Virus record (IMG/VR): IMGVR_UViG_3300008952_000104
Coordinates: 1 to 42,465 of that record
DNA: 42,465 bases
Origin: a virus
Reading direction: 5' to 3' (one strand)
Part shown: positions 1-42,465 of the stretch, in pieces
Layout: the number at the start of each line of letters is the position of its first letter
Numbering within the stretch: the first letter of the stretch is position 1
Program-made: the position numbers and the translations under genes
The notes under the pieces: generated by a model
What the model was told of the DNA's origin: nothing
Databases searched by the model: none
The model's input: only the letters and a program-made list of their open reading frames with translations

Positions 1-328
1 CAGCCATTTCTTTAGCAAATACAGGGATATTCTTTTTAGCGGCTAATCCCGGCTCAAGAACATCATAAGTTTCTGCAAACTTTTCTGCGGGTATTGGCCA
101 GTTTTCGCCTTCTGTGCCCGTCATAATAGCATCACCAGCTATAGCACTAACTGGACCTTCTTTGGTTTGGATTGTCTCGTCTGTCTCTGCAACTCTATAT
201 TCCAAAGGAATGGGTTTCTTGGCTGTTTCAAAAGCATCAGGATCATCCGCTAAGTTTGGATTTTCATCTAAACCGATTGTTTCATTTAAATATATATATT
301 GTCGCCAATTTTCAAATAGTCTATTCAT
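1..328 (-). CDS. Tagged PGDYG-like protein, 3' part missing (runs off left edge)
   Basis: The visible 109 residues start MNRLFENWRQYIYLNE, an A-type N-terminal signature (Trp followed by an aromatic/aliphatic stretch and Leu-x-Glu). The body then reads EYRVAETDE and GDAIMTGTEGENWPIPAEKF. That GD...TG..GE.wP....F pattern resembles small PGDYG-type domains, in which a protein or nucleotide cofactor may be handled; I only claim resemblance. The start at 328 is supported by GGGAG seven bases upstream. The C-terminus lies outside the window. The signature suggests virion packaging (inference). Confidence 0.7.
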   Translation of the reverse strand, partial: MNRLFENWRQYIYLNETIGLDENPNLADDPDAFETAKKPIPLEYRVAETDETIQTKEGPVSAIAGDAIMTGTEGENWPIPAEKFAETYDVLEPGLAAKKNIPVFAKEMA

Positions 329-344
329 TTTTTAACTCCCTTGT

Positions 345-554
345 TCATTTATCAAGCCTCCTAATTGTATAATGACACCACTCTTGCAATTTGGCTGACG
401 TGTTAGAAAGGTTCCACTTTTTGGGGACTTCGCAAATTGGCACTAATGCATGAAACAAAAAAATAAACCCACGAAATATCAATGTTAAGCCAATCCTGCC
501 TGCAAACAACAAATGATTTAGATATGTTTCATTATTTTTTTTTAGATGATTCAT
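345..554 (-). CDS. Small DUF6356-like protein
   Basis: A 69-residue protein beginning MNHLKKNNETYLNHLLFAG, followed by a hydrophobic segment (IGLTLIFRGFIFLFHALVP) and a C-terminal NTSAKLQEW stretch. This pattern matches my memory of the DUF6356 family, found in bacteria and marine phages; its function is unknown. The hydrophobic part around residues 15-45 may be membrane-associated. The start at 554 is chosen because its ATG overlaps the TGA of the upstream gene (ATGA), the usual coupling in this window. Confidence 0.6.
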   Translation of the reverse strand: MNHLKKNNETYLNHLLFAGRIGLTLIFRGFIFLFHALVPICEVPKKWNLSNTSAKLQEWCHYTIRRLDK

Positions 555-907
555 GTTTTGTATTTCCACCAAGAATATCGTTTTCTATTTTTTAAATAGT
601 TAACATCATGTTCATTGTGGTAAGCCTCTTTTTCAAAAATATTATTATAATAGGCCGTCCTGCCATTTTTATATTTGACTAGGCCAACAAGCCAAAACAG
701 CCCATACAATACCCACTGAAATACAAAAAGAAGCTCCAATTGTTGTTGAAAATGTATTGTTTCATGTCGTCTAGTCGAGTCAGATATGCTTCCCCTGCAC
801 CACACCCACAAACCAAAGCTTATTGCATTGATGTTAATCGGAGCAAAAAAAGATGCCCATATTGGTAGTTTACTGTTTTCAAATATAAATGGTTTCCACC
901 TTTTCAT
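551..907 (-). CDS. Small membrane protein with HETIH motif
   Basis: A 118-residue protein with two hydrophobic stretches (about 20-35 and 58-78) and the motif RRHETIHFQQQLEL between them. HExxH is the zinc-binding signature of metallopeptidases, and the EKEAY near residue 95 could supply a third ligand, so a tiny membrane metallopeptidase is possible but unproven. The start at 907 is ATG overlapping the upstream TGA; an earlier TTG is ignored. The N-terminus KRWKPFIFEN resembles signature A (compare KRWKQFITEN of the Nudix protein), although here it may simply be part of the fold. Confidence 0.6.
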   Translation of the reverse strand: MKRWKPFIFENSKLPIWASFFAPININAISFGLWVWCRGSISDSTRRHETIHFQQQLELLFVFQWVLYGLFWLVGLVKYKNGRTAYYNNIFEKEAYHNEHDVNYLKNRKRYSWWKYKT

Positions 908-1122
908 CAATCACCAAATCCTGTTTTTTCATAGTATTCATCATCCTCATCCGGGTCAAGATAATCAGACGCGCTAGGATAAAAAGGAAAGTTGTTGAAG
1001 ATTGTTTCTTCTACTTCTTTTCTATGTTCAGGAGATAAAGAATCTTTTATTTCTCCATAGTTGCGCACTGCTTCGCCAAGCTTTAAGCTTCCCTTTTGAA
1101 ACTCAACACAAATTATACACAT
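907..1122 (-). CDS. Conserved small CxxC protein
   Basis: Seventy-one residues beginning MCIICVEFQKG, with a Cys-x-x-Cys at residues 2-5, a central helix (AVRNYGEIKDSLSPEHRKEVEE) and an acidic tail (DPDEDDEYYEK). I recognise the pattern as a conserved phage hypothetical, without a known function. The single CxxC could bind metal as a dimer. The ATG at 1122 has GGAAG about seven bases upstream. The gene is coupled to the HETIH gene downstream. Confidence 0.6.
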   Translation of the reverse strand: MCIICVEFQKGSLKLGEAVRNYGEIKDSLSPEHRKEVEETIFNNFPFYPSASDYLDPDEDDEYYEKTGFGD

Positions 1123-1124
1123 TA

Positions 1125-2438
1125 TTACACTTCCTTATGGTTTAGATATTTTCGCCAACCCTTAAATAATTGTTTCGTTTTTATCCCTGTATTTTCTTGC
1201 ATGACCGAGGCTTTGTGGTATCCCTTGGCGAGTTCGTCCTTCTTTTTTCCCACTACACCAATCAACTTGGTAGCCTCTTCCTGCGAAATTTCCCCCTTGG
1301 CAGCAAACTTCATCATTTGTTGCGTACCTCGATAGCTTATGATAGGATCATCAGGGTTTGATAGAAAAATTTCTTTTGCTAAATCAAAATCAACTGCGGG
1401 GTTGGCATGGATGTTTCGAACAATATATATATCATGAGTTGCTCTATAAAGTTTTTTAAGTGACTTTGAAGGTGTGTTGGGGTTTTTTGCAACATCTATT
1501 AGCGCCGTAGTAGGGAATGGCTCGCCGCTGTCATAGATGTCGACTATATCGGCTAAAACTTCTGGTGATGTTTTTGGATCGCTAGCTATCATAACATAAT
1601 GATACCTTTGCACAATTGGATATTTTTGTGGTATGTCTGTATCCATAACTGCGTTGTGAAGATAATTAAAAAGAGATGCTGAAGCATCTTTGTTGATAGG
1701 ATGATCATTGATATCCATGAATTGCCCGGATCCATAGTGAAATTGCCATCTTTCATCGGCGCCGCCCGCTTTGTTTTCAATATAGATCAACGGATCATCT
1801 TCACTATAATAATCTGAAAAATAATCTAGGCCGGGCGCAGCTGTGCACCAGTCTGTTCCTTTTCCGAGTTCGCATGCCGCTCCCTTATTGTGCAAAGCTG
1901 CTATATATAACTCGCCATCGTGCCTAAACACCTCTGTACCTTCTTCTGCATCAAGATATTGTTTTTCTTTTTGTGCTGCGTGAATATCGTCTTTTGCCTC
2001 GTCTACCATTCTTTGAAGATCATCGATTGTTTTGACACTCATCAAATCCTGTTGAGGCATAAATCGCTGATGGTGGAAAAAAGCCTCGAAGTCATCCCAA
2101 AGTCTGCCATATTTTGAGCCTCTAGAGGAGGTATCGCCATCTATAAAAGCTTTGGTCACTTTGAAATCTTCTTTGGCGAGCTTTCTTAACCACAAAACCG
2201 CTGTACCTTTTTGATTGTCGGTTAGATCATCGGGCACTGCTTCTAGAAGCCAATCTTTGAATTGTTTGTGCAACCATTCTTTTGGCTCTTTAACCCGGCC
2301 ACCATAAAGCTTTTTCATTTCATATTCATAGTTCTTTATGATTTTAAGCGTACCTTTGGAATTTAGAATCTCCTTTGCATCTGCAAAGGAGACTTCATTT
2401 AAAAGATGTTTACGCCAATTTTCAAATAATAATTTCAA
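1125..2438 (-). CDS. Tagged 437-aa protein with W-C-T-A domain and NP repeats
   Basis: The N-terminus MKLLFENWRKHLLNE is a clear A-type signature. Residues about 180-260 hold a domain with ELGKGTDWCTAAPGLDYF...LIYI...WQFHYGSGQFMD, which shares its W-C-[TI]-[AS]-A core and following YF..Y with the 732-residue protein at 29018-31216. Residues about 285-375 contain degenerate repeats (SDPKTSPEVL, KNPNTPSKSL, ANPAVDFDL, SNPDDP) like the leucine-rich-variant helical repeats. The C-terminus carries a second signature-like stretch, FKGWRKYLNHKEV. Function unknown; virion location is inferred from the tag. Confidence 0.65.
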   Translation of the reverse strand: MKLLFENWRKHLLNEVSFADAKEILNSKGTLKIIKNYEYEMKKLYGGRVKEPKEWLHKQFKDWLLEAVPDDLTDNQKGTAVLWLRKLAKEDFKVTKAFIDGDTSSRGSKYGRLWDDFEAFFHHQRFMPQQDLMSVKTIDDLQRMVDEAKDDIHAAQKEKQYLDAEEGTEVFRHDGELYIAALHNKGAACELGKGTDWCTAAPGLDYFSDYYSEDDPLIYIENKAGGADERWQFHYGSGQFMDINDHPINKDASASLFNYLHNAVMDTDIPQKYPIVQRYHYVMIASDPKTSPEVLADIVDIYDSGEPFPTTALIDVAKNPNTPSKSLKKLYRATHDIYIVRNIHANPAVDFDLAKEIFLSNPDDPIISYRGTQQMMKFAAKGEISQEEATKLIGVVGKKKDELAKGYHKASVMQENTGIKTKQLFKGWRKYLNHKEV

Positions 2439-2439
2439 T

Positions 2440-2889
2440 TTATCTTTTCCACTGTAAATAATTAATCTTCTTATTACAAATTCTAATTCTTTCTTGTATC
2501 TTTTTTTCTAACCCTAACACAACAGCTACTTTATAATCTTCATAATTATCTGTTTTGGAGCGCTCAAGTCTAATCTTCGCTTCAGATAGTCTGGTTAACG
2601 CCTGCATGTAAGATAGCATAGCAGATAAATATAAAGTTTTTACTTCTAGTTTTTTTCCTTCTTCCATGAACGATTCCGAGGCATTATAAAGCGCTGTTGC
2701 GCATTCAGCGCCTTTCTTATTTTTGCAATCATATTGTTTATTGTGTTTGTCCCCCGGAAGACGAACTATGCGCGGCGCTCCACCATTATAGCTCACGGTA
2801 AGAAGGGTGTTGGCATTTGGATCTTTTACATATGTGGGCCCACATGAAAAGAGAAGAAGAGATGTAATTGCGATTGTTATATTTTTCAT
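2440..2889 (-). CDS. Small lipoprotein with helical body
   Basis: A 149-residue protein with a lipoprotein signal: MKNITIAITSLLLFSCG, lipobox Cys at residue 16, lacking a +2 Asp, so outer-membrane sorting is expected. Residues 60-145 are charged and predicted helical. The ATGA overlap with the single-TM coiled-coil protein upstream gives an arrangement like an i-spanin/o-spanin pair, but no lysin is adjacent and the protein is longer than classical o-spanins. An ordinary host-modifying surface lipoprotein is the alternative. Confidence 0.65.
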   Translation of the reverse strand: MKNITIAITSLLLFSCGPTYVKDPNANTLLTVSYNGGAPRIVRLPGDKHNKQYDCKNKKGAECATALYNASESFMEEGKKLEVKTLYLSAMLSYMQALTRLSEAKIRLERSKTDNYEDYKVAVVLGLEKKIQERIRICNKKINYLQWKR

Positions 2890-3101
2890 TTTTTTAAAGC
2901 CCTCAATTGTTTTTGTACTTTAGACATTTTTTTGTCCATCGTGTCTAGGCGCCTTTGTTGCATTGCATTTTCAGATTTTAACGCCTGTATATTTAGAAAA
3001 GCCGCGTTAATATCACTAGTGGTTGTATAATAAAAGCCCGCAAATGCAAATAAAAGCCCACCTAGAGCCATGGCCGTTTTTATATCCATATTGAACTTCA
3101 T
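2886..3101 (-). CDS. Single-TM coiled-coil protein
   Basis: Seventy-one residues: a short N-terminus, one TM segment (about residues 8-24, AMALGGLLFAFAGFYY), then a heptad-rich coiled coil (NIQALKSENAMQQRRLDTM and onward) to the C-terminus. Expected topology is N-in with the coil in the periplasm, as in i-spanins. The start at 3101 overlaps the upstream TGA (ATGA); a later Met at 3089 is possible. Confidence 0.6.
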   Translation of the reverse strand: MKFNMDIKTAMALGGLLFAFAGFYYTTTSDINAAFLNIQALKSENAMQQRRLDTMDKKMSKVQKQLRALKK

Positions 3102-3652
3102 GACACCAATGAATCCTTCCATGGCTCTTCTATAAATTCTTCATCAAATGACGGTACCGTACGATCAGTACTAGCCATTGTGGTGGCGCGCGTCCATGGT
3201 TCATCTATTTTTTTCTTTGTACCCGAAGAATAAAATTGATCAATTTTTTTACCCCTAGAAACTTCTGTGCCGCGTGTGCCCAGAGAGGAATTTACTATTT
3301 TTAAGTGTTCATGCCAATCTTGTAAAGACTTTGTTGGCACTTCATCTGTCTTTCTAGCCTTAAACCTATATGGAGTTTTATAAAATTTTAATGCCCTTTC
3401 TTTCGAATCAAATTCAAAATCTGGAGAGTTACCGCTCATCTTTTGCAAGGAAAATAACCAATGCTGCGCTTCTTTTTCATCTGTCTCTTGTTCTAATTTA
3501 TTAAAAATGTTTAAAAGAGCAATCTTCATTGCTGCATTTTTAGAAGGGTTTTCAATAATATCTTTTACATCTATTCTTGGAAATGACTCTCCAATATCTG
3601 GAAGTTCATATTCATTGAGAAATTTCCGCCAGTTTTCCAATATTAGTTTCAT
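3098..3652 (-). CDS. Tagged protein of unknown function
   Basis: A 184-residue protein starting MKLILENWRKFLNEYE, the cleanest A-type signature in the window. The remainder is hydrophilic, with a helical middle part (residues 40-75) and a basic, Ser/Thr-rich C-terminal third (RGTEVSRGKKIDQFYSSG). No known domain recognised. It heads the overlapping three-gene block with the TM-coil protein and the lipoprotein. A 63-base gap separates it from the only rightward gene. Confidence 0.6.
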   Translation of the reverse strand: MKLILENWRKFLNEYELPDIGESFPRIDVKDIIENPSKNAAMKIALLNIFNKLEQETDEKEAQHWLFSLQKMSGNSPDFEFDSKERALKFYKTPYRFKARKTDEVPTKSLQDWHEHLKIVNSSLGTRGTEVSRGKKIDQFYSSGTKKKIDEPWTRATTMASTDRTVPSFDEEFIEEPWKDSLVS

Positions 3653-3715
3653 GCGGTGTTATCCTTAAATCCAATAATAATTAGTTGCGTAAAAATATAA
3701 GAACCTAATTATAAT

Positions 3716-3874
3716 ATGGACGAAACAGAATATAATTACACGCAACAAATTATTGCAGAAAGCAAAACAGAAACACAATATGTTGAAATTTGTCGATTAC
3801 GTGAAGAAAATAAAATGTTAAAACAAATAATTCAAGAATTATATAGTAAAATGAAGGACCTTATTTCTTATTGA
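3716..3874 (+). CDS. Short coiled-coil protein, only rightward gene
   Basis: Fifty-two codons from ATG to TGA: MDETEYNYTQQIIAES, then LREENKMLKQIIQELYSKM, a good leucine/isoleucine heptad coiled coil. No obvious ribosome-binding site precedes it; TATAAT sits immediately before the ATG. It fills an otherwise empty stretch and overlaps the 3' end of the converging minus-strand gene by seven bases. Composition looks coding rather than random, but this is the weakest-supported strand call here. Confidence 0.4.
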   Translation: MDETEYNYTQQIIAESKTETQYVEICRLREENKMLKQIIQELYSKMKDLISY

Positions 3875-4182
3875 CACTTTTCTCTGGTGCAGCCAATATT
3901 ATTTAATGGCGCCGGTTGCTGGTTCATAATCTCTTCTGGATCTCCACATATACACATCTCTCTCTTTTCATTGCACATGATTGAAGTCACTCGTATTGGA
4001 CCAAGTTCAGTGCCGCGACATATTAAATCGACCTTGCTATAGCATGCTTCCAAAGAGGCCGTTTGACGGGCTTTTTCCGATTCATTGCTGTGATGCACTA
4101 GGTAAGCGCCAAAAAGGCCGCTAGCGGCACTAAAAATAGCCGTAATGGCAACATGTTTTAAAGTATTAGTAATTTTGATCAC
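3868..4182 (-). CDS. Membrane-anchored Cys-rich protein
   Basis: A 104-residue protein with an N-terminal TM or uncleaved signal (ITAIFSAASGLFGAYLVHH, about residues 12-31) and an exported domain with seven Cys residues (EACYSKVDLICRG, IMCNEKREMCICGD, GCTREKCQ). The paired cysteines suggest disulphides in the periplasm. It begins with GTG overlapping the TGA of the preceding gene (GTGA). No family recognised. Confidence 0.55.
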   Translation of the reverse strand: MIKITNTLKHVAITAIFSAASGLFGAYLVHHSNESEKARQTASLEACYSKVDLICRGTELGPIRVTSIMCNEKREMCICGDPEEIMNQQPAPLNNIGCTREKCQ

Positions 4183-4526
4183 CCCCCTTGGATATGGTTA
4201 ACCATGTTGGCCATATAATATATATTGCATGCTATATCAAAATGAATTAAAATAATTATAGAATATAATATTAAAAGGAGCACTATCAATCTATGTACTA
4301 ACTTAAATTCCTTGGCGTACCATAAGAATCCTATCCCTATGGAAACAAGAAGTAATTTTATAAGAAGAAAGGGAACTTCGCCCATCTCCAGCCACATAGC
4401 CATAAATGGATTAAGCTCTCTAGCATACCCGTTGCCAACAAAATACAATGTAGCAAAAGCATCGACAATATTCATCACAGCTAATATAATAAGCATTAAT
4501 GATATTGTTTTTTTGCTAAATTTCAT
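4179..4526 (-). CDS. DUF5658-like small membrane protein
   Basis: A 115-residue protein with three to four TM segments. The first segment carries NIVDAFATLYFVGNGYARELNP, matching the D..aTl..v..g...E.NP pattern of DUF5658-type proteins (unknown function). The next segment has KLLLVSIGIGFLW. The start at 4526 overlaps the stop of the big VWA lipoprotein upstream (ATGA); the upstream extension in the same frame is not needed. Translation is thus coupled to the lipoprotein gene. Confidence 0.6.
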   Translation of the reverse strand: MKFSKKTISLMLIILAVMNIVDAFATLYFVGNGYARELNPFMAMWLEMGEVPFLLIKLLLVSIGIGFLWYAKEFKLVHRLIVLLLILYSIIILIHFDIACNIYYMANMVNHIQGG

Positions 4527-6796
4527 GGTGTGGGCTGTGTTTTTTGTTTCTTTCCGCCGCATGCGGTTTCATCTAGAATTTCTAGAAGATTGTTATACAT
4601 AGTAATGGCTTTCATCGTTAGAGGATATAATTTCCCACCAATTCCAGCTTTTGTTAACGCATCATAATTGTCAGCTGAACCAAAGTCTATCAAAAACTGC
4701 TGTGTAAAAGCATAAATTGCTAACTCATCAGCGACATTGATCATATCAACCAATATTGTTTCAGTAATAGCAGGATCAACATAAGATTGTCCTTGCTCAT
4801 CGGAAAATAAAATAATTACATGTTTTGCGTCCTCGCGCCAGCTAATATCCCATTGCTCTTTCGGCGGATTAGACTCGACTGTTGAACCGCCATAGCCACT
4901 TTGGGAGCCCCACTCTAAGTCAGCTATATTATAGGGCAGCGCTGCTGCACCTACCAAATTTTGAATCGCTAAATATATGGCATCATAATTTTGCTCGTCA
5001 CCACCAGACAATGAAAAGCCAGAATTTTGAAAAGAATTCATAAAGGTGGTAAAATCAACTAAATCCGTTTGTAATACAACTTGTTCACCCCACACCCCTC
5101 CTGAAGTTGCCGAGGCAGTAAATACAAGACCCCATTTTATTACGTCTGAGTCACTATAATACGTAGCAAATTTATTTAAAGCAGTCATGACAGCATTTAT
5201 CTCTTCGAACATGGAACCTGACAAGTCGACAATAAACAAAATGTCTGTGGGTTCTAATTCCTTGTCTTCGTCGATCTTTCCATCACAATTTGTATCAGTA
5301 CCGTTGCACAAATCTTCGGGCTCCGGAGTCACCTCACCTAAACAAAGTTTTTTAACAAACTGGTCATTGTCGTCGTAATTGCCCCACTTTCCTTCGTAAC
5401 ATGTCATTTCACCGGGGACACATATGCCAACCAGCATTGTTTTTGGAGGGCCGCTATAACATCCTGCAAAGAGGTTTTCATCTATTAACTGATTGCAATT
5501 GTCATCATGATTGTTACACTCTTCCGGCTTGATTTCGCCTAAATATTTGTCACATGTTGCGCCGGGAGATAGTGTTTGTGGAATCCAGTGGCAAACAGCC
5601 AAACATTCGGTCAATTGCAATTCCGAACAATTTGGGTCTGTGGGATCAGCACATTCACATGTTTTATAGCCCGCGCCACATACCAATGGACTTTCTTGAC
5701 ACTTAAACAAGGTGCCAATATCTTGCTTGGTACAAAGACAATCCAAGCCTTCATCTGCCTTACCATCGCAGTCGTCATCTAGACCATTACAAATTTCTTC
5801 TTTAGGTTGTTTGGCTGTACAAATCCATTGACCTCCAACACAATATTGTAAATTTTCTTCACAATCCGTGACACATTTTCCTACTAGGTCCTCATCGATT
5901 AGACCGTTGCAATCATTATCAATCCCATCGCAGATTTCATCATCTACTGGGCCGCACTTTCCACAAGCGTTTAGTTGTCCTTCGTCGATTTCACCATCAC
6001 AGTTATCATCTAAACCGTTGCAAACTTCTTCTGGTAGTTTTCCACAACCGCCGCATGCATTTGAAACATCTTCATCAATATCACCATCACAATCATTGTC
6101 GATTTGATCACAAATCTCTTCTTCTGGCTCTGGGCCGACGCATTTCAATACACCTGCTATACAAAAATTCTCGCCCGGGCCACATGCCTTTTCACAATCC
6201 CCCCAGTCTCCCTCATCAACGATGCCATTGCAATTATCATCGATATTATTACAAACTTCTTTAATATCGGAAAAGCCCTCATCGGTTTGGCCGTTACAAT
6301 TATCATCCAAACCATTGCATTCTTCGGGCTTGCAATCAGATACACAGTCCGTATAATAGATGTGGCCCTTATCGCAGGTTTTATCTTTTGTGCCGGGATA
6401 TCCGTCCTTTGTGATACAATCTATGCCAGTTTCTAAAATATGAGTGGTGGGATCGCATTCTAATAGCTCGATGCACTCTCCCTCTAAAACAACAGAGGGG
6501 GGATCCGTACAATGATCAATACAGATTTCTTTTTGCCACACCTCATCAAGCGGAGGGCAAAAATAATAATCACATTTTATGCAATCTTGTTCGTAGGTGT
6601 CTTCTTCAAGGGTTTCTTCTATATCTTCGAAAATATCTTCAGCAATATCTGGTTCTTCGATATCTACGGTTGGATACACTGGTTGCGGCTCTTGCTCTCC
6701 TTTTCCGGCGCCATCATTAGTGCACGATATCATAAAGAACAAGAGAATAAGAAAACCAAATACTAAATACGCTATTCTCTTGAGCGAAGGCGTCAT
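4523..6796 (-). CDS. Lipoprotein with MopE-type repeats and a VWA domain
   Basis: A 757-residue exported protein. The signal ends at the lipobox FMISC (Cys25). An acidic linker follows, then about eight Cys/Asp repeats of the type CNGLDDNCDGEIDE (about residues 155-510), as in MopE-like putative metal-binding motifs common in Myxococcota; each probably binds calcium. From about residue 515 a von Willebrand A domain begins with DILFIVDLSGSMFEE (MIDAS DxSGS). Such architecture suggests surface adhesion or host-surface modification. GAGG nine bases before the ATG supports the start. It is unusual cargo for a phage. Confidence 0.85.
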   Translation of the reverse strand: MTPSLKRIAYLVFGFLILLFFMISCTNDGAGKGEQEPQPVYPTVDIEEPDIAEDIFEDIEETLEEDTYEQDCIKCDYYFCPPLDEVWQKEICIDHCTDPPSVVLEGECIELLECDPTTHILETGIDCITKDGYPGTKDKTCDKGHIYYTDCVSDCKPEECNGLDDNCNGQTDEGFSDIKEVCNNIDDNCNGIVDEGDWGDCEKACGPGENFCIAGVLKCVGPEPEEEICDQIDNDCDGDIDEDVSNACGGCGKLPEEVCNGLDDNCDGEIDEGQLNACGKCGPVDDEICDGIDNDCNGLIDEDLVGKCVTDCEENLQYCVGGQWICTAKQPKEEICNGLDDDCDGKADEGLDCLCTKQDIGTLFKCQESPLVCGAGYKTCECADPTDPNCSELQLTECLAVCHWIPQTLSPGATCDKYLGEIKPEECNNHDDNCNQLIDENLFAGCYSGPPKTMLVGICVPGEMTCYEGKWGNYDDNDQFVKKLCLGEVTPEPEDLCNGTDTNCDGKIDEDKELEPTDILFIVDLSGSMFEEINAVMTALNKFATYYSDSDVIKWGLVFTASATSGGVWGEQVVLQTDLVDFTTFMNSFQNSGFSLSGGDEQNYDAIYLAIQNLVGAAALPYNIADLEWGSQSGYGGSTVESNPPKEQWDISWREDAKHVIILFSDEQGQSYVDPAITETILVDMINVADELAIYAFTQQFLIDFGSADNYDALTKAGIGGKLYPLTMKAITMYNNLLEILDETACGGKKQKTQPTP

Positions 6797-6864
6797 TGTG
6801 GTATACCTCTATATATAACTATAACATATAACGTATAAAAAACAAATGTATTTTTTATTTTTAC

Positions 6865-7221
6865 CTAATACTTTGATATTAATGTTGGATAGGATACAAA
6901 TCTTACTGATATAACCTTGTCTCCTTCCTGATCCTTAATCTTTAGCATTTGTGTTTTTAAAAAGGCTTGATATTGAGACAATAATCCTTTGGGTGGGATA
7001 AATTTAACATTTAAAGTTATTGTTTTTTGGTCCTTTGAGATTTTCTTAACTTGGCTGCCTTCTTTGATTTTTACGATAGTAACTCCCGGGATTGCTCGTA
7101 ATTTATTGAATACATCGCCGTATACTGACATTTCTGCTGCATATTTTAACTTTATTTCGACTTCGAAGTGTTTTCCGGACTCTAAAAGAAAATTATCCCA
7201 TTTTTTTAGTATTTTTTGCAT
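6865..7221 (-). CDS. Tagged small alpha/beta protein
   Basis: A 118-residue protein with A-type signature MQKILKKWDNFLLESG. The rest alternates strands and helices (FEVEIKLKYAAEM, VFNKLRAIPGVTIVKIKEG, TITLNVKFIPP, QYQAFLKTQMLKI, VISVRFVSYP), consistent with a ferredoxin-like fold such as a small regulatory or nucleic-acid-binding domain. No specific family recognised. No clear ribosome-binding site is visible before the ATG; it follows a small Pro-rich gene by 14 bases. Confidence 0.6.
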   Translation of the reverse strand: MQKILKKWDNFLLESGKHFEVEIKLKYAAEMSVYGDVFNKLRAIPGVTIVKIKEGSQVKKISKDQKTITLNVKFIPPKGLLSQYQAFLKTQMLKIKDQEGDKVISVRFVSYPTLISKY

Positions 7222-7235
7222 ATATTAAGTAGTTT

Positions 7236-7415
7236 TCACATATCAATAATGATAATGTCGTTTTCTTCCTTTTTTTCTTCTTTTTTTGGCGCTGGAGGGG
7301 GAGGCACCGGTGTTTTTGGTCTTACAAACGGTCTGTACGTCTCTTGTTCGCGTTCTTTCTGGCGTTTTCTTTCTTCTTTTTCTTTTTCAATTAGAATATT
7401 GATCCATGCGCGCAT
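7236..7415 (-). CDS. Small charged, Pro-rich protein
   Basis: Fifty-nine residues: MRAWINILIEKEKEERKRQKE, a Pro stretch (TPVPPPPAPKK) and an acidic-hydrophobic C-terminus NDIIIIDM. GAGG lies eight bases before the ATG. The N-terminus (W..ILIE) may be a short variant of signature A. A conserved C-terminal IIIIDM-like peptide often acts as a docking peptide; that is a guess. Confidence 0.55.
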   Translation of the reverse strand: MRAWINILIEKEKEERKRQKEREQETYRPFVRPKTPVPPPPAPKKEEKKEENDIIIIDM

Positions 7416-7464
7416 ATGTCATACCTCAATTGTGTATCTAAAATAAATAGATTTTAAAAAGTAA

Positions 7465-8049
7465 TTAAGCCCCTCCGAAGCCTGCAGGTGCGCTTTTTCC
7501 GCGTTTATATGAGGGATTTTGTTCAAAAGGCGGTGTTTTTTTCTTATTTCCGCCCATGCCAATGTTCTTTTTCTTTAATTTGGGGTGTTTTTGCCTAATA
7601 TCTGTTTGATAATCCTCATCGATGGTGCTTTTTTCCTCAAAAGCGCTCTTAATGGCCGATTTTTCGTCCGGAGGCATATCATAATTGCTTAAATTCTCTA
7701 TTTTTTCCCATTTATGTTCTGAATGTTCTGCCGGATCAACGTTAATATCCCCAGAATAGCTTTCGGCGCTAAAAAAATGTATATTTTTTTCTTTTTTAAC
7801 CATTTTTAAGCCACGTACGTCCAATCCAGACTCTTCTTTGGTCTCTCTTGCGGCGCCATCTATGATTTTTTCCCCATTTTTAACATGGCCACCCGGAATA
7901 TTCCAATAACTTGGGTATTTTGGAGCATCATGACCCCTTTTCATGATCAAAACCTCGTTTTTTTCATTAAAAATGACAACTTTTCCTATTCTGTCGGAAT
8001 CATTATCGTCATTTTCTGTTATAAATTGTTTCCAGCGCTTGTAATACAT
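7465..8049 (-). CDS. Tagged Nudix hydrolase
   Basis: A 194-residue protein. The signature MYYKRWKQFITEN (residues 1-13) precedes a Nudix domain whose box runs from GGHVKNGEKIIDGA to ARETKEESGL, retaining REx2EE. Nudix enzymes hydrolyse nucleoside diphosphates linked to another group, such as oxidised dNTPs, NAD-type cofactors or RNA caps; the substrate cannot be told. A basic Gly/Pro tail (about residues 160-194, KSAPAGFGGA) is extra. The start at 8049 is chosen because it follows the upstream stop directly and because of the tag; the longer in-frame reading is rejected. If the tag is cut, the mature enzyme starts at Asn13. Confidence 0.85.
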   Translation of the reverse strand: MYYKRWKQFITENDDNDSDRIGKVVIFNEKNEVLIMKRGHDAPKYPSYWNIPGGHVKNGEKIIDGAARETKEESGLDVRGLKMVKKEKNIHFFSAESYSGDINVDPAEHSEHKWEKIENLSNYDMPPDEKSAIKSAFEEKSTIDEDYQTDIRQKHPKLKKKNIGMGGNKKKTPPFEQNPSYKRGKSAPAGFGGA

Positions 8050-8053
8050 ATTT

Positions 8054-8431
8054 TTACCAAGGGTTTGTTGCTTCATCTTCCAATCGACTGTAGTGATCGG
8101 CACGTGCCGTAGATTGAAGCACATCCATCACTTCAGAAAAATCGACATATATCTCGTCTTCGTGAGTTGCGTTATATTCTTCAACAGCGTCGTCTAAAAG
8201 TGCTGCCATGTCTTCATCTTCGAAATTTGAAGATTGCAATATTTCTGCGGCGATTTCTTGAGGAAGCCTATATTGGCCGCCTTGAGTTACAGAAGCTTGT
8301 TGATCATTGGCTTCCCACTCTTGTTGCAGTCTATTTTTAAGTTTTTCAAACTTCCTTGCAAAGCTTTCTGTCAATATTTTTGTATATTCTTCTTTAATAA
8401 GTTGCTTAAGCTTTGCTTTTGTTAGTTTCAT
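8054..8431 (-). CDS. B-tagged acidic protein (copy 1)
   Basis: A 125-residue protein starting MKLTKAKLKQLIKEEY. A helix rich in Lys/Gln follows (ESFARKFEKLKNRLQQEWE), then an acidic body (EDEDMAALLDDAVEEY; DEIYVDFSEVMDVLQ). No domain recognised. It is the most downstream of the five B-signature genes at 8.05-9.96 kb and is separated from the next by one base. Confidence 0.65.
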   Translation of the reverse strand: MKLTKAKLKQLIKEEYTKILTESFARKFEKLKNRLQQEWEANDQQASVTQGGQYRLPQEIAAEILQSSNFEDEDMAALLDDAVEEYNATHEDEIYVDFSEVMDVLQSTARADHYSRLEDEATNPW

Positions 8432-8432
8432 A

Positions 8433-8726
8433 TCACATTGCCCCTCCGAGGTCAGCTAGTGATTTGCCAGAATTTTCTCGTGCAAATGCGTCCAGTTTTG
8501 CTTTAAGTTCGTCCATGGACAAAGTTAGTGGCTGAATATCATCCCACCCGGTATAATCGTCATAAATCCAGTCGCCCACTGCCGCTTCCAACGCTGCACC
8601 AACTTTGTTTTTAAAATCAATTTTAGCACTGTCTTCTCTATCCGCTGTTTCCCGGCTGTCGTAGTCTTCCCAAATTTTCAATTCTTCCTTAATGATTTGT
8701 TTAAGTTTTGATTTGGTTAGTTTCAT
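8433..8726 (-). CDS. B-tagged acidic protein (copy 2)
   Basis: Ninety-seven residues with MKLTKSKLKQIIKEELKIWE at the N-terminus and an acidic alpha-helical body containing two Trp (GDWIYDDYTGWDDI). Only the first 16 residues are shared with its neighbours; the rest is unrelated, as expected for a module put on different cargo. Confidence 0.65.
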   Translation of the reverse strand: MKLTKSKLKQIIKEELKIWEDYDSRETADREDSAKIDFKNKVGAALEAAVGDWIYDDYTGWDDIQPLTLSMDELKAKLDAFARENSGKSLADLGGAM

Positions 8727-8731
8727 TTTAT

Positions 8732-8965
8732 TTACCTTCTATATGGGTCTTCCAGCTTGCCCAGTAAGTTTTCTAAAAAATCATTTAATTCTCTCATTTC
8801 ATCGAGATCACCGCGATCAAGAATCTCTTGTGTCCAACCATCGATTTGAGAATATAAACCATCATACTCTTGCGCAGCTTCTTCTTCTGGGTCTACATCC
8901 CATTCAGATAAGGTTTGCATTTCTTCTTTGATAATCTGTTTAAGTTTTGATTTTGTTATTTTCAT
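8732..8965 (-). CDS. B-tagged acidic protein (copy 3)
   Basis: Seventy-seven residues: MKITKSKLKQIIKEEMQT followed by an acidic helical body (DPEEEAAQEYDGLYSQIDGW; LDEMRELNDFLENLLGKLE). Overlaps the preceding gene by four bases (ATGA). No known domain. Confidence 0.65.
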   Translation of the reverse strand: MKITKSKLKQIIKEEMQTLSEWDVDPEEEAAQEYDGLYSQIDGWTQEILDRGDLDEMRELNDFLENLLGKLEDPYRR

Positions 8966-9201
8966 GTATTTTTTCTCTCTTTGTCATCGTCGTCGCGCTT
9001 TGGATGTTCGTGCCCTTCTTCGATTGTGGGCTCAACATCTTCAGATAAAAGATTGCGAATAATGGTGTTACCAAATTTCATATCATAAACACCAATTTCT
9101 CCCTGTTCATTTAGCGAGTGCCATAATACAGTACCGGTACCATTATCTTTATCGATTCCATATCTTTCCATCAAAGTTGAACTCAACTTACCTTCCTTCA
9201 T
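8962..9201 (-). CDS. Small conserved protein inside the B-tag array
   Basis: Seventy-nine residues without the B tag: MKEGKLSSTLMERYGI, then a beta-rich stretch (GTVLWHSLNEQGEIGVYDM, KFGNTIIRNLL) and an acidic, His-containing tail (EEGHEHPKRDDDDKE). The pattern resembles a small beta-barrel. It starts immediately after the stop of the 37-residue gene (TGAATG), so it is translationally coupled. Confidence 0.55.
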   Translation of the reverse strand: MKEGKLSSTLMERYGIDKDNGTGTVLWHSLNEQGEIGVYDMKFGNTIIRNLLSEDVEPTIEEGHEHPKRDDDDKERKNT

Positions 9202-9315
9202 TCACTTGTGTTCGAGATCATCTAGATCTTTTTCAAGTTCCTTCTTTTTCTCTTTTTCTAGTTTAGTAAGTTCTTCTTTAATTAATTGTTTGAGTAGTAG
9301 TTTGGTTACTTTCAT
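9202..9315 (-). CDS. 37-aa B-tagged mini-protein
   Basis: A 37-residue gene that is almost nothing but the tag: MKVTKLLLKQLIKEELTK, then a Glu/Lys helix ending DDLEHK. Its ATG overlaps the upstream TAA (TAATG) and its TGA abuts the next ATG. Its existence argues that the B module itself, not the attached body, is the functional element, or that it is a scaffold-like peptide. Confidence 0.6.
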   Translation of the reverse strand: MKVTKLLLKQLIKEELTKLEKEKKKELEKDLDDLEHK

Positions 9316-9533
9316 TATTTCCCTTCCCCTTTCCACTCTACGCCAATTTCCTTTTCTAATTCTGTGATTCTTCTGAACAACTCCCCAACGCGTTCAACTA
9401 GCCATTCTGTGCGTGCATCGTCTGGGCCGGCATGTGCCCCGGGAAATGCTTCTTCAATATTTTCAGCACTAGCTGAAATTTTGGATAGTTCCTCTTTGAT
9501 AATTTGTTTAAGTTTTGATTTGGTGAGCTTCAT
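9315..9533 (-). CDS. B-tagged small protein (copy 5)
   Basis: Seventy-two residues starting MKLTKSKLKQIIKEELSKI; the body has an Ala/Gly-rich piece (EEAFPGAHAGPDDAR) and a C-terminal helix (LVERVGELFRRITELEKEI). Overlaps the preceding gene by four bases. Confidence 0.65.
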   Translation of the reverse strand: MKLTKSKLKQIIKEELSKISASAENIEEAFPGAHAGPDDARTEWLVERVGELFRRITELEKEIGVEWKGEGK

Positions 9534-9955
9534 TCGTAATATTCCTCGTCCATACCGGTATCAGACATTCCATAACCAGCGGAATAACTTTCTTGTTCTA
9601 AAAAATCTGCTAATTGACGGAGCCATTCTACACGCGATGCGGTATCATCATTCTCAAATTCGCTACGATCTTCCATTTTGACGTTCGGAAAAAAGTTCTT
9701 TGCTAATTCTCCAATAGCTGATAATCTCTTGCCCCACTCCGGCAGCGCTGGCTTCGCTTCGGGAGTTTCTTTAATCTTATCTTTTTTCAATCTGTTGTTG
9801 CGCCTCTCGCGTCGATCCTTTTCGCGCTTTTCTCTTTCTTCCTTCCTTTTTTTGCGCATATGGTTAATGCCCGGAAGAGTAGATTGAAATATTTCTGGTA
9901 AATTTTCTATTTCTTCCTTAATAATTTGCTTAAGTTTTGATTTGGTTATATTCAT
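9530..9955 (-). CDS. B-tagged protein with basic coiled segment (copy 6)
   Basis: A 141-residue protein: MNITKSKLKQIIKEEIEN, then a strongly basic/acidic helix (residues 33-58, RKEEREKREKDRRERRNN) and an acidic C-terminal third ending MDEEYYE. First gene of the B-tag array. Nothing in the body is recognised. The low-complexity charge pattern is common in phage core or internal proteins. Confidence 0.65.
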   Translation of the reverse strand: MNITKSKLKQIIKEEIENLPEIFQSTLPGINHMRKKRKEEREKREKDRRERRNNRLKKDKIKETPEAKPALPEWGKRLSAIGELAKNFFPNVKMEDRSEFENDDTASRVEWLRQLADFLEQESYSAGYGMSDTGMDEEYYE

Positions 9956-9970
9956 ATCTTGTGTATCCTT

Positions 9971-10045
9971 TTAGCAACAACCACACTTACAGCAACAGTG
10001 TAGAGGATTAAGTGAATTTAGTAAACGATGTAATAAATTTTTCAT
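9971..10045 (-). CDS. 24-aa Cys-cluster peptide
   Basis: MKNLLHRLLNSLNPLHCCCKCGCC: an amphipathic helix of about 14 residues, then six Cys in nine residues. AAGGAG lies eight bases before the ATG. The Cys cluster could bind metal or be acylated. An in-frame ATG 27 bases upstream exists but lies before the ribosome-binding site. Confidence 0.55.
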   Translation of the reverse strand: MKNLLHRLLNSLNPLHCCCKCGCC

Positions 10046-10105
10046 GCTATTGTCTCCTTGATAGTTCTTCATTAATGGATTACTAGAGTTATGGTTTAAA
10101 TGATA

Positions 10106-11170
10106 TCATTCTTTAAACTCTTCATACCATATATCATATATAGTTTTTTCCTTTATTAAACGCTCATATAAAGAGTCTTCATCATAATCATCCAAAATAC
10201 TGGCCATGGCGTCATCGGACACGTCGGGCTCGGGCTCAATGAACGTAGGCTCTGATGGTGCAGGTGTTTCTGCACCTTCTATAAGTTTCCCGGCAGCCCT
10301 CAATTGATCTATCGTATCTGTGTTCTTTTTATAATATACTTTTGATAGAGGGGACTCTTGCCACTCTTCGCCATAATCTGTAGTGTTTACCATCGTGCAA
10401 TCGTCTTCTAGTGGTGGAGTTTGTGGATCCACCTTATTATCTAGTTGTTTTTTCTCAACGTCGCTTCTGTTATTCAGATAAAACTGCCACACTGAATAAG
10501 CAAATTTGCTCACCAAGACACGATCTGCAGTTAAGCCACTGGTACCCGCCATCTCCATCACAATGTCGTACAGAAGCGGCCCAAAGCCCTCTGGCGCGCT
10601 TGATTTTTGCACTATGTAGGCATCTAGACACGGGTTGTCACTATATGCAGGGCTCGAAGAATGCATTGCTTGAACCACAGAAAAAGGATCGCGTCGGGCC
10701 TGAACCCTATTAAGCTTGCCGGCTGCGCTTTTTTGAACTATATCCGCCCTGATCATATGGCCTTCTTTTGTTATTTTTATAAACCAATTTTCAGGTAGAT
10801 CCTTGACGGTTTTAGCTGCTTCAGCTAGCATCTCCTCATCTTCTTCATCATCTGGGAAATTAGGGTCCTTTATGTTTAAACCACGCCCGGTATTTGGGCT
10901 CCCGAAGACAACTGTATTGGGCATTACTGATAACTCAACCAAAAGCTGCTTAAATTCATTATGGTGCATTTTTTTTCTTTCTTTTAAAACACTCTTAAGC
11001 TCTTCGCGAATTATTTCTTGAAATTCTTCTTCTGTAAGTCCATGATCGATTGATTCTGATGCATTGGCATGCAGTGCGGCGAGATATTTTTTAACAGAAC
11101 CTTTTGTGCAGCCAACTTTCTTGCCGGTGTCTTTCTTATATATACATTTGCCCTTTATTTTATATGGCAT
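10106..11170 (-). CDS. 354-aa composite protein with internal B-like motif
   Basis: The first 35 residues (KGKCIYKKDTGKKVGCTKG, KKYLAALHAN) form a small Cys/Lys module seen in marine-phage proteins. Residues 45-70 contain LTEEEFQEIIREELKSVL, a B-like helix, followed by MHHNEFKQLLVELSVM. From about residue 115 a globular part begins; SSAPEGFGPLLYDIVMEMA and the following DRVLVSKFAYSVWQFYLNNR resemble an acetyltransferase-like phage domain (tentative). Two internal I/L-x-E sites suggest maturation cleavage, so this may be a precursor. Confidence 0.6.
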   Translation of the reverse strand: MPYKIKGKCIYKKDTGKKVGCTKGSVKKYLAALHANASESIDHGLTEEEFQEIIREELKSVLKERKKMHHNEFKQLLVELSVMPNTVVFGSPNTGRGLNIKDPNFPDDEEDEEMLAEAAKTVKDLPENWFIKITKEGHMIRADIVQKSAAGKLNRVQARRDPFSVVQAMHSSSPAYSDNPCLDAYIVQKSSAPEGFGPLLYDIVMEMAGTSGLTADRVLVSKFAYSVWQFYLNNRSDVEKKQLDNKVDPQTPPLEDDCTMVNTTDYGEEWQESPLSKVYYKKNTDTIDQLRAAGKLIEGAETPAPSEPTFIEPEPDVSDDAMASILDDYDEDSLYERLIKEKTIYDIWYEEFKE

Positions 11171-11175
11171 TGTTT

Positions 11176-11946
11176 TTATTCTCCATTTAACGACATCATT
11201 CTGTCATATGCCGATATTCTCAAGCTAGAAAGCTTTCCTAAATACTCGTTTCTTCTTAAAATCTTAAAAGCTAAATTTTCAGCTGAATATTGTCCGCCGG
11301 ATTCGAGGCCTGCTTTACGAAATTTGCGAATCTTTTCTTTAAGCCGCTCTGCCGCGTTAAGAGCGCCTTTAAAATCTTTACTTTCAAACATTTCGTATAT
11401 ATGATCGATTTCTTCCATTAATGACACTGCTTTTTTCTCTACTGTGTTCCAATCAATCCTTAATTCTTCTCGCGAGGGCTTTCGAAGCCACTCATCCTTG
11501 ACTATAGAATAAATACCGGTAGAAACATGCTCTTCAGCAGCATCTTGCATATAAATTTCCACCTCAAACCCCTTAATATTGATATTGTGAGTATCATTCC
11601 AGCGCATGCGCACTGAATTTAAGTAATCTTTAACTAATTCTAGATTTTCATCTACTTTGTTAAAATCGATCACTATGTGTAGATCTACATCGGAATATTC
11701 CGACCAATTATAGTTGGCGAGAGAACCGGTTAAAATAATATCTTCTATATCAACCCACCCTAGGTCCAATGATTCGAAAAAATCTTTTGCTATCTCATAT
11801 AATCGATCACCGATGTCTGGTTTAAGCAATTCATTTTCCCATATGTCTGTATTTAAGCTTTCTTTCATATCAAAGCTGGACATATCAATATTATCGGGAT
11901 CTGTTAGCTCTTCTAAAAACTCTTTCCATGTTTCAACTAGTTTCAT
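11176..11946 (-). CDS. Tagged nucleotidyltransferase
   Basis: A 256-residue protein with signature MKLVETWKEFLEE and a polymerase-beta-type nucleotidyltransferase core: ILTGSLANYNWSEYSDVDLH gives the GS...D-x-D active site (about residues 66-85), with a third acidic residue probable in VEIYMQD (about residue 125). Such minimal enzymes transfer nucleotides to RNA, proteins or drugs; the substrate is unknown. A C-terminal helical region (residues 170-250) may be a substrate-binding bundle. Overlaps the upstream HAD gene by 14 bases. Confidence 0.8.
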   Translation of the reverse strand: MKLVETWKEFLEELTDPDNIDMSSFDMKESLNTDIWENELLKPDIGDRLYEIAKDFFESLDLGWVDIEDIILTGSLANYNWSEYSDVDLHIVIDFNKVDENLELVKDYLNSVRMRWNDTHNINIKGFEVEIYMQDAAEEHVSTGIYSIVKDEWLRKPSREELRIDWNTVEKKAVSLMEEIDHIYEMFESKDFKGALNAAERLKEKIRKFRKAGLESGGQYSAENLAFKILRRNEYLGKLSSLRISAYDRMMSLNGE

Positions 11947-12544
11947 TTCTTATTAGCTCCAATTGTTTTATTGTATCGGCCGCGGATCTGTGTAATATTG
12001 CAATTCCGCCGGCTTTTTCCCATGGGATAGTATATTTTTCGAAATCATCGATTAAGAGGTTGGGCTTCCCGTCTTTAGTCGTGGCCCATTTGTATTTTTC
12101 ACCACTATAAAAGGCCATATTGGGTGCGGGATTTAAATTGTTTTTAAGCCATATGCTTTTTCCGTCCGCTGACGCGTCATCCCATGGGTGAGTTAAAACG
12201 TTTGGATCAAATTGTGATATATAATCCCATAAAACGCCCTTATCTATGGTTGGAGGGAGATCTTTCCAAAAGTTTAAATTATTACTTATTAAATCATTAA
12301 TATATTCTAAACCTTTTTGAATTTTAGGATCTGGGTGTGGTTCAAGCCAACTCCAGCCTGTTTTAAGAATGTGTGTGACTCCCCCGCGCAATTGTTCGTC
12401 TTCGACGCTTAAATTTGCCTCTTTTAGTACTCCACCAACCAAATCAACAAGTACTCCATCCATATCACAGTAGATTTTATATGGAAAAGGCATATTATAT
12501 TGATTATTTAAGTACATATCCCAGTTTTCGATCAATTTCTTCAT
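11933..12544 (-). CDS. Tagged HAD-family nucleotidase-like phosphatase
   Basis: A 203-residue protein. The signature is MKKLIENWDMYLNN, slightly degenerate because the Glu is replaced by Asn. The HAD motif I is YCDMDGVLVD (about residues 25-34), motif III/IV is NLLIDDFEKY with Lys/Asp (about 165-175), and the middle resembles the 5'(3')-deoxyribonucleotidase group (WDYISQF...LTHPW). Expected reaction: dephosphorylation of a (deoxy)nucleoside monophosphate. With Nudix and guanylate kinase it forms a set of tagged nucleotide enzymes. Confidence 0.75.
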   Translation of the reverse strand: MKKLIENWDMYLNNQYNMPFPYKIYCDMDGVLVDLVGGVLKEANLSVEDEQLRGGVTHILKTGWSWLEPHPDPKIQKGLEYINDLISNNLNFWKDLPPTIDKGVLWDYISQFDPNVLTHPWDDASADGKSIWLKNNLNPAPNMAFYSGEKYKWATTKDGKPNLLIDDFEKYTIPWEKAGGIAILHRSAADTIKQLELIRNETS

Positions 12545-12556
12545 ATTAATAATTAG

Positions 12557-12793
12557 TCATCTGATTTCAGAAATAATTTCAATCATCTCCATTTTTATTT
12601 TTTCTGTGTATGGTATCTTTTTCATGTGGTTTGCGCTGTTTGTTGCTAGCCAAATTACGATTATTTCCCTTCTGGAAACAATCTCTAGTACTATTCCATA
12701 CTTATAAACATGCGAGCTGCCTTGTTTCCACCCTTGCGGTCCAATTCTTAAATCCCTATAAATTGTTTGCTTAATATAGTTTCCAATTTTCAT
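12557..12793 (-). CDS. SH3-like small protein
   Basis: Seventy-eight residues beginning MKIGNYIKQTIYRD. The later YKYGIVLEIVSRREIIVIW has the G-I-V...V.W strand pattern of the small SH3-like family that dominates the next 13 kb. Two adjacent ATGs are possible; I take the second, which matches the family start. A perfect 18-base palindrome sits immediately upstream (12801-12818). Confidence 0.55.
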   Translation of the reverse strand: MKIGNYIKQTIYRDLRIGPQGWKQGSSHVYKYGIVLEIVSRREIIVIWLATNSANHMKKIPYTEKIKMEMIEIISEIR

Positions 12794-12800
12794 CATGTGC

Positions 12801-12818
12801 TTATAACTATAGTTATAA
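12801..12818. promoter_or_regulatory. 18-bp perfect palindrome upstream of a small gene
   Basis: TTATAACTATAGTTATAA reads the same on both strands and lies eight bases before the ATG at 12793. Position and symmetry suggest an operator for a dimeric regulator, or part of an AT-rich promoter (it contains TATAGT). No second copy is present in the window. Confidence 0.35.
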
Positions 12819-12829
12819 ACAAAAGAAGG

Positions 12830-13012
12830 TTATATAAGTTCGACATCCATGGAAGACACCCACACAATTGTACCGGTGTCTTGCAGCATTACTTTTAAAT
12901 CTGGTTTTTCTTTATTTGTCGCAATTTGCAATATTATGCCAATGGCTTGTTTGAGGGGTGGTTTGGGGATTATCATATCTCCAATATTGAATATTACATC
13001 TTCTTTGTACAT
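12830..13012 (-). CDS. SH3-like small protein
   Basis: Sixty residues; FNIGDMIIPKPP followed by QAIGIILQIA, LKVMLQDTGTIVWVSSMDVELI. The five-strand pattern and closing hydrophobic strand match the family. No strong ribosome-binding site precedes the ATG. Confidence 0.55.
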   Translation of the reverse strand: MYKEDVIFNIGDMIIPKPPLKQAIGIILQIATNKEKPDLKVMLQDTGTIVWVSSMDVELI

Positions 13013-13056
13013 GTCATTGTAAATATACTGCTATAGCAGCTATGACATCGATATTG

Positions 13057-13275
13057 TTATTTTTTTTCTAGAAGATACTTGAGTCGGTCATGCACACTTT
13101 CACTAAAAGTAACAAAGTTTGTCCGCAATTCAGTAATTGAGTCTTTAATATTAGACGAGCTACCATCAGATGCTACTTGCTTGCTGATTAGTTCATCGAC
13201 ACGCTGTGAAAGGCCGGTAAGGCTATCATCGAGACGATTAATTTTATTTTCAAGTTCTTTTAAAGATTTTGTCAT
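13057..13275 (-). CDS. Coiled-coil protein
   Basis: Seventy-two residues, nearly all helical heptads (LKELENKINRLDDSLTGL; NIKDSITELRTNFVTF; VHDRLKYLLEKK) broken by a Ser/Asp/Gly hinge around residue 38. GGAG precedes tandem ATGs; the second gives a six-base spacing. Likely an oligomerising adaptor; no specific family. Confidence 0.55.
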   Translation of the reverse strand: MTKSLKELENKINRLDDSLTGLSQRVDELISKQVASDGSSSNIKDSITELRTNFVTFSESVHDRLKYLLEKK

Positions 13276-13287
13276 CATATTCTCCTT

Positions 13288-13497
13288 TTATACAAATGAT
13301 TTGTTGACGTGGTTGCATTTTGAACACTTAAATAACGATACTGGTATCATTGTTTCCTGTCCGCTGGGCGAAACAAGGGCAGACAGCCGCTTAATCATGA
13401 AAACCTGTTCGAAAAAATTATTTTTGCATTCTTCGCAGGTCACCTCTTCGGCGCTAGCGAATTGTTCGGGCGTGATGCGCGGGCCTTTTGATTTCAT
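13288..13497 (-). CDS. Zinc-ribbon phage protein
   Basis: Sixty-nine residues with CEECKNNFF (CxxC) and FKCSKCNHVN (CxxC), forming a four-Cys zinc ribbon around FEQVFMIKRLSALVSPSGQ. I recognise the pattern as a conserved small protein of T4-like marine phages, function unknown. The preceding sequence has AGAGGTGG as a ribosome-binding site and an extended -10 promoter. Confidence 0.65.
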   Translation of the reverse strand: MKSKGPRITPEQFASAEEVTCEECKNNFFEQVFMIKRLSALVSPSGQETMIPVSLFKCSKCNHVNKSFV

Positions 13498-13521
13498 AGT
13501 CGTGATACCACCTCTAATGTG

Positions 13522-13530
13522 ATTATAGCA
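13522..13530 (-). promoter_or_regulatory. Extended -10 promoter for the zinc-ribbon gene
   Basis: On the minus strand the bases read TGCTATAAT, an extended -10 element (TG-N-TATAAT), with no TTGACA-like -35. The predicted start of transcription is about 20 bases before the ATG at 13497. Confidence 0.4.
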
Positions 13531-13615
13531 TGCAAAAGAAAAAAAGTTTAAAAATTTTTTTTATAATATTGTAATAATTGGTATAATTTGAAGTATTCGT
13601 GTATTATAAATAGTA

Positions 13616-13840
13616 TTATTTTGTAGAATTTGCTTTAAATTTCGCAATTAATATCACCGTACCTACCGAAGACCAATAACATTCGTTTTCATTAAACCAA
13701 TACACTTCGACATCAATTGGCGGATCATCATCTTCATCATAACCATAGGTTAAAATATCCAAAACGATACCAGTATCATTGCTACCGGTGTTACGGACCA
13801 GATCTCCTACTTCAATAACGTTATTTTCATCGCGCGCCAT
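13616..13840 (-). CDS. SH3-like small protein, Asp-rich loop
   Basis: Seventy-four residues; IEVGDLVRNTGSNDTGIVLD, then an acidic loop (YDEDDDPPIDVEVYW) and SSVGTVILIAKFK. The acidic insertion between strands is longer than in most copies and may replace nucleic-acid binding with protein or cation binding. Confidence 0.6.
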   Translation of the reverse strand: MARDENNVIEVGDLVRNTGSNDTGIVLDILTYGYDEDDDPPIDVEVYWFNENECYWSSVGTVILIAKFKANSTK

Positions 13841-13904
13841 ATAATATATATTTTTCTATACGACAATATTGTGTATACGGCGTCGATTATGCAAATTAAA
13901 TAGA

Positions 13905-14135
13905 CTAATATCCCCTAGCTAGCAACTCTAATGTAAAATCTAAACACCAAAATTCCTCGCCGTCGATCCACCAAACTTTAATTTCGTATATACAAGGTTC
14001 CTCAACCAGATCTGGAAAATCTTCAGAACGTTTAATACCCGTGACAATACCAACCTTGTGCGAAAAGTCAAATCGTACTAGATCACCTAGGTTAAACATA
14101 GGCCATGAATCCGGATTATGGCGATCATGGCCCAT
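13905..14135 (-). CDS. SH3-like small protein
   Basis: Seventy-six residues; a 13-residue leader precedes FNLGDLVRFDFSHKVGIVTG, then IYEIKVWWIDGEEFW and LDFTLELLARGY. The leader contains His/Asp (MGHDRHNPDSW) and could be a separate interaction peptide. Confidence 0.6.
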   Translation of the reverse strand: MGHDRHNPDSWPMFNLGDLVRFDFSHKVGIVTGIKRSEDFPDLVEEPCIYEIKVWWIDGEEFWCLDFTLELLARGY

Positions 14136-14139
14136 TGTA

Positions 14140-14319
14140 CTAGTCTTTTGGCACTAGCTTATCTTCAAGCCGATTAATTATTTGCTGCAGTCTTCCGAAT
14201 ATGTCGTTTGGTACTTCTATGCCCCGGGCCCGGAGATCTCGCGCGGCACGTAACGCGCTTTCTGCTTTTGCTAGCTCTTTCTTAATACGCACTTCTTCTA
14301 GGTATATTATGTTACTCAT
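14140..14319 (-). CDS. Small helical protein
   Basis: Fifty-nine residues: two helices (LEEVRIKKELAKAESALRA; IFGRLQQIINRLEDKL) joined by RGIEVPND. Likely a coiled-coil hairpin. No ribosome-binding site is obvious; the ATG is followed by SNIIYLEE. The stop lies four bases before the next start. Confidence 0.5.
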   Translation of the reverse strand: MSNIIYLEEVRIKKELAKAESALRAARDLRARGIEVPNDIFGRLQQIINRLEDKLVPKD

Positions 14320-14373
14320 ATGATATATAGCTTTTTACATATGCTAAGCGAAAGTTAAACTAACTGCGCGCAA

Positions 14374-14586
14374 TTATTGCCTTTCGAGATCTGCTATCCT
14401 TTGCTGCAATTCATTAATCTCGTCATATGCCTCGTCTAGACCTTTGCCTAGTATACGCAATGCGTCGTATATACCCTCTTGGCCAAAGTCACCGGCGTAG
14501 TCTAGCACTTTGTTTTTGATATCTGACAGCCCTTCTTTCTGCAGCGCTTCGCTTATAATTTCAGCTAGCTTTTCTCTGGTTAACAT
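14374..14586 (-). CDS. Small helical protein with B-like N-terminus
   Basis: Seventy residues starting MLTREKLAEIISEALQKEG, loosely like the B signature (LTK.KLKQIIKEEL) but weaker. It ends in a coiled coil (LDEAYDEINELQQRIADLE). GGAGG lies nine bases before the ATG. Confidence 0.55.
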   Translation of the reverse strand: MLTREKLAEIISEALQKEGLSDIKNKVLDYAGDFGQEGIYDALRILGKGLDEAYDEINELQQRIADLERQ

Positions 14587-14755
14587 GAGTGTTGGCCTCC
14601 GTAGTATAACTAGACTATGGTACCTTAAAATCTCAATTTTTTTCAGCGGTATTGAAAGCGGGTATAGGCGGGCTTATAACCCATTGATATCACTAGGGAC
14701 ATACATTCCGCCAGTAGAGGGGTAGGGGGGTGGTACCCCCCCATAGGTTGGTTGT
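14587..14755 (-). other. 169-base non-coding stretch with a G/C-tract hairpin
   Basis: No convincing ORF on either strand. Around 14724-14742 the minus strand reads GGGGGG, a short loop, CCCCCC, a strong hairpin without a following T-run, so not a standard terminator. A smaller GGG...CCC hairpin follows near 14670-14690. Could be a structured leader, processing site or small RNA. Confidence 0.35.
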
Positions 14756-14929
14756 TTAGCTTTTTTGCAAACAGGCTTTAACGAAACGCTCTTTGTTAAA
14801 GCGCGGGTTGGTTTTGGCTAGCTCAATAGCAAAGCTCATGGCTAAGCCACGTACTGTACGATCATTGCTTGATCCGTCTTGGTGGGCTCTAAGTACGTCT
14901 GCGATTAGTTGGAAGTCTTTACGAGTCAT
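14756..14929 (-). CDS. Small conserved phage protein (MTRKDFQLIADVL type)
   Basis: Fifty-seven residues: MTRKDFQLIADVLRAHQDG, later LAMSFAIELAKTNPRFNKER and FVKACLQKS. The pattern (R.dFqliAdvl...tNPrFd..RF..aC) is one I associate with small actinophage proteins of unknown function, here in a Gram-negative-type context. GGGAG is nine bases upstream of the ATG. Confidence 0.65.
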   Translation of the reverse strand: MTRKDFQLIADVLRAHQDGSSNDRTVRGLAMSFAIELAKTNPRFNKERFVKACLQKS

Positions 14930-14943
14930 TGTGTTACTCTCCC

Positions 14944-15006
14944 TTATACAAAGAGGCTACTGGTTGTTAGTGATACAGAGATAATCGATAGTGCGATTAC
15001 AATCAT
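14944..15006 (-). CDS. 20-aa hydrophobic micro-protein
   Basis: MIVIALSIISVSLTTSSLFV: almost entirely hydrophobic, able to span a membrane once. GAGGG precedes the ATG by eleven bases, and the stop comes just before the ribosome-binding site of the next gene. Could be a tiny membrane protein or a leader peptide. Confidence 0.4.
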   Translation of the reverse strand: MIVIALSIISVSLTTSSLFV

Positions 15007-15051
15007 TTTATTTATTACCCTCGCGAGTTAATTATGGTTGATGGGGTGGCC

Positions 15052-15198
15052 TTAGCAGCCTTCGGTTTTAAAGGTATCGATTGCCGCTTCGCGCAGCAGG
15101 CTGGTGGATTCGTCATCATAGCATGCAGTACCCCAGCTTTCGAGGTAGGCTACTAGTTCTTGGCGGGAAGCGTTTTTAATGTCTTGAATGCTAAACAA
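15052..15198 (-). CDS. 48-aa protein with TTG start
   Basis: Reads FSIQDIKNASRQELVAYLES, then WGTACYDDESTSLLREAAI and ends TEGC. TTG is the only sensible start, with AGGA six bases upstream. It follows the first of the repeated strong promoters. The C-terminal EGC recurs in the protein at 22497-22715 (AEGC), a hint of relationship. Confidence 0.55.
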   Translation of the reverse strand: MFSIQDIKNASRQELVAYLESWGTACYDDESTSLLREAAIDTFKTEGC

Positions 15199-15229
15199 TT
15201 TTTATCCTTTCTCGATTGTTTCTATATGT

Positions 15230-15258
15230 ATTATCTCACAATATACCGGGTTTGTCAA
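15230..15258 (-). promoter_or_regulatory. Sigma70-like promoter P1
   Basis: TTGACA (15258-15253), 17-base spacer ending TGA, GATAAT (15235-15230). Downstream the transcript begins with an ATAGAAACAAT-type leader carrying AAAGGA. Drives the 48-residue gene and the operon leftwards. Confidence 0.75.
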
Positions 15259-15303
15259 GGAAAAAAAGCACTTTTTTTAAAGTTTTTTTTCGATTCTCGC
15301 CTG

Positions 15304-15504
15304 TCAATTGATCGGTGCGGGGTCAAATTGCTTGTGTGGCTGTGCTGTTAGATTGGCATAGCTAAACATCATTGCAATGGTCACCGATTCCGGGTTCGCC
15401 TCATCCGGTAGCTCATCGTGTGGTAGGTATGCCACGCCAAACGGCAAGATTTTAAGCAGTGATAAATGGTCAAGGCCGACCAATGGCAAATCAAGCTTTT
15501 TCAA
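15304..15504 (-). CDS. Small protein with TTG start
   Basis: Sixty-six residues: KKLDLPLVGLDHLSLLKIL, GVAYLPHDELPDEANPESV, IAMMFSYANLT. Start TTG at 15504 with GGAGG nine bases upstream; no ATG is available at the N-terminus. No family recognised. Confidence 0.5.
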   Translation of the reverse strand: MKKLDLPLVGLDHLSLLKILPFGVAYLPHDELPDEANPESVTIAMMFSYANLTAQPHKQFDPAPIN

Positions 15505-15523
15505 TAGTTCTGCCCTCCCTAAT

Positions 15524-15552
15524 ATTATATAGCATTATGTGCTAACTGTCAA
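15524..15552 (-). promoter_or_regulatory. Sigma70-like promoter P2 (consensus)
   Basis: TTGACA (15552-15547), 17 bases, TATAAT (15529-15524): a perfect consensus on the minus strand, about 20 bases before the TTG start at 15504. Confidence 0.75.
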
Positions 15553-15735
15553 GCACTTTATTAGTGAATAATGGTTAATTGACTTTTAGAGTGTGATCGT
15601 ATATGTATTAGGTCACACCCATTTTACACGCGAATATTGCAAACTTTAGTAATGCATGTTTAGCTAAAGTAAATTATTTGCCGGCCCCCTTGCCACGTCC
15701 AAAATAATATTAATTTACAATATTGTGTGCTAACG
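15553..15735. other. 183-base non-coding stretch with a GTGTGA/TCACAC inverted repeat
   Basis: No ORF with plausible start found on either strand. GTGTGATC (15591-15598) and GGTCACAC (15611-15618) form an inverted repeat; TTTAGCTAAA (near 15658) is a 10-base palindrome. It separates the end of one operon from promoter P2. Operator or small RNA locus possible. Confidence 0.3.
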
Positions 15736-15963
15736 TCACCAATCACTCTCGTGCTTAATAACATGGTCTGGAAATTCATCATAAGCAGTAAAGGGATCAA
15801 CGTCCCCACTTCCTTGTGTATCTCCATTTGCATGCTGTTCTAAAGCTTTTGATGCTCTATTTACAATATCAGCAAACGGAACAAAGCCCGGATCGTCCTC
15901 TGTGCCTATGACGTTATAATAATTTATTAGGTCAATTAAAATTTCTTTTGTTACATTATTAAT
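15736..15963 (-). CDS. 75-aa gene with ATT start or stop-codon readthrough
   Basis: An open frame with coding-like composition: NNVTKEILIDLINYYNVIG, TEDDPGFVPFADIVNRASK, ALEQHANGD, and YDEFPDHVIKHESDW. It has no ATG, GTG or TTG at its beginning. The first candidate is ATT at 15963, eight bases after a perfect GGAGG that is the last part of the upstream gene. It is in the same frame as that gene, directly after its TGA, so readthrough or a broken longer gene is the alternative. Confidence 0.5.
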   Translation of the reverse strand: MNNVTKEILIDLINYYNVIGTEDDPGFVPFADIVNRASKALEQHANGDTQGSGDVDPFTAYDEFPDHVIKHESDW

Positions 15964-15966
15964 TTT

Positions 15967-16188
15967 TCATCCCTCCGAATATATCCCCGTGTAGATAATA
16001 GCCTGACCATCGTTGTCAACATCTATAGACCCGCCAATAACATTGGCCAATTGTTGCAGCGATGCATTCAATAATTTTTGTTCGCACTCCGCTGCAATAT
16101 TGTTGATATCAATTGGTGTATCAAAGTGATCATTTTCTTCATGGTGTGCTTCTAATACTGATTGAATGATTTGTGCAATTTCAGTCAT
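15967..16188 (-). CDS. Small protein upstream of the ATT-start gene
   Basis: Seventy-three residues: MTEIAQIIQSVLEAHHEEN, INNIAAECEQKLLNASLQQ, LANVIGGSIDVDNDGQ and a final YTGIYSEG. The last codons contain the ribosome-binding site used by the next gene. AAGGAA precedes the ATG. Resembles small phage proteins of two helices plus a strand; no known function. Confidence 0.55.
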   Translation of the reverse strand: MTEIAQIIQSVLEAHHEENDHFDTPIDINNIAAECEQKLLNASLQQLANVIGGSIDVDNDGQAIIYTGIYSEG

Positions 16189-16228
16189 AAATTTTACTTT
16201 CCTTCTCGATTGAATTGTTTCTATGGGT

Positions 16229-16257
16229 ATTATCTCATATAATGATCAGAATGTCAA
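16229..16257 (-). promoter_or_regulatory. Sigma70-like promoter P3
   Basis: TTGACA (16257-16252), 17 bases, GATAAT (16234-16229), then a leader beginning ATAGAAACAATT. Drives the gene at 16188 and the ATT-start gene. Confidence 0.75.
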
Positions 16258-16266
16258 GCTTTTTTT

Positions 16267-16443
16267 TCATTTATTCCTCCGATTTGTGCTAACTGTGATT
16301 AATTCCCCTTTAAGGTGGCTAGTTCTGCCGGCATTGCATGCATCAAACCATTGCACATCGAACCATGCACCGTGCTTTGGCAATTTTAAAAGTATTCCAA
16401 GCGCGCGCGTCCTTTTGTGTCTGACTAGATCACCTATTTGCAC
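16267..16443 (-). CDS. SH3-like protein, tandem copy 7 (GTG start)
   Basis: Fifty-eight residues: MQIGDLVRHKRTRALGILLK, PKHGAWFDVQWFDACN, RTSHLKGELITVSTNRR. GTG at 16443 is chosen over an upstream ATG because it aligns with the family and has GAGG eight bases before it. Last gene of the seven-copy operon; ten-base overlap with copy 6. Confidence 0.65.
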   Translation of the reverse strand: MQIGDLVRHKRTRALGILLKLPKHGAWFDVQWFDACNAGRTSHLKGELITVSTNRRNK

Positions 16444-16598
16444 CGAACTGCCCTCACTTGATTGACCCTGAACCACAGGCTTTTTCCCTTTATAAAACAA
16501 AGTATACCATTCGCCGCGCGGTCAAATTCAATTATAATTCCGATTTTACCCCAAAGACCTCCAGCATCGCAAACTCTAATTAAATCACCGATTTGCAC
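16434..16598 (-). CDS. SH3-like protein, tandem copy 6 (GTG start)
   Basis: Fifty-four residues: MQIGDLIRVCDAGGLWGKIG, IIIEFDRAANGILCFIKGK, LWFRVNQVRAVRCK. GTG start with GGAGG six bases upstream, inside the last codons of copy 5. Slightly shorter than its neighbours; two Cys. Confidence 0.65.
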   Translation of the reverse strand: MQIGDLIRVCDAGGLWGKIGIIIEFDRAANGILCFIKGKSLWFRVNQVRAVRCK

Positions 16599-16758
16599 TT
16601 AAGACCTCCAGTCGATCACAGTCGACCCACAATTGACAGTCAATCGATTTCACAGACTGCACTAACGCATGTTCGAATTCTTCCATGATATCAAGCACTA
16701 TTCCAATATCTGGTGGTTCGTGAGAATTTTGCTTTTTCACTAAATCACCGACTTGCAT
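16585..16758 (-). CDS. SH3-like protein, tandem copy 5
   Basis: Fifty-seven residues: MQVGDLVKKQNSHEPPDIGI, VLDIMEEFEHALVQSVKS, CQLWVDCDRLEVLSANR. The C-terminal EVLSANR is coded by the ribosome-binding site and start codon of copy 6. Confidence 0.65.
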   Translation of the reverse strand: MQVGDLVKKQNSHEPPDIGIVLDIMEEFEHALVQSVKSIDCQLWVDCDRLEVLSANR

Positions 16759-16933
16759 TGCTCACCACCTCACACACTTCTTGAATGTATTTTTTCTCGA
16801 ATGCTACAACTGCGTTCCAATAAGGACACCAAACTTTGTATGGCTTTTTTGTTCGCAAGTCTCCAATAGCAACAACCAGCCCACAAGAATCTTCAGGAAA
16901 CTCTTTTTCTCTAATTAAATCACCGACTTGCAC
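16745..16933 (-). CDS. SH3-like protein, tandem copy 4 (GTG start)
   Basis: Sixty-two residues: MQVGDLIREKEFPEDSCGLV, GDLRTKKPYKVWCPYWNAV, FEKKYIQEVCEVVSNASR. GTG at 16933 is preferred to an upstream ATG because GGAGG lies six bases before it. Confidence 0.65.
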   Translation of the reverse strand: MQVGDLIREKEFPEDSCGLVVAIGDLRTKKPYKVWCPYWNAVVAFEKKYIQEVCEVVSNASR

Positions 16934-17117
16934 TGATGACCTCCAAGTCTCTCCGCATCCGTCGCACAACGCGACCCTCACTATTACAAAGTTGAACTTG
17001 ATAGTAGTCGTATCGTTGATCGGGTCCAGTCGCTAAAGTCTGGAGAATTAACCCAATCGTACCGACTGGCACACCAACACCGGCTCGCGTTATCTTTACT
17101 AAATTACCGGCTTGCAT
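16920..17117 (-). CDS. SH3-like protein, tandem copy 3
   Basis: Sixty-five residues: MQAGNLVKITRAGVGVPVGT, IGLILQTLATGPDQRYDYYQ, VVRRMRRDLEVISASR. The basic patch RRMRR before the last strand is unique in this set and could contact nucleic acid. Confidence 0.65.
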   Translation of the reverse strand: MQAGNLVKITRAGVGVPVGTIGLILQTLATGPDQRYDYYQVQLCNSEGRVVRRMRRDLEVISASR

Positions 17118-17310
17118 AGTGTTCCCTCATCGCATCATCGTATTCACTCAAAAGAAAAACGTTTGATGGTATAGCTTCGCACATCGTGCCAGCTTTTGGG
17201 CCTCGCAAAAATAGAGCGTGCACGCGGTATCTTTCCATGCGCATAACCTGCATTAATTCTGGGCCGTTCTTGCACCACTTTGCCAACATTACCAAATCAC
17301 CGGCTTGCAC
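17104..17310 (-). CDS. SH3-like protein, tandem copy 2 (GTG start)
   Basis: Sixty-eight residues: MQAGDLVMLAKWCKNGPELM, VMRMERYRVHALFLRGPKAG, then a Cys-containing strand and DDAMREHYASR. GTG start at 17310, GGAGG six bases upstream within the end of copy 1. Confidence 0.65.
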   Translation of the reverse strand: MQAGDLVMLAKWCKNGPELMQVMRMERYRVHALFLRGPKAGTMCEAIPSNVFLLSEYDDAMREHYASR

Positions 17311-17482
17311 TGATTACCTCCAATTGATGTTCACGAAAATCCACATATGTATTTCGGGGCCAATCGCTACCCATAAGCACCTTGTAAAGTACCGTCCATC
17401 GCGTAGAATAATCTGCGTGTGTGATGATGCCCGTAGGCTTTCCATCGACAATTAATACTTTTACCAAGTCACCGACTTGCAT
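17297..17482 (-). CDS. SH3-like protein, tandem copy 1
   Basis: Sixty-one residues: MQVGDLVKVLIVDGKPTGII, HADYSTRWTVLYKVLMG, REHQLEVISASR. First gene of the seven-copy operon, directly behind promoter P4; AAGGATA seven bases before the ATG. Confidence 0.7.
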   Translation of the reverse strand: MQVGDLVKVLIVDGKPTGIITHADYSTRWTVLYKVLMGSDWPRNTYVDFREHQLEVISASR

Positions 17483-17511
17483 ATTTATATCCTTTCTTGA
17501 TTTCTATATGC

Positions 17512-17540
17512 ATTATCTCAAATATTTGCCTATTTGTCAA
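17512..17540 (-). promoter_or_regulatory. Sigma70-like promoter P4
   Basis: TTGACA (17540-17535), 17 bases, GATAAT (17517-17512), followed by an ATAGAAA leader. Heads the seven-gene SH3-like operon. The -35 overlaps the end of the zinc-ribbon gene upstream. Confidence 0.8.
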
Positions 17541-17700
17541 GCATATTTTTCACTTTTTTGCTCTTTCTAGAACTGCCGGGAATGTCGAACATCTTTGCAC
17601 CACACAAGCAACATCGGATCGGGTTGTGCTCGTGCCATTCGAATTCGCCGCAATTGCTACAACGCCATGAGTATTCAAATGCATCTTTGTTGTTTTCCAC
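17530..17700 (-). CDS. Small zinc-ribbon protein (GTG start)
   Basis: Fifty-six residues with RCSNCGEFEW (CxxC) and RCCLCGAKM (CxxC) giving a rubredoxin-like zinc ribbon, then a basic tail (SSRKSKKVKNMLDK). GTG at 17700 is the best start in this frame; an overlapping ATG is in another frame. No clear ribosome-binding site. Probably binds nucleic acid or a host protein. Confidence 0.55.
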   Translation of the reverse strand: MENNKDAFEYSWRCSNCGEFEWHEHNPIRCCLCGAKMFDIPGSSRKSKKVKNMLDK

Positions 17701-17746
17701 ATAATATATATTTTAATATTAGCTCGATTGGCTAGCGGTGCACCGA

Positions 17747-17884
17747 TTAACGCATGCGAGTTTTCTTAATCGGTGGCGGTTTCTTCTTTTGTTTTCGTGT
17801 GATGCGTGGCAACTTTTTTATTGTCCATTGAGTGTTAATGTCCATTCCAGTGATCACGCTATCCCTATTTTCGTCTTTAGCCAT
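17747..17884 (-). CDS. Small basic protein
   Basis: Forty-five residues: MAKDENRDSVITGMDINTQW, then a very basic tail (LPRITRKQKKKPPPIKKTR). AAGGA lies seven bases before the ATG. The tail suggests nucleic-acid binding. No family recognised. Confidence 0.5.
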   Translation of the reverse strand: MAKDENRDSVITGMDINTQWTIKKLPRITRKQKKKPPPIKKTRMR

Positions 17885-17935
17885 TTAGTTGTCCTTTTTT
17901 ATAAAAAAATTTTCGCGAATCGCTTTTTGACAGGC

Positions 17936-19156
17936 TTAGCCACAATCAATAGCTATCACTCTTTCGTTTGTCTTGAAATACGGACGCGATGCAAAATAGC
18001 GCGTCGTCATCCACATTCGCTGACACTTACTGGCCTTTGGTTTGGGTGCCATCATATCAGTTAGCACAATATGACCATCAAAGCCGCCCTTATTCACATA
18101 ATCAGTGGGGGCATCAAAACAAGTTCCTCCGCTCATTACGCGCTCGGCTTTTCTGGCTTCCCCCTTGCGCCATTCATACACCAAGGACTCATCAACGCGC
18201 GTATCAAATGGTACAACGGTAAACGTTGCATGCTTAGCCAGTTTGGCCAATTCGCTAAAGAAGCTCATAAGCATATCATCCGACACCGAACCAGATTGAT
18301 CAATACTGATTGCAATTTTAGCTTGGCGCTTAACCTTTTTACCGGGGTGCACATATGGAAAACGTTTATTGATTTTTCGCACCGTTGAACGCTTTGCTGC
18401 GCGCTGAGAGGTTTTGACAAAGTATCGCAAAACATTACGCCAATCCACATGCGTAGCCAATCTTGCAAGAATGTCGCGACGGCAGTCAGCGGGTACGCTG
18501 CCCCATCCATTGCCTTTTTGCGCGTCTTCGCTAGCCTTTTTAATATAATCTTTAAGGCGTTCTTTGGCGATCTCACGAGTGGTTGAGTCCACATCACCCC
18601 AGCCCTCATGTGAATCAAATTGTTCAGGCCCAGACTGGCCGCCAGATTCACCCTCGCCCTGCTCTCCGGGTTGGGCCTCTTTGTCGCCTTTTTCTTTCTT
18701 TTTCTGGAATTGCTCGTCTTGCTGTAGTTTTTTAAGATACGCCTCCGCAGAAAGACCAACGGCATAATCTTCGAACGGGCCGGTGCCGGGAATTAGCGCG
18801 CCTTCGGGCAATTCATCGGAAATATGCGAATTGATTGCTAGATCCGTAGCATAGTTCCAAGTCATCGGATCCACATCGTCTTGCTTCCTGCCCGTCACGT
18901 GTTCGAAAATCAAGTGGTAGAACTCGTGCTTAAGCACTCCAAGTCGCTGCCTCTCTTCTAGACTAGCAAAATAATCGGGATTATAAAGCATTTCAAATTG
19001 TGCGGTGTCTGGATTGACGCGCACTCCGGCTGTCGGAATCGCCTTGCTAGCAATTTTATTAATCCTTCGGCTCAATGAAGCAAAGAAGGGCTCCGACATG
19101 AGCAGGCGCGCCGTGTGCATATTGAGATCAAAACCGGTTTTTATTTTATCCATCAT
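17936..19156 (-). CDS. VWA-like metallopeptidase (DUF2201 type)
   Basis: A 406-residue protein. The N-terminal half is a putative metallopeptidase domain with LKHEFYHLIFEH (HExxH at about residues 77-81). A Gln/Glu/Gly-rich linker (residues 150-190) precedes a helical part and a C-terminal VWA-like domain with AISIDQSGSVSDD (MIDAS, about residue 280). This two-part architecture is known from bacterial DUF2201 proteins, which pair with MoxR ATPases. Its partner is the gene just upstream. ATGATG at 19156 is only six bases after the -10 of promoter P5, so the message looks leaderless. Confidence 0.85.
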   Translation of the reverse strand: MMDKIKTGFDLNMHTARLLMSEPFFASLSRRINKIASKAIPTAGVRVNPDTAQFEMLYNPDYFASLEERQRLGVLKHEFYHLIFEHVTGRKQDDVDPMTWNYATDLAINSHISDELPEGALIPGTGPFEDYAVGLSAEAYLKKLQQDEQFQKKKEKGDKEAQPGEQGEGESGGQSGPEQFDSHEGWGDVDSTTREIAKERLKDYIKKASEDAQKGNGWGSVPADCRRDILARLATHVDWRNVLRYFVKTSQRAAKRSTVRKINKRFPYVHPGKKVKRQAKIAISIDQSGSVSDDMLMSFFSELAKLAKHATFTVVPFDTRVDESLVYEWRKGEARKAERVMSGGTCFDAPTDYVNKGGFDGHIVLTDMMAPKPKASKCQRMWMTTRYFASRPYFKTNERVIAIDCG

Positions 19157-19162
19157 GTATAC

Positions 19163-19191
19163 ATTATCTCAAAAAAACATCAACTTGTCAA
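19163..19191 (-). promoter_or_regulatory. Sigma70-like promoter P5, leaderless
   Basis: TTGACA (19191-19186), 17 bases, GATAAT (19168-19163). The ATG at 19156 follows the -10 by six bases, leaving no room for a ribosome-binding site. Confidence 0.75.
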
Positions 19192-19225
19192 GAAAAAAAG
19201 AACACCCCGCTATAGCAGCGGGGTG
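19191..19225 (-). terminator. Rho-independent terminator after the MoxR gene
   Basis: On the minus strand CACCCCGC and GCGGGGTG (19225-19203) pair around a short loop, followed by a T-rich run. It ends the MoxR transcript just before promoter P5, so the two partner genes are transcribed separately. Confidence 0.85.
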
Positions 19226-19236
19226 CAGACACATTC

Positions 19237-20292
19237 CTATTCGGTACCAGTTAAAATTTCAACCAGATGCGCGCTGACAGATTTGCCGGAATCGGTGGCA
19301 GCTTGGTGCAGTGCGACGGTATTTTCAACATTTCCGTTACCCATAACTGTCCAAAGTTTCATTGCTACCTCTGACGGCAGAGAAACAAAATAGTTAGCTA
19401 GGTTTTGCACCTGTGTGGCACTCAATTCACCCGCAAACACATCGGAGGCTTCCATCTTTTCAACCAATGCGCTGTGACTGTTGATATCAAAGTCCTTCAC
19501 TAGTGCCATTTCGCCATTGTCTAGCACATCCGCAACTGTAACCTGACGATCATAGTTTTGTACAAAATCGTTGAAAGCTACAGCGGCTTCAAAGCCAACA
19601 AAAGCAGTTGATAAATTAAAGAGAGTCGGGCTAGCTTCCTTCAAAAGACTGCCAGCGGTTAAACACTCGTTAAGCCGATCCCACGAACGCCGCGACGGAT
19701 ATACTTTATTGGGCTCGAATTCGCCGTCATGCTCCAAGTGGCTATGGTTATTGTTGATGAAATCCCAGATAACACCGTCAATATTGTTCTTTGCCCACGT
19801 AAGCCAATCTTCCACGGTGGGTTCAACATCAAACACCGTCCAGCGGTCCAGTTCGGCTGGATCCATTTCGCCAACCTGATACTGATCACCGTGCTCGCCG
19901 CCATTAACAGCGGCAAAAATAAGAGTTTCAGGGTGCAAGTGGTGGCCATTCAGCTTGCGGCTGTCTGTTAATTCAAAGATACCTTGACGGACCTCTGTTG
20001 TAGCACGATCAACCTCATCCAAAAAAAGCACTACCGGCTGGACGCATGCGGTTTTAAACCAGTCTGGCGGGTTCCATGAAGTGACCTCGCCATCAGTCGA
20101 GGGCAAGCCCAGCAAATCGCCTTCGGTCATCTGTGAGGCGCGGCGCTCGACCACTGGCAGATCAGCGCGCTCTGCGTACTGATACACTACCTGCGACTTG
20201 CCAACGCCGTGACGACCGCGCAACAATACTGGTTTTCCAACGTTAGCTACGTATGGTGCAACTTCAACAAATGTTTTAAAATCGATTGCCAT
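19237..20292 (-). CDS. MoxR-type AAA+ ATPase
   Basis: A 351-residue ATPase: Walker A in LRGRHGVGKSQ (about residues 24-34), Walker B in VVLFLDEVDRA (about 88-98), a sensor-1-like FAAVNGG (about 127) and arginine-rich C-terminal helices. MoxR ATPases remodel a partner carrying a VWA domain; the DUF2201-like gene follows after a terminator and its own promoter. In phages the pair could install a cofactor, disassemble a host complex or act on capsid assembly (inference). Start ATG at 20292 has AAGGAAG upstream. Confidence 0.9.
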   Translation of the reverse strand: MAIDFKTFVEVAPYVANVGKPVLLRGRHGVGKSQVVYQYAERADLPVVERRASQMTEGDLLGLPSTDGEVTSWNPPDWFKTACVQPVVLFLDEVDRATTEVRQGIFELTDSRKLNGHHLHPETLIFAAVNGGEHGDQYQVGEMDPAELDRWTVFDVEPTVEDWLTWAKNNIDGVIWDFINNNHSHLEHDGEFEPNKVYPSRRSWDRLNECLTAGSLLKEASPTLFNLSTAFVGFEAAVAFNDFVQNYDRQVTVADVLDNGEMALVKDFDINSHSALVEKMEASDVFAGELSATQVQNLANYFVSLPSEVAMKLWTVMGNGNVENTVALHQAATDSGKSVSAHLVEILTGTE

Positions 20293-20327
20293 GTCAGTGA
20301 CTTCCTTTTCTAATTGTTTCTATAGTA

Positions 20328-20356
20328 ATTATCTCAAAGATTGGGCTAAATGTCAA
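20328..20356 (-). promoter_or_regulatory. Sigma70-like promoter P6
   Basis: TTGACA (20356-20351), 17 bases, GATAAT (20333-20328), leader CTATAGAAACAATTAG with AAAAGGAAG. Drives the MoxR gene. Confidence 0.8.
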
Positions 20357-20373
20357 GCTTTTTTTGTTTTTTT

Positions 20374-21078
20374 TTATTGTTCTAGATAAAAGTTTTGTAA
20401 GGGTGCCCAGTCGTTGACGTTCCAGCGAGTTGTTTCTTTGTCAAATATGTTTTCAATGCACCCATGCGAGGCTAACCAGCCGGAGGGGATTTGACTTTCA
20501 ACGGCGCTAGGTACAAGTCTCGAAATAACATCTACCGAATAATAGGGGCGATAATCCTCCCCCACCAGTTCTTTTCCCGCTCCTAGGGGTATCGATGCCC
20601 ATCGGCTAACTTTAGACATGTCATTCATTTTGTCAAGGCGCAAAAGCCCAAGAAAGTCGACTCTGCTGTGGAGCCTGCTCGCAAATCGATGATCCACCCG
20701 TTCCCACAAAACGCGCGACACCATGCACGTATAGGATGTACCCCACTGATCAGTGTAGCTCACTAGTGCGCCGACTCCTAGGCCGGTACGCTTAAGATAA
20801 TTTAGAAGGTTGGCGCGCCAAGTTTGCGTTAACTTGATGGCGACACCCTTAGCATATTTCATTTCTTTACAGGTTTTACGATTATGACCGGAAAAGCCAC
20901 AGTACGTGCAAGTGCGCTTTTTTGATCGCTTTTTCTTATTAAAGTAATCGTTGGCGCGCCAATCGTTCGGGTCATCTTCTAGGCGCTTCTTGTAGTGGTC
21001 GCGCTTTTCAGGACAGCCGGCTGCATTGTGGCCTTTTTTATAACACCATGAACAATGAACTGTACCGCTCCAACTCAT
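20374..21078 (-). CDS. Protein with two CCHC zinc knuckles
   Basis: A 234-residue protein. Residues 9-22 (CSWCYKKGHNAAGC) and about 57-70 (CTYCGFSGHNRKTC) are both perfect C-x2-C-x4-H-x4-C zinc knuckles, separated by a basic linker (FNKKKRSKKRT). A C-terminal region of about 150 residues includes VGALVSYTDQWGTSYTCMV, which resembles an SH3-like strand pair. Zinc knuckles bind single-stranded RNA or DNA; they are typical of retroviral nucleocapsids and eukaryotic RNA factors and uncommon in phages. Behind its own consensus promoter. Confidence 0.8.
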   Translation of the reverse strand: MSWSGTVHCSWCYKKGHNAAGCPEKRDHYKKRLEDDPNDWRANDYFNKKKRSKKRTCTYCGFSGHNRKTCKEMKYAKGVAIKLTQTWRANLLNYLKRTGLGVGALVSYTDQWGTSYTCMVSRVLWERVDHRFASRLHSRVDFLGLLRLDKMNDMSKVSRWASIPLGAGKELVGEDYRPYYSVDVISRLVPSAVESQIPSGWLASHGCIENIFDKETTRWNVNDWAPLQNFYLEQ

Positions 21079-21109
21079 ATCTTTCTCCTATTAATTAATC
21101 TCTACACGT

Positions 21110-21138
21110 ATTATATCAAAAGGGTACGCTGTTGTCAA
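21110..21138 (-). promoter_or_regulatory. Sigma70-like promoter P7 (consensus)
   Basis: TTGACA (21138-21133), 17 bases, TATAAT (21115-21110). Drives the zinc-knuckle gene. Confidence 0.8.
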
Positions 21139-21763
21139 CAACTTTTTTAGCTTTTTTTGGATTTTTGCACAGCTTAATGTGTCTCTCTTCGCATTCAATA
21201 GGTCGGGGCGCGCCGAAAGGTAATACCTTGTATGGCTTCGCACCCTTTGCGGCGCTAGTGATCTTACCTCCAGCAGAAAGAACGACGCAGGGCATGCCTC
21301 TAGAGGCGTTTTTCATATTCCAGTCAGCAGTGCTGCGAAAAAGTACTAGCGTGCCCACTGCATATTTTGGCGTGGCGTTGTGTTCAGCAATAACTTTTTT
21401 AGCATATTTGTTTTCGCACATCTTGCGCCATGATTTTTCGGTAGGAATATAATCCTCACTAGATAAAATATTGTCGACCAGTGTGTTGAAGTAGCCGGCT
21501 TTTTCATAATATTCCGCGCATATACGCGCGATACGACGATGTTCATCGCTATATGATTCCTGCCAAAGTTTCGCCTTTTCAACGGCGCTAACAGAAAGCT
21601 TGTTTTTTTCAATTCTTTCGTATATTTCTAGTTGGCGCGCAGACAGCTTGCCGCGCTTATTAAATTGCTCCTGTAGGCTCTCAAGGAAGTTGCGCTCCCA
21701 TGCGGTCAAGAGTTCAGACTTTTCAAGTGCCTTCATTAATTTATCTAGAACTGTTGGCTCCAT
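21116..21763 (-). CDS. Helical protein with C-terminal SH3-like part
   Basis: A 215-residue protein. The first half is helical (MEPTVLDKLMKALEKSELL, LTAWERNFLESLQEQFNKR, LSARQLEIYERIEKNKLS), a pattern seen in phage hypothetical proteins. The C-terminal part has YAVGTLVLFRSTADW and RGMPCVVLSAG, like the small SH3 family. The ATG at 21763 has GGAG five bases upstream and is preferred over the ATG at 21778, which is too near the predicted transcript start. Confidence 0.65.
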   Translation of the reverse strand: MEPTVLDKLMKALEKSELLTAWERNFLESLQEQFNKRGKLSARQLEIYERIEKNKLSVSAVEKAKLWQESYSDEHRRIARICAEYYEKAGYFNTLVDNILSSEDYIPTEKSWRKMCENKYAKKVIAEHNATPKYAVGTLVLFRSTADWNMKNASRGMPCVVLSAGGKITSAAKGAKPYKVLPFGAPRPIECEERHIKLCKNPKKAKKVVDNSVPF

Positions 21764-21789
21764 TGGTGCTCCATCCATTGTTCTTTATA

Positions 21790-21818
21790 ATTATCTCACA
21801 ACACATACAAAATGTCAA
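21790..21818 (-). promoter_or_regulatory. Sigma70-like promoter P8
   Basis: TTGACA (21818-21813), 17 bases, GATAAT (21795-21790), directly before the gene at 21763. Confidence 0.75.
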
Positions 21819-21835
21819 GCATTAACATAAAAAAT

Positions 21836-22009
21836 TTAAACTTTTTTGTACGATCTCACAAGCTCAAGAAATGATTCACGATAATAGCCGGGGTGCTTTT
21901 TGTTTACAAAGTGCACCAAGTAGTCACCGTTATTAGTTTGTTCTGGCGTCTGTAATACCACACCCAATCCATCGACATGTTTGTGGCCAACCATATCACC
22001 GATTTGCAT
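21836..22009 (-). CDS. SH3-like small protein
   Basis: Fifty-seven residues: MQIGDMVGHKHVDGLGVVLQ, NGDYLVHFVNKKHPGYYRE, FLELVRSYKKV. The ATG at 22009 has GGAGG six bases upstream; an upstream extension in frame is rejected. Confidence 0.65.
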   Translation of the reverse strand: MQIGDMVGHKHVDGLGVVLQTPEQTNNGDYLVHFVNKKHPGYYRESFLELVRSYKKV

Positions 22010-22121
22010 TTGAAACCTCCATTGCAACAACGTTATAAGCCTCTTTTGCTGCATCGATTACGATGTCACCAAAATGATGACCAGCAAAAAAGACAAGAAA
22101 AAAAATAATTGTTCCCCTCAC
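21996..22121 (-). CDS. 41-aa protein with GTG start
   Basis: RGTIIFFLVFFAGHHFGDIV, then IDAAKEAYNVVAMEVSNANR. An N-terminal hydrophobic segment suggests membrane insertion. GGAG lies nine bases before the GTG. Its end is shaped by the next gene's ribosome-binding site and start, so part of it may be passenger coding. Confidence 0.4.
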   Translation of the reverse strand: MRGTIIFFLVFFAGHHFGDIVIDAAKEAYNVVAMEVSNANR

Positions 22122-22149
22122 GGGCGCACTCTCCAATGATTCTGTGTAT

Positions 22150-22178
22150 ATTATCTCAAAGATTTATAGTAATGTCAA
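22150..22178 (-). promoter_or_regulatory. Sigma70-like promoter P9
   Basis: TTGACA (22178-22173), 17 bases, GATAAT (22155-22150). Serves the 41-residue gene and the SH3-like gene. Confidence 0.75.
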
Positions 22179-22333
22179 GAGTTTTTTTGCTTTTTTTTCC
22201 TCCCTCTTTTAGCTTTTGGCTTGCCCCATGCGCTAATCACTATCTCCGAACCGCGCTGATCTGGTGGCAGTTTTTTTGTCCCATGCTTTTCAATAAATTC
22301 ATGAAGCAGTTTCAATTCTTCTTCTCTAGTCAT
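22175..22333 (-). CDS. Small basic protein, KHG-KLPPD family copy 1
   Basis: Fifty-two residues: MTREEELKLLHEFIEKHGTK, KLPPDQRGSEIVISAWGKPK, then a Lys/Arg tail. Shares the FIxKHGxxKLPPDxR core and basic tail with the gene at 25932-26096. GGAGG is eleven bases upstream. Possibly a minor DNA-binding peptide. Confidence 0.6.
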   Translation of the reverse strand: MTREEELKLLHEFIEKHGTKKLPPDQRGSEIVISAWGKPKAKRGRKKKQKNS

Positions 22334-22336
22334 ATA

Positions 22337-22495
22337 TTATTTATCCTCCGACTCGAAACCATCAAACCATTCGCCTTCTTTTCGCGTAGAAGGGTCTTGG
22401 CAGTGTGTTTTAGCTTGTTCTAGTGTAAGCCCTCGCATGATTACTCTGCTAGACTTGTTGCGGTCACGATAGAAACGAATAATTTTATAAGTCAT
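22337..22495 (-). CDS. Small RFYRD...HCQDP protein
   Basis: Fifty-two residues: MTYKIIRFYRDRNKSSRVI, RGLTLEQAKTHCQDPSTRK, GEWFDGFESEDK. This I recognise as a family of small proteins very common in actinobacteriophages (function unknown). GGAGGG eight bases before the ATG. Confidence 0.75.
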   Translation of the reverse strand: MTYKIIRFYRDRNKSSRVIMRGLTLEQAKTHCQDPSTRKEGEWFDGFESEDK

Positions 22496-22496
22496 G

Positions 22497-22715
22497 TTAA
22501 CATCCCTCCGCTTCTATAGTTGTTTTGAGCTGCTCTGACCACTCGAATGATTCCCTAAAGTTATCAAACTCTTCTTCAAAATATTCGGTGTCTGACCGGT
22601 AATCGGCTTCGACGGTGCGAACCGCGAATTCCTGTAATTCTTGCAGGGTCCACGTACCTACAATGTTCTCGGCCACTTCAAATCTATTCTTTTCATTGTT
22701 TTCGGGATATGACAT
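22497..22715 (-). CDS. Small acidic protein
   Basis: Seventy-two residues: MSYPENNEKNRFEVAENIVG, LQELQEFAVRTVEADYRSD, EEFDNFRESFEWSEQL, ending EAEGC. Strongly acidic helices. AAGGA seven bases before the ATG. The C-terminal EGC matches the 48-residue gene at 15052-15198. Confidence 0.6.
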   Translation of the reverse strand: MSYPENNEKNRFEVAENIVGTWTLQELQEFAVRTVEADYRSDTEYFEEEFDNFRESFEWSEQLKTTIEAEGC

Positions 22716-22746
22716 GCATCGTTCCTTTTCAATTGTTTCTATAGGT

Positions 22747-22775
22747 ATTATCTCAAAGATTTATGATTTTGTCAA
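22747..22775 (-). promoter_or_regulatory. Sigma70-like promoter P10
   Basis: TTGACA (22775-22770), 17 bases, GATAAT (22752-22747), leader CCTATAGAAACAATTG with AAAAGGAA. Drives the acidic-protein operon. Confidence 0.8.
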
Positions 22776-22953
22776 GAAGTTTTTTTGTTTTTTTCGCTAA
22801 TGATGTACCAATACTTCTTAAGGCTGGCTTTTATTCTGCCGTTTGCTAGCAAAATTCTAACTGCGTTGTCGTGCTCGGCAATGACCATGCCAATTTTATT
22901 TTTGTTCCCTCGCATAAGCTCGGCTCCATTTTAGCCAAATCACCCACTTCCAT
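22772..22953 (-). pseudogene. SH3-like gene with apparent -1 frameshift
   Basis: From ATG at 22953 (GGAG six bases upstream) the frame reads MEVGDLAKMEPSL, a family start, but then loses similarity and stops. In the -1 frame from about 22915 the family body continues: MRGNKNKIGMVIAEHDNAVR, ILLANGRIKASLKKYWYII. Either a frameshifted gene, a programmed slip, or a separate 47-residue gene starting at 22915, which also has GGAG eight bases upstream. Confidence 0.5.
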
Positions 22954-23176
22954 TTGTATCTCCGATATTAGCTGGGCTAATCAATTTTATTTCATTCTCC
23001 GCCACATATACATGGTGTGTGCCCGTAGTACTGCCGCGCGGATCAATAACATAAAGTACGTAATCGTGATATCCACTCCAGCCCGTGCACTTTCTTATTA
23101 CTATTCCCCTCTTTCCCGCGCACCAGCCGACAATGCTTTCAGGTGCTTCAATTTTTACCATATCACCAATATTCAT
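22940..23176 (-). CDS. SH3-like small protein
   Basis: Seventy-eight residues: MNIGDMVKIEAPESIVGWCA, GKRGIVIRKCTGWSGYHDYV, and VAENEIKLISPANIGD. The longer His/Tyr-rich loop is distinctive. It overlaps the next gene by 14 bases. Confidence 0.6.
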   Translation of the reverse strand: MNIGDMVKIEAPESIVGWCAGKRGIVIRKCTGWSGYHDYVLYVIDPRGSTTGTHHVYVAENEIKLISPANIGDTNGSG

Positions 23177-23191
23177 GCGTATAATATTATT

Positions 23192-23422
23192 TTAGCCACT
23201 ATTAAGCTCAAAGGGGCAATGGCCACCGGTTTCTTCGAAATATTCCCAGTAATCCTCTAGAAATTTTCTAGAAGACGTGTTATATTTTTGCATTAAACTT
23301 TCGATTACTATTTCTCTTAAGTCTCGTACCGAGATGTCTCGCACAATGGTACGAGCCATTATTTCGCGATTATCCATCGTGTTTTTGGGAATTGCTAGCT
23401 TGTCTTTTTTCTCTGTTGTCAT
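23192..23422 (-). CDS. Small helical protein
   Basis: Seventy-six residues: MTTEKKDKLAIPKNTMDNRE, IVRDISVRDLREIVIESLM, KFLEDYWEYFEETGGH. AGAGGA seven bases before the ATG. Similar in style (helices followed by W.yFee) to the protein at 22497-22715. Confidence 0.55.
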   Translation of the reverse strand: MTTEKKDKLAIPKNTMDNREIMARTIVRDISVRDLREIVIESLMQKYNTSSRKFLEDYWEYFEETGGHCPFELNSG

Positions 23423-23486
23423 GGCGTTGTCCTCTTAATAATATATATGTTCTAGAACATTTATCCCACGAAAAGCCTAGCAACTC

Positions 23487-23711
23487 TCATTTACAGAGTC
23501 TAGAAAGTACCACCACATCAGAGCGCCGGTTCCATGAGTCAGTGCATGGGACGGAGCATCCCGGCAAACCAATGATGGGGGCGCTCCAGCTTATATGCAC
23601 ATCAATACCCCTCTTGTCTGTTACAATGCCGATGTGGCGCGCGCCATCTTTTGAATGCCAGAGCACCAGATCGCCAACATCAGGCCGACATGTCTTTCTC
23701 GAATTTCTCAC
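23487..23711 (-). CDS. SH3-like small protein (GTG start)
   Basis: Seventy-four residues; an N-terminal RNSRKTCRPD leader, then VGDLVLWHSKDGARHIGIVT, DVHISWSAPIIGLPGC, SDVVVLSRLCK. GTG start with AGGATAA upstream. Confidence 0.6.
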   Translation of the reverse strand: MRNSRKTCRPDVGDLVLWHSKDGARHIGIVTDKRGIDVHISWSAPIIGLPGCSVPCTDSWNRRSDVVVLSRLCK

Positions 23712-23715
23712 TATA

Positions 23716-23892
23716 TTATTTATCCTGCTTGTCTTTGATCCGAGATAGAACTGAAGTAGTTAATTCGTTGACTTGTCCATTGACAAATAAAACCTTGGCA
23801 ATTTGATAGGGAAAAATAACAGTCGGTTCGCTAATTTCAACTATAACTCCAACCCCATTTATTTCATGACTCACCAAGTCGCCAACCTTCAC
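23716..23892 (-). CDS. SH3-like small protein (GTG start)
   Basis: Fifty-eight residues: MKVGDLVSHEINGVGVIVEI, VIFPYQIAKVLFVNGQVNE, then a helical tail (LSRIKDKQDK). Starts one base inside the stop of the Cys-tail gene (TAGTG). Confidence 0.6.
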   Translation of the reverse strand: MKVGDLVSHEINGVGVIVEISEPTVIFPYQIAKVLFVNGQVNELTTSVLSRIKDKQDK

Positions 23893-24125
23893 TAGTCACA
23901 TGCCCCGCAAAAACAACCGGGATTCGGGCACTGTGACATAACGGCCAAAACCTTGCCGCGCGCTATATCTTTAAGTAAATCAACAACCTCATCAATCCTA
24001 GGATGATCACCGTTTCGTACCCGAATGTTGCGAAGCAGCCAACGAGCATTAGTTTTGGTTGCTTCTTTCCGGATCGCTGGGATATCCATGTTGTTTAAAA
24101 TTTCAATTAGTTCATCAATTTCCAT
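23892..24125 (-). CDS. Helical protein with Cys cluster tail, leaderless
   Basis: Seventy-seven residues: MEIDELIEILNNMDIPAIRK, TNARWLLRNIRVRNGDHPR, then a C-terminal MSQCPNPGCFCGACD (four Cys) that may bind zinc or iron. The ATG at 24125 begins six bases after the -10 of promoter P11, so no ribosome-binding site is possible. Confidence 0.6.
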   Translation of the reverse strand: MEIDELIEILNNMDIPAIRKEATKTNARWLLRNIRVRNGDHPRIDEVVDLLKDIARGKVLAVMSQCPNPGCFCGACD

Positions 24126-24131
24126 ACACAC

Positions 24132-24160
24132 ATTATATCAATTGGTATCGCAATTGTCAA
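24132..24160 (-). promoter_or_regulatory. Sigma70-like promoter P11 (consensus), leaderless
   Basis: TTGACA (24160-24155), 17 bases, TATAAT (24137-24132); ATG at 24125 immediately after. It lies inside the 3' end of the upstream SH3-like gene. Confidence 0.75.
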
Positions 24161-24344
24161 GCTTTTCTGAAACTATTACCAACTCTTCCATCGGAAACCA
24201 TTGCGGCGTTCTGCTTTGGTTTCCGGATAGCCATTTGATTTGATAGTATGTTTTTCCTGATTGTGAATCATTGGCGGCTAGCACCACCCCGCAGCCATTG
24301 TTGGCATCAAAGAATTTGTGCCTTACTAAATTACCGACCTTCAT
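24138..24344 (-). CDS. SH3-like small protein
   Basis: Sixty-eight residues: MKVGNLVRHKFFDANNGCGV, YYQIKWLSGNQSRTPQWF, MEELVIVSEKLDN. ATG at 24344 with GGAGG six bases upstream; longer readings rejected. Confidence 0.65.
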   Translation of the reverse strand: MKVGNLVRHKFFDANNGCGVVLAANDSQSGKTYYQIKWLSGNQSRTPQWFPMEELVIVSEKLDNCDTN

Positions 24345-24504
24345 TGACAACCTCCAGCGTACGCCGCTGAAACCACATGGTATAGCTAGCGCACTGAAGC
24401 AGCGCCTGAACGGGGCCATGGGTGCGACTGTCGATTTCAGTCACAATTCCATAATGAGCACTGCCGTCCCTCCCAATATATTTAATTAAATCACCGACTT
24501 GCAC
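24331..24504 (-). CDS. SH3-like small protein (GTG start)
   Basis: Fifty-seven residues: MQVGDLIKYIGRDGSAHYGI, VTEIDSRTHGPVQALLQC, RRTLEVVNEGR. GTG directly after the upstream TAA. The final EVVNEGR is written by the next gene's ribosome-binding site and start. Confidence 0.65.
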   Translation of the reverse strand: MQVGDLIKYIGRDGSAHYGIVTEIDSRTHGPVQALLQCASYTMWFQRRTLEVVNEGR

Positions 24505-25008
24505 TTATACCACACTCGCCAAAATTTTGTCGGAATGCCACTTGATCGTACCGGGCTTGCACGTGATGGTTTCAATTTTGTTGTTAACGAACACGGTTAG
24601 TTCGTTGCGTCCGACCGCGGTTACAATCGCATGCTTTTTATTAACTGTAATCAAACTACCAACAGGCGGCAAGCCCTCTTCCGTCACGGTCACTGATCTC
24701 TCCATCTTCAAAAACGGGCGCTTCTGGCCGGATACTTTAAACATTTTATACTTGCCAACGGTGTGTTCATCGAGCACAAGCTTGACTGTTTTGGGCTTTC
24801 CGTTCAAAGAAGAATACTGTTTACCTTCAACTGTCCATTGTTTACCTTTTTTCGTAGCTTTCTCTACTTTAAAGACAATTGTACGATATTTGGGAAAAGT
24901 ATAATAAGTTTGAAGTTCGCCGTTTTGGCCCATAATGGCTTCTGCCCGAGGCTTGCTTCGACCCATTCCAAAACACCATTTTTTCATAAGAATATCGTTA
25001 GGTTTCAT
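24505..25008 (-). CDS. Beta-rich protein with C-terminal SH3-like part
   Basis: A 167-residue protein: MKPNDILMKKWCFGMGRSK, then a beta-rich domain (TIVFKVEKATKKGKQWTVEG, TVKLVLDEHTVGKYKMFKV) and a C-terminal PPVGSLITVNKKHAIVTAVG strand set like the small SH3 family. GGAG six bases upstream. Possibly a larger relative or fusion of the family. Confidence 0.6.
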   Translation of the reverse strand: MKPNDILMKKWCFGMGRSKPRAEAIMGQNGELQTYYTFPKYRTIVFKVEKATKKGKQWTVEGKQYSSLNGKPKTVKLVLDEHTVGKYKMFKVSGQKRPFLKMERSVTVTEEGLPPVGSLITVNKKHAIVTAVGRNELTVFVNNKIETITCKPGTIKWHSDKILASVV

Positions 25009-25018
25009 ACGGTACTCC

Positions 25019-25081
25019 TTATCGACCAGAGTCTTTCCAGATTAAGTAGCCCAAGGCTGTCAATACCAAAAATTCAAACAT
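25019..25081 (-). CDS. 20-aa hydrophobic micro-protein
   Basis: MFEFLVLTALGYLIWKDSGR: a single membrane-spanning segment with a short charged tail. GGAG seven bases before the ATG, directly behind promoter P12. The good ribosome-binding site makes it credible despite its size. Confidence 0.5.
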   Translation of the reverse strand: MFEFLVLTALGYLIWKDSGR

Positions 25082-25113
25082 GTTATAACTCCTTATTTAT
25101 AATTTCTACATAC

Positions 25114-25142
25114 ATTATCTCATAGAAATTACATGATGTCAA
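25114..25142 (-). promoter_or_regulatory. Sigma70-like promoter P12
   Basis: TTGACA (25142-25137) minus strand, 17 bases, GATAAT (25119-25114), leader ATGTAGAAATTATAAATAAGG. Drives the micro-protein and the 167-residue gene. Confidence 0.75.
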
Positions 25143-25151
25143 GAGTTTTTT

Positions 25152-25174
25152 AAAAAATAAAAAAGCGGGCCGCT
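25152..25174 (-). terminator. Possible terminator
   Basis: On the minus strand AGCG-GCC-CGCT forms a short GC hairpin followed by TTTTTTATTTTTT. The stem is only four pairs, so confidence is modest. Confidence 0.35.
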
Positions 25175-25192
25175 GTCCTCGTCGCGCCACAT

Positions 25193-25293
25193 CACCAGAC
25201 TCCTTTCAACCGGCTCTTAACCTATCCTTCAAGAGAGTCATTGAAGGTTTCCCATATAATTGTCATTTTGCGCGCGCCGCTGCTCACAAAAAG
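25193..25293. other. Short gap between operons
   Basis: About 100 bases without a convincing gene. A 14-codon ATG frame (MTIIWETFNDSLEG) lies in it but has no ribosome-binding site. Confidence 0.3.
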
Positions 25294-25464
25294 TTACCGC
25301 TTTTCTTTTAAAGATATATCATCGATATGCTCTAGCAATATTATATTTCCATATTGGACTTTTAGCCATTTTCTTCCAACAACTTTTACGACCTTGCCAT
25401 GGCCGTTCTCTAATAGCTTAAGTTTTATTAAGTCACCTACTTTAATCTTTTTTTCACAATCCAT
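25294..25464 (-). CDS. SH3-like small protein
   Basis: Fifty-six residues: MDCEKKIKVGDLIKLKLLEN, GHGKVVKVVGRKWLKVQYG, IILLEHIDDISLKEKR. GKVVKVVGRKWLKV is reminiscent of KOW-type RNA-binding motifs. ATG at 25464 overlaps the upstream gene by eleven bases; AAGG precedes it. Confidence 0.6.
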   Translation of the reverse strand: MDCEKKIKVGDLIKLKLLENGHGKVVKVVGRKWLKVQYGNIILLEHIDDISLKEKR

Positions 25465-25669
25465 ATACCTTCTCAATTCGCCACGCGGCTACGTCCACAT
25501 ATGGCCCAAGAAGCCCTTTCGAAGAGAAGGCAACACGGACCATTATTTTTTCTTTCATGGGATTCACTATTGCAGATGTATCGATAACCGTACCAACCAT
25601 GTCTGCATATTTCCTGAAAGAAATATTGTCTTCTCTATTAACAAACCTTACTTTGTCACCTATTTTCAT
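25454..25669 (-). CDS. SH3-like small protein
   Basis: Seventy-one residues: MKIGDKVRFVNREDNISFRK, MVGTVIDTSAIVNPMKEKI, VAAWRIEKVYGL. ATG at 25669 is preferred to a TTG four codons earlier. Confidence 0.6.
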   Translation of the reverse strand: MKIGDKVRFVNREDNISFRKYADMVGTVIDTSAIVNPMKEKIMVRVAFSSKGLLGPYVDVAAWRIEKVYGL

Positions 25670-25702
25670 ACTATCACACAATCCTATCTCAATTTATCCA
25701 AC

Positions 25703-25731
25703 ATCATAGCATACCTTTGATTCTAGGTCAA
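25703..25731 (-). promoter_or_regulatory. Sigma70-like promoter P13
   Basis: TTGACC (25731-25726), 17 bases, TATGAT (25708-25703). A slightly divergent member of the series, for the genes at 25669 and 25464; its -35 overlaps the 3' end of the upstream gene. Confidence 0.6.
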
Positions 25732-25935
25732 GCATATTTTTTTATTATTTTTTGCAGAACTTACCAAACACAAATCATCGTCATGTACCCACGTGCGAGC
25801 GCCATCGCCATTTTTTAACCATAAAACCTCATGGGGTTCGGCTAGCCAATCACACGAATGAACTACAATTCCAATTCGAGGCTCTTCGTTAAACAGGCGC
25901 CTTTGCTTGTATTGAACCAAATCACCAATTTTCAT
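25723..25935 (-). CDS. SH3-like small protein
   Basis: Seventy residues: MKIGDLVQYKQRRLFNEEPR, IGIVVHSCDWLAEPHEVLW, WVHDDDLCLVSSAKNNK. Starts inside the stop of the upstream gene (ATGA). Confidence 0.6.
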   Translation of the reverse strand: MKIGDLVQYKQRRLFNEEPRIGIVVHSCDWLAEPHEVLWLKNGDGARTWVHDDDLCLVSSAKNNKKICLT

Positions 25936-26096
25936 TTTTTCGCTCTCTTGACACTCCGGAGCGTTCTTCTCTTCTTCTTTGGCGCTGGCTGGTTGTTGAG
26001 GTCGGCTTCCGTCCGCGTGTCGGGAGGCAGCTTGGTGACACCATGCTTGGCGATATATTCTTCAATCATTTTACCAACTTTGTCATCATTATTCAC
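25932..26096 (-). CDS. Small basic protein, KHG-KLPPD family copy 2 (GTG start)
   Basis: Fifty-four residues: NNDDKVGKMIEEYIAKHGVT, KLPPDTRTEADLNNQPAPK, then KKRRTLRSVKRAKK. Paralogue of 22175-22333 by the core IxKHGxxKLPPDxR and basic tail. GGGAG nine bases before the GTG. Confidence 0.6.
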   Translation of the reverse strand: MNNDDKVGKMIEEYIAKHGVTKLPPDTRTEADLNNQPAPKKKRRTLRSVKRAKK

Positions 26097-26328
26097 TTGG
26101 AAATTCTCCCTCTGAAGTATAGTCCTTTGTATAAATTACTAGATTTCCATCTGGGCCTGCTTTTAGTTCATACTGACCCCCTGCGCGCAGAATAGGCAGG
26201 AGAGGCTGCAACTCGCGACTATCAAATGCAACACCTGTGAGAAGAACATACTGACCTTCCTTGTCGATTCTAAATTCTGGATTATAGCCCTTGACCATAC
26301 CCTTAAGTGACAGCGTGCTTTTTTTCAT
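26089..26328 (-). CDS. Small beta-rich protein
   Basis: Seventy-nine residues: MKKSTLSLKGMVKGYNPEFR, GQYVLLTGVAFDSRELQPL, GGQYELKAGPDGNLVIYTK. The start at 26328 directly follows the upstream stop with GGGGAT as ribosome-binding site; the longer reading is rejected. Likely a small beta-sandwich, function unknown. Confidence 0.55.
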   Translation of the reverse strand: MKKSTLSLKGMVKGYNPEFRIDKEGQYVLLTGVAFDSRELQPLLPILRAGGQYELKAGPDGNLVIYTKDYTSEGEFPSE

Positions 26329-26329
26329 T

Positions 26330-26524
26330 TTATTTATCCCCTTTGTCGTCTTTTCTGGTGGCCTCAAAATACCACGTTGCAATCTTGTTAATCAAAAAAT
26401 GTAAATTTAAATTCGCCGGAGTGCGCACAAAAGGAAAAACTGCGCGCAGTATCAAAAAATAACTCGCGACGTGTAAACATGTGCCAATTTTTAAAAAAGC
26501 CCATGATTTTCGAAAATAATTCAT
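26330..26524 (-). CDS. Small hydrophobic protein
   Basis: Sixty-four residues: MNYFRKSWAFLKIGTCLHVA, YFLILRAVFPFVRTPANLN, and a basic C-terminus. One or two membrane-associated helices. Coupled to the guanylate kinase gene upstream (TGAGTCATG). Confidence 0.5.
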   Translation of the reverse strand: MNYFRKSWAFLKIGTCLHVASYFLILRAVFPFVRTPANLNLHFLINKIATWYFEATRKDDKGDK

Positions 26525-26527
26525 GAC

Positions 26528-27118
26528 TCATTCGATACTCCTGCCTAGCTCAATCACGTCGCCATCGCTGAAGACCCAAAAGGCATCTGGTACATTTTGA
26601 TCAACTTCGAAGTTCATTTTACCTATCTCTTCGACTGCTTTTTTGATTCTTTCTGGCGTGCCGCGCTGTTGTTGTCTTCGGATCATTTCATTTTTATCCG
26701 GCGGAGAGCAGTAAACCAATATTAGATTCTTTCCTTCTCTCTCTGCAACATAGCGCAAGTCATCTGATCCTCTGCTGCCGTTGATGTTCGTGATGTCCGT
26801 GAGCATAACAGCTTTTCGGGCTGCTTTGAAATCATCGACATGTGTACCATAGTTGTGTCCTGCATAATGATTAACGTTAACTAACTCATCCTCATCCACT
26901 AGGTTTTGCCACTCTTCCTCTGATTTGAAATTGTATTCATCGTCAGACTCACCGCGCTTGGCGCGCGTAACGGTCGATTTTATTTCTTTCCAGCCCATAC
27001 TTATTAGCGTTTCTTTGTGTCTCGTTTTTCCACAACCAGAAGGTCCAAATATAGCTATTATAGTATTTGATTTGTTTTCTGTCAAGAACTTTTCCCACTT
27101 TTTCCAAATGTTTTTCAT
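26528..27118 (-). CDS. gmk: Tagged guanylate kinase
   Basis: A 196-residue enzyme. Signature MKNIWKKWEKFLTEN, then the P-loop IIAIFGPSGCGKT (about residues 20-32), the GMP-binding stretch STVTRAKRGESDDEYNF and the HYAGHNYGT loop typical of guanylate kinases, plus the lid RRQQQRGTPERIKKA. Reaction: GMP or dGMP plus ATP to the diphosphate. The 15-residue tag is not part of ordinary Gmk. Fits with IMPDH/GMP reductase and dUTPase in nucleotide supply, or with delivery inside the virion. Confidence 0.85.
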   Translation of the reverse strand: MKNIWKKWEKFLTENKSNTIIAIFGPSGCGKTRHKETLISMGWKEIKSTVTRAKRGESDDEYNFKSEEEWQNLVDEDELVNVNHYAGHNYGTHVDDFKAARKAVMLTDITNINGSRGSDDLRYVAEREGKNLILVYCSPPDKNEMIRRQQQRGTPERIKKAVEEIGKMNFEVDQNVPDAFWVFSDGDVIELGRSIE

Positions 27119-27140
27119 ACTTTAAATAGTTTCAATCTTT

Positions 27141-27323
27141 CTATCTCCTTCCTTGGCCGCGTCTTTTCTTTTTATAAAGCTTTGATGCCGTAGAATTGTT
27201 TGGGCCTCCGCCCTTGTTTCCATATTTTGTGTTAATGCTGCTACCCTGTCTTGTTTTTTTTGGCGTACGCAAATGTTCGCCCCTGCCCATGGTCTTTTTT
27301 GAAGTCGTTGGTCTTTTGGCCAT
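27141..27323 (-). CDS. Small basic Gly-rich protein
   Basis: Sixty residues: MAKRPTTSKKTMGRGEHLR, RQGSSINTKYGNKGGGPNN, KLYKKKRRGQGRR. A highly basic protein whose YGNKGGGP...KKKYRGQG-like tail is one I recall from marine T4-like phages. AGGAGGG precedes the ATG. RNA or DNA condensation is plausible. Confidence 0.6.
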   Translation of the reverse strand: MAKRPTTSKKTMGRGEHLRTPKKTRQGSSINTKYGNKGGGPNNSTASKLYKKKRRGQGRR

Positions 27324-27356
27324 TAATGGTTCCCTCCTAGAAACTCTATATAAAAG

Positions 27357-27386
27357 ATTATATCTAATTCTCTTTGATATTTTCAA
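27357..27386 (-). promoter_or_regulatory. Sigma70-like promoter for the basic-protein gene
   Basis: TTGAAA (27386-27381), 18 bases, TATAAT (27362-27357), about 30 bases before the ATG at 27323 and overlapping the end of the upstream gene. Not a member of the TTGACA/GATAAT series. Confidence 0.5.
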
Positions 27387-27981
27387 TGGTTTCTTCATAG
27401 GATAATATCTTTAGCAATTCTCCCAAATCATTAATGTAGGTGTTTATTAGGCCCGTTCGATTTCGTCGCTCGGCGTCACGAATCAACCTATGTAGTTCAA
27501 TCACTGCCAATTCAGCATTGACAAAATATTCTATTGCCTTTTTCACCGTTGCAACAGTACAGGATACCATTGAGCGCGATTTGTGCCTAAAACTGGTCTT
27601 ATAGCTTAATGAAGTGGCAAGGGTTAATATTATTTCTACGGGAGCGTCGGTTCTGGTTCTATTTTTGCTTTCTGAAAATTTGACTTTCATCTTAAATCCA
27701 GAAAAATGAATTTGTTTCAAAGAAAAATATTCTTCCGATAGCACCCCAACAATTGAATTAAACATCGCATCAGCAATGCCTTGGCCAGTGCTCTTTATTT
27801 CAATCGCAGCTGCACCTTTATGCCCCTCCAACACAAAAGAAATATTTGAATTGTTCTTGTGCAGATCTTCTATAAGCGTAAAATCTTTAATACGCAAATT
27901 AACATATTCATCTTGTAATCTATTCCGAACAATTTGTTCACACTGTCTCTGTGTCACTTCTTCGGGGGAATCGTAATCCAT
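27364..27981 (-). CDS. Orphan LeuA-type regulatory-domain protein
   Basis: A 205-residue protein. From about residue 95 the pattern IHFSGFKMKVKFSES...DAPVEIILTLATSL...YKTSFRHKSRSMV...VKKAIEYFVNAELAVIELHR...RRNRTGLI...YINDLGELL resembles the C-terminal dimerisation/allosteric domain of alpha-isopropylmalate synthase, without the catalytic barrel. The N-terminus is helical plus strand. An isolated domain could be a regulator of the host enzyme or an independent ligand-binding dimer. Moderate confidence in the resemblance. Confidence 0.5.
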   Translation of the reverse strand: MDYDSPEEVTQRQCEQIVRNRLQDEYVNLRIKDFTLIEDLHKNNSNISFVLEGHKGAAAIEIKSTGQGIADAMFNSIVGVLSEEYFSLKQIHFSGFKMKVKFSESKNRTRTDAPVEIILTLATSLSYKTSFRHKSRSMVSCTVATVKKAIEYFVNAELAVIELHRLIRDAERRNRTGLINTYINDLGELLKILSYEETIENIKEN

Positions 27982-27991
27982 CTATTAATAA

Positions 27992-28612
27992 CTAGATCGC
28001 GCCTAGGTGGTTGGCAACAATACGCGTACCAAAAAGATAAGAAAAATATGCCAAAACCATTCCAGATGCTACATCGATTACGTAGTGTTGCTTAAGGACA
28101 ACGGTTGCTATAGCAATCAACACGGCCCAGAGCACATAAGCTATCTTAAGCCATGGCTTTTCCTTGACACAGTTCGCAGTCATCATAAAGAATACCAACA
28201 AAAAAGACCACGTTACGTGGCCAGAAGGAAAAGTATTATTTGCGCCATCAATCATTCTCGTTAGTTCTACCAATTGTGATGATATAGAAGATGTTTCAGG
28301 CAAGTCGGCTCTGGGATAGAAGGAGGGAAACAGAACGTAGAACGTAAACATTATGACAGAGGCAAAAGTAAATGCTGAAAGTGTTGTCAAGAAAACTTTT
28401 TTTGATTGAACCATGACAATCATGCTTATTAGTATGACGGGCAGCAAAGAATGATACACCCAGATAAATTCTGGTATGAAAGGAATTAAATTATCATAGT
28501 GTGCGGAGAAATCATATTTGTTGACCGTGATTAAGGACTGAATTAAAAAATATGCCGGCATGCAAAACAAACAAAAAACAAATATATATTTTGCTTTGAC
28601 CTTAGCTGACAA
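27992..28612 (-). CDS. PAP2-family membrane phosphatase
   Basis: A 206-residue protein with about six TM segments. The signature PSGHVTWS (about residues 127-134) and KQHYVIDV (about 173-180) match motifs C2 and C3 of type-2 phosphatidic acid phosphatases; the C1 motif is degenerate (PSFYPRADLP). It should hydrolyse a lipid phosphate such as undecaprenyl-PP or phosphatidate. Start TTG at 28612 with GGAGG nine bases upstream. A lipid-modifying enzyme is unusual cargo for a phage. Confidence 0.75.
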   Translation of the reverse strand: MSAKVKAKYIFVFCLFCMPAYFLIQSLITVNKYDFSAHYDNLIPFIPEFIWVYHSLLPVILISMIVMVQSKKVFLTTLSAFTFASVIMFTFYVLFPSFYPRADLPETSSISSQLVELTRMIDGANNTFPSGHVTWSFLLVFFMMTANCVKEKPWLKIAYVLWAVLIAIATVVLKQHYVIDVASGMVLAYFSYLFGTRIVANHLGAI

Positions 28613-28668
28613 TGCGCAATTCCTCCCCGCTAGAAGTGTTTTTAAAAACGATTTTACATTGGATTATA

Positions 28669-28688
28669 GTGTGAAATGAATTTCGCAC
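28669..28688 (-). promoter_or_regulatory. Imperfect palindrome, possible operator
   Basis: GTGTGAAAT and ATTTCGCAC form nine-base arms with one mismatch. TATAAT on the minus strand (28668-28663) follows directly with no TTGACA, so an activator-dependent promoter for the PAP2 gene is possible. Rest of the 145-base gap (28613-28757) is AT-rich and empty. Confidence 0.35.
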
Positions 28689-28757
28689 CCTTCATATATA
28701 ACTATGTGTTATTTTAGAAAAAAGTACATTTTACATAAAAATTTATTAAATAATTTT

Positions 28758-29021
28758 CTATTTGAAAACTTTTTGTTTACTGGTAAGGAATAACTTGGGC
28801 AGGAATGATTTTTTTAAACTAAGAAGTCTTTCGAATTTTGCCTTCTGTCTGGCGTCAATATATACGTTGCTGGGTTTTTTAATTTCGCCGTCGATAACCT
28901 GTTCACTAAAATCATAAAATTTAGATTTTTGATTCGGCGGTGCGGCGCCAGCCATGGCAAAAGTTGGTATTGTAACAGAGAGAACCAAAATAGCTGTCAT
29001 CTTTCTTAAGTGCGACATCAT
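28758..29021 (-). CDS. Secreted small protein
   Basis: Eighty-seven residues with a Sec signal peptide: MMSHLRKMTAILVLSVTIPT, FAMAGAAPP; cleavage after AMA. The mature part (FYDFSEQVIDGEIKKPSN, RQKAKFERLLSLKKSFLPK) resembles small myxobacterial-type exported proteins I have seen, unnamed. ATG overlaps the upstream TGA (ATGATG). Confidence 0.6.
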   Translation of the reverse strand: MMSHLRKMTAILVLSVTIPTFAMAGAAPPNQKSKFYDFSEQVIDGEIKKPSNVYIDARQKAKFERLLSLKKSFLPKLFLTSKQKVFK

Positions 29022-31216
29022 TTATTTTTTCCTATTCGAATTGTAATTCTCTTTCGTGGCATTGGGCCACATTCTTTAATCTTCTTTTCTTGTACCGGCG
29101 TTGAAGGATCCCCAAACTCTCTACGATATGCCATCTTGCCATCTTGTGCAGAGAGATTAAGCACTTTAAGTACGGCTGCCCTAGCGATATTGTGGAACGT
29201 ATCATAGTTCTCATCAAAGTGCGCGGTGAACTCGCCAACTGCTTGGAGTTGCGCCTCGCTAACATCTCTACCAACCGTAATATCAATGTTAACTTCTACT
29301 GTCCGTTTAGCAATGTCAAGCCTAGCAGAGTAAGGATAAAAGCGCACGGCTGCCGGTGTCACAAGTTGTTTAACTTTACCGGCAGGTATACCGGGCAAGT
29401 TCATTTGCTTCGCTGCGACCTCCTGCGCCTGTCGAAAAAAACCGCTTAATTGATCGAGCAATATGTTTGTTGCATGCGAATTGTTTGCACCACGATCAAG
29501 GTGATGGCCTCTAAAACTTTCTTGCCAGTAGGCAAGCATTTTGTTGCGCGGCGAATCTGGATCCGGCACACCAGTAGCCGACATGCCACCTTTAAGATTT
29601 CTCGTAAGACTCTGTGCAATTTCGGCAATCTCTGGCACTTTGAAGCTCATTGTGGTTCGATATTGAATCGTGCCACCGGAACTATCGATTGTGAAGTATT
29701 CCCACTTTCTGTCTCTCGCTTGGCCTCGTAACTTTCCGTATGGAGTCATTGAGGATACATCCACGACTCCATTGTCGATAAACAAATCAATTATGTCAAG
29801 GCGCGCCTCGACGTAGTTCTCTTCCATATTGGAAACGTTGTTAACAAAGGTTTGAAAGCCTTCTAGACCTTCGCTCTCATCGTAATCGGATGGATTAATC
29901 GTGAGATTCACATTATCGCCATAAACTTCTATTTCTTCTGGGTGAATATAGTGTGCATCGAGTATCTCACTTATCTCATCTTCTAAATCAGCCTCTTCAG
30001 CACTTCCGTCATCCACCCAGTCCAACTCCTCGAAGTCGAAAGACATGCTAGCGCTCCAGTACCACTTTCCGGGCTCATATTCGTCATAAGAAACGTCAGC
30101 ATACTCAAACTCGGCATTTGCATGAATCTCATCAAATTGTTCCGGCCGGGGACCAGCAGGATTGTCATATGAATGTTGGCTAGCCGAGGCTTCGATGTTG
30201 TGCCATGCATCTTGTACGAATTCACTCCACCACTCTTCGGGATCGTCGTCCTCTGTCCAGCCATCCTCTGTCATTGCGCGCACAAGCTCTAGATAGTGTT
30301 CTGGTTCATCCTCTTTGAACTGACCCTCTAAACTACCATAGCGCGTGTATTCATCATAGGCATTGACCGCTGCATACCCCACCAAATTGGTGGCGATCTG
30401 TTGTGAGATCTCATCTGCATCCATGGGGCTGTCTGTTGTGTCATACCCCTCTACGAATCCACCCTCACCGTAAGAATCTGGCTCATATACCAAGGCAATC
30501 TTTTTATAAGTTGGCCAGTCTTCGGTCTCGAAGTTCTTTTTATTTTTCATAAACACAAAATAAAACGCTTTGCCCTCGCTAGTGTAGTTATCAAAATAGT
30601 TTTGTGATTGTGACGCGGAAATGCACCAGCGAGTCTCGCGACCCCAAAAGCAAGAAGCTTGTGCGGTTTCCGGGCGCACCATCATAAAATTATTATCATC
30701 AATTAGAATTACTGAGTCTCGATGTGCGATTGCCTTTTCGCGTCTCGCTTGTTCTTTTTCTTGTTCTTTCCGTTGTTTTTTGTGGTGTGCGTTGTATATA
30801 ACCCTATCCAGCTTTCGTTTATCTTCTATCTTATAGATATCTTTATATTCTGCTTCGTCATCGCGAACATATGGTAACAATCTATGGTATTTTCTAACTG
30901 CGGTTGCGATATCATCCGCGCGCTGTTCGACAGACTCTCTCCAGTCTGGGTCGCCCTCTTCGCTTAAACCGTTCCGTTTCCACCTAGCCATATCATCAGC
31001 AAATTGTCTTGCCATCCACATAATATATTTATTGTTGCCAGATTCATCGTGTTTCGAAAAATACTTCAAGACCGGCATACCATCTATTGTTTCTTCAACT
31101 GCATCGGGATATTTCTTTGCGGCGTCATCGTAGCGACCTTCTATTAGAAGTTGTTCCAGCAATTGCAGTTCTGCGTCTAAAGTAAAGTTGTCCCAATTAT
31201 TAAGCTTAACTCGCAT
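29018..31216 (-). CDS. Tagged 732-aa protein with W-C-I-S-A domain
   Basis: N-terminus MRVKLNNWDNFTLDAELQL with a further LIEGR near residue 25. Residues about 45-165 are helical, including KKQRKEQEKEQARREKA. Around 175-250 FMMVRPETAQASCFWGRETR is followed by WCISASQSQNYFDNY and AFYFVFMKN, sharing its W-C-[TI]-[AS]-A...YF..Y core with the 437-residue protein at 1125. The C-terminal 400 residues are acidic and beta-rich. Probably a structural or injected protein. AAAGGGA precedes the ATG. Confidence 0.65.
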   Translation of the reverse strand: MRVKLNNWDNFTLDAELQLLEQLLIEGRYDDAAKKYPDAVEETIDGMPVLKYFSKHDESGNNKYIMWMARQFADDMARWKRNGLSEEGDPDWRESVEQRADDIATAVRKYHRLLPYVRDDEAEYKDIYKIEDKRKLDRVIYNAHHKKQRKEQEKEQARREKAIAHRDSVILIDDNNFMMVRPETAQASCFWGRETRWCISASQSQNYFDNYTSEGKAFYFVFMKNKKNFETEDWPTYKKIALVYEPDSYGEGGFVEGYDTTDSPMDADEISQQIATNLVGYAAVNAYDEYTRYGSLEGQFKEDEPEHYLELVRAMTEDGWTEDDDPEEWWSEFVQDAWHNIEASASQHSYDNPAGPRPEQFDEIHANAEFEYADVSYDEYEPGKWYWSASMSFDFEELDWVDDGSAEEADLEDEISEILDAHYIHPEEIEVYGDNVNLTINPSDYDESEGLEGFQTFVNNVSNMEENYVEARLDIIDLFIDNGVVDVSSMTPYGKLRGQARDRKWEYFTIDSSGGTIQYRTTMSFKVPEIAEIAQSLTRNLKGGMSATGVPDPDSPRNKMLAYWQESFRGHHLDRGANNSHATNILLDQLSGFFRQAQEVAAKQMNLPGIPAGKVKQLVTPAAVRFYPYSARLDIAKRTVEVNIDITVGRDVSEAQLQAVGEFTAHFDENYDTFHNIARAAVLKVLNLSAQDGKMAYRREFGDPSTPVQEKKIKECGPMPRKRITIRIGKNK

Positions 31217-31284
31217 TAATGTTTCCCTTTAGCTATAATAAATAGTATAAGAACGCCAATGTATCCTCTAAATAATGTTTTTTT

Positions 31285-31626
31285 TTAATGGATGTATATA
31301 GTTATGTTTCTCTCTGCCAAGTCGGCCTTAAGAATATTAATCGCCTTAAGACACGTGCCAATAGTAATTACCTGTTCGCCGTCACACATGTATTTTTCTG
31401 GCAATGTTGGGTTACTATCGAATATTTCCTTTAACGTTTTTACCATGTGCATCGACGTGCCAAACAGATCACACAGTAGCGCTATCAACTCTCTATCGTA
31501 CGGTACCGAAGCTAGGTTGTCTCGCATCATGTGCATGGAAATTCTCATAAACATGTCACACCTATCCATGTATTCGTTGAAAGAATCTTCCGAAATGTAA
31601 TATTGTTGTTTTTTTGTCTCACTCAT
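31285..31626 (-). CDS. Small helical protein
   Basis: A 113-residue protein: MSETKKQQYYISEDSFNEYM, MRISMHMMRDNLASVPYDR, ALLCDLFGTSMHMVKTLKE. Met-rich helices; no family recognised. Overlaps the glutaredoxin gene's stop. Confidence 0.55.
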   Translation of the reverse strand: MSETKKQQYYISEDSFNEYMDRCDMFMRISMHMMRDNLASVPYDRELIALLCDLFGTSMHMVKTLKEIFDSNPTLPEKYMCDGEQVITIGTCLKAINILKADLAERNITIYIH

Positions 31627-31858
31627 TAAGTTTGTTGCTCAGTTCTGTATACCCGCCAATAAGACTTTTGGTATTATTCTCACAAACTAATACAATGGGC
31701 ACTGTGCCGTGTTTAAACTTTTCTTTTGCTTCATTGAGAGCCTCCGTGTCACTATCCATTACATGTACGACAAACTGCTTATTTTTGCTTCTTAATAGTT
31801 CGACTGCCTTTATGCAAAACGGACATTTCTCTTTAATGTATAGCTCGTATTTATCCAC
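31619..31858 (-). CDS. Glutaredoxin-like protein
   Basis: Seventy-nine residues: MDKYELYIKEKCPFCIKAVE with the CPFC active site (residues 12-15), then GTVPIVLV (cis-Pro loop) and SLIGGYTEL. Full-length phage glutaredoxin; it would reduce ribonucleotide reductase or other thiols in the cytoplasm. No reductase is visible in the window. Confidence 0.85.
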   Translation of the reverse strand: MDKYELYIKEKCPFCIKAVELLRSKNKQFVVHVMDSDTEALNEAKEKFKHGTVPIVLVCENNTKSLIGGYTELSNKLNE

Positions 31859-32147
31859 TCAACAGCCCCTTCTTACCATGAATCTTTTCCATTACTACGG
31901 CGGGTGCACCGACAACAACTATGTCGATTCCGGATCCGCCGCGTTGAAGACTCAACTTTGTAAATGACTGCCTTTTGTCTAAACCTTTAGGGTAGGCGCC
32001 CTCTAATATCATTTTTTCTTTAATATTAAGTTCTTCTCGCATGCACACAACTTGTTTTGGGTTGACAAATATCTCCGAAAGAGAATAGTTTCTCTTTGTG
32101 TTTGAAAATCTAGAGAGATTGACCACTTCTATCAAGCTTACTAACAT
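31851..32147 (-). CDS. FlbD-like small protein
   Basis: Ninety-eight residues: MLVSLIEVVNLSRFSNTKRN, YSLSEIFVNPKQVVCMREEL, KLSLQRGGSGIDIVVVGAP. The strand-turn pattern (FVNP..V...RE....L.L..G...VVVG) faintly resembles FlbD-type small proteins; low confidence in the family. Confidence 0.5.
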   Translation of the reverse strand: MLVSLIEVVNLSRFSNTKRNYSLSEIFVNPKQVVCMREELNIKEKMILEGAYPKGLDKRQSFTKLSLQRGGSGIDIVVVGAPAVVMEKIHGKKGLLSG

Positions 32148-32359
32148 TTTTTCACCTCCAAGGCATCTTTTTTATGTATGTACCAACTTCTACCGTTATA
32201 TACTATCTTAAAATACATATTTTCTTTCTCATCCAGCACCAATGCGTTGGCCGGCCTTGTTGTTTTTATGTATTCTACTATTTGTTCTGGTCCGGACATT
32301 TCACAAAAGTTATAAAGCACGACTTCCGAAGGCAAATAAATCAACTCACCCTTCTTCAT
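32141..32359 (-). CDS. Small beta-rich protein
   Basis: Seventy-two residues: MKKGELIYLPSEVVLYNFCE, KTTRPANALVLDEKENMYF, KIVYNGRSWYIHKKDALEV. Resembles the small SH3 family in strand layout but lacks its GDLV start. Confidence 0.5.
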   Translation of the reverse strand: MKKGELIYLPSEVVLYNFCEMSGPEQIVEYIKTTRPANALVLDEKENMYFKIVYNGRSWYIHKKDALEVKKC

Positions 32360-32687
32360 TCTCTTCTTCTGTTTCTGTGGGTGCTGGTGTGTTTGGTTGT
32401 GCCGATGACTGCGGCTGCGGCTCTGTCTGTAGATCGATCAGTGCCCTTTGGTACCCCAAAATTATGTTGGTACAGTCATTTAATTTATTGTCTATCTTCG
32501 ATAGGGCAATCCTTGTTTTTTCAATCTCTTTGGCTGAAAGGGTTAGGTTTTCCTGTAGCATCAAGTCGCGCGCTTTGCCATACATCATTAGCGCGCTTTC
32601 ATGAGCCTTACATGCATCGTCGATGGCCTTGATGACCTCTTGCGGTACATCCTCGAAGTCTATATTATAACTAATGCTTACCTTCAC
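32346..32687 (-). CDS. Helical protein with Pro/Glu tail (GTG start)
   Basis: A 113-residue protein: MKVSISYNIDFEDVPQEVIK, helices through residue 85 (SAKEIEKTRIALSKIDNKL), then a disordered tail (PQPQSSAQPNTPAPTETEEE). AGGAGG five bases before the GTG. Unknown function. Confidence 0.55.
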   Translation of the reverse strand: MKVSISYNIDFEDVPQEVIKAIDDACKAHESALMMYGKARDLMLQENLTLSAKEIEKTRIALSKIDNKLNDCTNIILGYQRALIDLQTEPQPQSSAQPNTPAPTETEEENEEG

Positions 32688-32703
32688 ATAAACCTCCTAG
32701 TTT

Positions 32704-32731
32704 ATAATACTATGATACCATAAATATGCAA
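32704..32731 (-). promoter_or_regulatory. Possible promoter
   Basis: TTGCAT (32731-32726), 16 bases, TATTAT (32709-32704), followed within ten bases by AGGAGG of the gene at 32687. Plausible start of the operon reading to the glutaredoxin gene. Confidence 0.4.
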
Positions 32732-32755
32732 GTTATTAATATTTTTTTAATTATT

Positions 32756-33034
32756 TTATTGTAAAAAAAGTTTACCAACGAGAAGCGATCCGCCGGCGCC
32801 CGCTAGGGTTGTGATTATGATCCATATCAACCTAGTAGATGTTGCCTTCCATTGCTCCAATTCCCGTATCCGTGCATATATTCCCTCATCTGGGTGATAT
32901 ACTGCCTCTTTTATTTTGGATACGTCGCTGGCCATCACTTCCTGCCTGTCCTTGACAGTTTCAATGCCATCCATCAACCGATCAAACCTCCCTGTCAGTT
33001 CGATTATTGCTTGGGTCTGTGCTTCGGGGTCCAT
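32756..33034 (-). CDS. Coiled-coil protein with C-terminal TM (XhlA/holin-like)
   Basis: Ninety-two residues: an N-terminal coiled coil (LTGRFDRLMDGIETVKDRQ; VSKIKEAVY), then IRELEQWKATSTRLIWIIIT and a TM segment to GGSLLVGKLFLQ. The layout matches XhlA-like accessory holins. GGAGGGCA precedes the ATG. Lysis role is an inference; no endolysin is adjacent. Confidence 0.55.
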   Translation of the reverse strand: MDPEAQTQAIIELTGRFDRLMDGIETVKDRQEVMASDVSKIKEAVYHPDEGIYARIRELEQWKATSTRLIWIIITTLAGAGGSLLVGKLFLQ

Positions 33035-33071
33035 ATAGACATGCCCTCCTTGTACATATATAATTAGACTT

Positions 33072-34640
33072 TTACTTTTCTATTATACAGTAGTCGGTTG
33101 TTATTAAAGTTGCCGCGGCCGATGATGCATTCTGAAGAGCATTGCGAGTCACCTTTACGGGATCAATAATTCCATCCACATACATATCAGTCAGTTCATT
33201 TTTTATAAAGTTCCAGCCCTCGTCATTATCTGAATTTATTACTTCGTTAACGATCAGATCTGGGGACTCGCCGGCGTTGATAGCCATCTGTCTCAACGGC
33301 TTTTTGATTGCCTCTTTTACCACCTCGACCCCAAACATTTGATCTTGATTATCGGTGTCCACTTTAAGGTCATTGTGTATTTTAATCAAGGCACTGCCAC
33401 CGCCCGTTACTATCCCCTCTTCTTGCGCGGCTTTAACGGCTGCCAGAGAATCTTCAATTCTGTGTTTCTTTTCAATCATCTCGACCTCTGTCGGTGCCCC
33501 AACTCTAATTATTGCAATGCCGCTAGCCAGACGCGTAATTCTTTCCTGAATTTTTTCACTCTCGTAGAGTGAGTCGGTTTGCGGCACTAGTGCCTTGAGT
33601 GTTTCAATTCTTTTTTCTATATCCTCTTGTTCTCCATTGCCAGCAACAATTGTTGTAAGGTTGTTTAGAATTTCTATGGATTTCGCTGTGCCAAAATCAT
33701 TTAAAGTAATTTCAGCTAGGCTTAAGCCTGCTTCCCTAGATACAAACGTGGCGCCGGTGGATATACAAAGATCCTTAAGTATGTTTCTTCTTTCCTCTCC
33801 GTACTGTGGTGCTTTGACTGCGGCTACCTTAAGGGTGCCGCGCATTGCGTTCATGATAAGTGCAGCCAACGCCTGACCTTCTACATTTTCTGCCACGACG
33901 ACGAAGGGCCGGCCTTCCCTAGCAGCAATTTCTAGAGCAGGCATCAATTCATCAACTGTTTCTATAGCGGCGTCTGTGACCAACAGAAGCGGTTCGTTGT
34001 ATTTTACTGCGCCAGTTCTTTCATCGGTAATAAAGGTTGGCGATAAATACCCAGACTGAAACCGGAAGCCTTCGACCACATCTAGTGTCGTATCAACTGA
34101 TCGGGCTTCTTCAATGGTTATCGCGCCATCTTTACCGATTAAATCGACAGCAGACGCGATAAGCTTGCCAATCTTTTCATCGCCATTGGCGGATATTTTT
34201 GCAACATGCTCAATGTCCTCTTTTGATTTAATCGGCCTAGCCAACTGACTAAGTTTTTCCAAAATGATGTCCGTTGCTTTGCTGATCCCCCTCTTCAGTT
34301 CGATGGGAGAAGAGCCCGCGGCTAAATATTTTTGTGATTCCTTGAGGATGGCCGCGGCCAAAACAGTTGATGTTGTTGTGCCGTCCCCGGCATTAACATT
34401 TGTTTGCAGTGCCGCTTGCTTAAGCGTCTGCGCTCCAACGTTCTCAAATGGATCCTCAAGTTCAACAAATTTTGCCACGGTAACCCCGTCTTTTGTAATT
34501 ATTGGATTTCCATTTTTAGGGTGCAATATTACATTTCTTCCCTTTGGTCCAAGCGTTGACGCAACGTTGTCCGCCAATATTGTTGCACCTTTTAAAATCT
34601 TTTGCCTTAACTCTAATCCGGAATTAAATTCTTTTGACAA
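33072..34640 (-). CDS. groL: GroEL-like chaperonin
   Basis: A 522-residue group I chaperonin: GPKGRNVILHPKNGNPIITK, DGVTVAKFVELEDPFENVG, and NAGDGTTTSTVLA with the ATPase Asp; RIEDSLAAVKAAQEEGIVT carries the second catalytic Asp. It lacks the usual Gly-Met C-terminal tail (ends TDYCIIEK) and no groES lies within view. Start TTG at 34640, GGAG eight bases upstream. Phage GroELs can fold large phage proteins without GroES; whether this one does is unknown. Confidence 0.95.
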   Translation of the reverse strand: MSKEFNSGLELRQKILKGATILADNVASTLGPKGRNVILHPKNGNPIITKDGVTVAKFVELEDPFENVGAQTLKQAALQTNVNAGDGTTTSTVLAAAILKESQKYLAAGSSPIELKRGISKATDIILEKLSQLARPIKSKEDIEHVAKISANGDEKIGKLIASAVDLIGKDGAITIEEARSVDTTLDVVEGFRFQSGYLSPTFITDERTGAVKYNEPLLLVTDAAIETVDELMPALEIAAREGRPFVVVAENVEGQALAALIMNAMRGTLKVAAVKAPQYGEERRNILKDLCISTGATFVSREAGLSLAEITLNDFGTAKSIEILNNLTTIVAGNGEQEDIEKRIETLKALVPQTDSLYESEKIQERITRLASGIAIIRVGAPTEVEMIEKKHRIEDSLAAVKAAQEEGIVTGGGSALIKIHNDLKVDTDNQDQMFGVEVVKEAIKKPLRQMAINAGESPDLIVNEVINSDNDEGWNFIKNELTDMYVDGIIDPVKVTRNALQNASSAAATLITTDYCIIEK

Positions 34641-34665
34641 TTGTACATCTCCTATGCTCTATAAG

Positions 34666-34671
34666 ATTATA
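34666..34671 (-). promoter_or_regulatory. Possible -10 element for the chaperonin gene
   Basis: TATAAT on the minus strand about 25 bases before the TTG start; the -35 region (TTAAAA) is weak. Confidence 0.35.
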
Positions 34672-34712
34672 AAACTATTCTCTTCTTTTTTTAATCATTA
34701 ATTGAATTGATT

Positions 34713-36383
34713 TTATTTTTCTTTACTGATGGAAGACAATACGGCCCGTTGCAACTCGCGAGAGTTTTCTATGGCGTTTTGGCCGGCGCGGTCTCTCCCG
34801 GCAACGTCAGACTCGGAACATTCTTGAGTGCCACAATCTGTTAAAAAGAATCTTCCTATATTGTCTGACAAGTCGGCCATGGCATTGAACATAATTACGA
34901 GGTCATCATTCAACTTGGTGGCGCCCTTTTGAAACGCATCTTGCACGGCCGGTGCCGTGATCTTAAGGGTGCCCAGTTTTGCACCCTTTCTCGTATAGTG
35001 GCCGGGCTTGATGTGAAATTGTTTACCACCCTTGCCCTCGCCATAGCCCGGTGCAGCTTCGATCCCCTCCATCCTGCCTGCGACAGCTTGAAAAAATGTT
35101 TGGCGATCACCTAGTTGTTGTGCAATTGCACTCCACTCTTCTAAGCCCTTCGCTCCGCCCCATAAATTTTTGGTATCTGTTGTCTCTTCTCCCGGGACTG
35201 GCTCATAAGTTGCGCGCACTTTGGCACCCGGCGTTTGTGACCTAGCAGAGCCGCCGGCCTTATACGTGGCCAAGTCCGCGGACAAGGGTGTGTCCATGTC
35301 CACTGCGCCATCTGCCGGAATGCCTTGAAGATTAATGGCGGCTGCAACATCAGGATCCATAAGGATGCCCTTCTTTGGGTCGACGAGAGCCAGCCTTAAC
35401 CATTTTGGTTGCGCGCCCATCCACACGCCGCTAGGTCCGCGGACCTTTTTGCCGCCCTCTGCATGACGTATCCAGATGTAGGGCCCGGGCTTCTTCCTGT
35501 TGCCGCCCATACCTCTCTTAAGCCACGATTGCACCTTTTTTGTGTCAGCAGATGCAAGGGTGAATTCTTGTTTCTGTAAGACAAGTGACTCTTTATAGGC
35601 AACGTTGCCAATCCACTCGAAAAAATTATCTGCGGTAATGTCAAACTCGTAAAAGGTCACCGCACCGACCACCTTTCCCACCTTGCTTTGCTGTTTAACA
35701 ACGACCACATAGCGCATCGCATCGCCACCATCCGCAAAATGCTTAACCAAGTCTGTAAAGGAGCCCTTCACTTCTCCGGCAGCGTTCAATATTTTAAGAC
35801 TAATTGATTCAAGTCCTCCAGTGGCCTCTATCTTAATGTCTGCGATATCACCTTCGCTCGTTGGTACCTGCATAGACCGGCCGCCGAACAAGGAGGCCAA
35901 GAAAGGTTCCCAAAGGAAGCCAGCGACAGAAGCGTTAAACTCCTTGAGCATCCAAACAAATTGATTCAAAAACATGAGGTAAGATAGTATTTCTGGCGTA
36001 CTGGCGTTTTCTAGCTTGGCGTCTAGGTTGCTAAACCAATCTGTGATTGCTGTTATTTTTTTACTGACGGCGCTCGAATCGCTGCCGCCAGCTTCTAGGC
36101 CGGTTTCTGATCCCAGCTTGCTCATCCACAACTCGAATTGAGTACGGTCTTCACTGTCTGGGCGTTGACCCACTGATATTTCTGTTGCAACGAGATTGGG
36201 TAAGCGGAGTACTCTTTCTCTCTGTTGGGCGCCTTTTGGGGCCCTTGGCTTGCGCGCGGTTCTTTCTTTGAGAGTGGCCATGGCGCTTTCCATCTCGCCT
36301 TCGACTATTTGAATGAAATTTTCGAAAGTAATTTCTTTTTTGGGGTTAAGATAACTTTCGACCAATTGATCTAATTTGCTCAT
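34713..36383 (-). CDS. 556-aa protein, possible virion or PD-(D/E)xK-like
   Basis: The N-terminus MSKLDQLVESYLNPKK, then ITFENFIQIVEGEMES, carries Phe-rich short helices with an I-V-E, like signature A. Residues about 150-260 (FLWEPFLASLFGGRSMQV, EGDIADIKIEATGGLES, SLKILNAAGEVKGSF, YVVVVKQ) have the D...(I)SLK spacing of PD-(D/E)xK nucleases. The C-terminal third is basic then Ala-rich with PGHYTRKGAKLGTL. Could be a structural protein with a nuclease-like fold. Not recognised with confidence. Confidence 0.55.
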   Translation of the reverse strand: MSKLDQLVESYLNPKKEITFENFIQIVEGEMESAMATLKERTARKPRAPKGAQQRERVLRLPNLVATEISVGQRPDSEDRTQFELWMSKLGSETGLEAGGSDSSAVSKKITAITDWFSNLDAKLENASTPEILSYLMFLNQFVWMLKEFNASVAGFLWEPFLASLFGGRSMQVPTSEGDIADIKIEATGGLESISLKILNAAGEVKGSFTDLVKHFADGGDAMRYVVVVKQQSKVGKVVGAVTFYEFDITADNFFEWIGNVAYKESLVLQKQEFTLASADTKKVQSWLKRGMGGNRKKPGPYIWIRHAEGGKKVRGPSGVWMGAQPKWLRLALVDPKKGILMDPDVAAAINLQGIPADGAVDMDTPLSADLATYKAGGSARSQTPGAKVRATYEPVPGEETTDTKNLWGGAKGLEEWSAIAQQLGDRQTFFQAVAGRMEGIEAAPGYGEGKGGKQFHIKPGHYTRKGAKLGTLKITAPAVQDAFQKGATKLNDDLVIMFNAMADLSDNIGRFFLTDCGTQECSESDVAGRDRAGQNAIENSRELQRAVLSSISKEK

Positions 36384-36396
36384 ATAATTAATTAGT

Positions 36397-36645
36397 TTAC
36401 TTCTTTTTGTTTTTTTGTCTTTGTTTTTTTCTTTTCCTGATTTTTAAAAGAATCGTCAAAGCAACCAGTTTAAACGTTCTCTTGTCACATACGCCCGTTG
36501 GCTTAAGTGAGTGTTTTACCTGAAATTGCTCAATCTTTTCGACCAACCTTTTATTGAACTTGTCGACACCAAACCACGCAGGTCTCCACCCATACTTTTT
36601 TGCATAGTACCTGTTGTGCAGATTTTTAATCCAAGTGCCGAACAT
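36397..36645 (-). CDS. Peptidoglycan-binding-domain-like protein
   Basis: Eighty-two residues: MFGTWIKNLHNRYYAKKYGW, then VEKIEQFQVKHSLKPTGVC and KRTFKLV, matching the fQ..hgL.pTGv.D..T pattern of the PG_binding_1 domain; the tail is strongly basic. Expected role: a wall-binding module in a virion or lysis protein. Confidence 0.6.
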   Translation of the reverse strand: MFGTWIKNLHNRYYAKKYGWRPAWFGVDKFNKRLVEKIEQFQVKHSLKPTGVCDKRTFKLVALTILLKIRKRKKQRQKNKKK

Positions 36646-36663
36646 CGCATTGTTCTTTCCTTA

Positions 36664-37374
36664 TTAAATAATTTCATCAGCAATTCCTAATTCCACTGCT
36701 TCTTGTGCTCCAAGATATGCATTTACTTTTCTATCCAGAAGCTTTGTTAAATATTTTTTTGTCATATTTGTCTCTTCTACCATTGCCTCGACATAACGTT
36801 GTTGTACCCAGCGTAGCTCATCCATTTCGTTCTCTAAATTGTGAATAGGGCCATGGTTACCACCTATAACACTATGTAGCATTACGCGACAGTTTTTCCC
36901 AATTTTTCGGTGGCCCTTGGTACCGCCGGCGAGCAATAAGACGCCAGCGGACATTACCTTGCCCATGCCAATAGTGTGCACTTCGCAATCCTCTCTGATC
37001 ATTCTCATAGTATCATAAATCGCGAACATATCAACTGAAGTGCCCCCCACCGTCGACACAAACAGCGTCATTGGCATATAGTGAACTTCGGCAACTCCTG
37101 AAAGTGGATCTTTTGGATCGTTATAATACTCTTCCTTCCCGGACTTTTTTAGCGCCATCATATAAAAACACGCTTCCTCGCCCTTCTCTTCATCAATGTC
37201 GCCATATAGGCTGACCATTCTGATTTTTTGTTCGGCTTGGTTCTGCTTGTCCAATATTATCAAAGAAGCTAGCTCTTCTTCTAGCTCTTTTCGCTCTTCT
37301 TCTGGTGCCGCTTCCGCGTCGGCCGGAGCTGTAGGGGGCTTTTCTGCTTCTACTTTTTTTTCTTTTTTTGCCAT
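36664..37374 (-). CDS. ClpP-like serine protease
   Basis: A 236-residue S14-type protease: a long acidic N-terminal extension (residues 1-50), then VSLYGDIDEEKGEE, catalytic Ser in GKVMSAGVLLLAGG, catalytic His in VMLHSVIGG, and Asp in LLDRKVNAYLGAQEAVE. It lacks a Clp ATPase partner in the window. In a capsid gene setting such a protease could be the prohead protease that would cut signature A; host-like proteolysis is the alternative. ATG at 37374 is preferred to an upstream Met. Confidence 0.85.
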   Translation of the reverse strand: MAKKEKKVEAEKPPTAPADAEAAPEEERKELEEELASLIILDKQNQAEQKIRMVSLYGDIDEEKGEEACFYMMALKKSGKEEYYNDPKDPLSGVAEVHYMPMTLFVSTVGGTSVDMFAIYDTMRMIREDCEVHTIGMGKVMSAGVLLLAGGTKGHRKIGKNCRVMLHSVIGGNHGPIHNLENEMDELRWVQQRYVEAMVEETNMTKKYLTKLLDRKVNAYLGAQEAVELGIADEII

Positions 37375-37440
37375 GTGATTTTTTTCCTTAAAAAACATTA
37401 ACCATCGTTCAATAATACCAGCATTTTATAAAAAAATTAA

Positions 37441-37719
37441 TTAATTTTTGCTGCCGGCTGGTTCCTTCTTTGATCCTGTCGGTTTTTCGATCTCTACCAT
37501 AAGAGCACCATCTTCCCAATACAATCCAAGCTCCCCCTTTATGTACTTTTTAAAAAGAGTCATATAGGTTGACAGTTGCGTTTTGTTAATGCTTTCCTGT
37601 TGACCGCACCAGTGTACGGCAGCATTGATCAAAAAGGCTTTCTCTGCATAATAAACATTTTCTTCTTTGTAAAGAGCATTTTCTTGTACAAGCCAGTTTA
37701 TGAAGTGATCTTTAACCAT
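37441..37719 (-). CDS. Small protein of unknown function
   Basis: Ninety-two residues: MVKDHFINWLVQENALYKEE, helical (EKAFLINAAVHWCGQQESI), then a charged tail with PTGSKKEPAGSKN. An Ala/Trp pattern near residue 30 may pack against a partner. No family recognised. Confidence 0.5.
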   Translation of the reverse strand: MVKDHFINWLVQENALYKEENVYYAEKAFLINAAVHWCGQQESINKTQLSTYMTLFKKYIKGELGLYWEDGALMVEIEKPTGSKKEPAGSKN

Positions 37720-37733
37720 ATCATAAATAGATT

Positions 37734-38108
37734 CTACATCTTCAATTGGTTCTTATATTCTTCTTCGACAGCAGCAATTGCTTTTGGCCAGCTTATAAAA
37801 AAAGATTTTCTTTGTAAACTAGGTGGCAAGTTATTCTGGAGTTTGTTTAGGGTTGAAACCTTCCAACTTTCGAAGGCTTGCTCGTCAATTTGCTTTGCCT
37901 TTTCTACTTCTTTTTCCGGCAAGCTCTCCCTCATTGTGTCATATTTTATTTTTTTCATGAAAGCAACATCCTGCACGGCGGTCATTAAGATTAACAATGC
38001 GCGGACTTGTACTTCTTGCATAAAAAGCACAGAGTGACCGACATTTAATAAGTGGGAAATTATTTTGTAGAATAGGGCGCCGCCCAAAAACCATAAAAGC
38101 TCATGCAT
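37734..38108 (-). CDS. Membrane-associated phage protein
   Basis: A 124-residue protein: MHELLWFLGGALFYKIISHL, one TM, then helices with QVRALLILMTAVQDVAFMK and a C-terminal SWPKAIAAVEEEYKNQL. I recognise this as a conserved phage protein found near head/tail genes; function unknown. ATG at 38108 lies directly after the scaffold-like gene, GGTG upstream. Confidence 0.6.
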   Translation of the reverse strand: MHELLWFLGGALFYKIISHLLNVGHSVLFMQEVQVRALLILMTAVQDVAFMKKIKYDTMRESLPEKEVEKAKQIDEQAFESWKVSTLNKLQNNLPPSLQRKSFFISWPKAIAAVEEEYKNQLKM

Positions 38109-38115
38109 TGAGCAC

Positions 38116-38658
38116 CTATTCAGCTTTTTCTTGGTTCTTCTGGCGGCGGCTCTCTTTAACAAGTCTCATGGATACGCGTCGAGTTACTTCTTTGACGATA
38201 TCTTCTTCATCAAGGGTTTGAGCGTCTGCTTGTGGGGACTCAACAACATCTTCTTCTTCAAGTGCCTGAAAAGTCTCTTCCTCTAGAGCCTCGTCGCCCT
38301 CGATAGGAGGTAGCTCTGCTTCCTCTTCGGGTGCTTCTGGGGCCAAATCTGGTTCGGCTTCTTCTCCGGGCTCCCCCTCGACGGAAATCGGAACTCCAGT
38401 TTCAGTTTCAATGGCTGTGGCGATTGCATCAACCAAGCTCGCGACATCAATGTCACCGGCAGCGGCGGGTTCTAGATCCAGCGCTTCGGGCTCATCGGTA
38501 GGCGGTGCTAGCTCATCAGCCGGCGGTTCGGGAGAGAATTCCTCCTCCTCCTCCTCGTACATATTCTGAACAAATTCTTCAGTTAGCGGCTGCAAACTGG
38601 CCAGCTTCATGAAACGGCGAACAGAGCCTTCTTGTAGTAAGGTTTTCTCATTCTTCAT
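38116..38658 (-). CDS. Acidic scaffold-like (prohead core) protein
   Basis: A 180-residue protein: MKNEKTLLQEGSVRRFMKLA, SLQPLTEEFVQNMYEEEE, then an extremely acidic middle (Pro/Glu/Asp-rich, residues 45-140) and a basic-helical tail (DIVKEVTRRVSMRLVKESRR). Contains I/L-x-E sites (LLQE, PLTE). Charge profile and neighbours (ClpP-like protease) suggest an internal scaffold or core protein. AAGGAG is ten bases before the ATG. Confidence 0.65.
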   Translation of the reverse strand: MKNEKTLLQEGSVRRFMKLASLQPLTEEFVQNMYEEEEEEFSPEPPADELAPPTDEPEALDLEPAAAGDIDVASLVDAIATAIETETGVPISVEGEPGEEAEPDLAPEAPEEEAELPPIEGDEALEEETFQALEEEDVVESPQADAQTLDEEDIVKEVTRRVSMRLVKESRRQKNQEKAE

Positions 38659-38706
38659 CGGGGGTACACTCCTTAAAAAAGTTAAAGTTTCATAATAAAT
38701 AGTAAA

Positions 38707-38949
38707 TCAGAAAGTTAAATTCCTTTTTTTCTTTATTTTTTGCAGGGCCTTATCTTGAATCTGCTTAACTCTTACAATGCTTATGTTTAGTCGCTTCGAA
38801 ACTTCTTCCAAAGTCATACTGTCGGACTTATTATTTTCAACTGCGATTAACGTACAGTTTAAATCCTCCTTGTAATCAATCCACATTCCGCAATCCCTTT
38901 CTCTACAAGACCTATCAACACTTATACACTTCTTACAACACTCTTTCAT
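38707..38949 (-). CDS. Zinc/sigma-region-4-like regulator
   Basis: Eighty residues: MKECCKKCISVDRSCRERDC gives a Cys-rich N-terminal zinc module, and SMTLEEVSKRLNISIVRVKQ, IQDKALQKI matches the HTH of sigma70 region 4 (lTLEEVg.rL.is..RVkQIe.KAL.Kl). A stand-alone region-4-like factor could steer host RNA polymerase to the phage's promoters, possibly the late set. No anti-sigma partner seen. Confidence 0.7.
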   Translation of the reverse strand: MKECCKKCISVDRSCRERDCGMWIDYKEDLNCTLIAVENNKSDSMTLEEVSKRLNISIVRVKQIQDKALQKIKKKRNLTF

Positions 38950-38951
38950 AG

Positions 38952-39263
38952 CTATGGTAAATCCTCCTCTAAAATATCAAAAATATTCTCAATCTCTTTC
39001 TCGTTCAGGGCAAAGGCGCTATCGATCTTTTTCTTTTTTACTAGCGCATCAGTTGCTTTTTTTCTTTTAGTCTTTGACAGTTTTTTCTTTTCTTTGACCT
39101 CTTCAACAAAAGAAGCTATTCTATCATCATCTAAAATGTAGCCCTCCACAATGGAATTAAAAAACTCACTAGTCTTCAACTCGTCATAGTGTAGTTGAAT
39201 TTTAAAATCAACGTCTTTCTTGCTCAACATGTTAAAACAAATTCTTTTATTTTTGTTCTTCAC
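38952..39263 (-). CDS. Small basic/acidic protein
   Basis: A 103-residue protein: MKNKNKRICFNMLSKKDVDF, LKTSEFFNSIVEGYILDDD, RIASFVEEVKEKKKLSKTK, and an acidic C-terminus (IFDILEEDLP). Known from marine phages as an unnamed conserved protein. Overlaps the IMPDH-like gene by four bases. Confidence 0.5.
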   Translation of the reverse strand: MKNKNKRICFNMLSKKDVDFKIQLHYDELKTSEFFNSIVEGYILDDDRIASFVEEVKEKKKLSKTKRKKATDALVKKKKIDSAFALNEKEIENIFDILEEDLP

Positions 39264-40285
39264 GGAGCACCTTTTAAAATATGAGCGCCGCTCTCTGCTT
39301 GGCCAGCGCCCGTTTGCCTAATGAAACGAGCTTTCTCTTGTAGTTCTCTAATGGTGCGCGCACCAGAATATGACAAGCCGGAAGCCACACCGTTGCGGAG
39401 GTCCTCTATGATGTGTTTGACTGATCCCTTATAGGGCACGTGAGTCGAGATCCCTTCATTCGAAGAATAGCTCCCTTTCCAGTTGTTTTGTGCCTCTTTG
39501 CTGGCCATTCCTCTGTATACCTTGAGCTTCCCTCTAGAGCGCGTATTAATAATGTTCCCCGGGGTTTCATCGGTGCCAGAAAGCACAGAACCCAACATAA
39601 CAAAATCGGCGCCGGCAGACAGCGCCTTAACAATATCGCCAGAGTTTCTAATGCCGCCATCAGCAATTATCTTCGTCTTAAATCTTTTGTGCCGGGCGCA
39701 ATCTAATATGGTTTGTAAGCCGGGTACCCCATGGCCGGTTTGTATCCGCGTTGAACATATTGAACCTCCGCCCACGTTGCACCTAACGCTGTCTGCGCCC
39801 CAATCAGATAGTGCTGTATAGCCCTCTGGGGTTGCGACGTTGCCGGCCATGATATGTAAGGTGTCACCGTATGCGTCCTTGAGGGCTTTAATGGCGTGTT
39901 CCACCAACGAGTGGTGGCCATGGGCAACATCCACGCATAGAACCTCGGCCCCTGCTCCGAATAGCGCATCCGCGCGTTCTTTATAATCCCCCGTTACGCC
40001 AATTGCGGCGCCGACCGTATGATTGAGGGCCCGGGCAACGCACCGCGCTTGCTCCTCTATTGTGTTATATCTGTGTATGATACCTAGCCCTCCGGCTTGA
40101 TGCATTGCAATTGCCATATCTGTTTCCGTCACTGTATCCATGGGTGCGGAGATTATTGGCAAACTCAAGCTAATATTATTAGCGCTCAGGTTGTTGCCAA
40201 TGTCAACTTCTTTTCTGCTTTTAATGTCAGAATATTGTGGAACCAACAATACATCATCATATGTTAGCGCATCTTTATACTTCAT
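39260..40285 (-). CDS. IMP dehydrogenase / GMP reductase family enzyme
   Basis: A 341-residue TIM barrel: TYDDVLLVPQYSDI at the start, SAPMDTVTE, IIADGGIRNSGDI and the catalytic loop NVGGGSICSTR with the active-site Cys. It lacks the CBS domains of full IMPDH, and YRGMASKEAQNNW plus the length fit GMP reductase or a CBS-less IMPDH. It would act in guanine-nucleotide supply together with the guanylate kinase. ATG at 40285 with GGAAGA upstream is preferred over an in-frame upstream Met. Confidence 0.85.
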   Translation of the reverse strand: MKYKDALTYDDVLLVPQYSDIKSRKEVDIGNNLSANNISLSLPIISAPMDTVTETDMAIAMHQAGGLGIIHRYNTIEEQARCVARALNHTVGAAIGVTGDYKERADALFGAGAEVLCVDVAHGHHSLVEHAIKALKDAYGDTLHIMAGNVATPEGYTALSDWGADSVRCNVGGGSICSTRIQTGHGVPGLQTILDCARHKRFKTKIIADGGIRNSGDIVKALSAGADFVMLGSVLSGTDETPGNIINTRSRGKLKVYRGMASKEAQNNWKGSYSSNEGISTHVPYKGSVKHIIEDLRNGVASGLSYSGARTIRELQEKARFIRQTGAGQAESGAHILKGAP

Positions 40286-40553
40286 GTTCTTCCTCCGGAT
40301 TGTGTTTTTTAACCACGTCCATTGCATGGTCCCAGCAACTGGGGCAGTACAAATTAACCACTCCTTGTTCTCGCTTTACGACCACGTTCCATGTAAAAGC
40401 CTGTTCGCGATTCTTCTTATCAAACGCTTCCTTACACACCATGCACGCATCTGGTATCTTATGAAATAAACTTATTTTTTTAGCAATTGCCCTCTCTGCT
40501 TTCTTTTTCTTTTTAGAAACATTCTTTCTTTTGGGTCTTCTTTTAAATGACAA
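40275..40553 (-). CDS. Small zinc-ribbon protein (TTG start)
   Basis: Ninety-two residues: SFKRRPKRKNVSKKKKKAER, then DACMVCKEAFDKKNREQAF and NLYCPSCWDHAMDVV (two CxxC pairs forming a zinc ribbon). Known small conserved phage protein. TTG at 40553 has AAAGGG six bases upstream, and the stop of the methylase gene is just before; the longer reading is rejected. Confidence 0.6.
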   Translation of the reverse strand: MSFKRRPKRKNVSKKKKKAERAIAKKISLFHKIPDACMVCKEAFDKKNREQAFTWNVVVKREQGVVNLYCPSCWDHAMDVVKKHNPEEEHEV

Positions 40554-40554
40554 T

Positions 40555-41025
40555 TTATTCCCTTTCAATCGATTTAATGTTTGGGCTGGTCTTGCTGGCG
40601 AACACCACAACGGCCGATGGGAATGGCGCAGAGTTATCGCAGCTGCCAAATTTCAAGCGGCCCTTAACAAAGTGTATTTCGTCTGCGCTCATACAGTGAT
40701 CATGCCACCATCTTGTGTCTGTGCGCGACGGGATTAGACAAACAACTGTTGTGTTTGGTTTCATGGATTCGGTGTGGGCCTTCTTGATCCACGTGGCGAT
40801 GTCGCGACCATACGGGGGGTTCATAAAGACAGTGTGGCCTCCCCAATCTTGCTCCAGCCCATTATCTTCCATTGTATAAAATGTGCGGCACTTTTTATTG
40901 CTTTTAGTTGCGCATGGGTCAAGTGTAAACCCAAATTTTTCATCTAACTTATTAAAAAAAGATGTTGGTGTCGACATCTCCATGGATTTCGAACTAAACA
41001 TAGTCTCTAAAGTGTTGGCATTCAT
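40555..41025 (-). CDS. Phage-type DNA adenine methyltransferase
   Basis: A 156-residue protein of the phage N6-adenine-methyltransferase family: KFGFTLDPCATKSNKKC at the SAM-binding side and MNPPYGRDIATWIKKA (NPPY catalytic motif); later VVCLIPSRTDTRWWHDHC. It would methylate adenine in phage DNA, protecting it or marking it. ATG overlaps the dUTPase stop (TAATG), GGAG upstream. Confidence 0.85.
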   Translation of the reverse strand: MNANTLETMFSSKSMEMSTPTSFFNKLDEKFGFTLDPCATKSNKKCRTFYTMEDNGLEQDWGGHTVFMNPPYGRDIATWIKKAHTESMKPNTTVVCLIPSRTDTRWWHDHCMSADEIHFVKGRLKFGSCDNSAPFPSAVVVFASKTSPNIKSIERE

Positions 41026-41495
41026 TATCTCTCTCCTGTGGATCCAAACCCGCCGATTCCTCGGGTGGTGTTGTTGTTCATTGTAGTATCATCCTCTACC
41101 TCCATAATACCACAATGAAGAACAGGTATTAATACCGCTTGTGCAATTTTATCCCCGGGGCCTATGTATTGAGTTCGCATGCCCACGTTATGCAAATTAA
41201 CATAGACCTCTCCATTGTAGCCGGGATCGACCACACATGCCCCAACAATAAGCTGCCTTTTAAACGCAATACCGGATTTATTTTTAATCTCCAGCATGTA
41301 ACCGTATGGCACTTCGACTTTTAGCCCTGTAGGCACAAGTACGCTTTCTCTGGCGCCCACGGCTAGTCCCTCTTCGCTAACGGCCCGGGCACGCTCTCCA
41401 TTGGGACAATAATAAAGATCCATTCCCGCATCAACCCTGTGTGCCCTTGTTGGTAACTTCGCTTCTGATCTGATTCGATATACTTTTATGTTCAT
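41025..41495 (-). CDS. dut: dUTPase
   Basis: A 156-residue dUTP diphosphatase with all five family motifs: DAGMDLYY; NKSGIAFKRQ; VDPGYNGEVYVNLHN; GDKIAQAVLIPV; RGIGGFGSTG. Trimeric enzyme converting dUTP to dUMP. ATG at 41495 has AAAGGAA upstream and fits the N-terminal MNIKVYRIR; the longer reading is rejected. Confidence 0.95.
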   Translation of the reverse strand: MNIKVYRIRSEAKLPTRAHRVDAGMDLYYCPNGERARAVSEEGLAVGARESVLVPTGLKVEVPYGYMLEIKNKSGIAFKRQLIVGACVVDPGYNGEVYVNLHNVGMRTQYIGPGDKIAQAVLIPVLHCGIMEVEDDTTMNNNTTRGIGGFGSTGER

Positions 41496-41506
41496 TGTTT
41501 TCCTTT

Positions 41507-42465
41507 TTATCCTAATAGTTTCCACGCCCTTCTTGTCATTCCTCTAGTGGAAAAGCCCCACTCTTCATCATATTGTGGGCATATCATGTAGGGCCTGTTA
41601 AGGTGAAGTTTGTCTTTCGCCGGGTTAATGCCCCAGCATTTCACTGCGACGGTCTGTGATGAATCATCCAACAGCTTAACAAGATAATAATCTTTTCCAT
41701 TTTTTGTCTTCTTGATAAGAACCTCTCTAATGATCCCCCAGCAGACCCTTAGTTCCGGATCGTAACTGCTAATCGGCGGTATGAATAGTTCTTCAAGTTT
41801 TTTTCTAACACCCGCTGTCATGACTAGAGAAGTGGGAAATATTCCCGTCAGTGAAGAAAGGTACTCGATCTTCTCTTCGTCTGTGAAGTCCCCCTCTGGT
41901 TTATATAACTCCACATTTTCTTTAAACTTGTCTTCGTTTCGAACCCTGTCAACGGCAGTTGCAGACCAAAAGTGCCTTAAGCCAGAAAATCTTTCATCCA
42001 TTAGGCAGTTTAATGTCTGACTTCTAACGAGCACGTCAATCGCTTTCTTGTTCAGCTTTGAATAGGTTATATTTTCATTAAAAAGAAACTCTTCAATCGT
42101 CTCAAATGGTCTGTTTGCGATAATTTGTTCGATGGCCTTGTCGCCTAGGCCCTTGAGCGATGTTAGGGGTTGAACCAGTGTTTTGTTGTCCGCAGAAATC
42201 TCCCAATATACTCCCGAAGTATTAATGTTAAGCGGCTCAATGTTGAAGCCATAGAGCTTTGCAATGTTAATTGCGCGTTCCTTTTTTGATTCAGGCTCTT
42301 TGTCTAGAAATGCAGCCATCCACTCTGCTGGATAATAATTCAGCAACCAAGCACACTGAAAAGAAATAATAGAATAGGAAACAGCGTGAGACTTATTAAA
42401 ACCGTAGCCACTAAAGTATTCAAACTTTTGCCATAGCTTTTCTGCCTCTTTATCCGATATTCCTT
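41507..42465 (-). CDS. dnaE: DNA polymerase III alpha subunit, C-terminal part (5' end outside)
   Basis: At least 319 residues, running off the right edge. The visible part starts with SGYGFNKSHAVSYSIIS and QCAWLLNYYPAEWMAAF, typical of DnaE. It continues with the helix-hairpin-helix SLKGLGDKAIEQIIANR and ends in an OB-fold with VCWGIIREVLIKKTKNGK and LLDDSSQTVAVKCWG. It carries no polymerase catalytic Asp triad in this part, which would be upstream. A replicative polymerase of bacterial type in a phage points to a large, self-sufficient genome. Confidence 0.9.
   Translation of the reverse strand, partial: GISDKEAEKLWQKFEYFSGYGFNKSHAVSYSIISFQCAWLLNYYPAEWMAAFLDKEPESKKERAINIAKLYGFNIEPLNINTSGVYWEISADNKTLVQPLTSLKGLGDKAIEQIIANRPFETIEEFLFNENITYSKLNKKAIDVLVRSQTLNCLMDERFSGLRHFWSATAVDRVRNEDKFKENVELYKPEGDFTDEEKIEYLSSLTGIFPTSLVMTAGVRKKLEELFIPPISSYDPELRVCWGIIREVLIKKTKNGKDYYLVKLLDDSSQTVAVKCWGINPAKDKLHLNRPYMICPQYDEEWGFSTRGMTRRAWKLLG

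Follow-up and report, generated by a model that had tools for sequence, protein, structure and literature searches.

The window, a 42-kb IMG/VR fragment analysed over its whole length (42,465 nt, to which all window counts refer), carries two short peptide signatures, hereafter tags, on genes with unrelated bodies (PGDYG, NUDIX, nucleotidyltransferase, guanylate-kinase-like, PcfJ-like and unknowns). The minus strand encodes every gene named, and each N-terminus is therefore at the higher of the two ORF coordinates. The first signature (W-tag), W-x-x-[FYH]-[IL]-x-E, is exact in six minus-strand genes (end/start: 551/910, 3098/3652, 6865/7221, 7465/8049, 11176/11946 and 26528/27118); the L-x-E is displaced by one or two residues in two more (2-328, WRQYIYLNE; 1125-2438, WRKHLLNE), and two keep the aromatic half only (11933-12544, WDMYLNNQ; 29018-31216, WDNFTLDA). 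A sequence-only reading of this DNA had described W-x-x-[FYH]-h-x-E on at least eight unrelated genes; the signature is real, but only six copies are exact, with two shifted and two halved. The variants that it listed at 1 and 1125 (E shifted) and at 11933 and 29018 (half) hold, whereas 6865 is an exact copy, and the weaker form claimed at 34713 has to be withdrawn, as 34713-36383 has no W-tag. It had overlooked the gene at ORF 551-910 (W-tag MMKRWKPFIFEN), a C-terminal W-tag on the 1125 protein, its second (LFKGWRKYLNHKEV), and the second signature (K-tag), MK[LI]TKxKLKQ[IL]IKEE (for example, MKLTKSKLKQIIKEE), which stands on five adjacent genes (8054-9955) and likewise ends in I-x-E. The true start of gene 7465 is probably 8049, directly after the preceding stop. 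The tags of the window are:

281..328, minus strand: W-tag MNRLFENWRQYIYLNE, L-x-E shifted by 2; PGDYG-domain ORF 2-328, which runs off the window
878..910, minus strand: W-tag (MMKRWKPFIFE), TTG start; ORF 551-910
1140..1169, minus strand: C-terminal tag copy (LFKGWRKYLN; targeting half without the E); ORF 1125-2438
2394..2438, minus strand: N-terminal W-tag MKLLFENWRKHLLNE; ORF 1125-2438
3611..3652, minus strand: W-tag MKLILENWRKFLNE; ORF 3098-3652
7180..7221, minus strand: W-tag MQKILKKWDNFLLE; ORF 6865-7221
8014..8049, minus strand: W-tag MYYKRWKQFITE; NUDIX gene 7465-8049
8387..8431, minus strand: K-tag MKLTKAKLKQLIKEE; ORF 8054-8431
8682..8726, minus strand: K-tag MKLTKSKLKQIIKEE; ORF 8433-8726
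8921..8965, minus strand: K-tag MKITKSKLKQIIKEE; ORF 8732-8965
9489..9533, minus strand: K-tag MKLTKSKLKQIIKEE; ORF 9315-9533
9911..9955, minus strand: K-tag MNITKSKLKQIIKEE; ORF 9530-9955
11908..11946, minus strand: W-tag MKLVETWKEFLEE; nucleotidyltransferase ORF 11176-11946
12506..12544, minus strand: partial W-tag MKKLIENWDMYLN, without the processing E; HAD-like 5'-nucleotidase ORF 11933-12544
27077..27118, minus strand: W-tag MKNIWKKWEKFLTE; guanylate-kinase-like ORF 26528-27118
31181..31216, minus strand: partial W-tag MRVKLNNWDNFT; PcfJ-like ORF 29018-31216

Full tags are found on relatives' proteins similar to ORF 11933-12544 and on a homologue of ORF 29018-31216 in relative L034 (MKLLFENWRQYLNE).

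Across the window and eight relatives, 52 proteins had the W motif within their first 30 amino acids, compared with a mean of 0.6 and a maximum of 3 for shuffled N-termini (200 rounds), and motif density fell from 1.8 × 10−3 per position at residues 1-15 to 2 × 10−5 past residue 45. The second half of the motif depends on position: [IL]-x-E followed W..[FYH] in 52 of 136 N-terminal cases versus 9 of 625 elsewhere (P = 5 × 10−34). With no residue past the W used to choose genes, 48 of 85 had E at W+6 (background 6.5%), and F, Y or H occupied W+3 in 62 of 85 genes chosen only by the part before. Over all loci fetched, with starts restricted to at most 45 codons from the ORF's first possible start codon, there were 494 tagged proteins in 330 body groups; most large relatives read have about 6-15 tagged genes each, and the window has eight exact plus shifted W-tags and five K-tags. 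A strict 42-base tag pattern had at least 120 matches in IMG/VR, and random viral DNA (1.14 Mb, 1,037 proteins) contained no tags. The sequence-only reading had held that the same N-terminus outside a phage context would speak against it; in bacterial and archaeal genomes (257 Gb, 84,980 genomes), the strict tag occurred on two contigs only, both phage DNA. The tag-bearing phages form a T4-like group of myoviruses, uncultivated and for the most part marine. Searches of cultured phages with the tag peptides (tblastn) gave no match, the 22-aa queries being too short for the sensitivity of the method, and among open-licence PMC papers we found no description of the tags.

Tagged genes often stand in tandem (for example, G001 90738-94548 and window 8054-9955), as would be expected if the shared N-termini were a DNA-level by-product, with start regions being copied between genes at a hot spot of recombination or duplication, and the peptide itself had no function. 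This is contradicted by the tag peptides inside one genome, where the share of differing sites is 76% for synonymous and 27% for nonsynonymous positions (pS 0.76 versus pN 0.27), such that synonymous sites are saturated between copies; with bodies that are unrelated and tags that also occur at C-termini, we regard such an origin as extremely unlikely. Tandem transfer may, even so, be a route by which cargo acquire tags.

We found no gp21, the T4 prohead protease, in the window fragment, which holds no structural module, but both of its large relatives encode gp21 together with T4-type capsid protein gp23, and relatives' gp21 and gp23 are T4-type, above Pfam cut-offs. Among contigs of 125 kb or more, 18 of 18 tagged contigs versus one of three random contigs encoded gp21 (P = 0.014), as did, among those of 80 kb or more, 13 of 13 K-tag contigs versus one of eight comparison contigs (P = 7 × 10−5); of the W-tag contigs from 80 kb upwards, which are fragments, only 11 of 21 had it, and this, like the lack of gp21 in the window fragment, counts against the capsid-targeting reading given below. 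Genes flanking gp21 are themselves tagged, with W-tags in G018 (122477 and 123980) and K-tags in G002 (57496), G022 (118223) and G023 (168867). Each of the eight MCP N-terminal regions that we read has conserved L-x-E sites (ELLRE directly before the mature domain), and a LL.KW..TGLLEG segment is also common to MCPs. A ClpP-like gene in the window (36664-37398; PHROG 'head maturation protease') is not favoured as the maturation protease, because in relatives the ClpP-like gene is far from head genes and gp21 lies in the gp22-gp23 neighbourhood. The T4 late promoter TATAAATA occurred upstream of tagged or other genes at chance level; as the motif is at chance genome-wide, this comparison is uninformative.

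Placement, although mostly N-terminal, includes 30 C-terminal tag copies (last 20 aa) where 4.7 were expected, and one family of ~800 aa has the tag at its N-end, C-end or both (its fold prediction had a pTM of 0.37 and no meaningful PDB match). The processing E is missing from most tags at the C-terminus. The two tag types can stand on the same bodies: in 17 pairs, homologous bodies from different phages bear W or K tags, and one cargo protein (58% identity) has a W-tag in L063 and a K-like tag in the cultured Flavobacterium phage immuto (immuto_3-5A). Conceivably, the tags could instead send proteins to some other structure, made by the phage or belonging to the host (a replication compartment, the membrane or host RNA polymerase), the L-x-E being incidental; some cargo are nucleotide-metabolism enzymes, which would act in the cell, and amphipathic N-terminal helices can bind membranes. 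That E is strongly constrained at W+6, yet mostly lost in C-terminal tags, fits a residue that serves processing and can be uncoupled from targeting, and this, together with the gp21/gp23 association and the tags on prohead-module genes, makes such destinations very unlikely.

Tags were found on none of 387 core genes versus 76 of 1,107 others (P = 6 × 10−11), such that tagged genes are accessory. Cargo domains include NUDIX, SAM lyase, 2H phosphoesterase, protein kinase and zeta-toxin-like kinase, which are plausible as early effectors; the set gives hints of anti-defence enzymes, with function mostly unassigned. T4 internal proteins inhibit restriction enzymes. Some cargo resemble plain metabolic enzymes (5'-nucleotidase, guanylate kinase), for which the use of injection is not obvious, a point that counts against delivery into the host. 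The tags might, alternatively, be docking peptides to the prohead core on proteins of assembly or packaging that are destroyed or have left by the time the head fills, and so are not injected: core proteins adjoining gp21 bear tags, and in T4, gp21 digests gp22, gp67 and gp68, which for the most part leave the head (PMC9026906). We consider this unlikely, because the tagged genes are absent from the core set and vary from phage to phage, and their SAM lyase, NUDIX and kinase domains fit cargo rather than assembly factors.

Virion proteomics of PA5oct, a gp21 phage, bears on packaging through homology only. EST35_0205, a homologue of the window 1125 and 29018 proteins, is among the MS-detected proteins of the virion preparation, as is a homologue of the W-tagged L135 family (74417-75166); a homologous NUDIX and a DnaJ-domain match of PA5oct were not MS-detected. 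As a proxy test, N-terminal LxE was found in 13 of 93 MS-detected PA5oct proteins versus 31 of 296 others, a difference that was not significant (P = 0.06-0.23).

Together, these results suggest that the tags are very probably a diversified version of a T4-type code for capsid targeting and cleavage by gp21, and that the hypervariable proteins loaded in this way are probably injected. The sequence-only reading had proposed a T4-like code of this kind on many cargo proteins, and this inference stood up in most tests: the CTS spacing, gp21 and gp23 in relatives, tags flanking gp21, the MCP L-x-E, the confinement of the strict tag to phage DNA and the hypervariable cargo. The aromatics of a short helix (W, then F or Y three residues on) would dock the protein onto the prohead core, the phage-encoded gp21 would recognise the following L/I-x-E and cut the tag off there as the head matures, and the freed proteins would stay with the DNA and enter the cell at infection. 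The K-tag MKLTKSKLKQIIKEE would do the same job and can take the place of the W-tag on homologous domains, the cargo being accessory and hypervariable as T4 internal proteins are. A broader form of this proposal, possible but rather doubtful, is a two-label, end-independent code in which two unrelated peptides, W and K, can stand in for each other on a given cargo domain and work at either end of a protein, the W-tag derives from or mimics a scaffold-binding propeptide of the MCP (LL.KW...LLEG), and hundreds of effector families are loaded in plug-in fashion in a T4-like clade. To our knowledge, injected proteins are known for few phages; a loading tag readable from sequence would turn finding them into a search, and the tags nominate hundreds of candidate injected proteins in abundant, uncultivated phages. 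In addition, the tag variants and the C-terminal form, which keeps targeting and mostly drops the cleavage E, may serve as natural experiments on T4-type cargo choice.

The closest known parallel is the T4 CTS. In IPIII (MKTYQEFIAE), mutation assigned residues 4 and 7 (Y4, F7) to targeting and 8 and 10 (I8, E10) to processing, and gp21 cleaves after L/I-X-E (PMC9026906); W-x-x-[FY]-[IL]-x-E matches all four positions in exact spacing, and, in the T4 sequences that we read, MCP AELLNKWKPLLEGEG and gp21 LLIETW are closer to the tag than IPIII is. The likeness is one of spacing and chemistry, the peptides being too short for homology to be proven. As with the CTS of IPI-IPIII, a short N-terminal peptide is common to unrelated, hypervariable proteins, with aromatics at i and i+3 followed by [IL]-x-E, in phages whose relatives have gp21 and gp23; unlike the T4 CTS, W replaces Y/F at the first aromatic, KLLxEN usually precedes the W, two tag types occur in one genome, placement can be C-terminal or double, and many cargo have enzyme domains. 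T4 has three internal proteins, in contrast to the 6-15 or so tagged genes of most large relatives read.

Other packaged proteins share parts of this arrangement. T4 Alt, a packaged ADP-ribosyltransferase, has propeptides at both termini that are processed by gp21 (PMC9026906), recalling the tags at both ends of the window 1125 protein and of some members of the ~800-aa family, although, unlike Alt, none of the proteins scanned had a Pfam ADP-ribosyltransferase match. In P1, N-terminal residues of DarB suffice to direct a protein into the phage head, and the Dar N-termini, according to the P1 report, have no common consensus (PMC9024508); the tags resemble DarB as predicted N-terminal head-directing peptides and differ from the Dar N-termini in having a consensus, and P1 appears to be without a separate scaffold system. 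Finally, in phages of the phiKZ/SPN3US type, numerous proteins of the inner head are cleaved by the prohead protease behind a short motif whose last residue is E (PMC9026906); those proteases are diverged gp21 relatives in giant phages, whereas the phages described here have T4-type gp21 and gp23.

A short common N-terminus, W-x-x-[FYH]-[IL]-x-E (the W-tag), opens minus-strand genes of this 42,465-base IMG/VR virus fragment whose bodies (PGDYG, NUDIX, nucleotidyltransferase, guanylate-kinase-like, PcfJ-like and unknown) have no relation to one another. The sequence-only reading had proposed such a signature, and it is exact in six genes, displaced in two and reduced to its aromatic half in two; the weaker form claimed for the ORF at 34713 was not borne out, the W-tag being absent there.

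W-tags at gene starts in the window
910, 3652, 7221, 8049, 11946, 27118, minus strand: exact N-terminal motif
328, 2438, minus strand: L-x-E displaced by one or two residues
12544, 31216, minus strand: aromatic half only

Across the window and eight relatives, the motif fell within residues 1-30 of 52 proteins, whereas shuffling gave 0.6 on average. In a check (n = 85), genes were picked solely by residues up to the W and later positions were then scored: W+3 was F, Y or H in 62 (background 10.5%) and W+6 was E in 48 (background 6.5%). These results show that the pattern is real and tied to position. Among tag copies within one genome, synonymous sites were saturated (pS 0.76) and nonsynonymous sites were not (pN 0.27; motif-based selection lowers pN, not pS), so the tag is conserved as a peptide, not as DNA.

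Other window features, all minus strand, included approximately 19 small ORFs of 55–93 aa (12830-17482 and 21836-25935) with a common M-[QK]-[VIA]-G-D-[LM]-[VI] start, a G-[IV]-[VI] core and a KOW/SH3-like look, a large tandem expansion of a single family; a MoxR-like AAA ATPase adjoining a VWA/metallopeptidase-like protein (17936-20292), both matching phage-wide PHROG families; and, unusually for a phage, a 757-aa putative lipoprotein with CNGLDDNCDG repeats and a VWA-like domain (4523-6796), which looks like a bacterial cell-surface protein.

Ten related contigs were found via window protein 34713-36383. Genes for the T4 prohead protease gp21 (Peptidase_S77; E about 1e-33) and major capsid protein gp23 are present in each of the two large contigs (184,913 and 112,058 bases). 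At 90738-94548 of the larger, approximately 15 kb from gp21, five consecutive genes begin with tags (KLILENWRKFLKE, KIIIENWRRYLKE, KLLLENWRLYLNE, ELIMENWRQFLNE, KLLMENWRYYLTE). A 42-base degenerate DNA pattern for the W-tag had at least 120 matches in IMG/VR (<0.01 expected by chance from base composition), with at least 147 tagged ORFs in at least 85 body clusters among the matches listed. The same strict pattern matched two contigs in 84,980 bacterial and archaeal genomes. One, a 15.9-kb contig full of W- and K-tags (the K-tag being a second start peptide) and binned with an Opitutia MAG, is evidently phage DNA. The other is a candidate division WOR-3 MAG chromosome (CP070664.1) with a window-phage-related piece of approximately 13 kb (about 201,284-214,796), which may be either part of a prophage or the result of chimeric assembly; GroEL, ClpP-like and PcfJ-like genes and a W-tagged gene lie in it, with bacterial genes on both sides. 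Because both contigs hold phage DNA, no W-tag was found apart from phage context in these genomes; the sequence-only reading had named the same N-terminus in other organisms with no phage context as a finding that would refute it.

The K-tag, MK[LI]TKxKLKQ[IL]IKEE, starts five adjacent window genes at 8054-9955 (MNITK in one) and had at least 120 pattern matches in IMG/VR. K-tags occurred on 31 of 1009 proteins in W-selected loci and W-tags on 16 of 1090 in K-selected loci; random loci, an equal amount of viral DNA, held neither (0 of 1,037 proteins). After correction, the loci examined held 494 unique tagged proteins in 330 body groups, including 17 homologous body pairs with different tags, some having only a domain in common. 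For example, W-tagged L146 and K-tagged L450 have a 93-aa C-terminal domain in common, at 95% identity. A protein from the cultured Flavobacterium phage immuto, immuto35A_186, starts MGKVNKAYIENIIKEILSEK and is 58% identical over 158 aa to W-tagged L063; a start peculiar to immuto, MENFDLKKFLVENKLT or near it, recurs on three of its genes. A small domain (SAYASGAVVKCR...GWVDCNAPDGKGGYK; DUF6321 match in L054) stands behind differing tags in several phages (loci L063, L048, L045, L054 and L220:741-1211). Window gene 38116-38658 (minus strand) opens with a distinctive peptide, GSVRRFMKLASLQPLTEEF, ahead of an acidic region, and two immuto genes share a similar start, SEQFKRMQ[FK]LAGIITES; such starts are possibly a third tag type.

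None of 387 core genes was tagged. Pfam names in the cargo, from the uncorrected tagged-protein list, were NUDIX, zeta-toxin-type kinase, protein kinase, 2H phosphoesterase (LigT), SAM lyase, HD, guanylate kinase, DUF192, M23 peptidase, SpoVR and DnaJ; most cargo had no Pfam match. A tail-sheath match was rejected as an internal-methionine artefact of that list.

Tags also occur at C-termini: W[polar]x[FYH][IL] was enriched six-fold in the last 20 residues (30 versus 4.7 expected; 16 versus 4.7 without one large family, p = 4e-5). In a family of approximately 800 aa without Pfam match, the tag is only N-terminal in at least 7 members and only C-terminal in at least 12; one member (146372 of the 184,913-base relative) has it at both ends. 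The window protein at 1125 is likewise doubly tagged. Most C-terminal copies (LVKTWKGFLNS-end) retain the aromatic residues but not the E.

Tagged and random contigs were compared for gp21 by Fisher tests. It was present in 9 of 9 W-tag, 9 of 9 K-tag and 1 of 3 random contigs of at least 125 kb, and in 11 of 21, 13 of 13 and 1 of 8, respectively, of at least 80 kb; its absence from smaller W-tag contigs fits fragments whose tag cluster is distant from gp21. In several genomes W- or K-tags lie on genes flanking gp21, where T4 keeps gp67, gp68 and gp22. Another common N-terminal segment, [RI]DPRYFL-x-E, marks genes close to gp21.

Genes with [RI]DPRYFL-x-E
184,913-base relative (G001), 109199-109747: close to gp21
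184,913-base relative (G001), 96440-96994: close to gp21
Compared genome G002, 56275-56886: close to gp21

L-x-E sites are conserved in the N-terminal region of every one of the eight major capsid proteins read (for example, LTEG, GLLEG and LLENQ, with ELLRE or a near variant directly before the mature domain), and all eight share an LL.KW..TGLLEG segment. Since T4 gp23 reads AELLNKWKPLLEGEG, the W-tag may be a copy of the propeptide that the capsid protein itself carries. The window also encodes a ClpP-like protein (36664-37398, minus strand) matching PHROG 'head maturation protease' families, and its relatives have gp21 as well; Pseudomonas phage PA5oct has both, its ClpP being MS-detected.

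Homology to PA5oct proteins serves as the sole proxy for virion presence. Two of them carry an annotation of detection by ESI-MS/MS: EST35_0205, a homologue of the window proteins 1125 and 29018, and the 74417-75166 protein, whose homologues form a W-tagged family. A homologous NUDIX protein and a DnaJ-domain match are not among the MS-detected proteins, which show no significant excess of N-terminal L-x-E.

Together, T4 spacing, the gp21 link and the absence of tags outside phage DNA in the genomes searched make a T4-like capsid-targeting and cleavage code on many cargo proteins the best-supported reading. It was first proposed from sequence, and the second tag, the swapping of tags and their C-terminal placement now extend it; under this reading these phages would package, cleave and inject the tagged proteins. 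Truncation and amber-suppression work on T4 IPIII found the ten residues MKTYQEFIAE sufficient; targeting depended on positions 4 and 7, processing on positions 8 and 10, and gp21 cleaves after L/I-X-E (PMC9026906). The W-tag residues W, F/Y, I/L and E fall at exactly the spacing of T4 positions 4, 7, 8 and 10, and C-terminal forms without E would split targeting from processing, as T4 mutants do. T4 Ip1-3, injected inhibitors of GmrSD nucleases, have the leader as their sole common part (PMC12373910).

Follow-up and report, generated by a model that had tools for sequence, protein, structure and literature searches.

How does a phage come to carry seven very small genes, lying head to tail behind a single promoter and each running into the next by almost always the same number of nucleotides? 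We addressed this question for the IMG/VR record IMGVR_UViG_3300008952_000104, using the term window for the whole stretch of 42,465 nt that was analysed. The array occupies positions 17482-16267 on the minus strand and consists of seven overlapping open reading frames of 54-68 codons each, here referred to as g1 to g7. The genes, the joints between them and the elements on either side are as follows:

17297..17482 (-): g1, SH3-like cassette, ATG start, 61 aa, profile match
17104..17310 (-): g2, has the joint common to the array, body without SH3-like support, GTG start, 68 aa
16920..17117 (-): g3, SH3-like cassette, ATG start, 65 aa, profile match
16745..16933 (-): g4, SH3-like cassette, GTG start, 62 aa, profile match
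16585..16758 (-): g5, SH3-like cassette, ATG start, 57 aa, profile match
16434..16598 (-): g6, SH3-like cassette, GTG start, 54 aa, profile match
16267..16443 (-): g7, last SH3-like cassette, without SASR tail, GTG start, 58 aa, AlphaFold pLDDT 88
17297..17310 (-): joint g1/g2, 14 nt, GTGCAAGCCGGTGA, start of g2 and SASR-stop of g1
17104..17117 (-): joint g2/g3, 14 nt
16920..16933 (-): joint g3/g4, 14 nt
16745..16758 (-): joint g4/g5, 14 nt
16585..16598 (-): joint g5/g6, 14 nt
16434..16443 (-): joint g6/g7, 10 nt
17512..17540 (-): near-consensus sigma-70 promoter before the array, TTGACA-17-GATAAT with extended -10 (TG), 11 of 12 matches
16229..16257 (-): next promoter, TTGACA-17-GATAAT, directly behind the array, near-identical to the array promoter
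19237..20292 (-): MoxR-like AAA ATPase, conserved neighbour, used as query for relatives and as measure of divergence
17936..19156 (-): DUF2201 metallopeptidase/VWA-like protein, conserved neighbour

The initial annotation had described seven tiny genes in one operon behind one strong promoter, and this layout is confirmed: the TTGACA-17-GATAAT promoter runs from 17540 to 17512, and from g1 to g7 the overlaps are 14, 14, 14, 14, 14 and 10 nt. Four of the seven genes (g2, g4, g6 and g7) start with GTG, and M, Q, G4 and L6 are invariant in all seven proteins. At the g1/g2 joint, a ribosome site, GGAGGT, is located just upstream, within the LEV codons of g1. Two irregularities can be traced to single codons. 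The g6/g7 overlap is 10 nt because the third codon, for Ile, is ATA, which creates an earlier TAG in another frame, and g2 ends with TAA because the start of g3 carries GGTAA instead of GGTGA. No terminator was found between the end of the array and the promoter at 16229..16257. Eleven near-identical promoters of the type TTGACA-17-[TG]ATAAT (11-12 of 12 matches), nearly all with an extended -10, punctuate the small-gene region on the minus strand:

15552, 16257, 17540, 19191, 20356, 21138, 21818, 22178, 22775, 24160, 25142 (-): promoter positions in the small-gene region

Are the seven proteins versions of one fold, as the initial annotation had supposed? With a family profile from which all window genes and their close relatives had been left out, g1 and g3 to g7 were matched with E values from 5e-11 to 6e-6, and g2 only weakly (E 0.09). 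Since the start motif is common to all copies, the common start and tail were removed and each gene was compared with 200 shuffles of itself. Under these conditions, g3 to g7 scored above all 200 of their own shuffles; for g1, a score of 11.8 bits compares with 4.5 at the 95th percentile of its shuffles and with 12.8, only just higher, for the best shuffle, and g2 failed this comparison. Judged by these profile scores, six of the seven genes, all but g2, have family support that goes beyond the common start motif. A model predicted by AlphaFold for g7 from a 123-sequence alignment (pLDDT 88.4, pTM 0.69) has five strands and a short HHH turn before the last strand, a confidently predicted five-stranded SH3-like barrel; an alignment of just the seven copies gave a poor model (pLDDT 52). 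The proposed common SH3-like fold thus stands for g7 by its model and for g1 and g3 to g6 by the profile, and is without support for g2.

Searching the PDB with the g7 model using Foldseek returned SH3-like barrels at TM scores of about 0.7-0.77, among them HspQ, the KOW domains of Spt5 and NusG, PWWP, Tudor and other SH3-like barrels, with HspQ (5ycq, TM 0.77, E 8e-3) as best match. T-even Gp30.5 and a DUF2158 protein are its viral structural neighbours. The PDB profile matches were weak and comprised the KOW domains of Spt5, uL24 and NusG; HspQ was absent from them, and the likeness to HspQ is structural only. Further weak profile matches were to the RID of CarD/TRCF and the Tudor domain of PcrA/UvrD. 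The seven single sequences gave no Pfam match at E values up to 10 except a meaningless one, and nothing significant in PHROGs. DUF2158 (PF09926, YodC-like), which includes a protein of Serratia phage X20, also comprises small SH3-like proteins from phages and bacteria that are of comparable length, but no window gene has a significant match to that Pfam profile, and only one of 123 family members matches it weakly (E 0.002). We know of no report of arrays or of the joint for DUF2158. PMC11373665 contains a DUF2158-like phage protein and is uninformative for the array genes.

The profile search also showed that the window holds at least 18 family members rather than seven, including a second mini-array:

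24331..24504 (-): second mini-array, gene 1, SH3-like, 57 aa, found with the family profile
24138..24344 (-): second mini-array, gene 2, SH3-like, 68 aa, 14-nt overlap with gene 1, found with the family profile
21836..22009 (-): solo SH3-like paralogue, 57 aa, E 1.1e-5
22940..23176 (-): solo SH3-like paralogue, 78 aa, E 8.7e-4
23487..23711 (-): SH3-like paralogue, 74 aa, E 7.1e-4
23716..23892 (-): SH3-like paralogue, 58 aa, E 1.1e-4
25294..25464 (-): SH3-like paralogue, 56 aa, E 2.7e-3
25454..25669 (-): SH3-like paralogue, 71 aa, E 2.1e-3
25723..25935 (-): SH3-like paralogue, 70 aa, E 1.4e-8
12557..12793 (-): SH3-like paralogue, 78 aa, E 2.7e-3
13616..13840 (-): SH3-like paralogue, 74 aa, E 4.1e-5
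13905..14099 (-): SH3-like paralogue, 64 aa, E 2.4e-4

A further SH3-like gene (22953-22770, minus strand) looks frameshifted. It starts with MEVGDLAKM and stops after 35 codons, and the adjoining frame continues as an SH3-like body, so that it represents either a pseudogene or a sequencing error.

Relatives were fetched with the MoxR-like ATPase, which yielded more than 80 contigs, many of them 180-205 kb in length; as they were chosen through MoxR, they represent one phage group. The major capsid protein gp23 (PF07068) and RecA/UvsX were each found in all 16 long relatives tested, which identifies the phage as a T4-like myophage. The window is a fragment of this marine phage, the genome of which has approximately 185 kb. 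Among isolated phages, megablast gave no match and a search with the SH3 genes no useful match, and tblastn with MoxR returned 361 records, the best below 32% identity. The relatives contain 264 runs of small genes with the GD-L-V start, the longest with 16 genes, and arrays of at least three genes are present in 47 of 82 contigs; at an E value of 0.01, between 1 and 31 family members were detected per phage record. Since an overlap of exactly 14 nt occurs at 396 junctions between neighbouring genes from more than 80 related loci, the layout of the array is far beyond chance, and, as all contigs are metagenomic, some of these junctions could be assembly artefacts. A subgroup of three relatives (L064, L072 and L076) has overlaps of 10 nt (and 4 nt) throughout its arrays, in place of 14. 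Among 84,980 cellular genomes, a strict joint pattern matched no more than six stretches, and many viral contigs were among the matches listed. Two contigs with the joint (L211 and L214) are binned in the Deltaproteobacteria MAG SP124, which is a weak hint to Deltaproteobacteria as the host group, the binning of phage contigs being unreliable.

What do the junctions have in common? Across 348 distinct junctions, the joint has a consensus of about 33 nt, TTGGAGGTNATCA[GA]TGMAAGTCGGTGATTTRGT. Translated in the upstream frame, it gives LEVI[SN][EA]SR-stop and forms the last strand, the tail and the TGA stop of the upstream protein; in the downstream frame, the ribosome site GGAGGT is followed by M[KQ]VGDLV, the first residues of the next protein. 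The Gly-Asp codons with which the next gene begins its GD-L-V motif, GGT GAT, contain the upstream TGA stop. Of 348 internal genes, 266 have the C-terminal tail, compared with only 8 of 123 last genes, which argues that it is a by-product of the junction and not a feature of the protein. LEVxSASR as a C-terminal protein motif was consequently rejected, as most of it results from reading the next gene's ribosome site and start in another frame. The joint is also found on cassettes that are not SH3-like, inside or beside arrays (L031 6049-6369 and L028 7475), the products of which are hydrophobic and probably membrane proteins of 106 and 131 aa, respectively; this hints that the joint is able to carry other cargo.

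Whole cassettes differ between phages, and they do so at the joints. The g1 gene and its counterpart in L052 (15672-15857) share approximately 97% DNA identity between the joints in phages whose MoxR proteins are 68% identical. This identity extends from the start codon to GGTGATTTGGT of the next gene and is at background level on both sides. The g4 protein has 71-74% amino acid identity to genes in two other relatives (L004 and L037). In averages over 34 and over 56 pairs whose neighbours differ, identity drops at the joint from about 75-95% to about 27% on both sides. Among 324 cross-phage pairs with at least 60% identity, there are 50 in which the two neighbours both differ and 9 in which they both agree. 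We found 12 comparisons of the type A-B versus A-X-B and three replacements, all of which involve whole cassettes, and the number of independent events is smaller than these counts because some comparisons share phages. For instance, L044 has one gene more than L045, a clean indel with breakpoints in the direct repeat TGAARGTCGGTGATTTRGT. At another site, two phages have no cassette (L009 and L014), one has cassette 357 (L011) and one cassette 375 (L015), and their MoxR proteins are 96-100% identical. From these comparisons of sequence we propose, with high confidence, that the arrays were assembled and re-sorted from a common pool of cassettes. The same confidence applies to the wider statement that large T4-like marine phages have a mobile cassette system, the products of which have about 60 residues and form nearly always one SH3-like barrel.

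How might such exchanges take place? As the direct repeats at all joints are alike, homologous recombination could delete, insert or swap whole cassettes. Every junction is alike because every cassette starts with the same GD-L-V sequence, and since the ribosome site, the start and the stop all lie within the joint, any product of an exchange stays expressible. In the 16 relatives searched, no tyrosine integrase (PF00589; controls were positive in 14), no serine recombinase and no RecT was found, and we infer that the exchanges would be made by the RecA/UvsX pathway of the phage itself. Joints of unrelated cassettes are identical at about 25 of 33 positions, and their longest stretch without a mismatch has a median of 11 nt. 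Such a stretch is short for RecA-type recombination and below the roughly 30 bp quoted as a minimum for Red-beta recombination (PMC3945230), and another pathway may therefore act. The exchange events may be rare, may occur between better-matched pairs, or may proceed by annealing, template switching or another short-homology route.

Is the joint itself under selection as a point of recombination? Coding and translation needs alone explain part of its conservation, and one might argue that it is kept for translation only, that whole-gene boundaries are simply the survivors of selection and that the joint is not recombinogenic. In line with this, GGAGGT and the start codon are among the joint positions, all gene exchange in phages is filtered for intact genes, and the exact identity of unrelated joints is at most about 11 nt. 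However, the boundaries are uniform and fall in the same stretch of approximately 20 nt, the clean indels lie inside the direct repeat itself, and the synonymous sites GTC and GGT are still biased in first and solo genes, in which no open reading frame overlaps the start: GGT is used there in 62% compared to 29% in gene bodies, and GTC in 52% compared to 21%. Such over-use is expected if cassettes shift between first and internal positions, and might instead reflect a preference in translation initiation. We consider the translation-only reading of the joint unlikely. That the joint is selected as a recombination point, which would make the array a self-contained, integrase-free cassette system that re-sorts host-targeting binders, is a tentative proposal that we would not yet bet on. 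If true, a phage would have an open-ended repertoire of one fold in which every junction is translatable by construction.

The proteins themselves seem to be made and to matter, as indicated by purifying selection: the median dN/dS is 0.19 and none of 273 pairs exceeds 1. The consensus promoters are of the host type, which suggests that the host RNA polymerase transcribes the genes early. Against this reading, a strict pattern detected promoter-like sites before only 12 of 118 array-first genes (about 10%) and none of 335 internal genes, compared to 2.4% of random stretches. The isoelectric points of the family proteins range from about 4 to 11, which makes a common nucleic-acid target or surface unlikely. 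Based on purifying selection, mixed charge and consensus promoters, we propose that the cassettes provide a set of small binding modules, made early and directed at varied targets in the host or in rival elements, for takeover or counter-defence, a role to which we give roughly an even chance. Through the turnover of such modules, a phage lineage could alter its repertoire. The initial annotation had suggested a family of inhibitors, adaptors or RNA-binders akin to anti-host peptide arsenals, and a host-directed arsenal remains plausible, as mixed charge and turnover fit varied targets. As a whole, a shuffled cassette array that encodes a host-directed repertoire is probably the best explanation of the locus.

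Alternatively, the SH3-like proteins could be nucleic-acid, RNA-polymerase or ribosome binders of the KOW/Tudor type that remodel host transcription or translation. The weak profile matches to Spt5, uL24 and NusG KOW, CarD/TRCF RID and PcrA/UvrD Tudor point in this direction, as do the Spt5 and NusG KOW domains among the top Foldseek ranks. However, these matches are generic to SH3-like barrels, and the wide range of pI values argues against such a role; we therefore regard this alternative as rather improbable, and a uniform nucleic-acid-binding role was judged unlikely on the same grounds.

With respect to the origin of the array, the initial annotation had invoked repeated duplication of one small fold, with the copies possibly being recent. 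Ordinary tandem duplication in place, in which each copy kept the overlap and no exchange took place between phages, would account for the start motif and overlap common to all copies, and a few near-identical copies do exist within a phage: in L050, two cassettes (14614-14832 and 14976-15194) are 99% identical with a different one between them, a recent non-adjacent copy. Yet g1 is only 26-40% identical to the other copies, the best match lies in the own array for only 9 of 333 genes from 82 arrays (five of the nine adjacent), and a single adjacent pair across all arrays is at least 60% identical. For the best match, the median bit score is 21.6 inside the array and 68.2 in another phage; the pool of other phages is larger and hence favoured, but the gap is too wide for pool size alone. 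Furthermore, cassettes with 80-95% identity and different neighbours occur in phages whose MoxR proteins are 63-71% identical. Tandem duplication as the origin of the array was thus rejected as very unlikely, and duplication may still be the ancient origin of the family.

Finally, the proposal that these proteins are HspQ-like adaptors redirecting the host Lon or a Clp-type protease is highly improbable and was judged unsupported, because the best PDB match (5ycq) has an E value at the level of many unrelated SH3-like barrels and there is no sequence match to HspQ. HspQ, the KOW domains of NusG and Spt5, Tudor and PWWP share the five-stranded SH3-like barrel with g7, but as sequence similarity is not significant, their functions are not transferable.

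The array resembles other modular systems in part. Modular shuffling of small early genes at PeSLs has been described in T4-type phages (Arbiol 2010, Comeau 2014, as cited in PMC4503421). The small early genes of variable regions in T4-like phages are reported to recombine at short conserved sequences and, as in the window, the expression signals travel with the joint. PeSLs, as described there, consist of a promoter and a stem-loop between genes, whereas the joint of the window lies inside overlapping genes, where it holds the ribosome site together with a start and a stop, and the cargo is almost entirely of one fold. No promoter-like site was found upstream of the 335 internal genes; promoters repeat between operons. 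Integrons share with the window arrays the succession of promoterless single-gene cassettes that are gained or lost singly behind one promoter. In contrast to integrons, no integrase was found in the 16 relatives searched, and the joint is a coding overlap, analysed here as a linear consensus. Short conserved boundary sequences at gene borders also serve as exchange points in lambdoid phages, for example in the ninR genes. Likened by this general description, the two systems have in common exchange points at gene borders, but the lambdoid genes are not known to form arrays of one fold. We found no description of arrays of small SH3-like phage genes in the literature, with journal coverage being incomplete, and as far as it was searched, the joint inside overlapping genes, the long arrays of one fold and the single-cassette events at base level are new.

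Tiny early phage genes of unknown function are abundant and their turnover is poorly known; here it can be read at base level, with gain, loss and replacement of single genes between near-identical phages. The rule is simple, as GGTGA within the Gly-Asp codons closes the upstream gene and the overlap architecture thus makes the genes interchangeable. In addition, the family offers a large catalogue of natural variation, with hundreds of sequences for a single 60-residue barrel that is under purifying selection; they could be used in screens for phage-host targets.

Several other genes of the window deserve mention. An N-terminal tag of the type M..L.ENWRKFLNE is common to at least eight proteins that are not otherwise related, and its carriers include a Nudix-like protein, a nucleotidyltransferase, a deoxyribonucleotidase and a kinase-like protein:

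328, 907, 3652, 7221, 8049, 11946, 12544, 27118 (-): starts of genes with the M..L.ENWRKFLNE tag

The internal proteins of T4 bear a capsid-targeting leader, and the tag resembles its logic. A second family with repeated starts is located at 8054-9955 (minus strand), where five or six adjoining small genes have the common N-terminus MKLTKSKLKQIIKEE and differing bodies. The minus-strand gene at 4523-6796 codes for a putative lipoprotein of 757 aa with repeated MopE-type metal-binding motifs (PF11617, E 2e-25), which is unusual in a phage, and a gene recognised by eye as coding for a GroEL-like chaperonin (33072-34640, minus strand) adjoins one for a 556-aa protein without a family.
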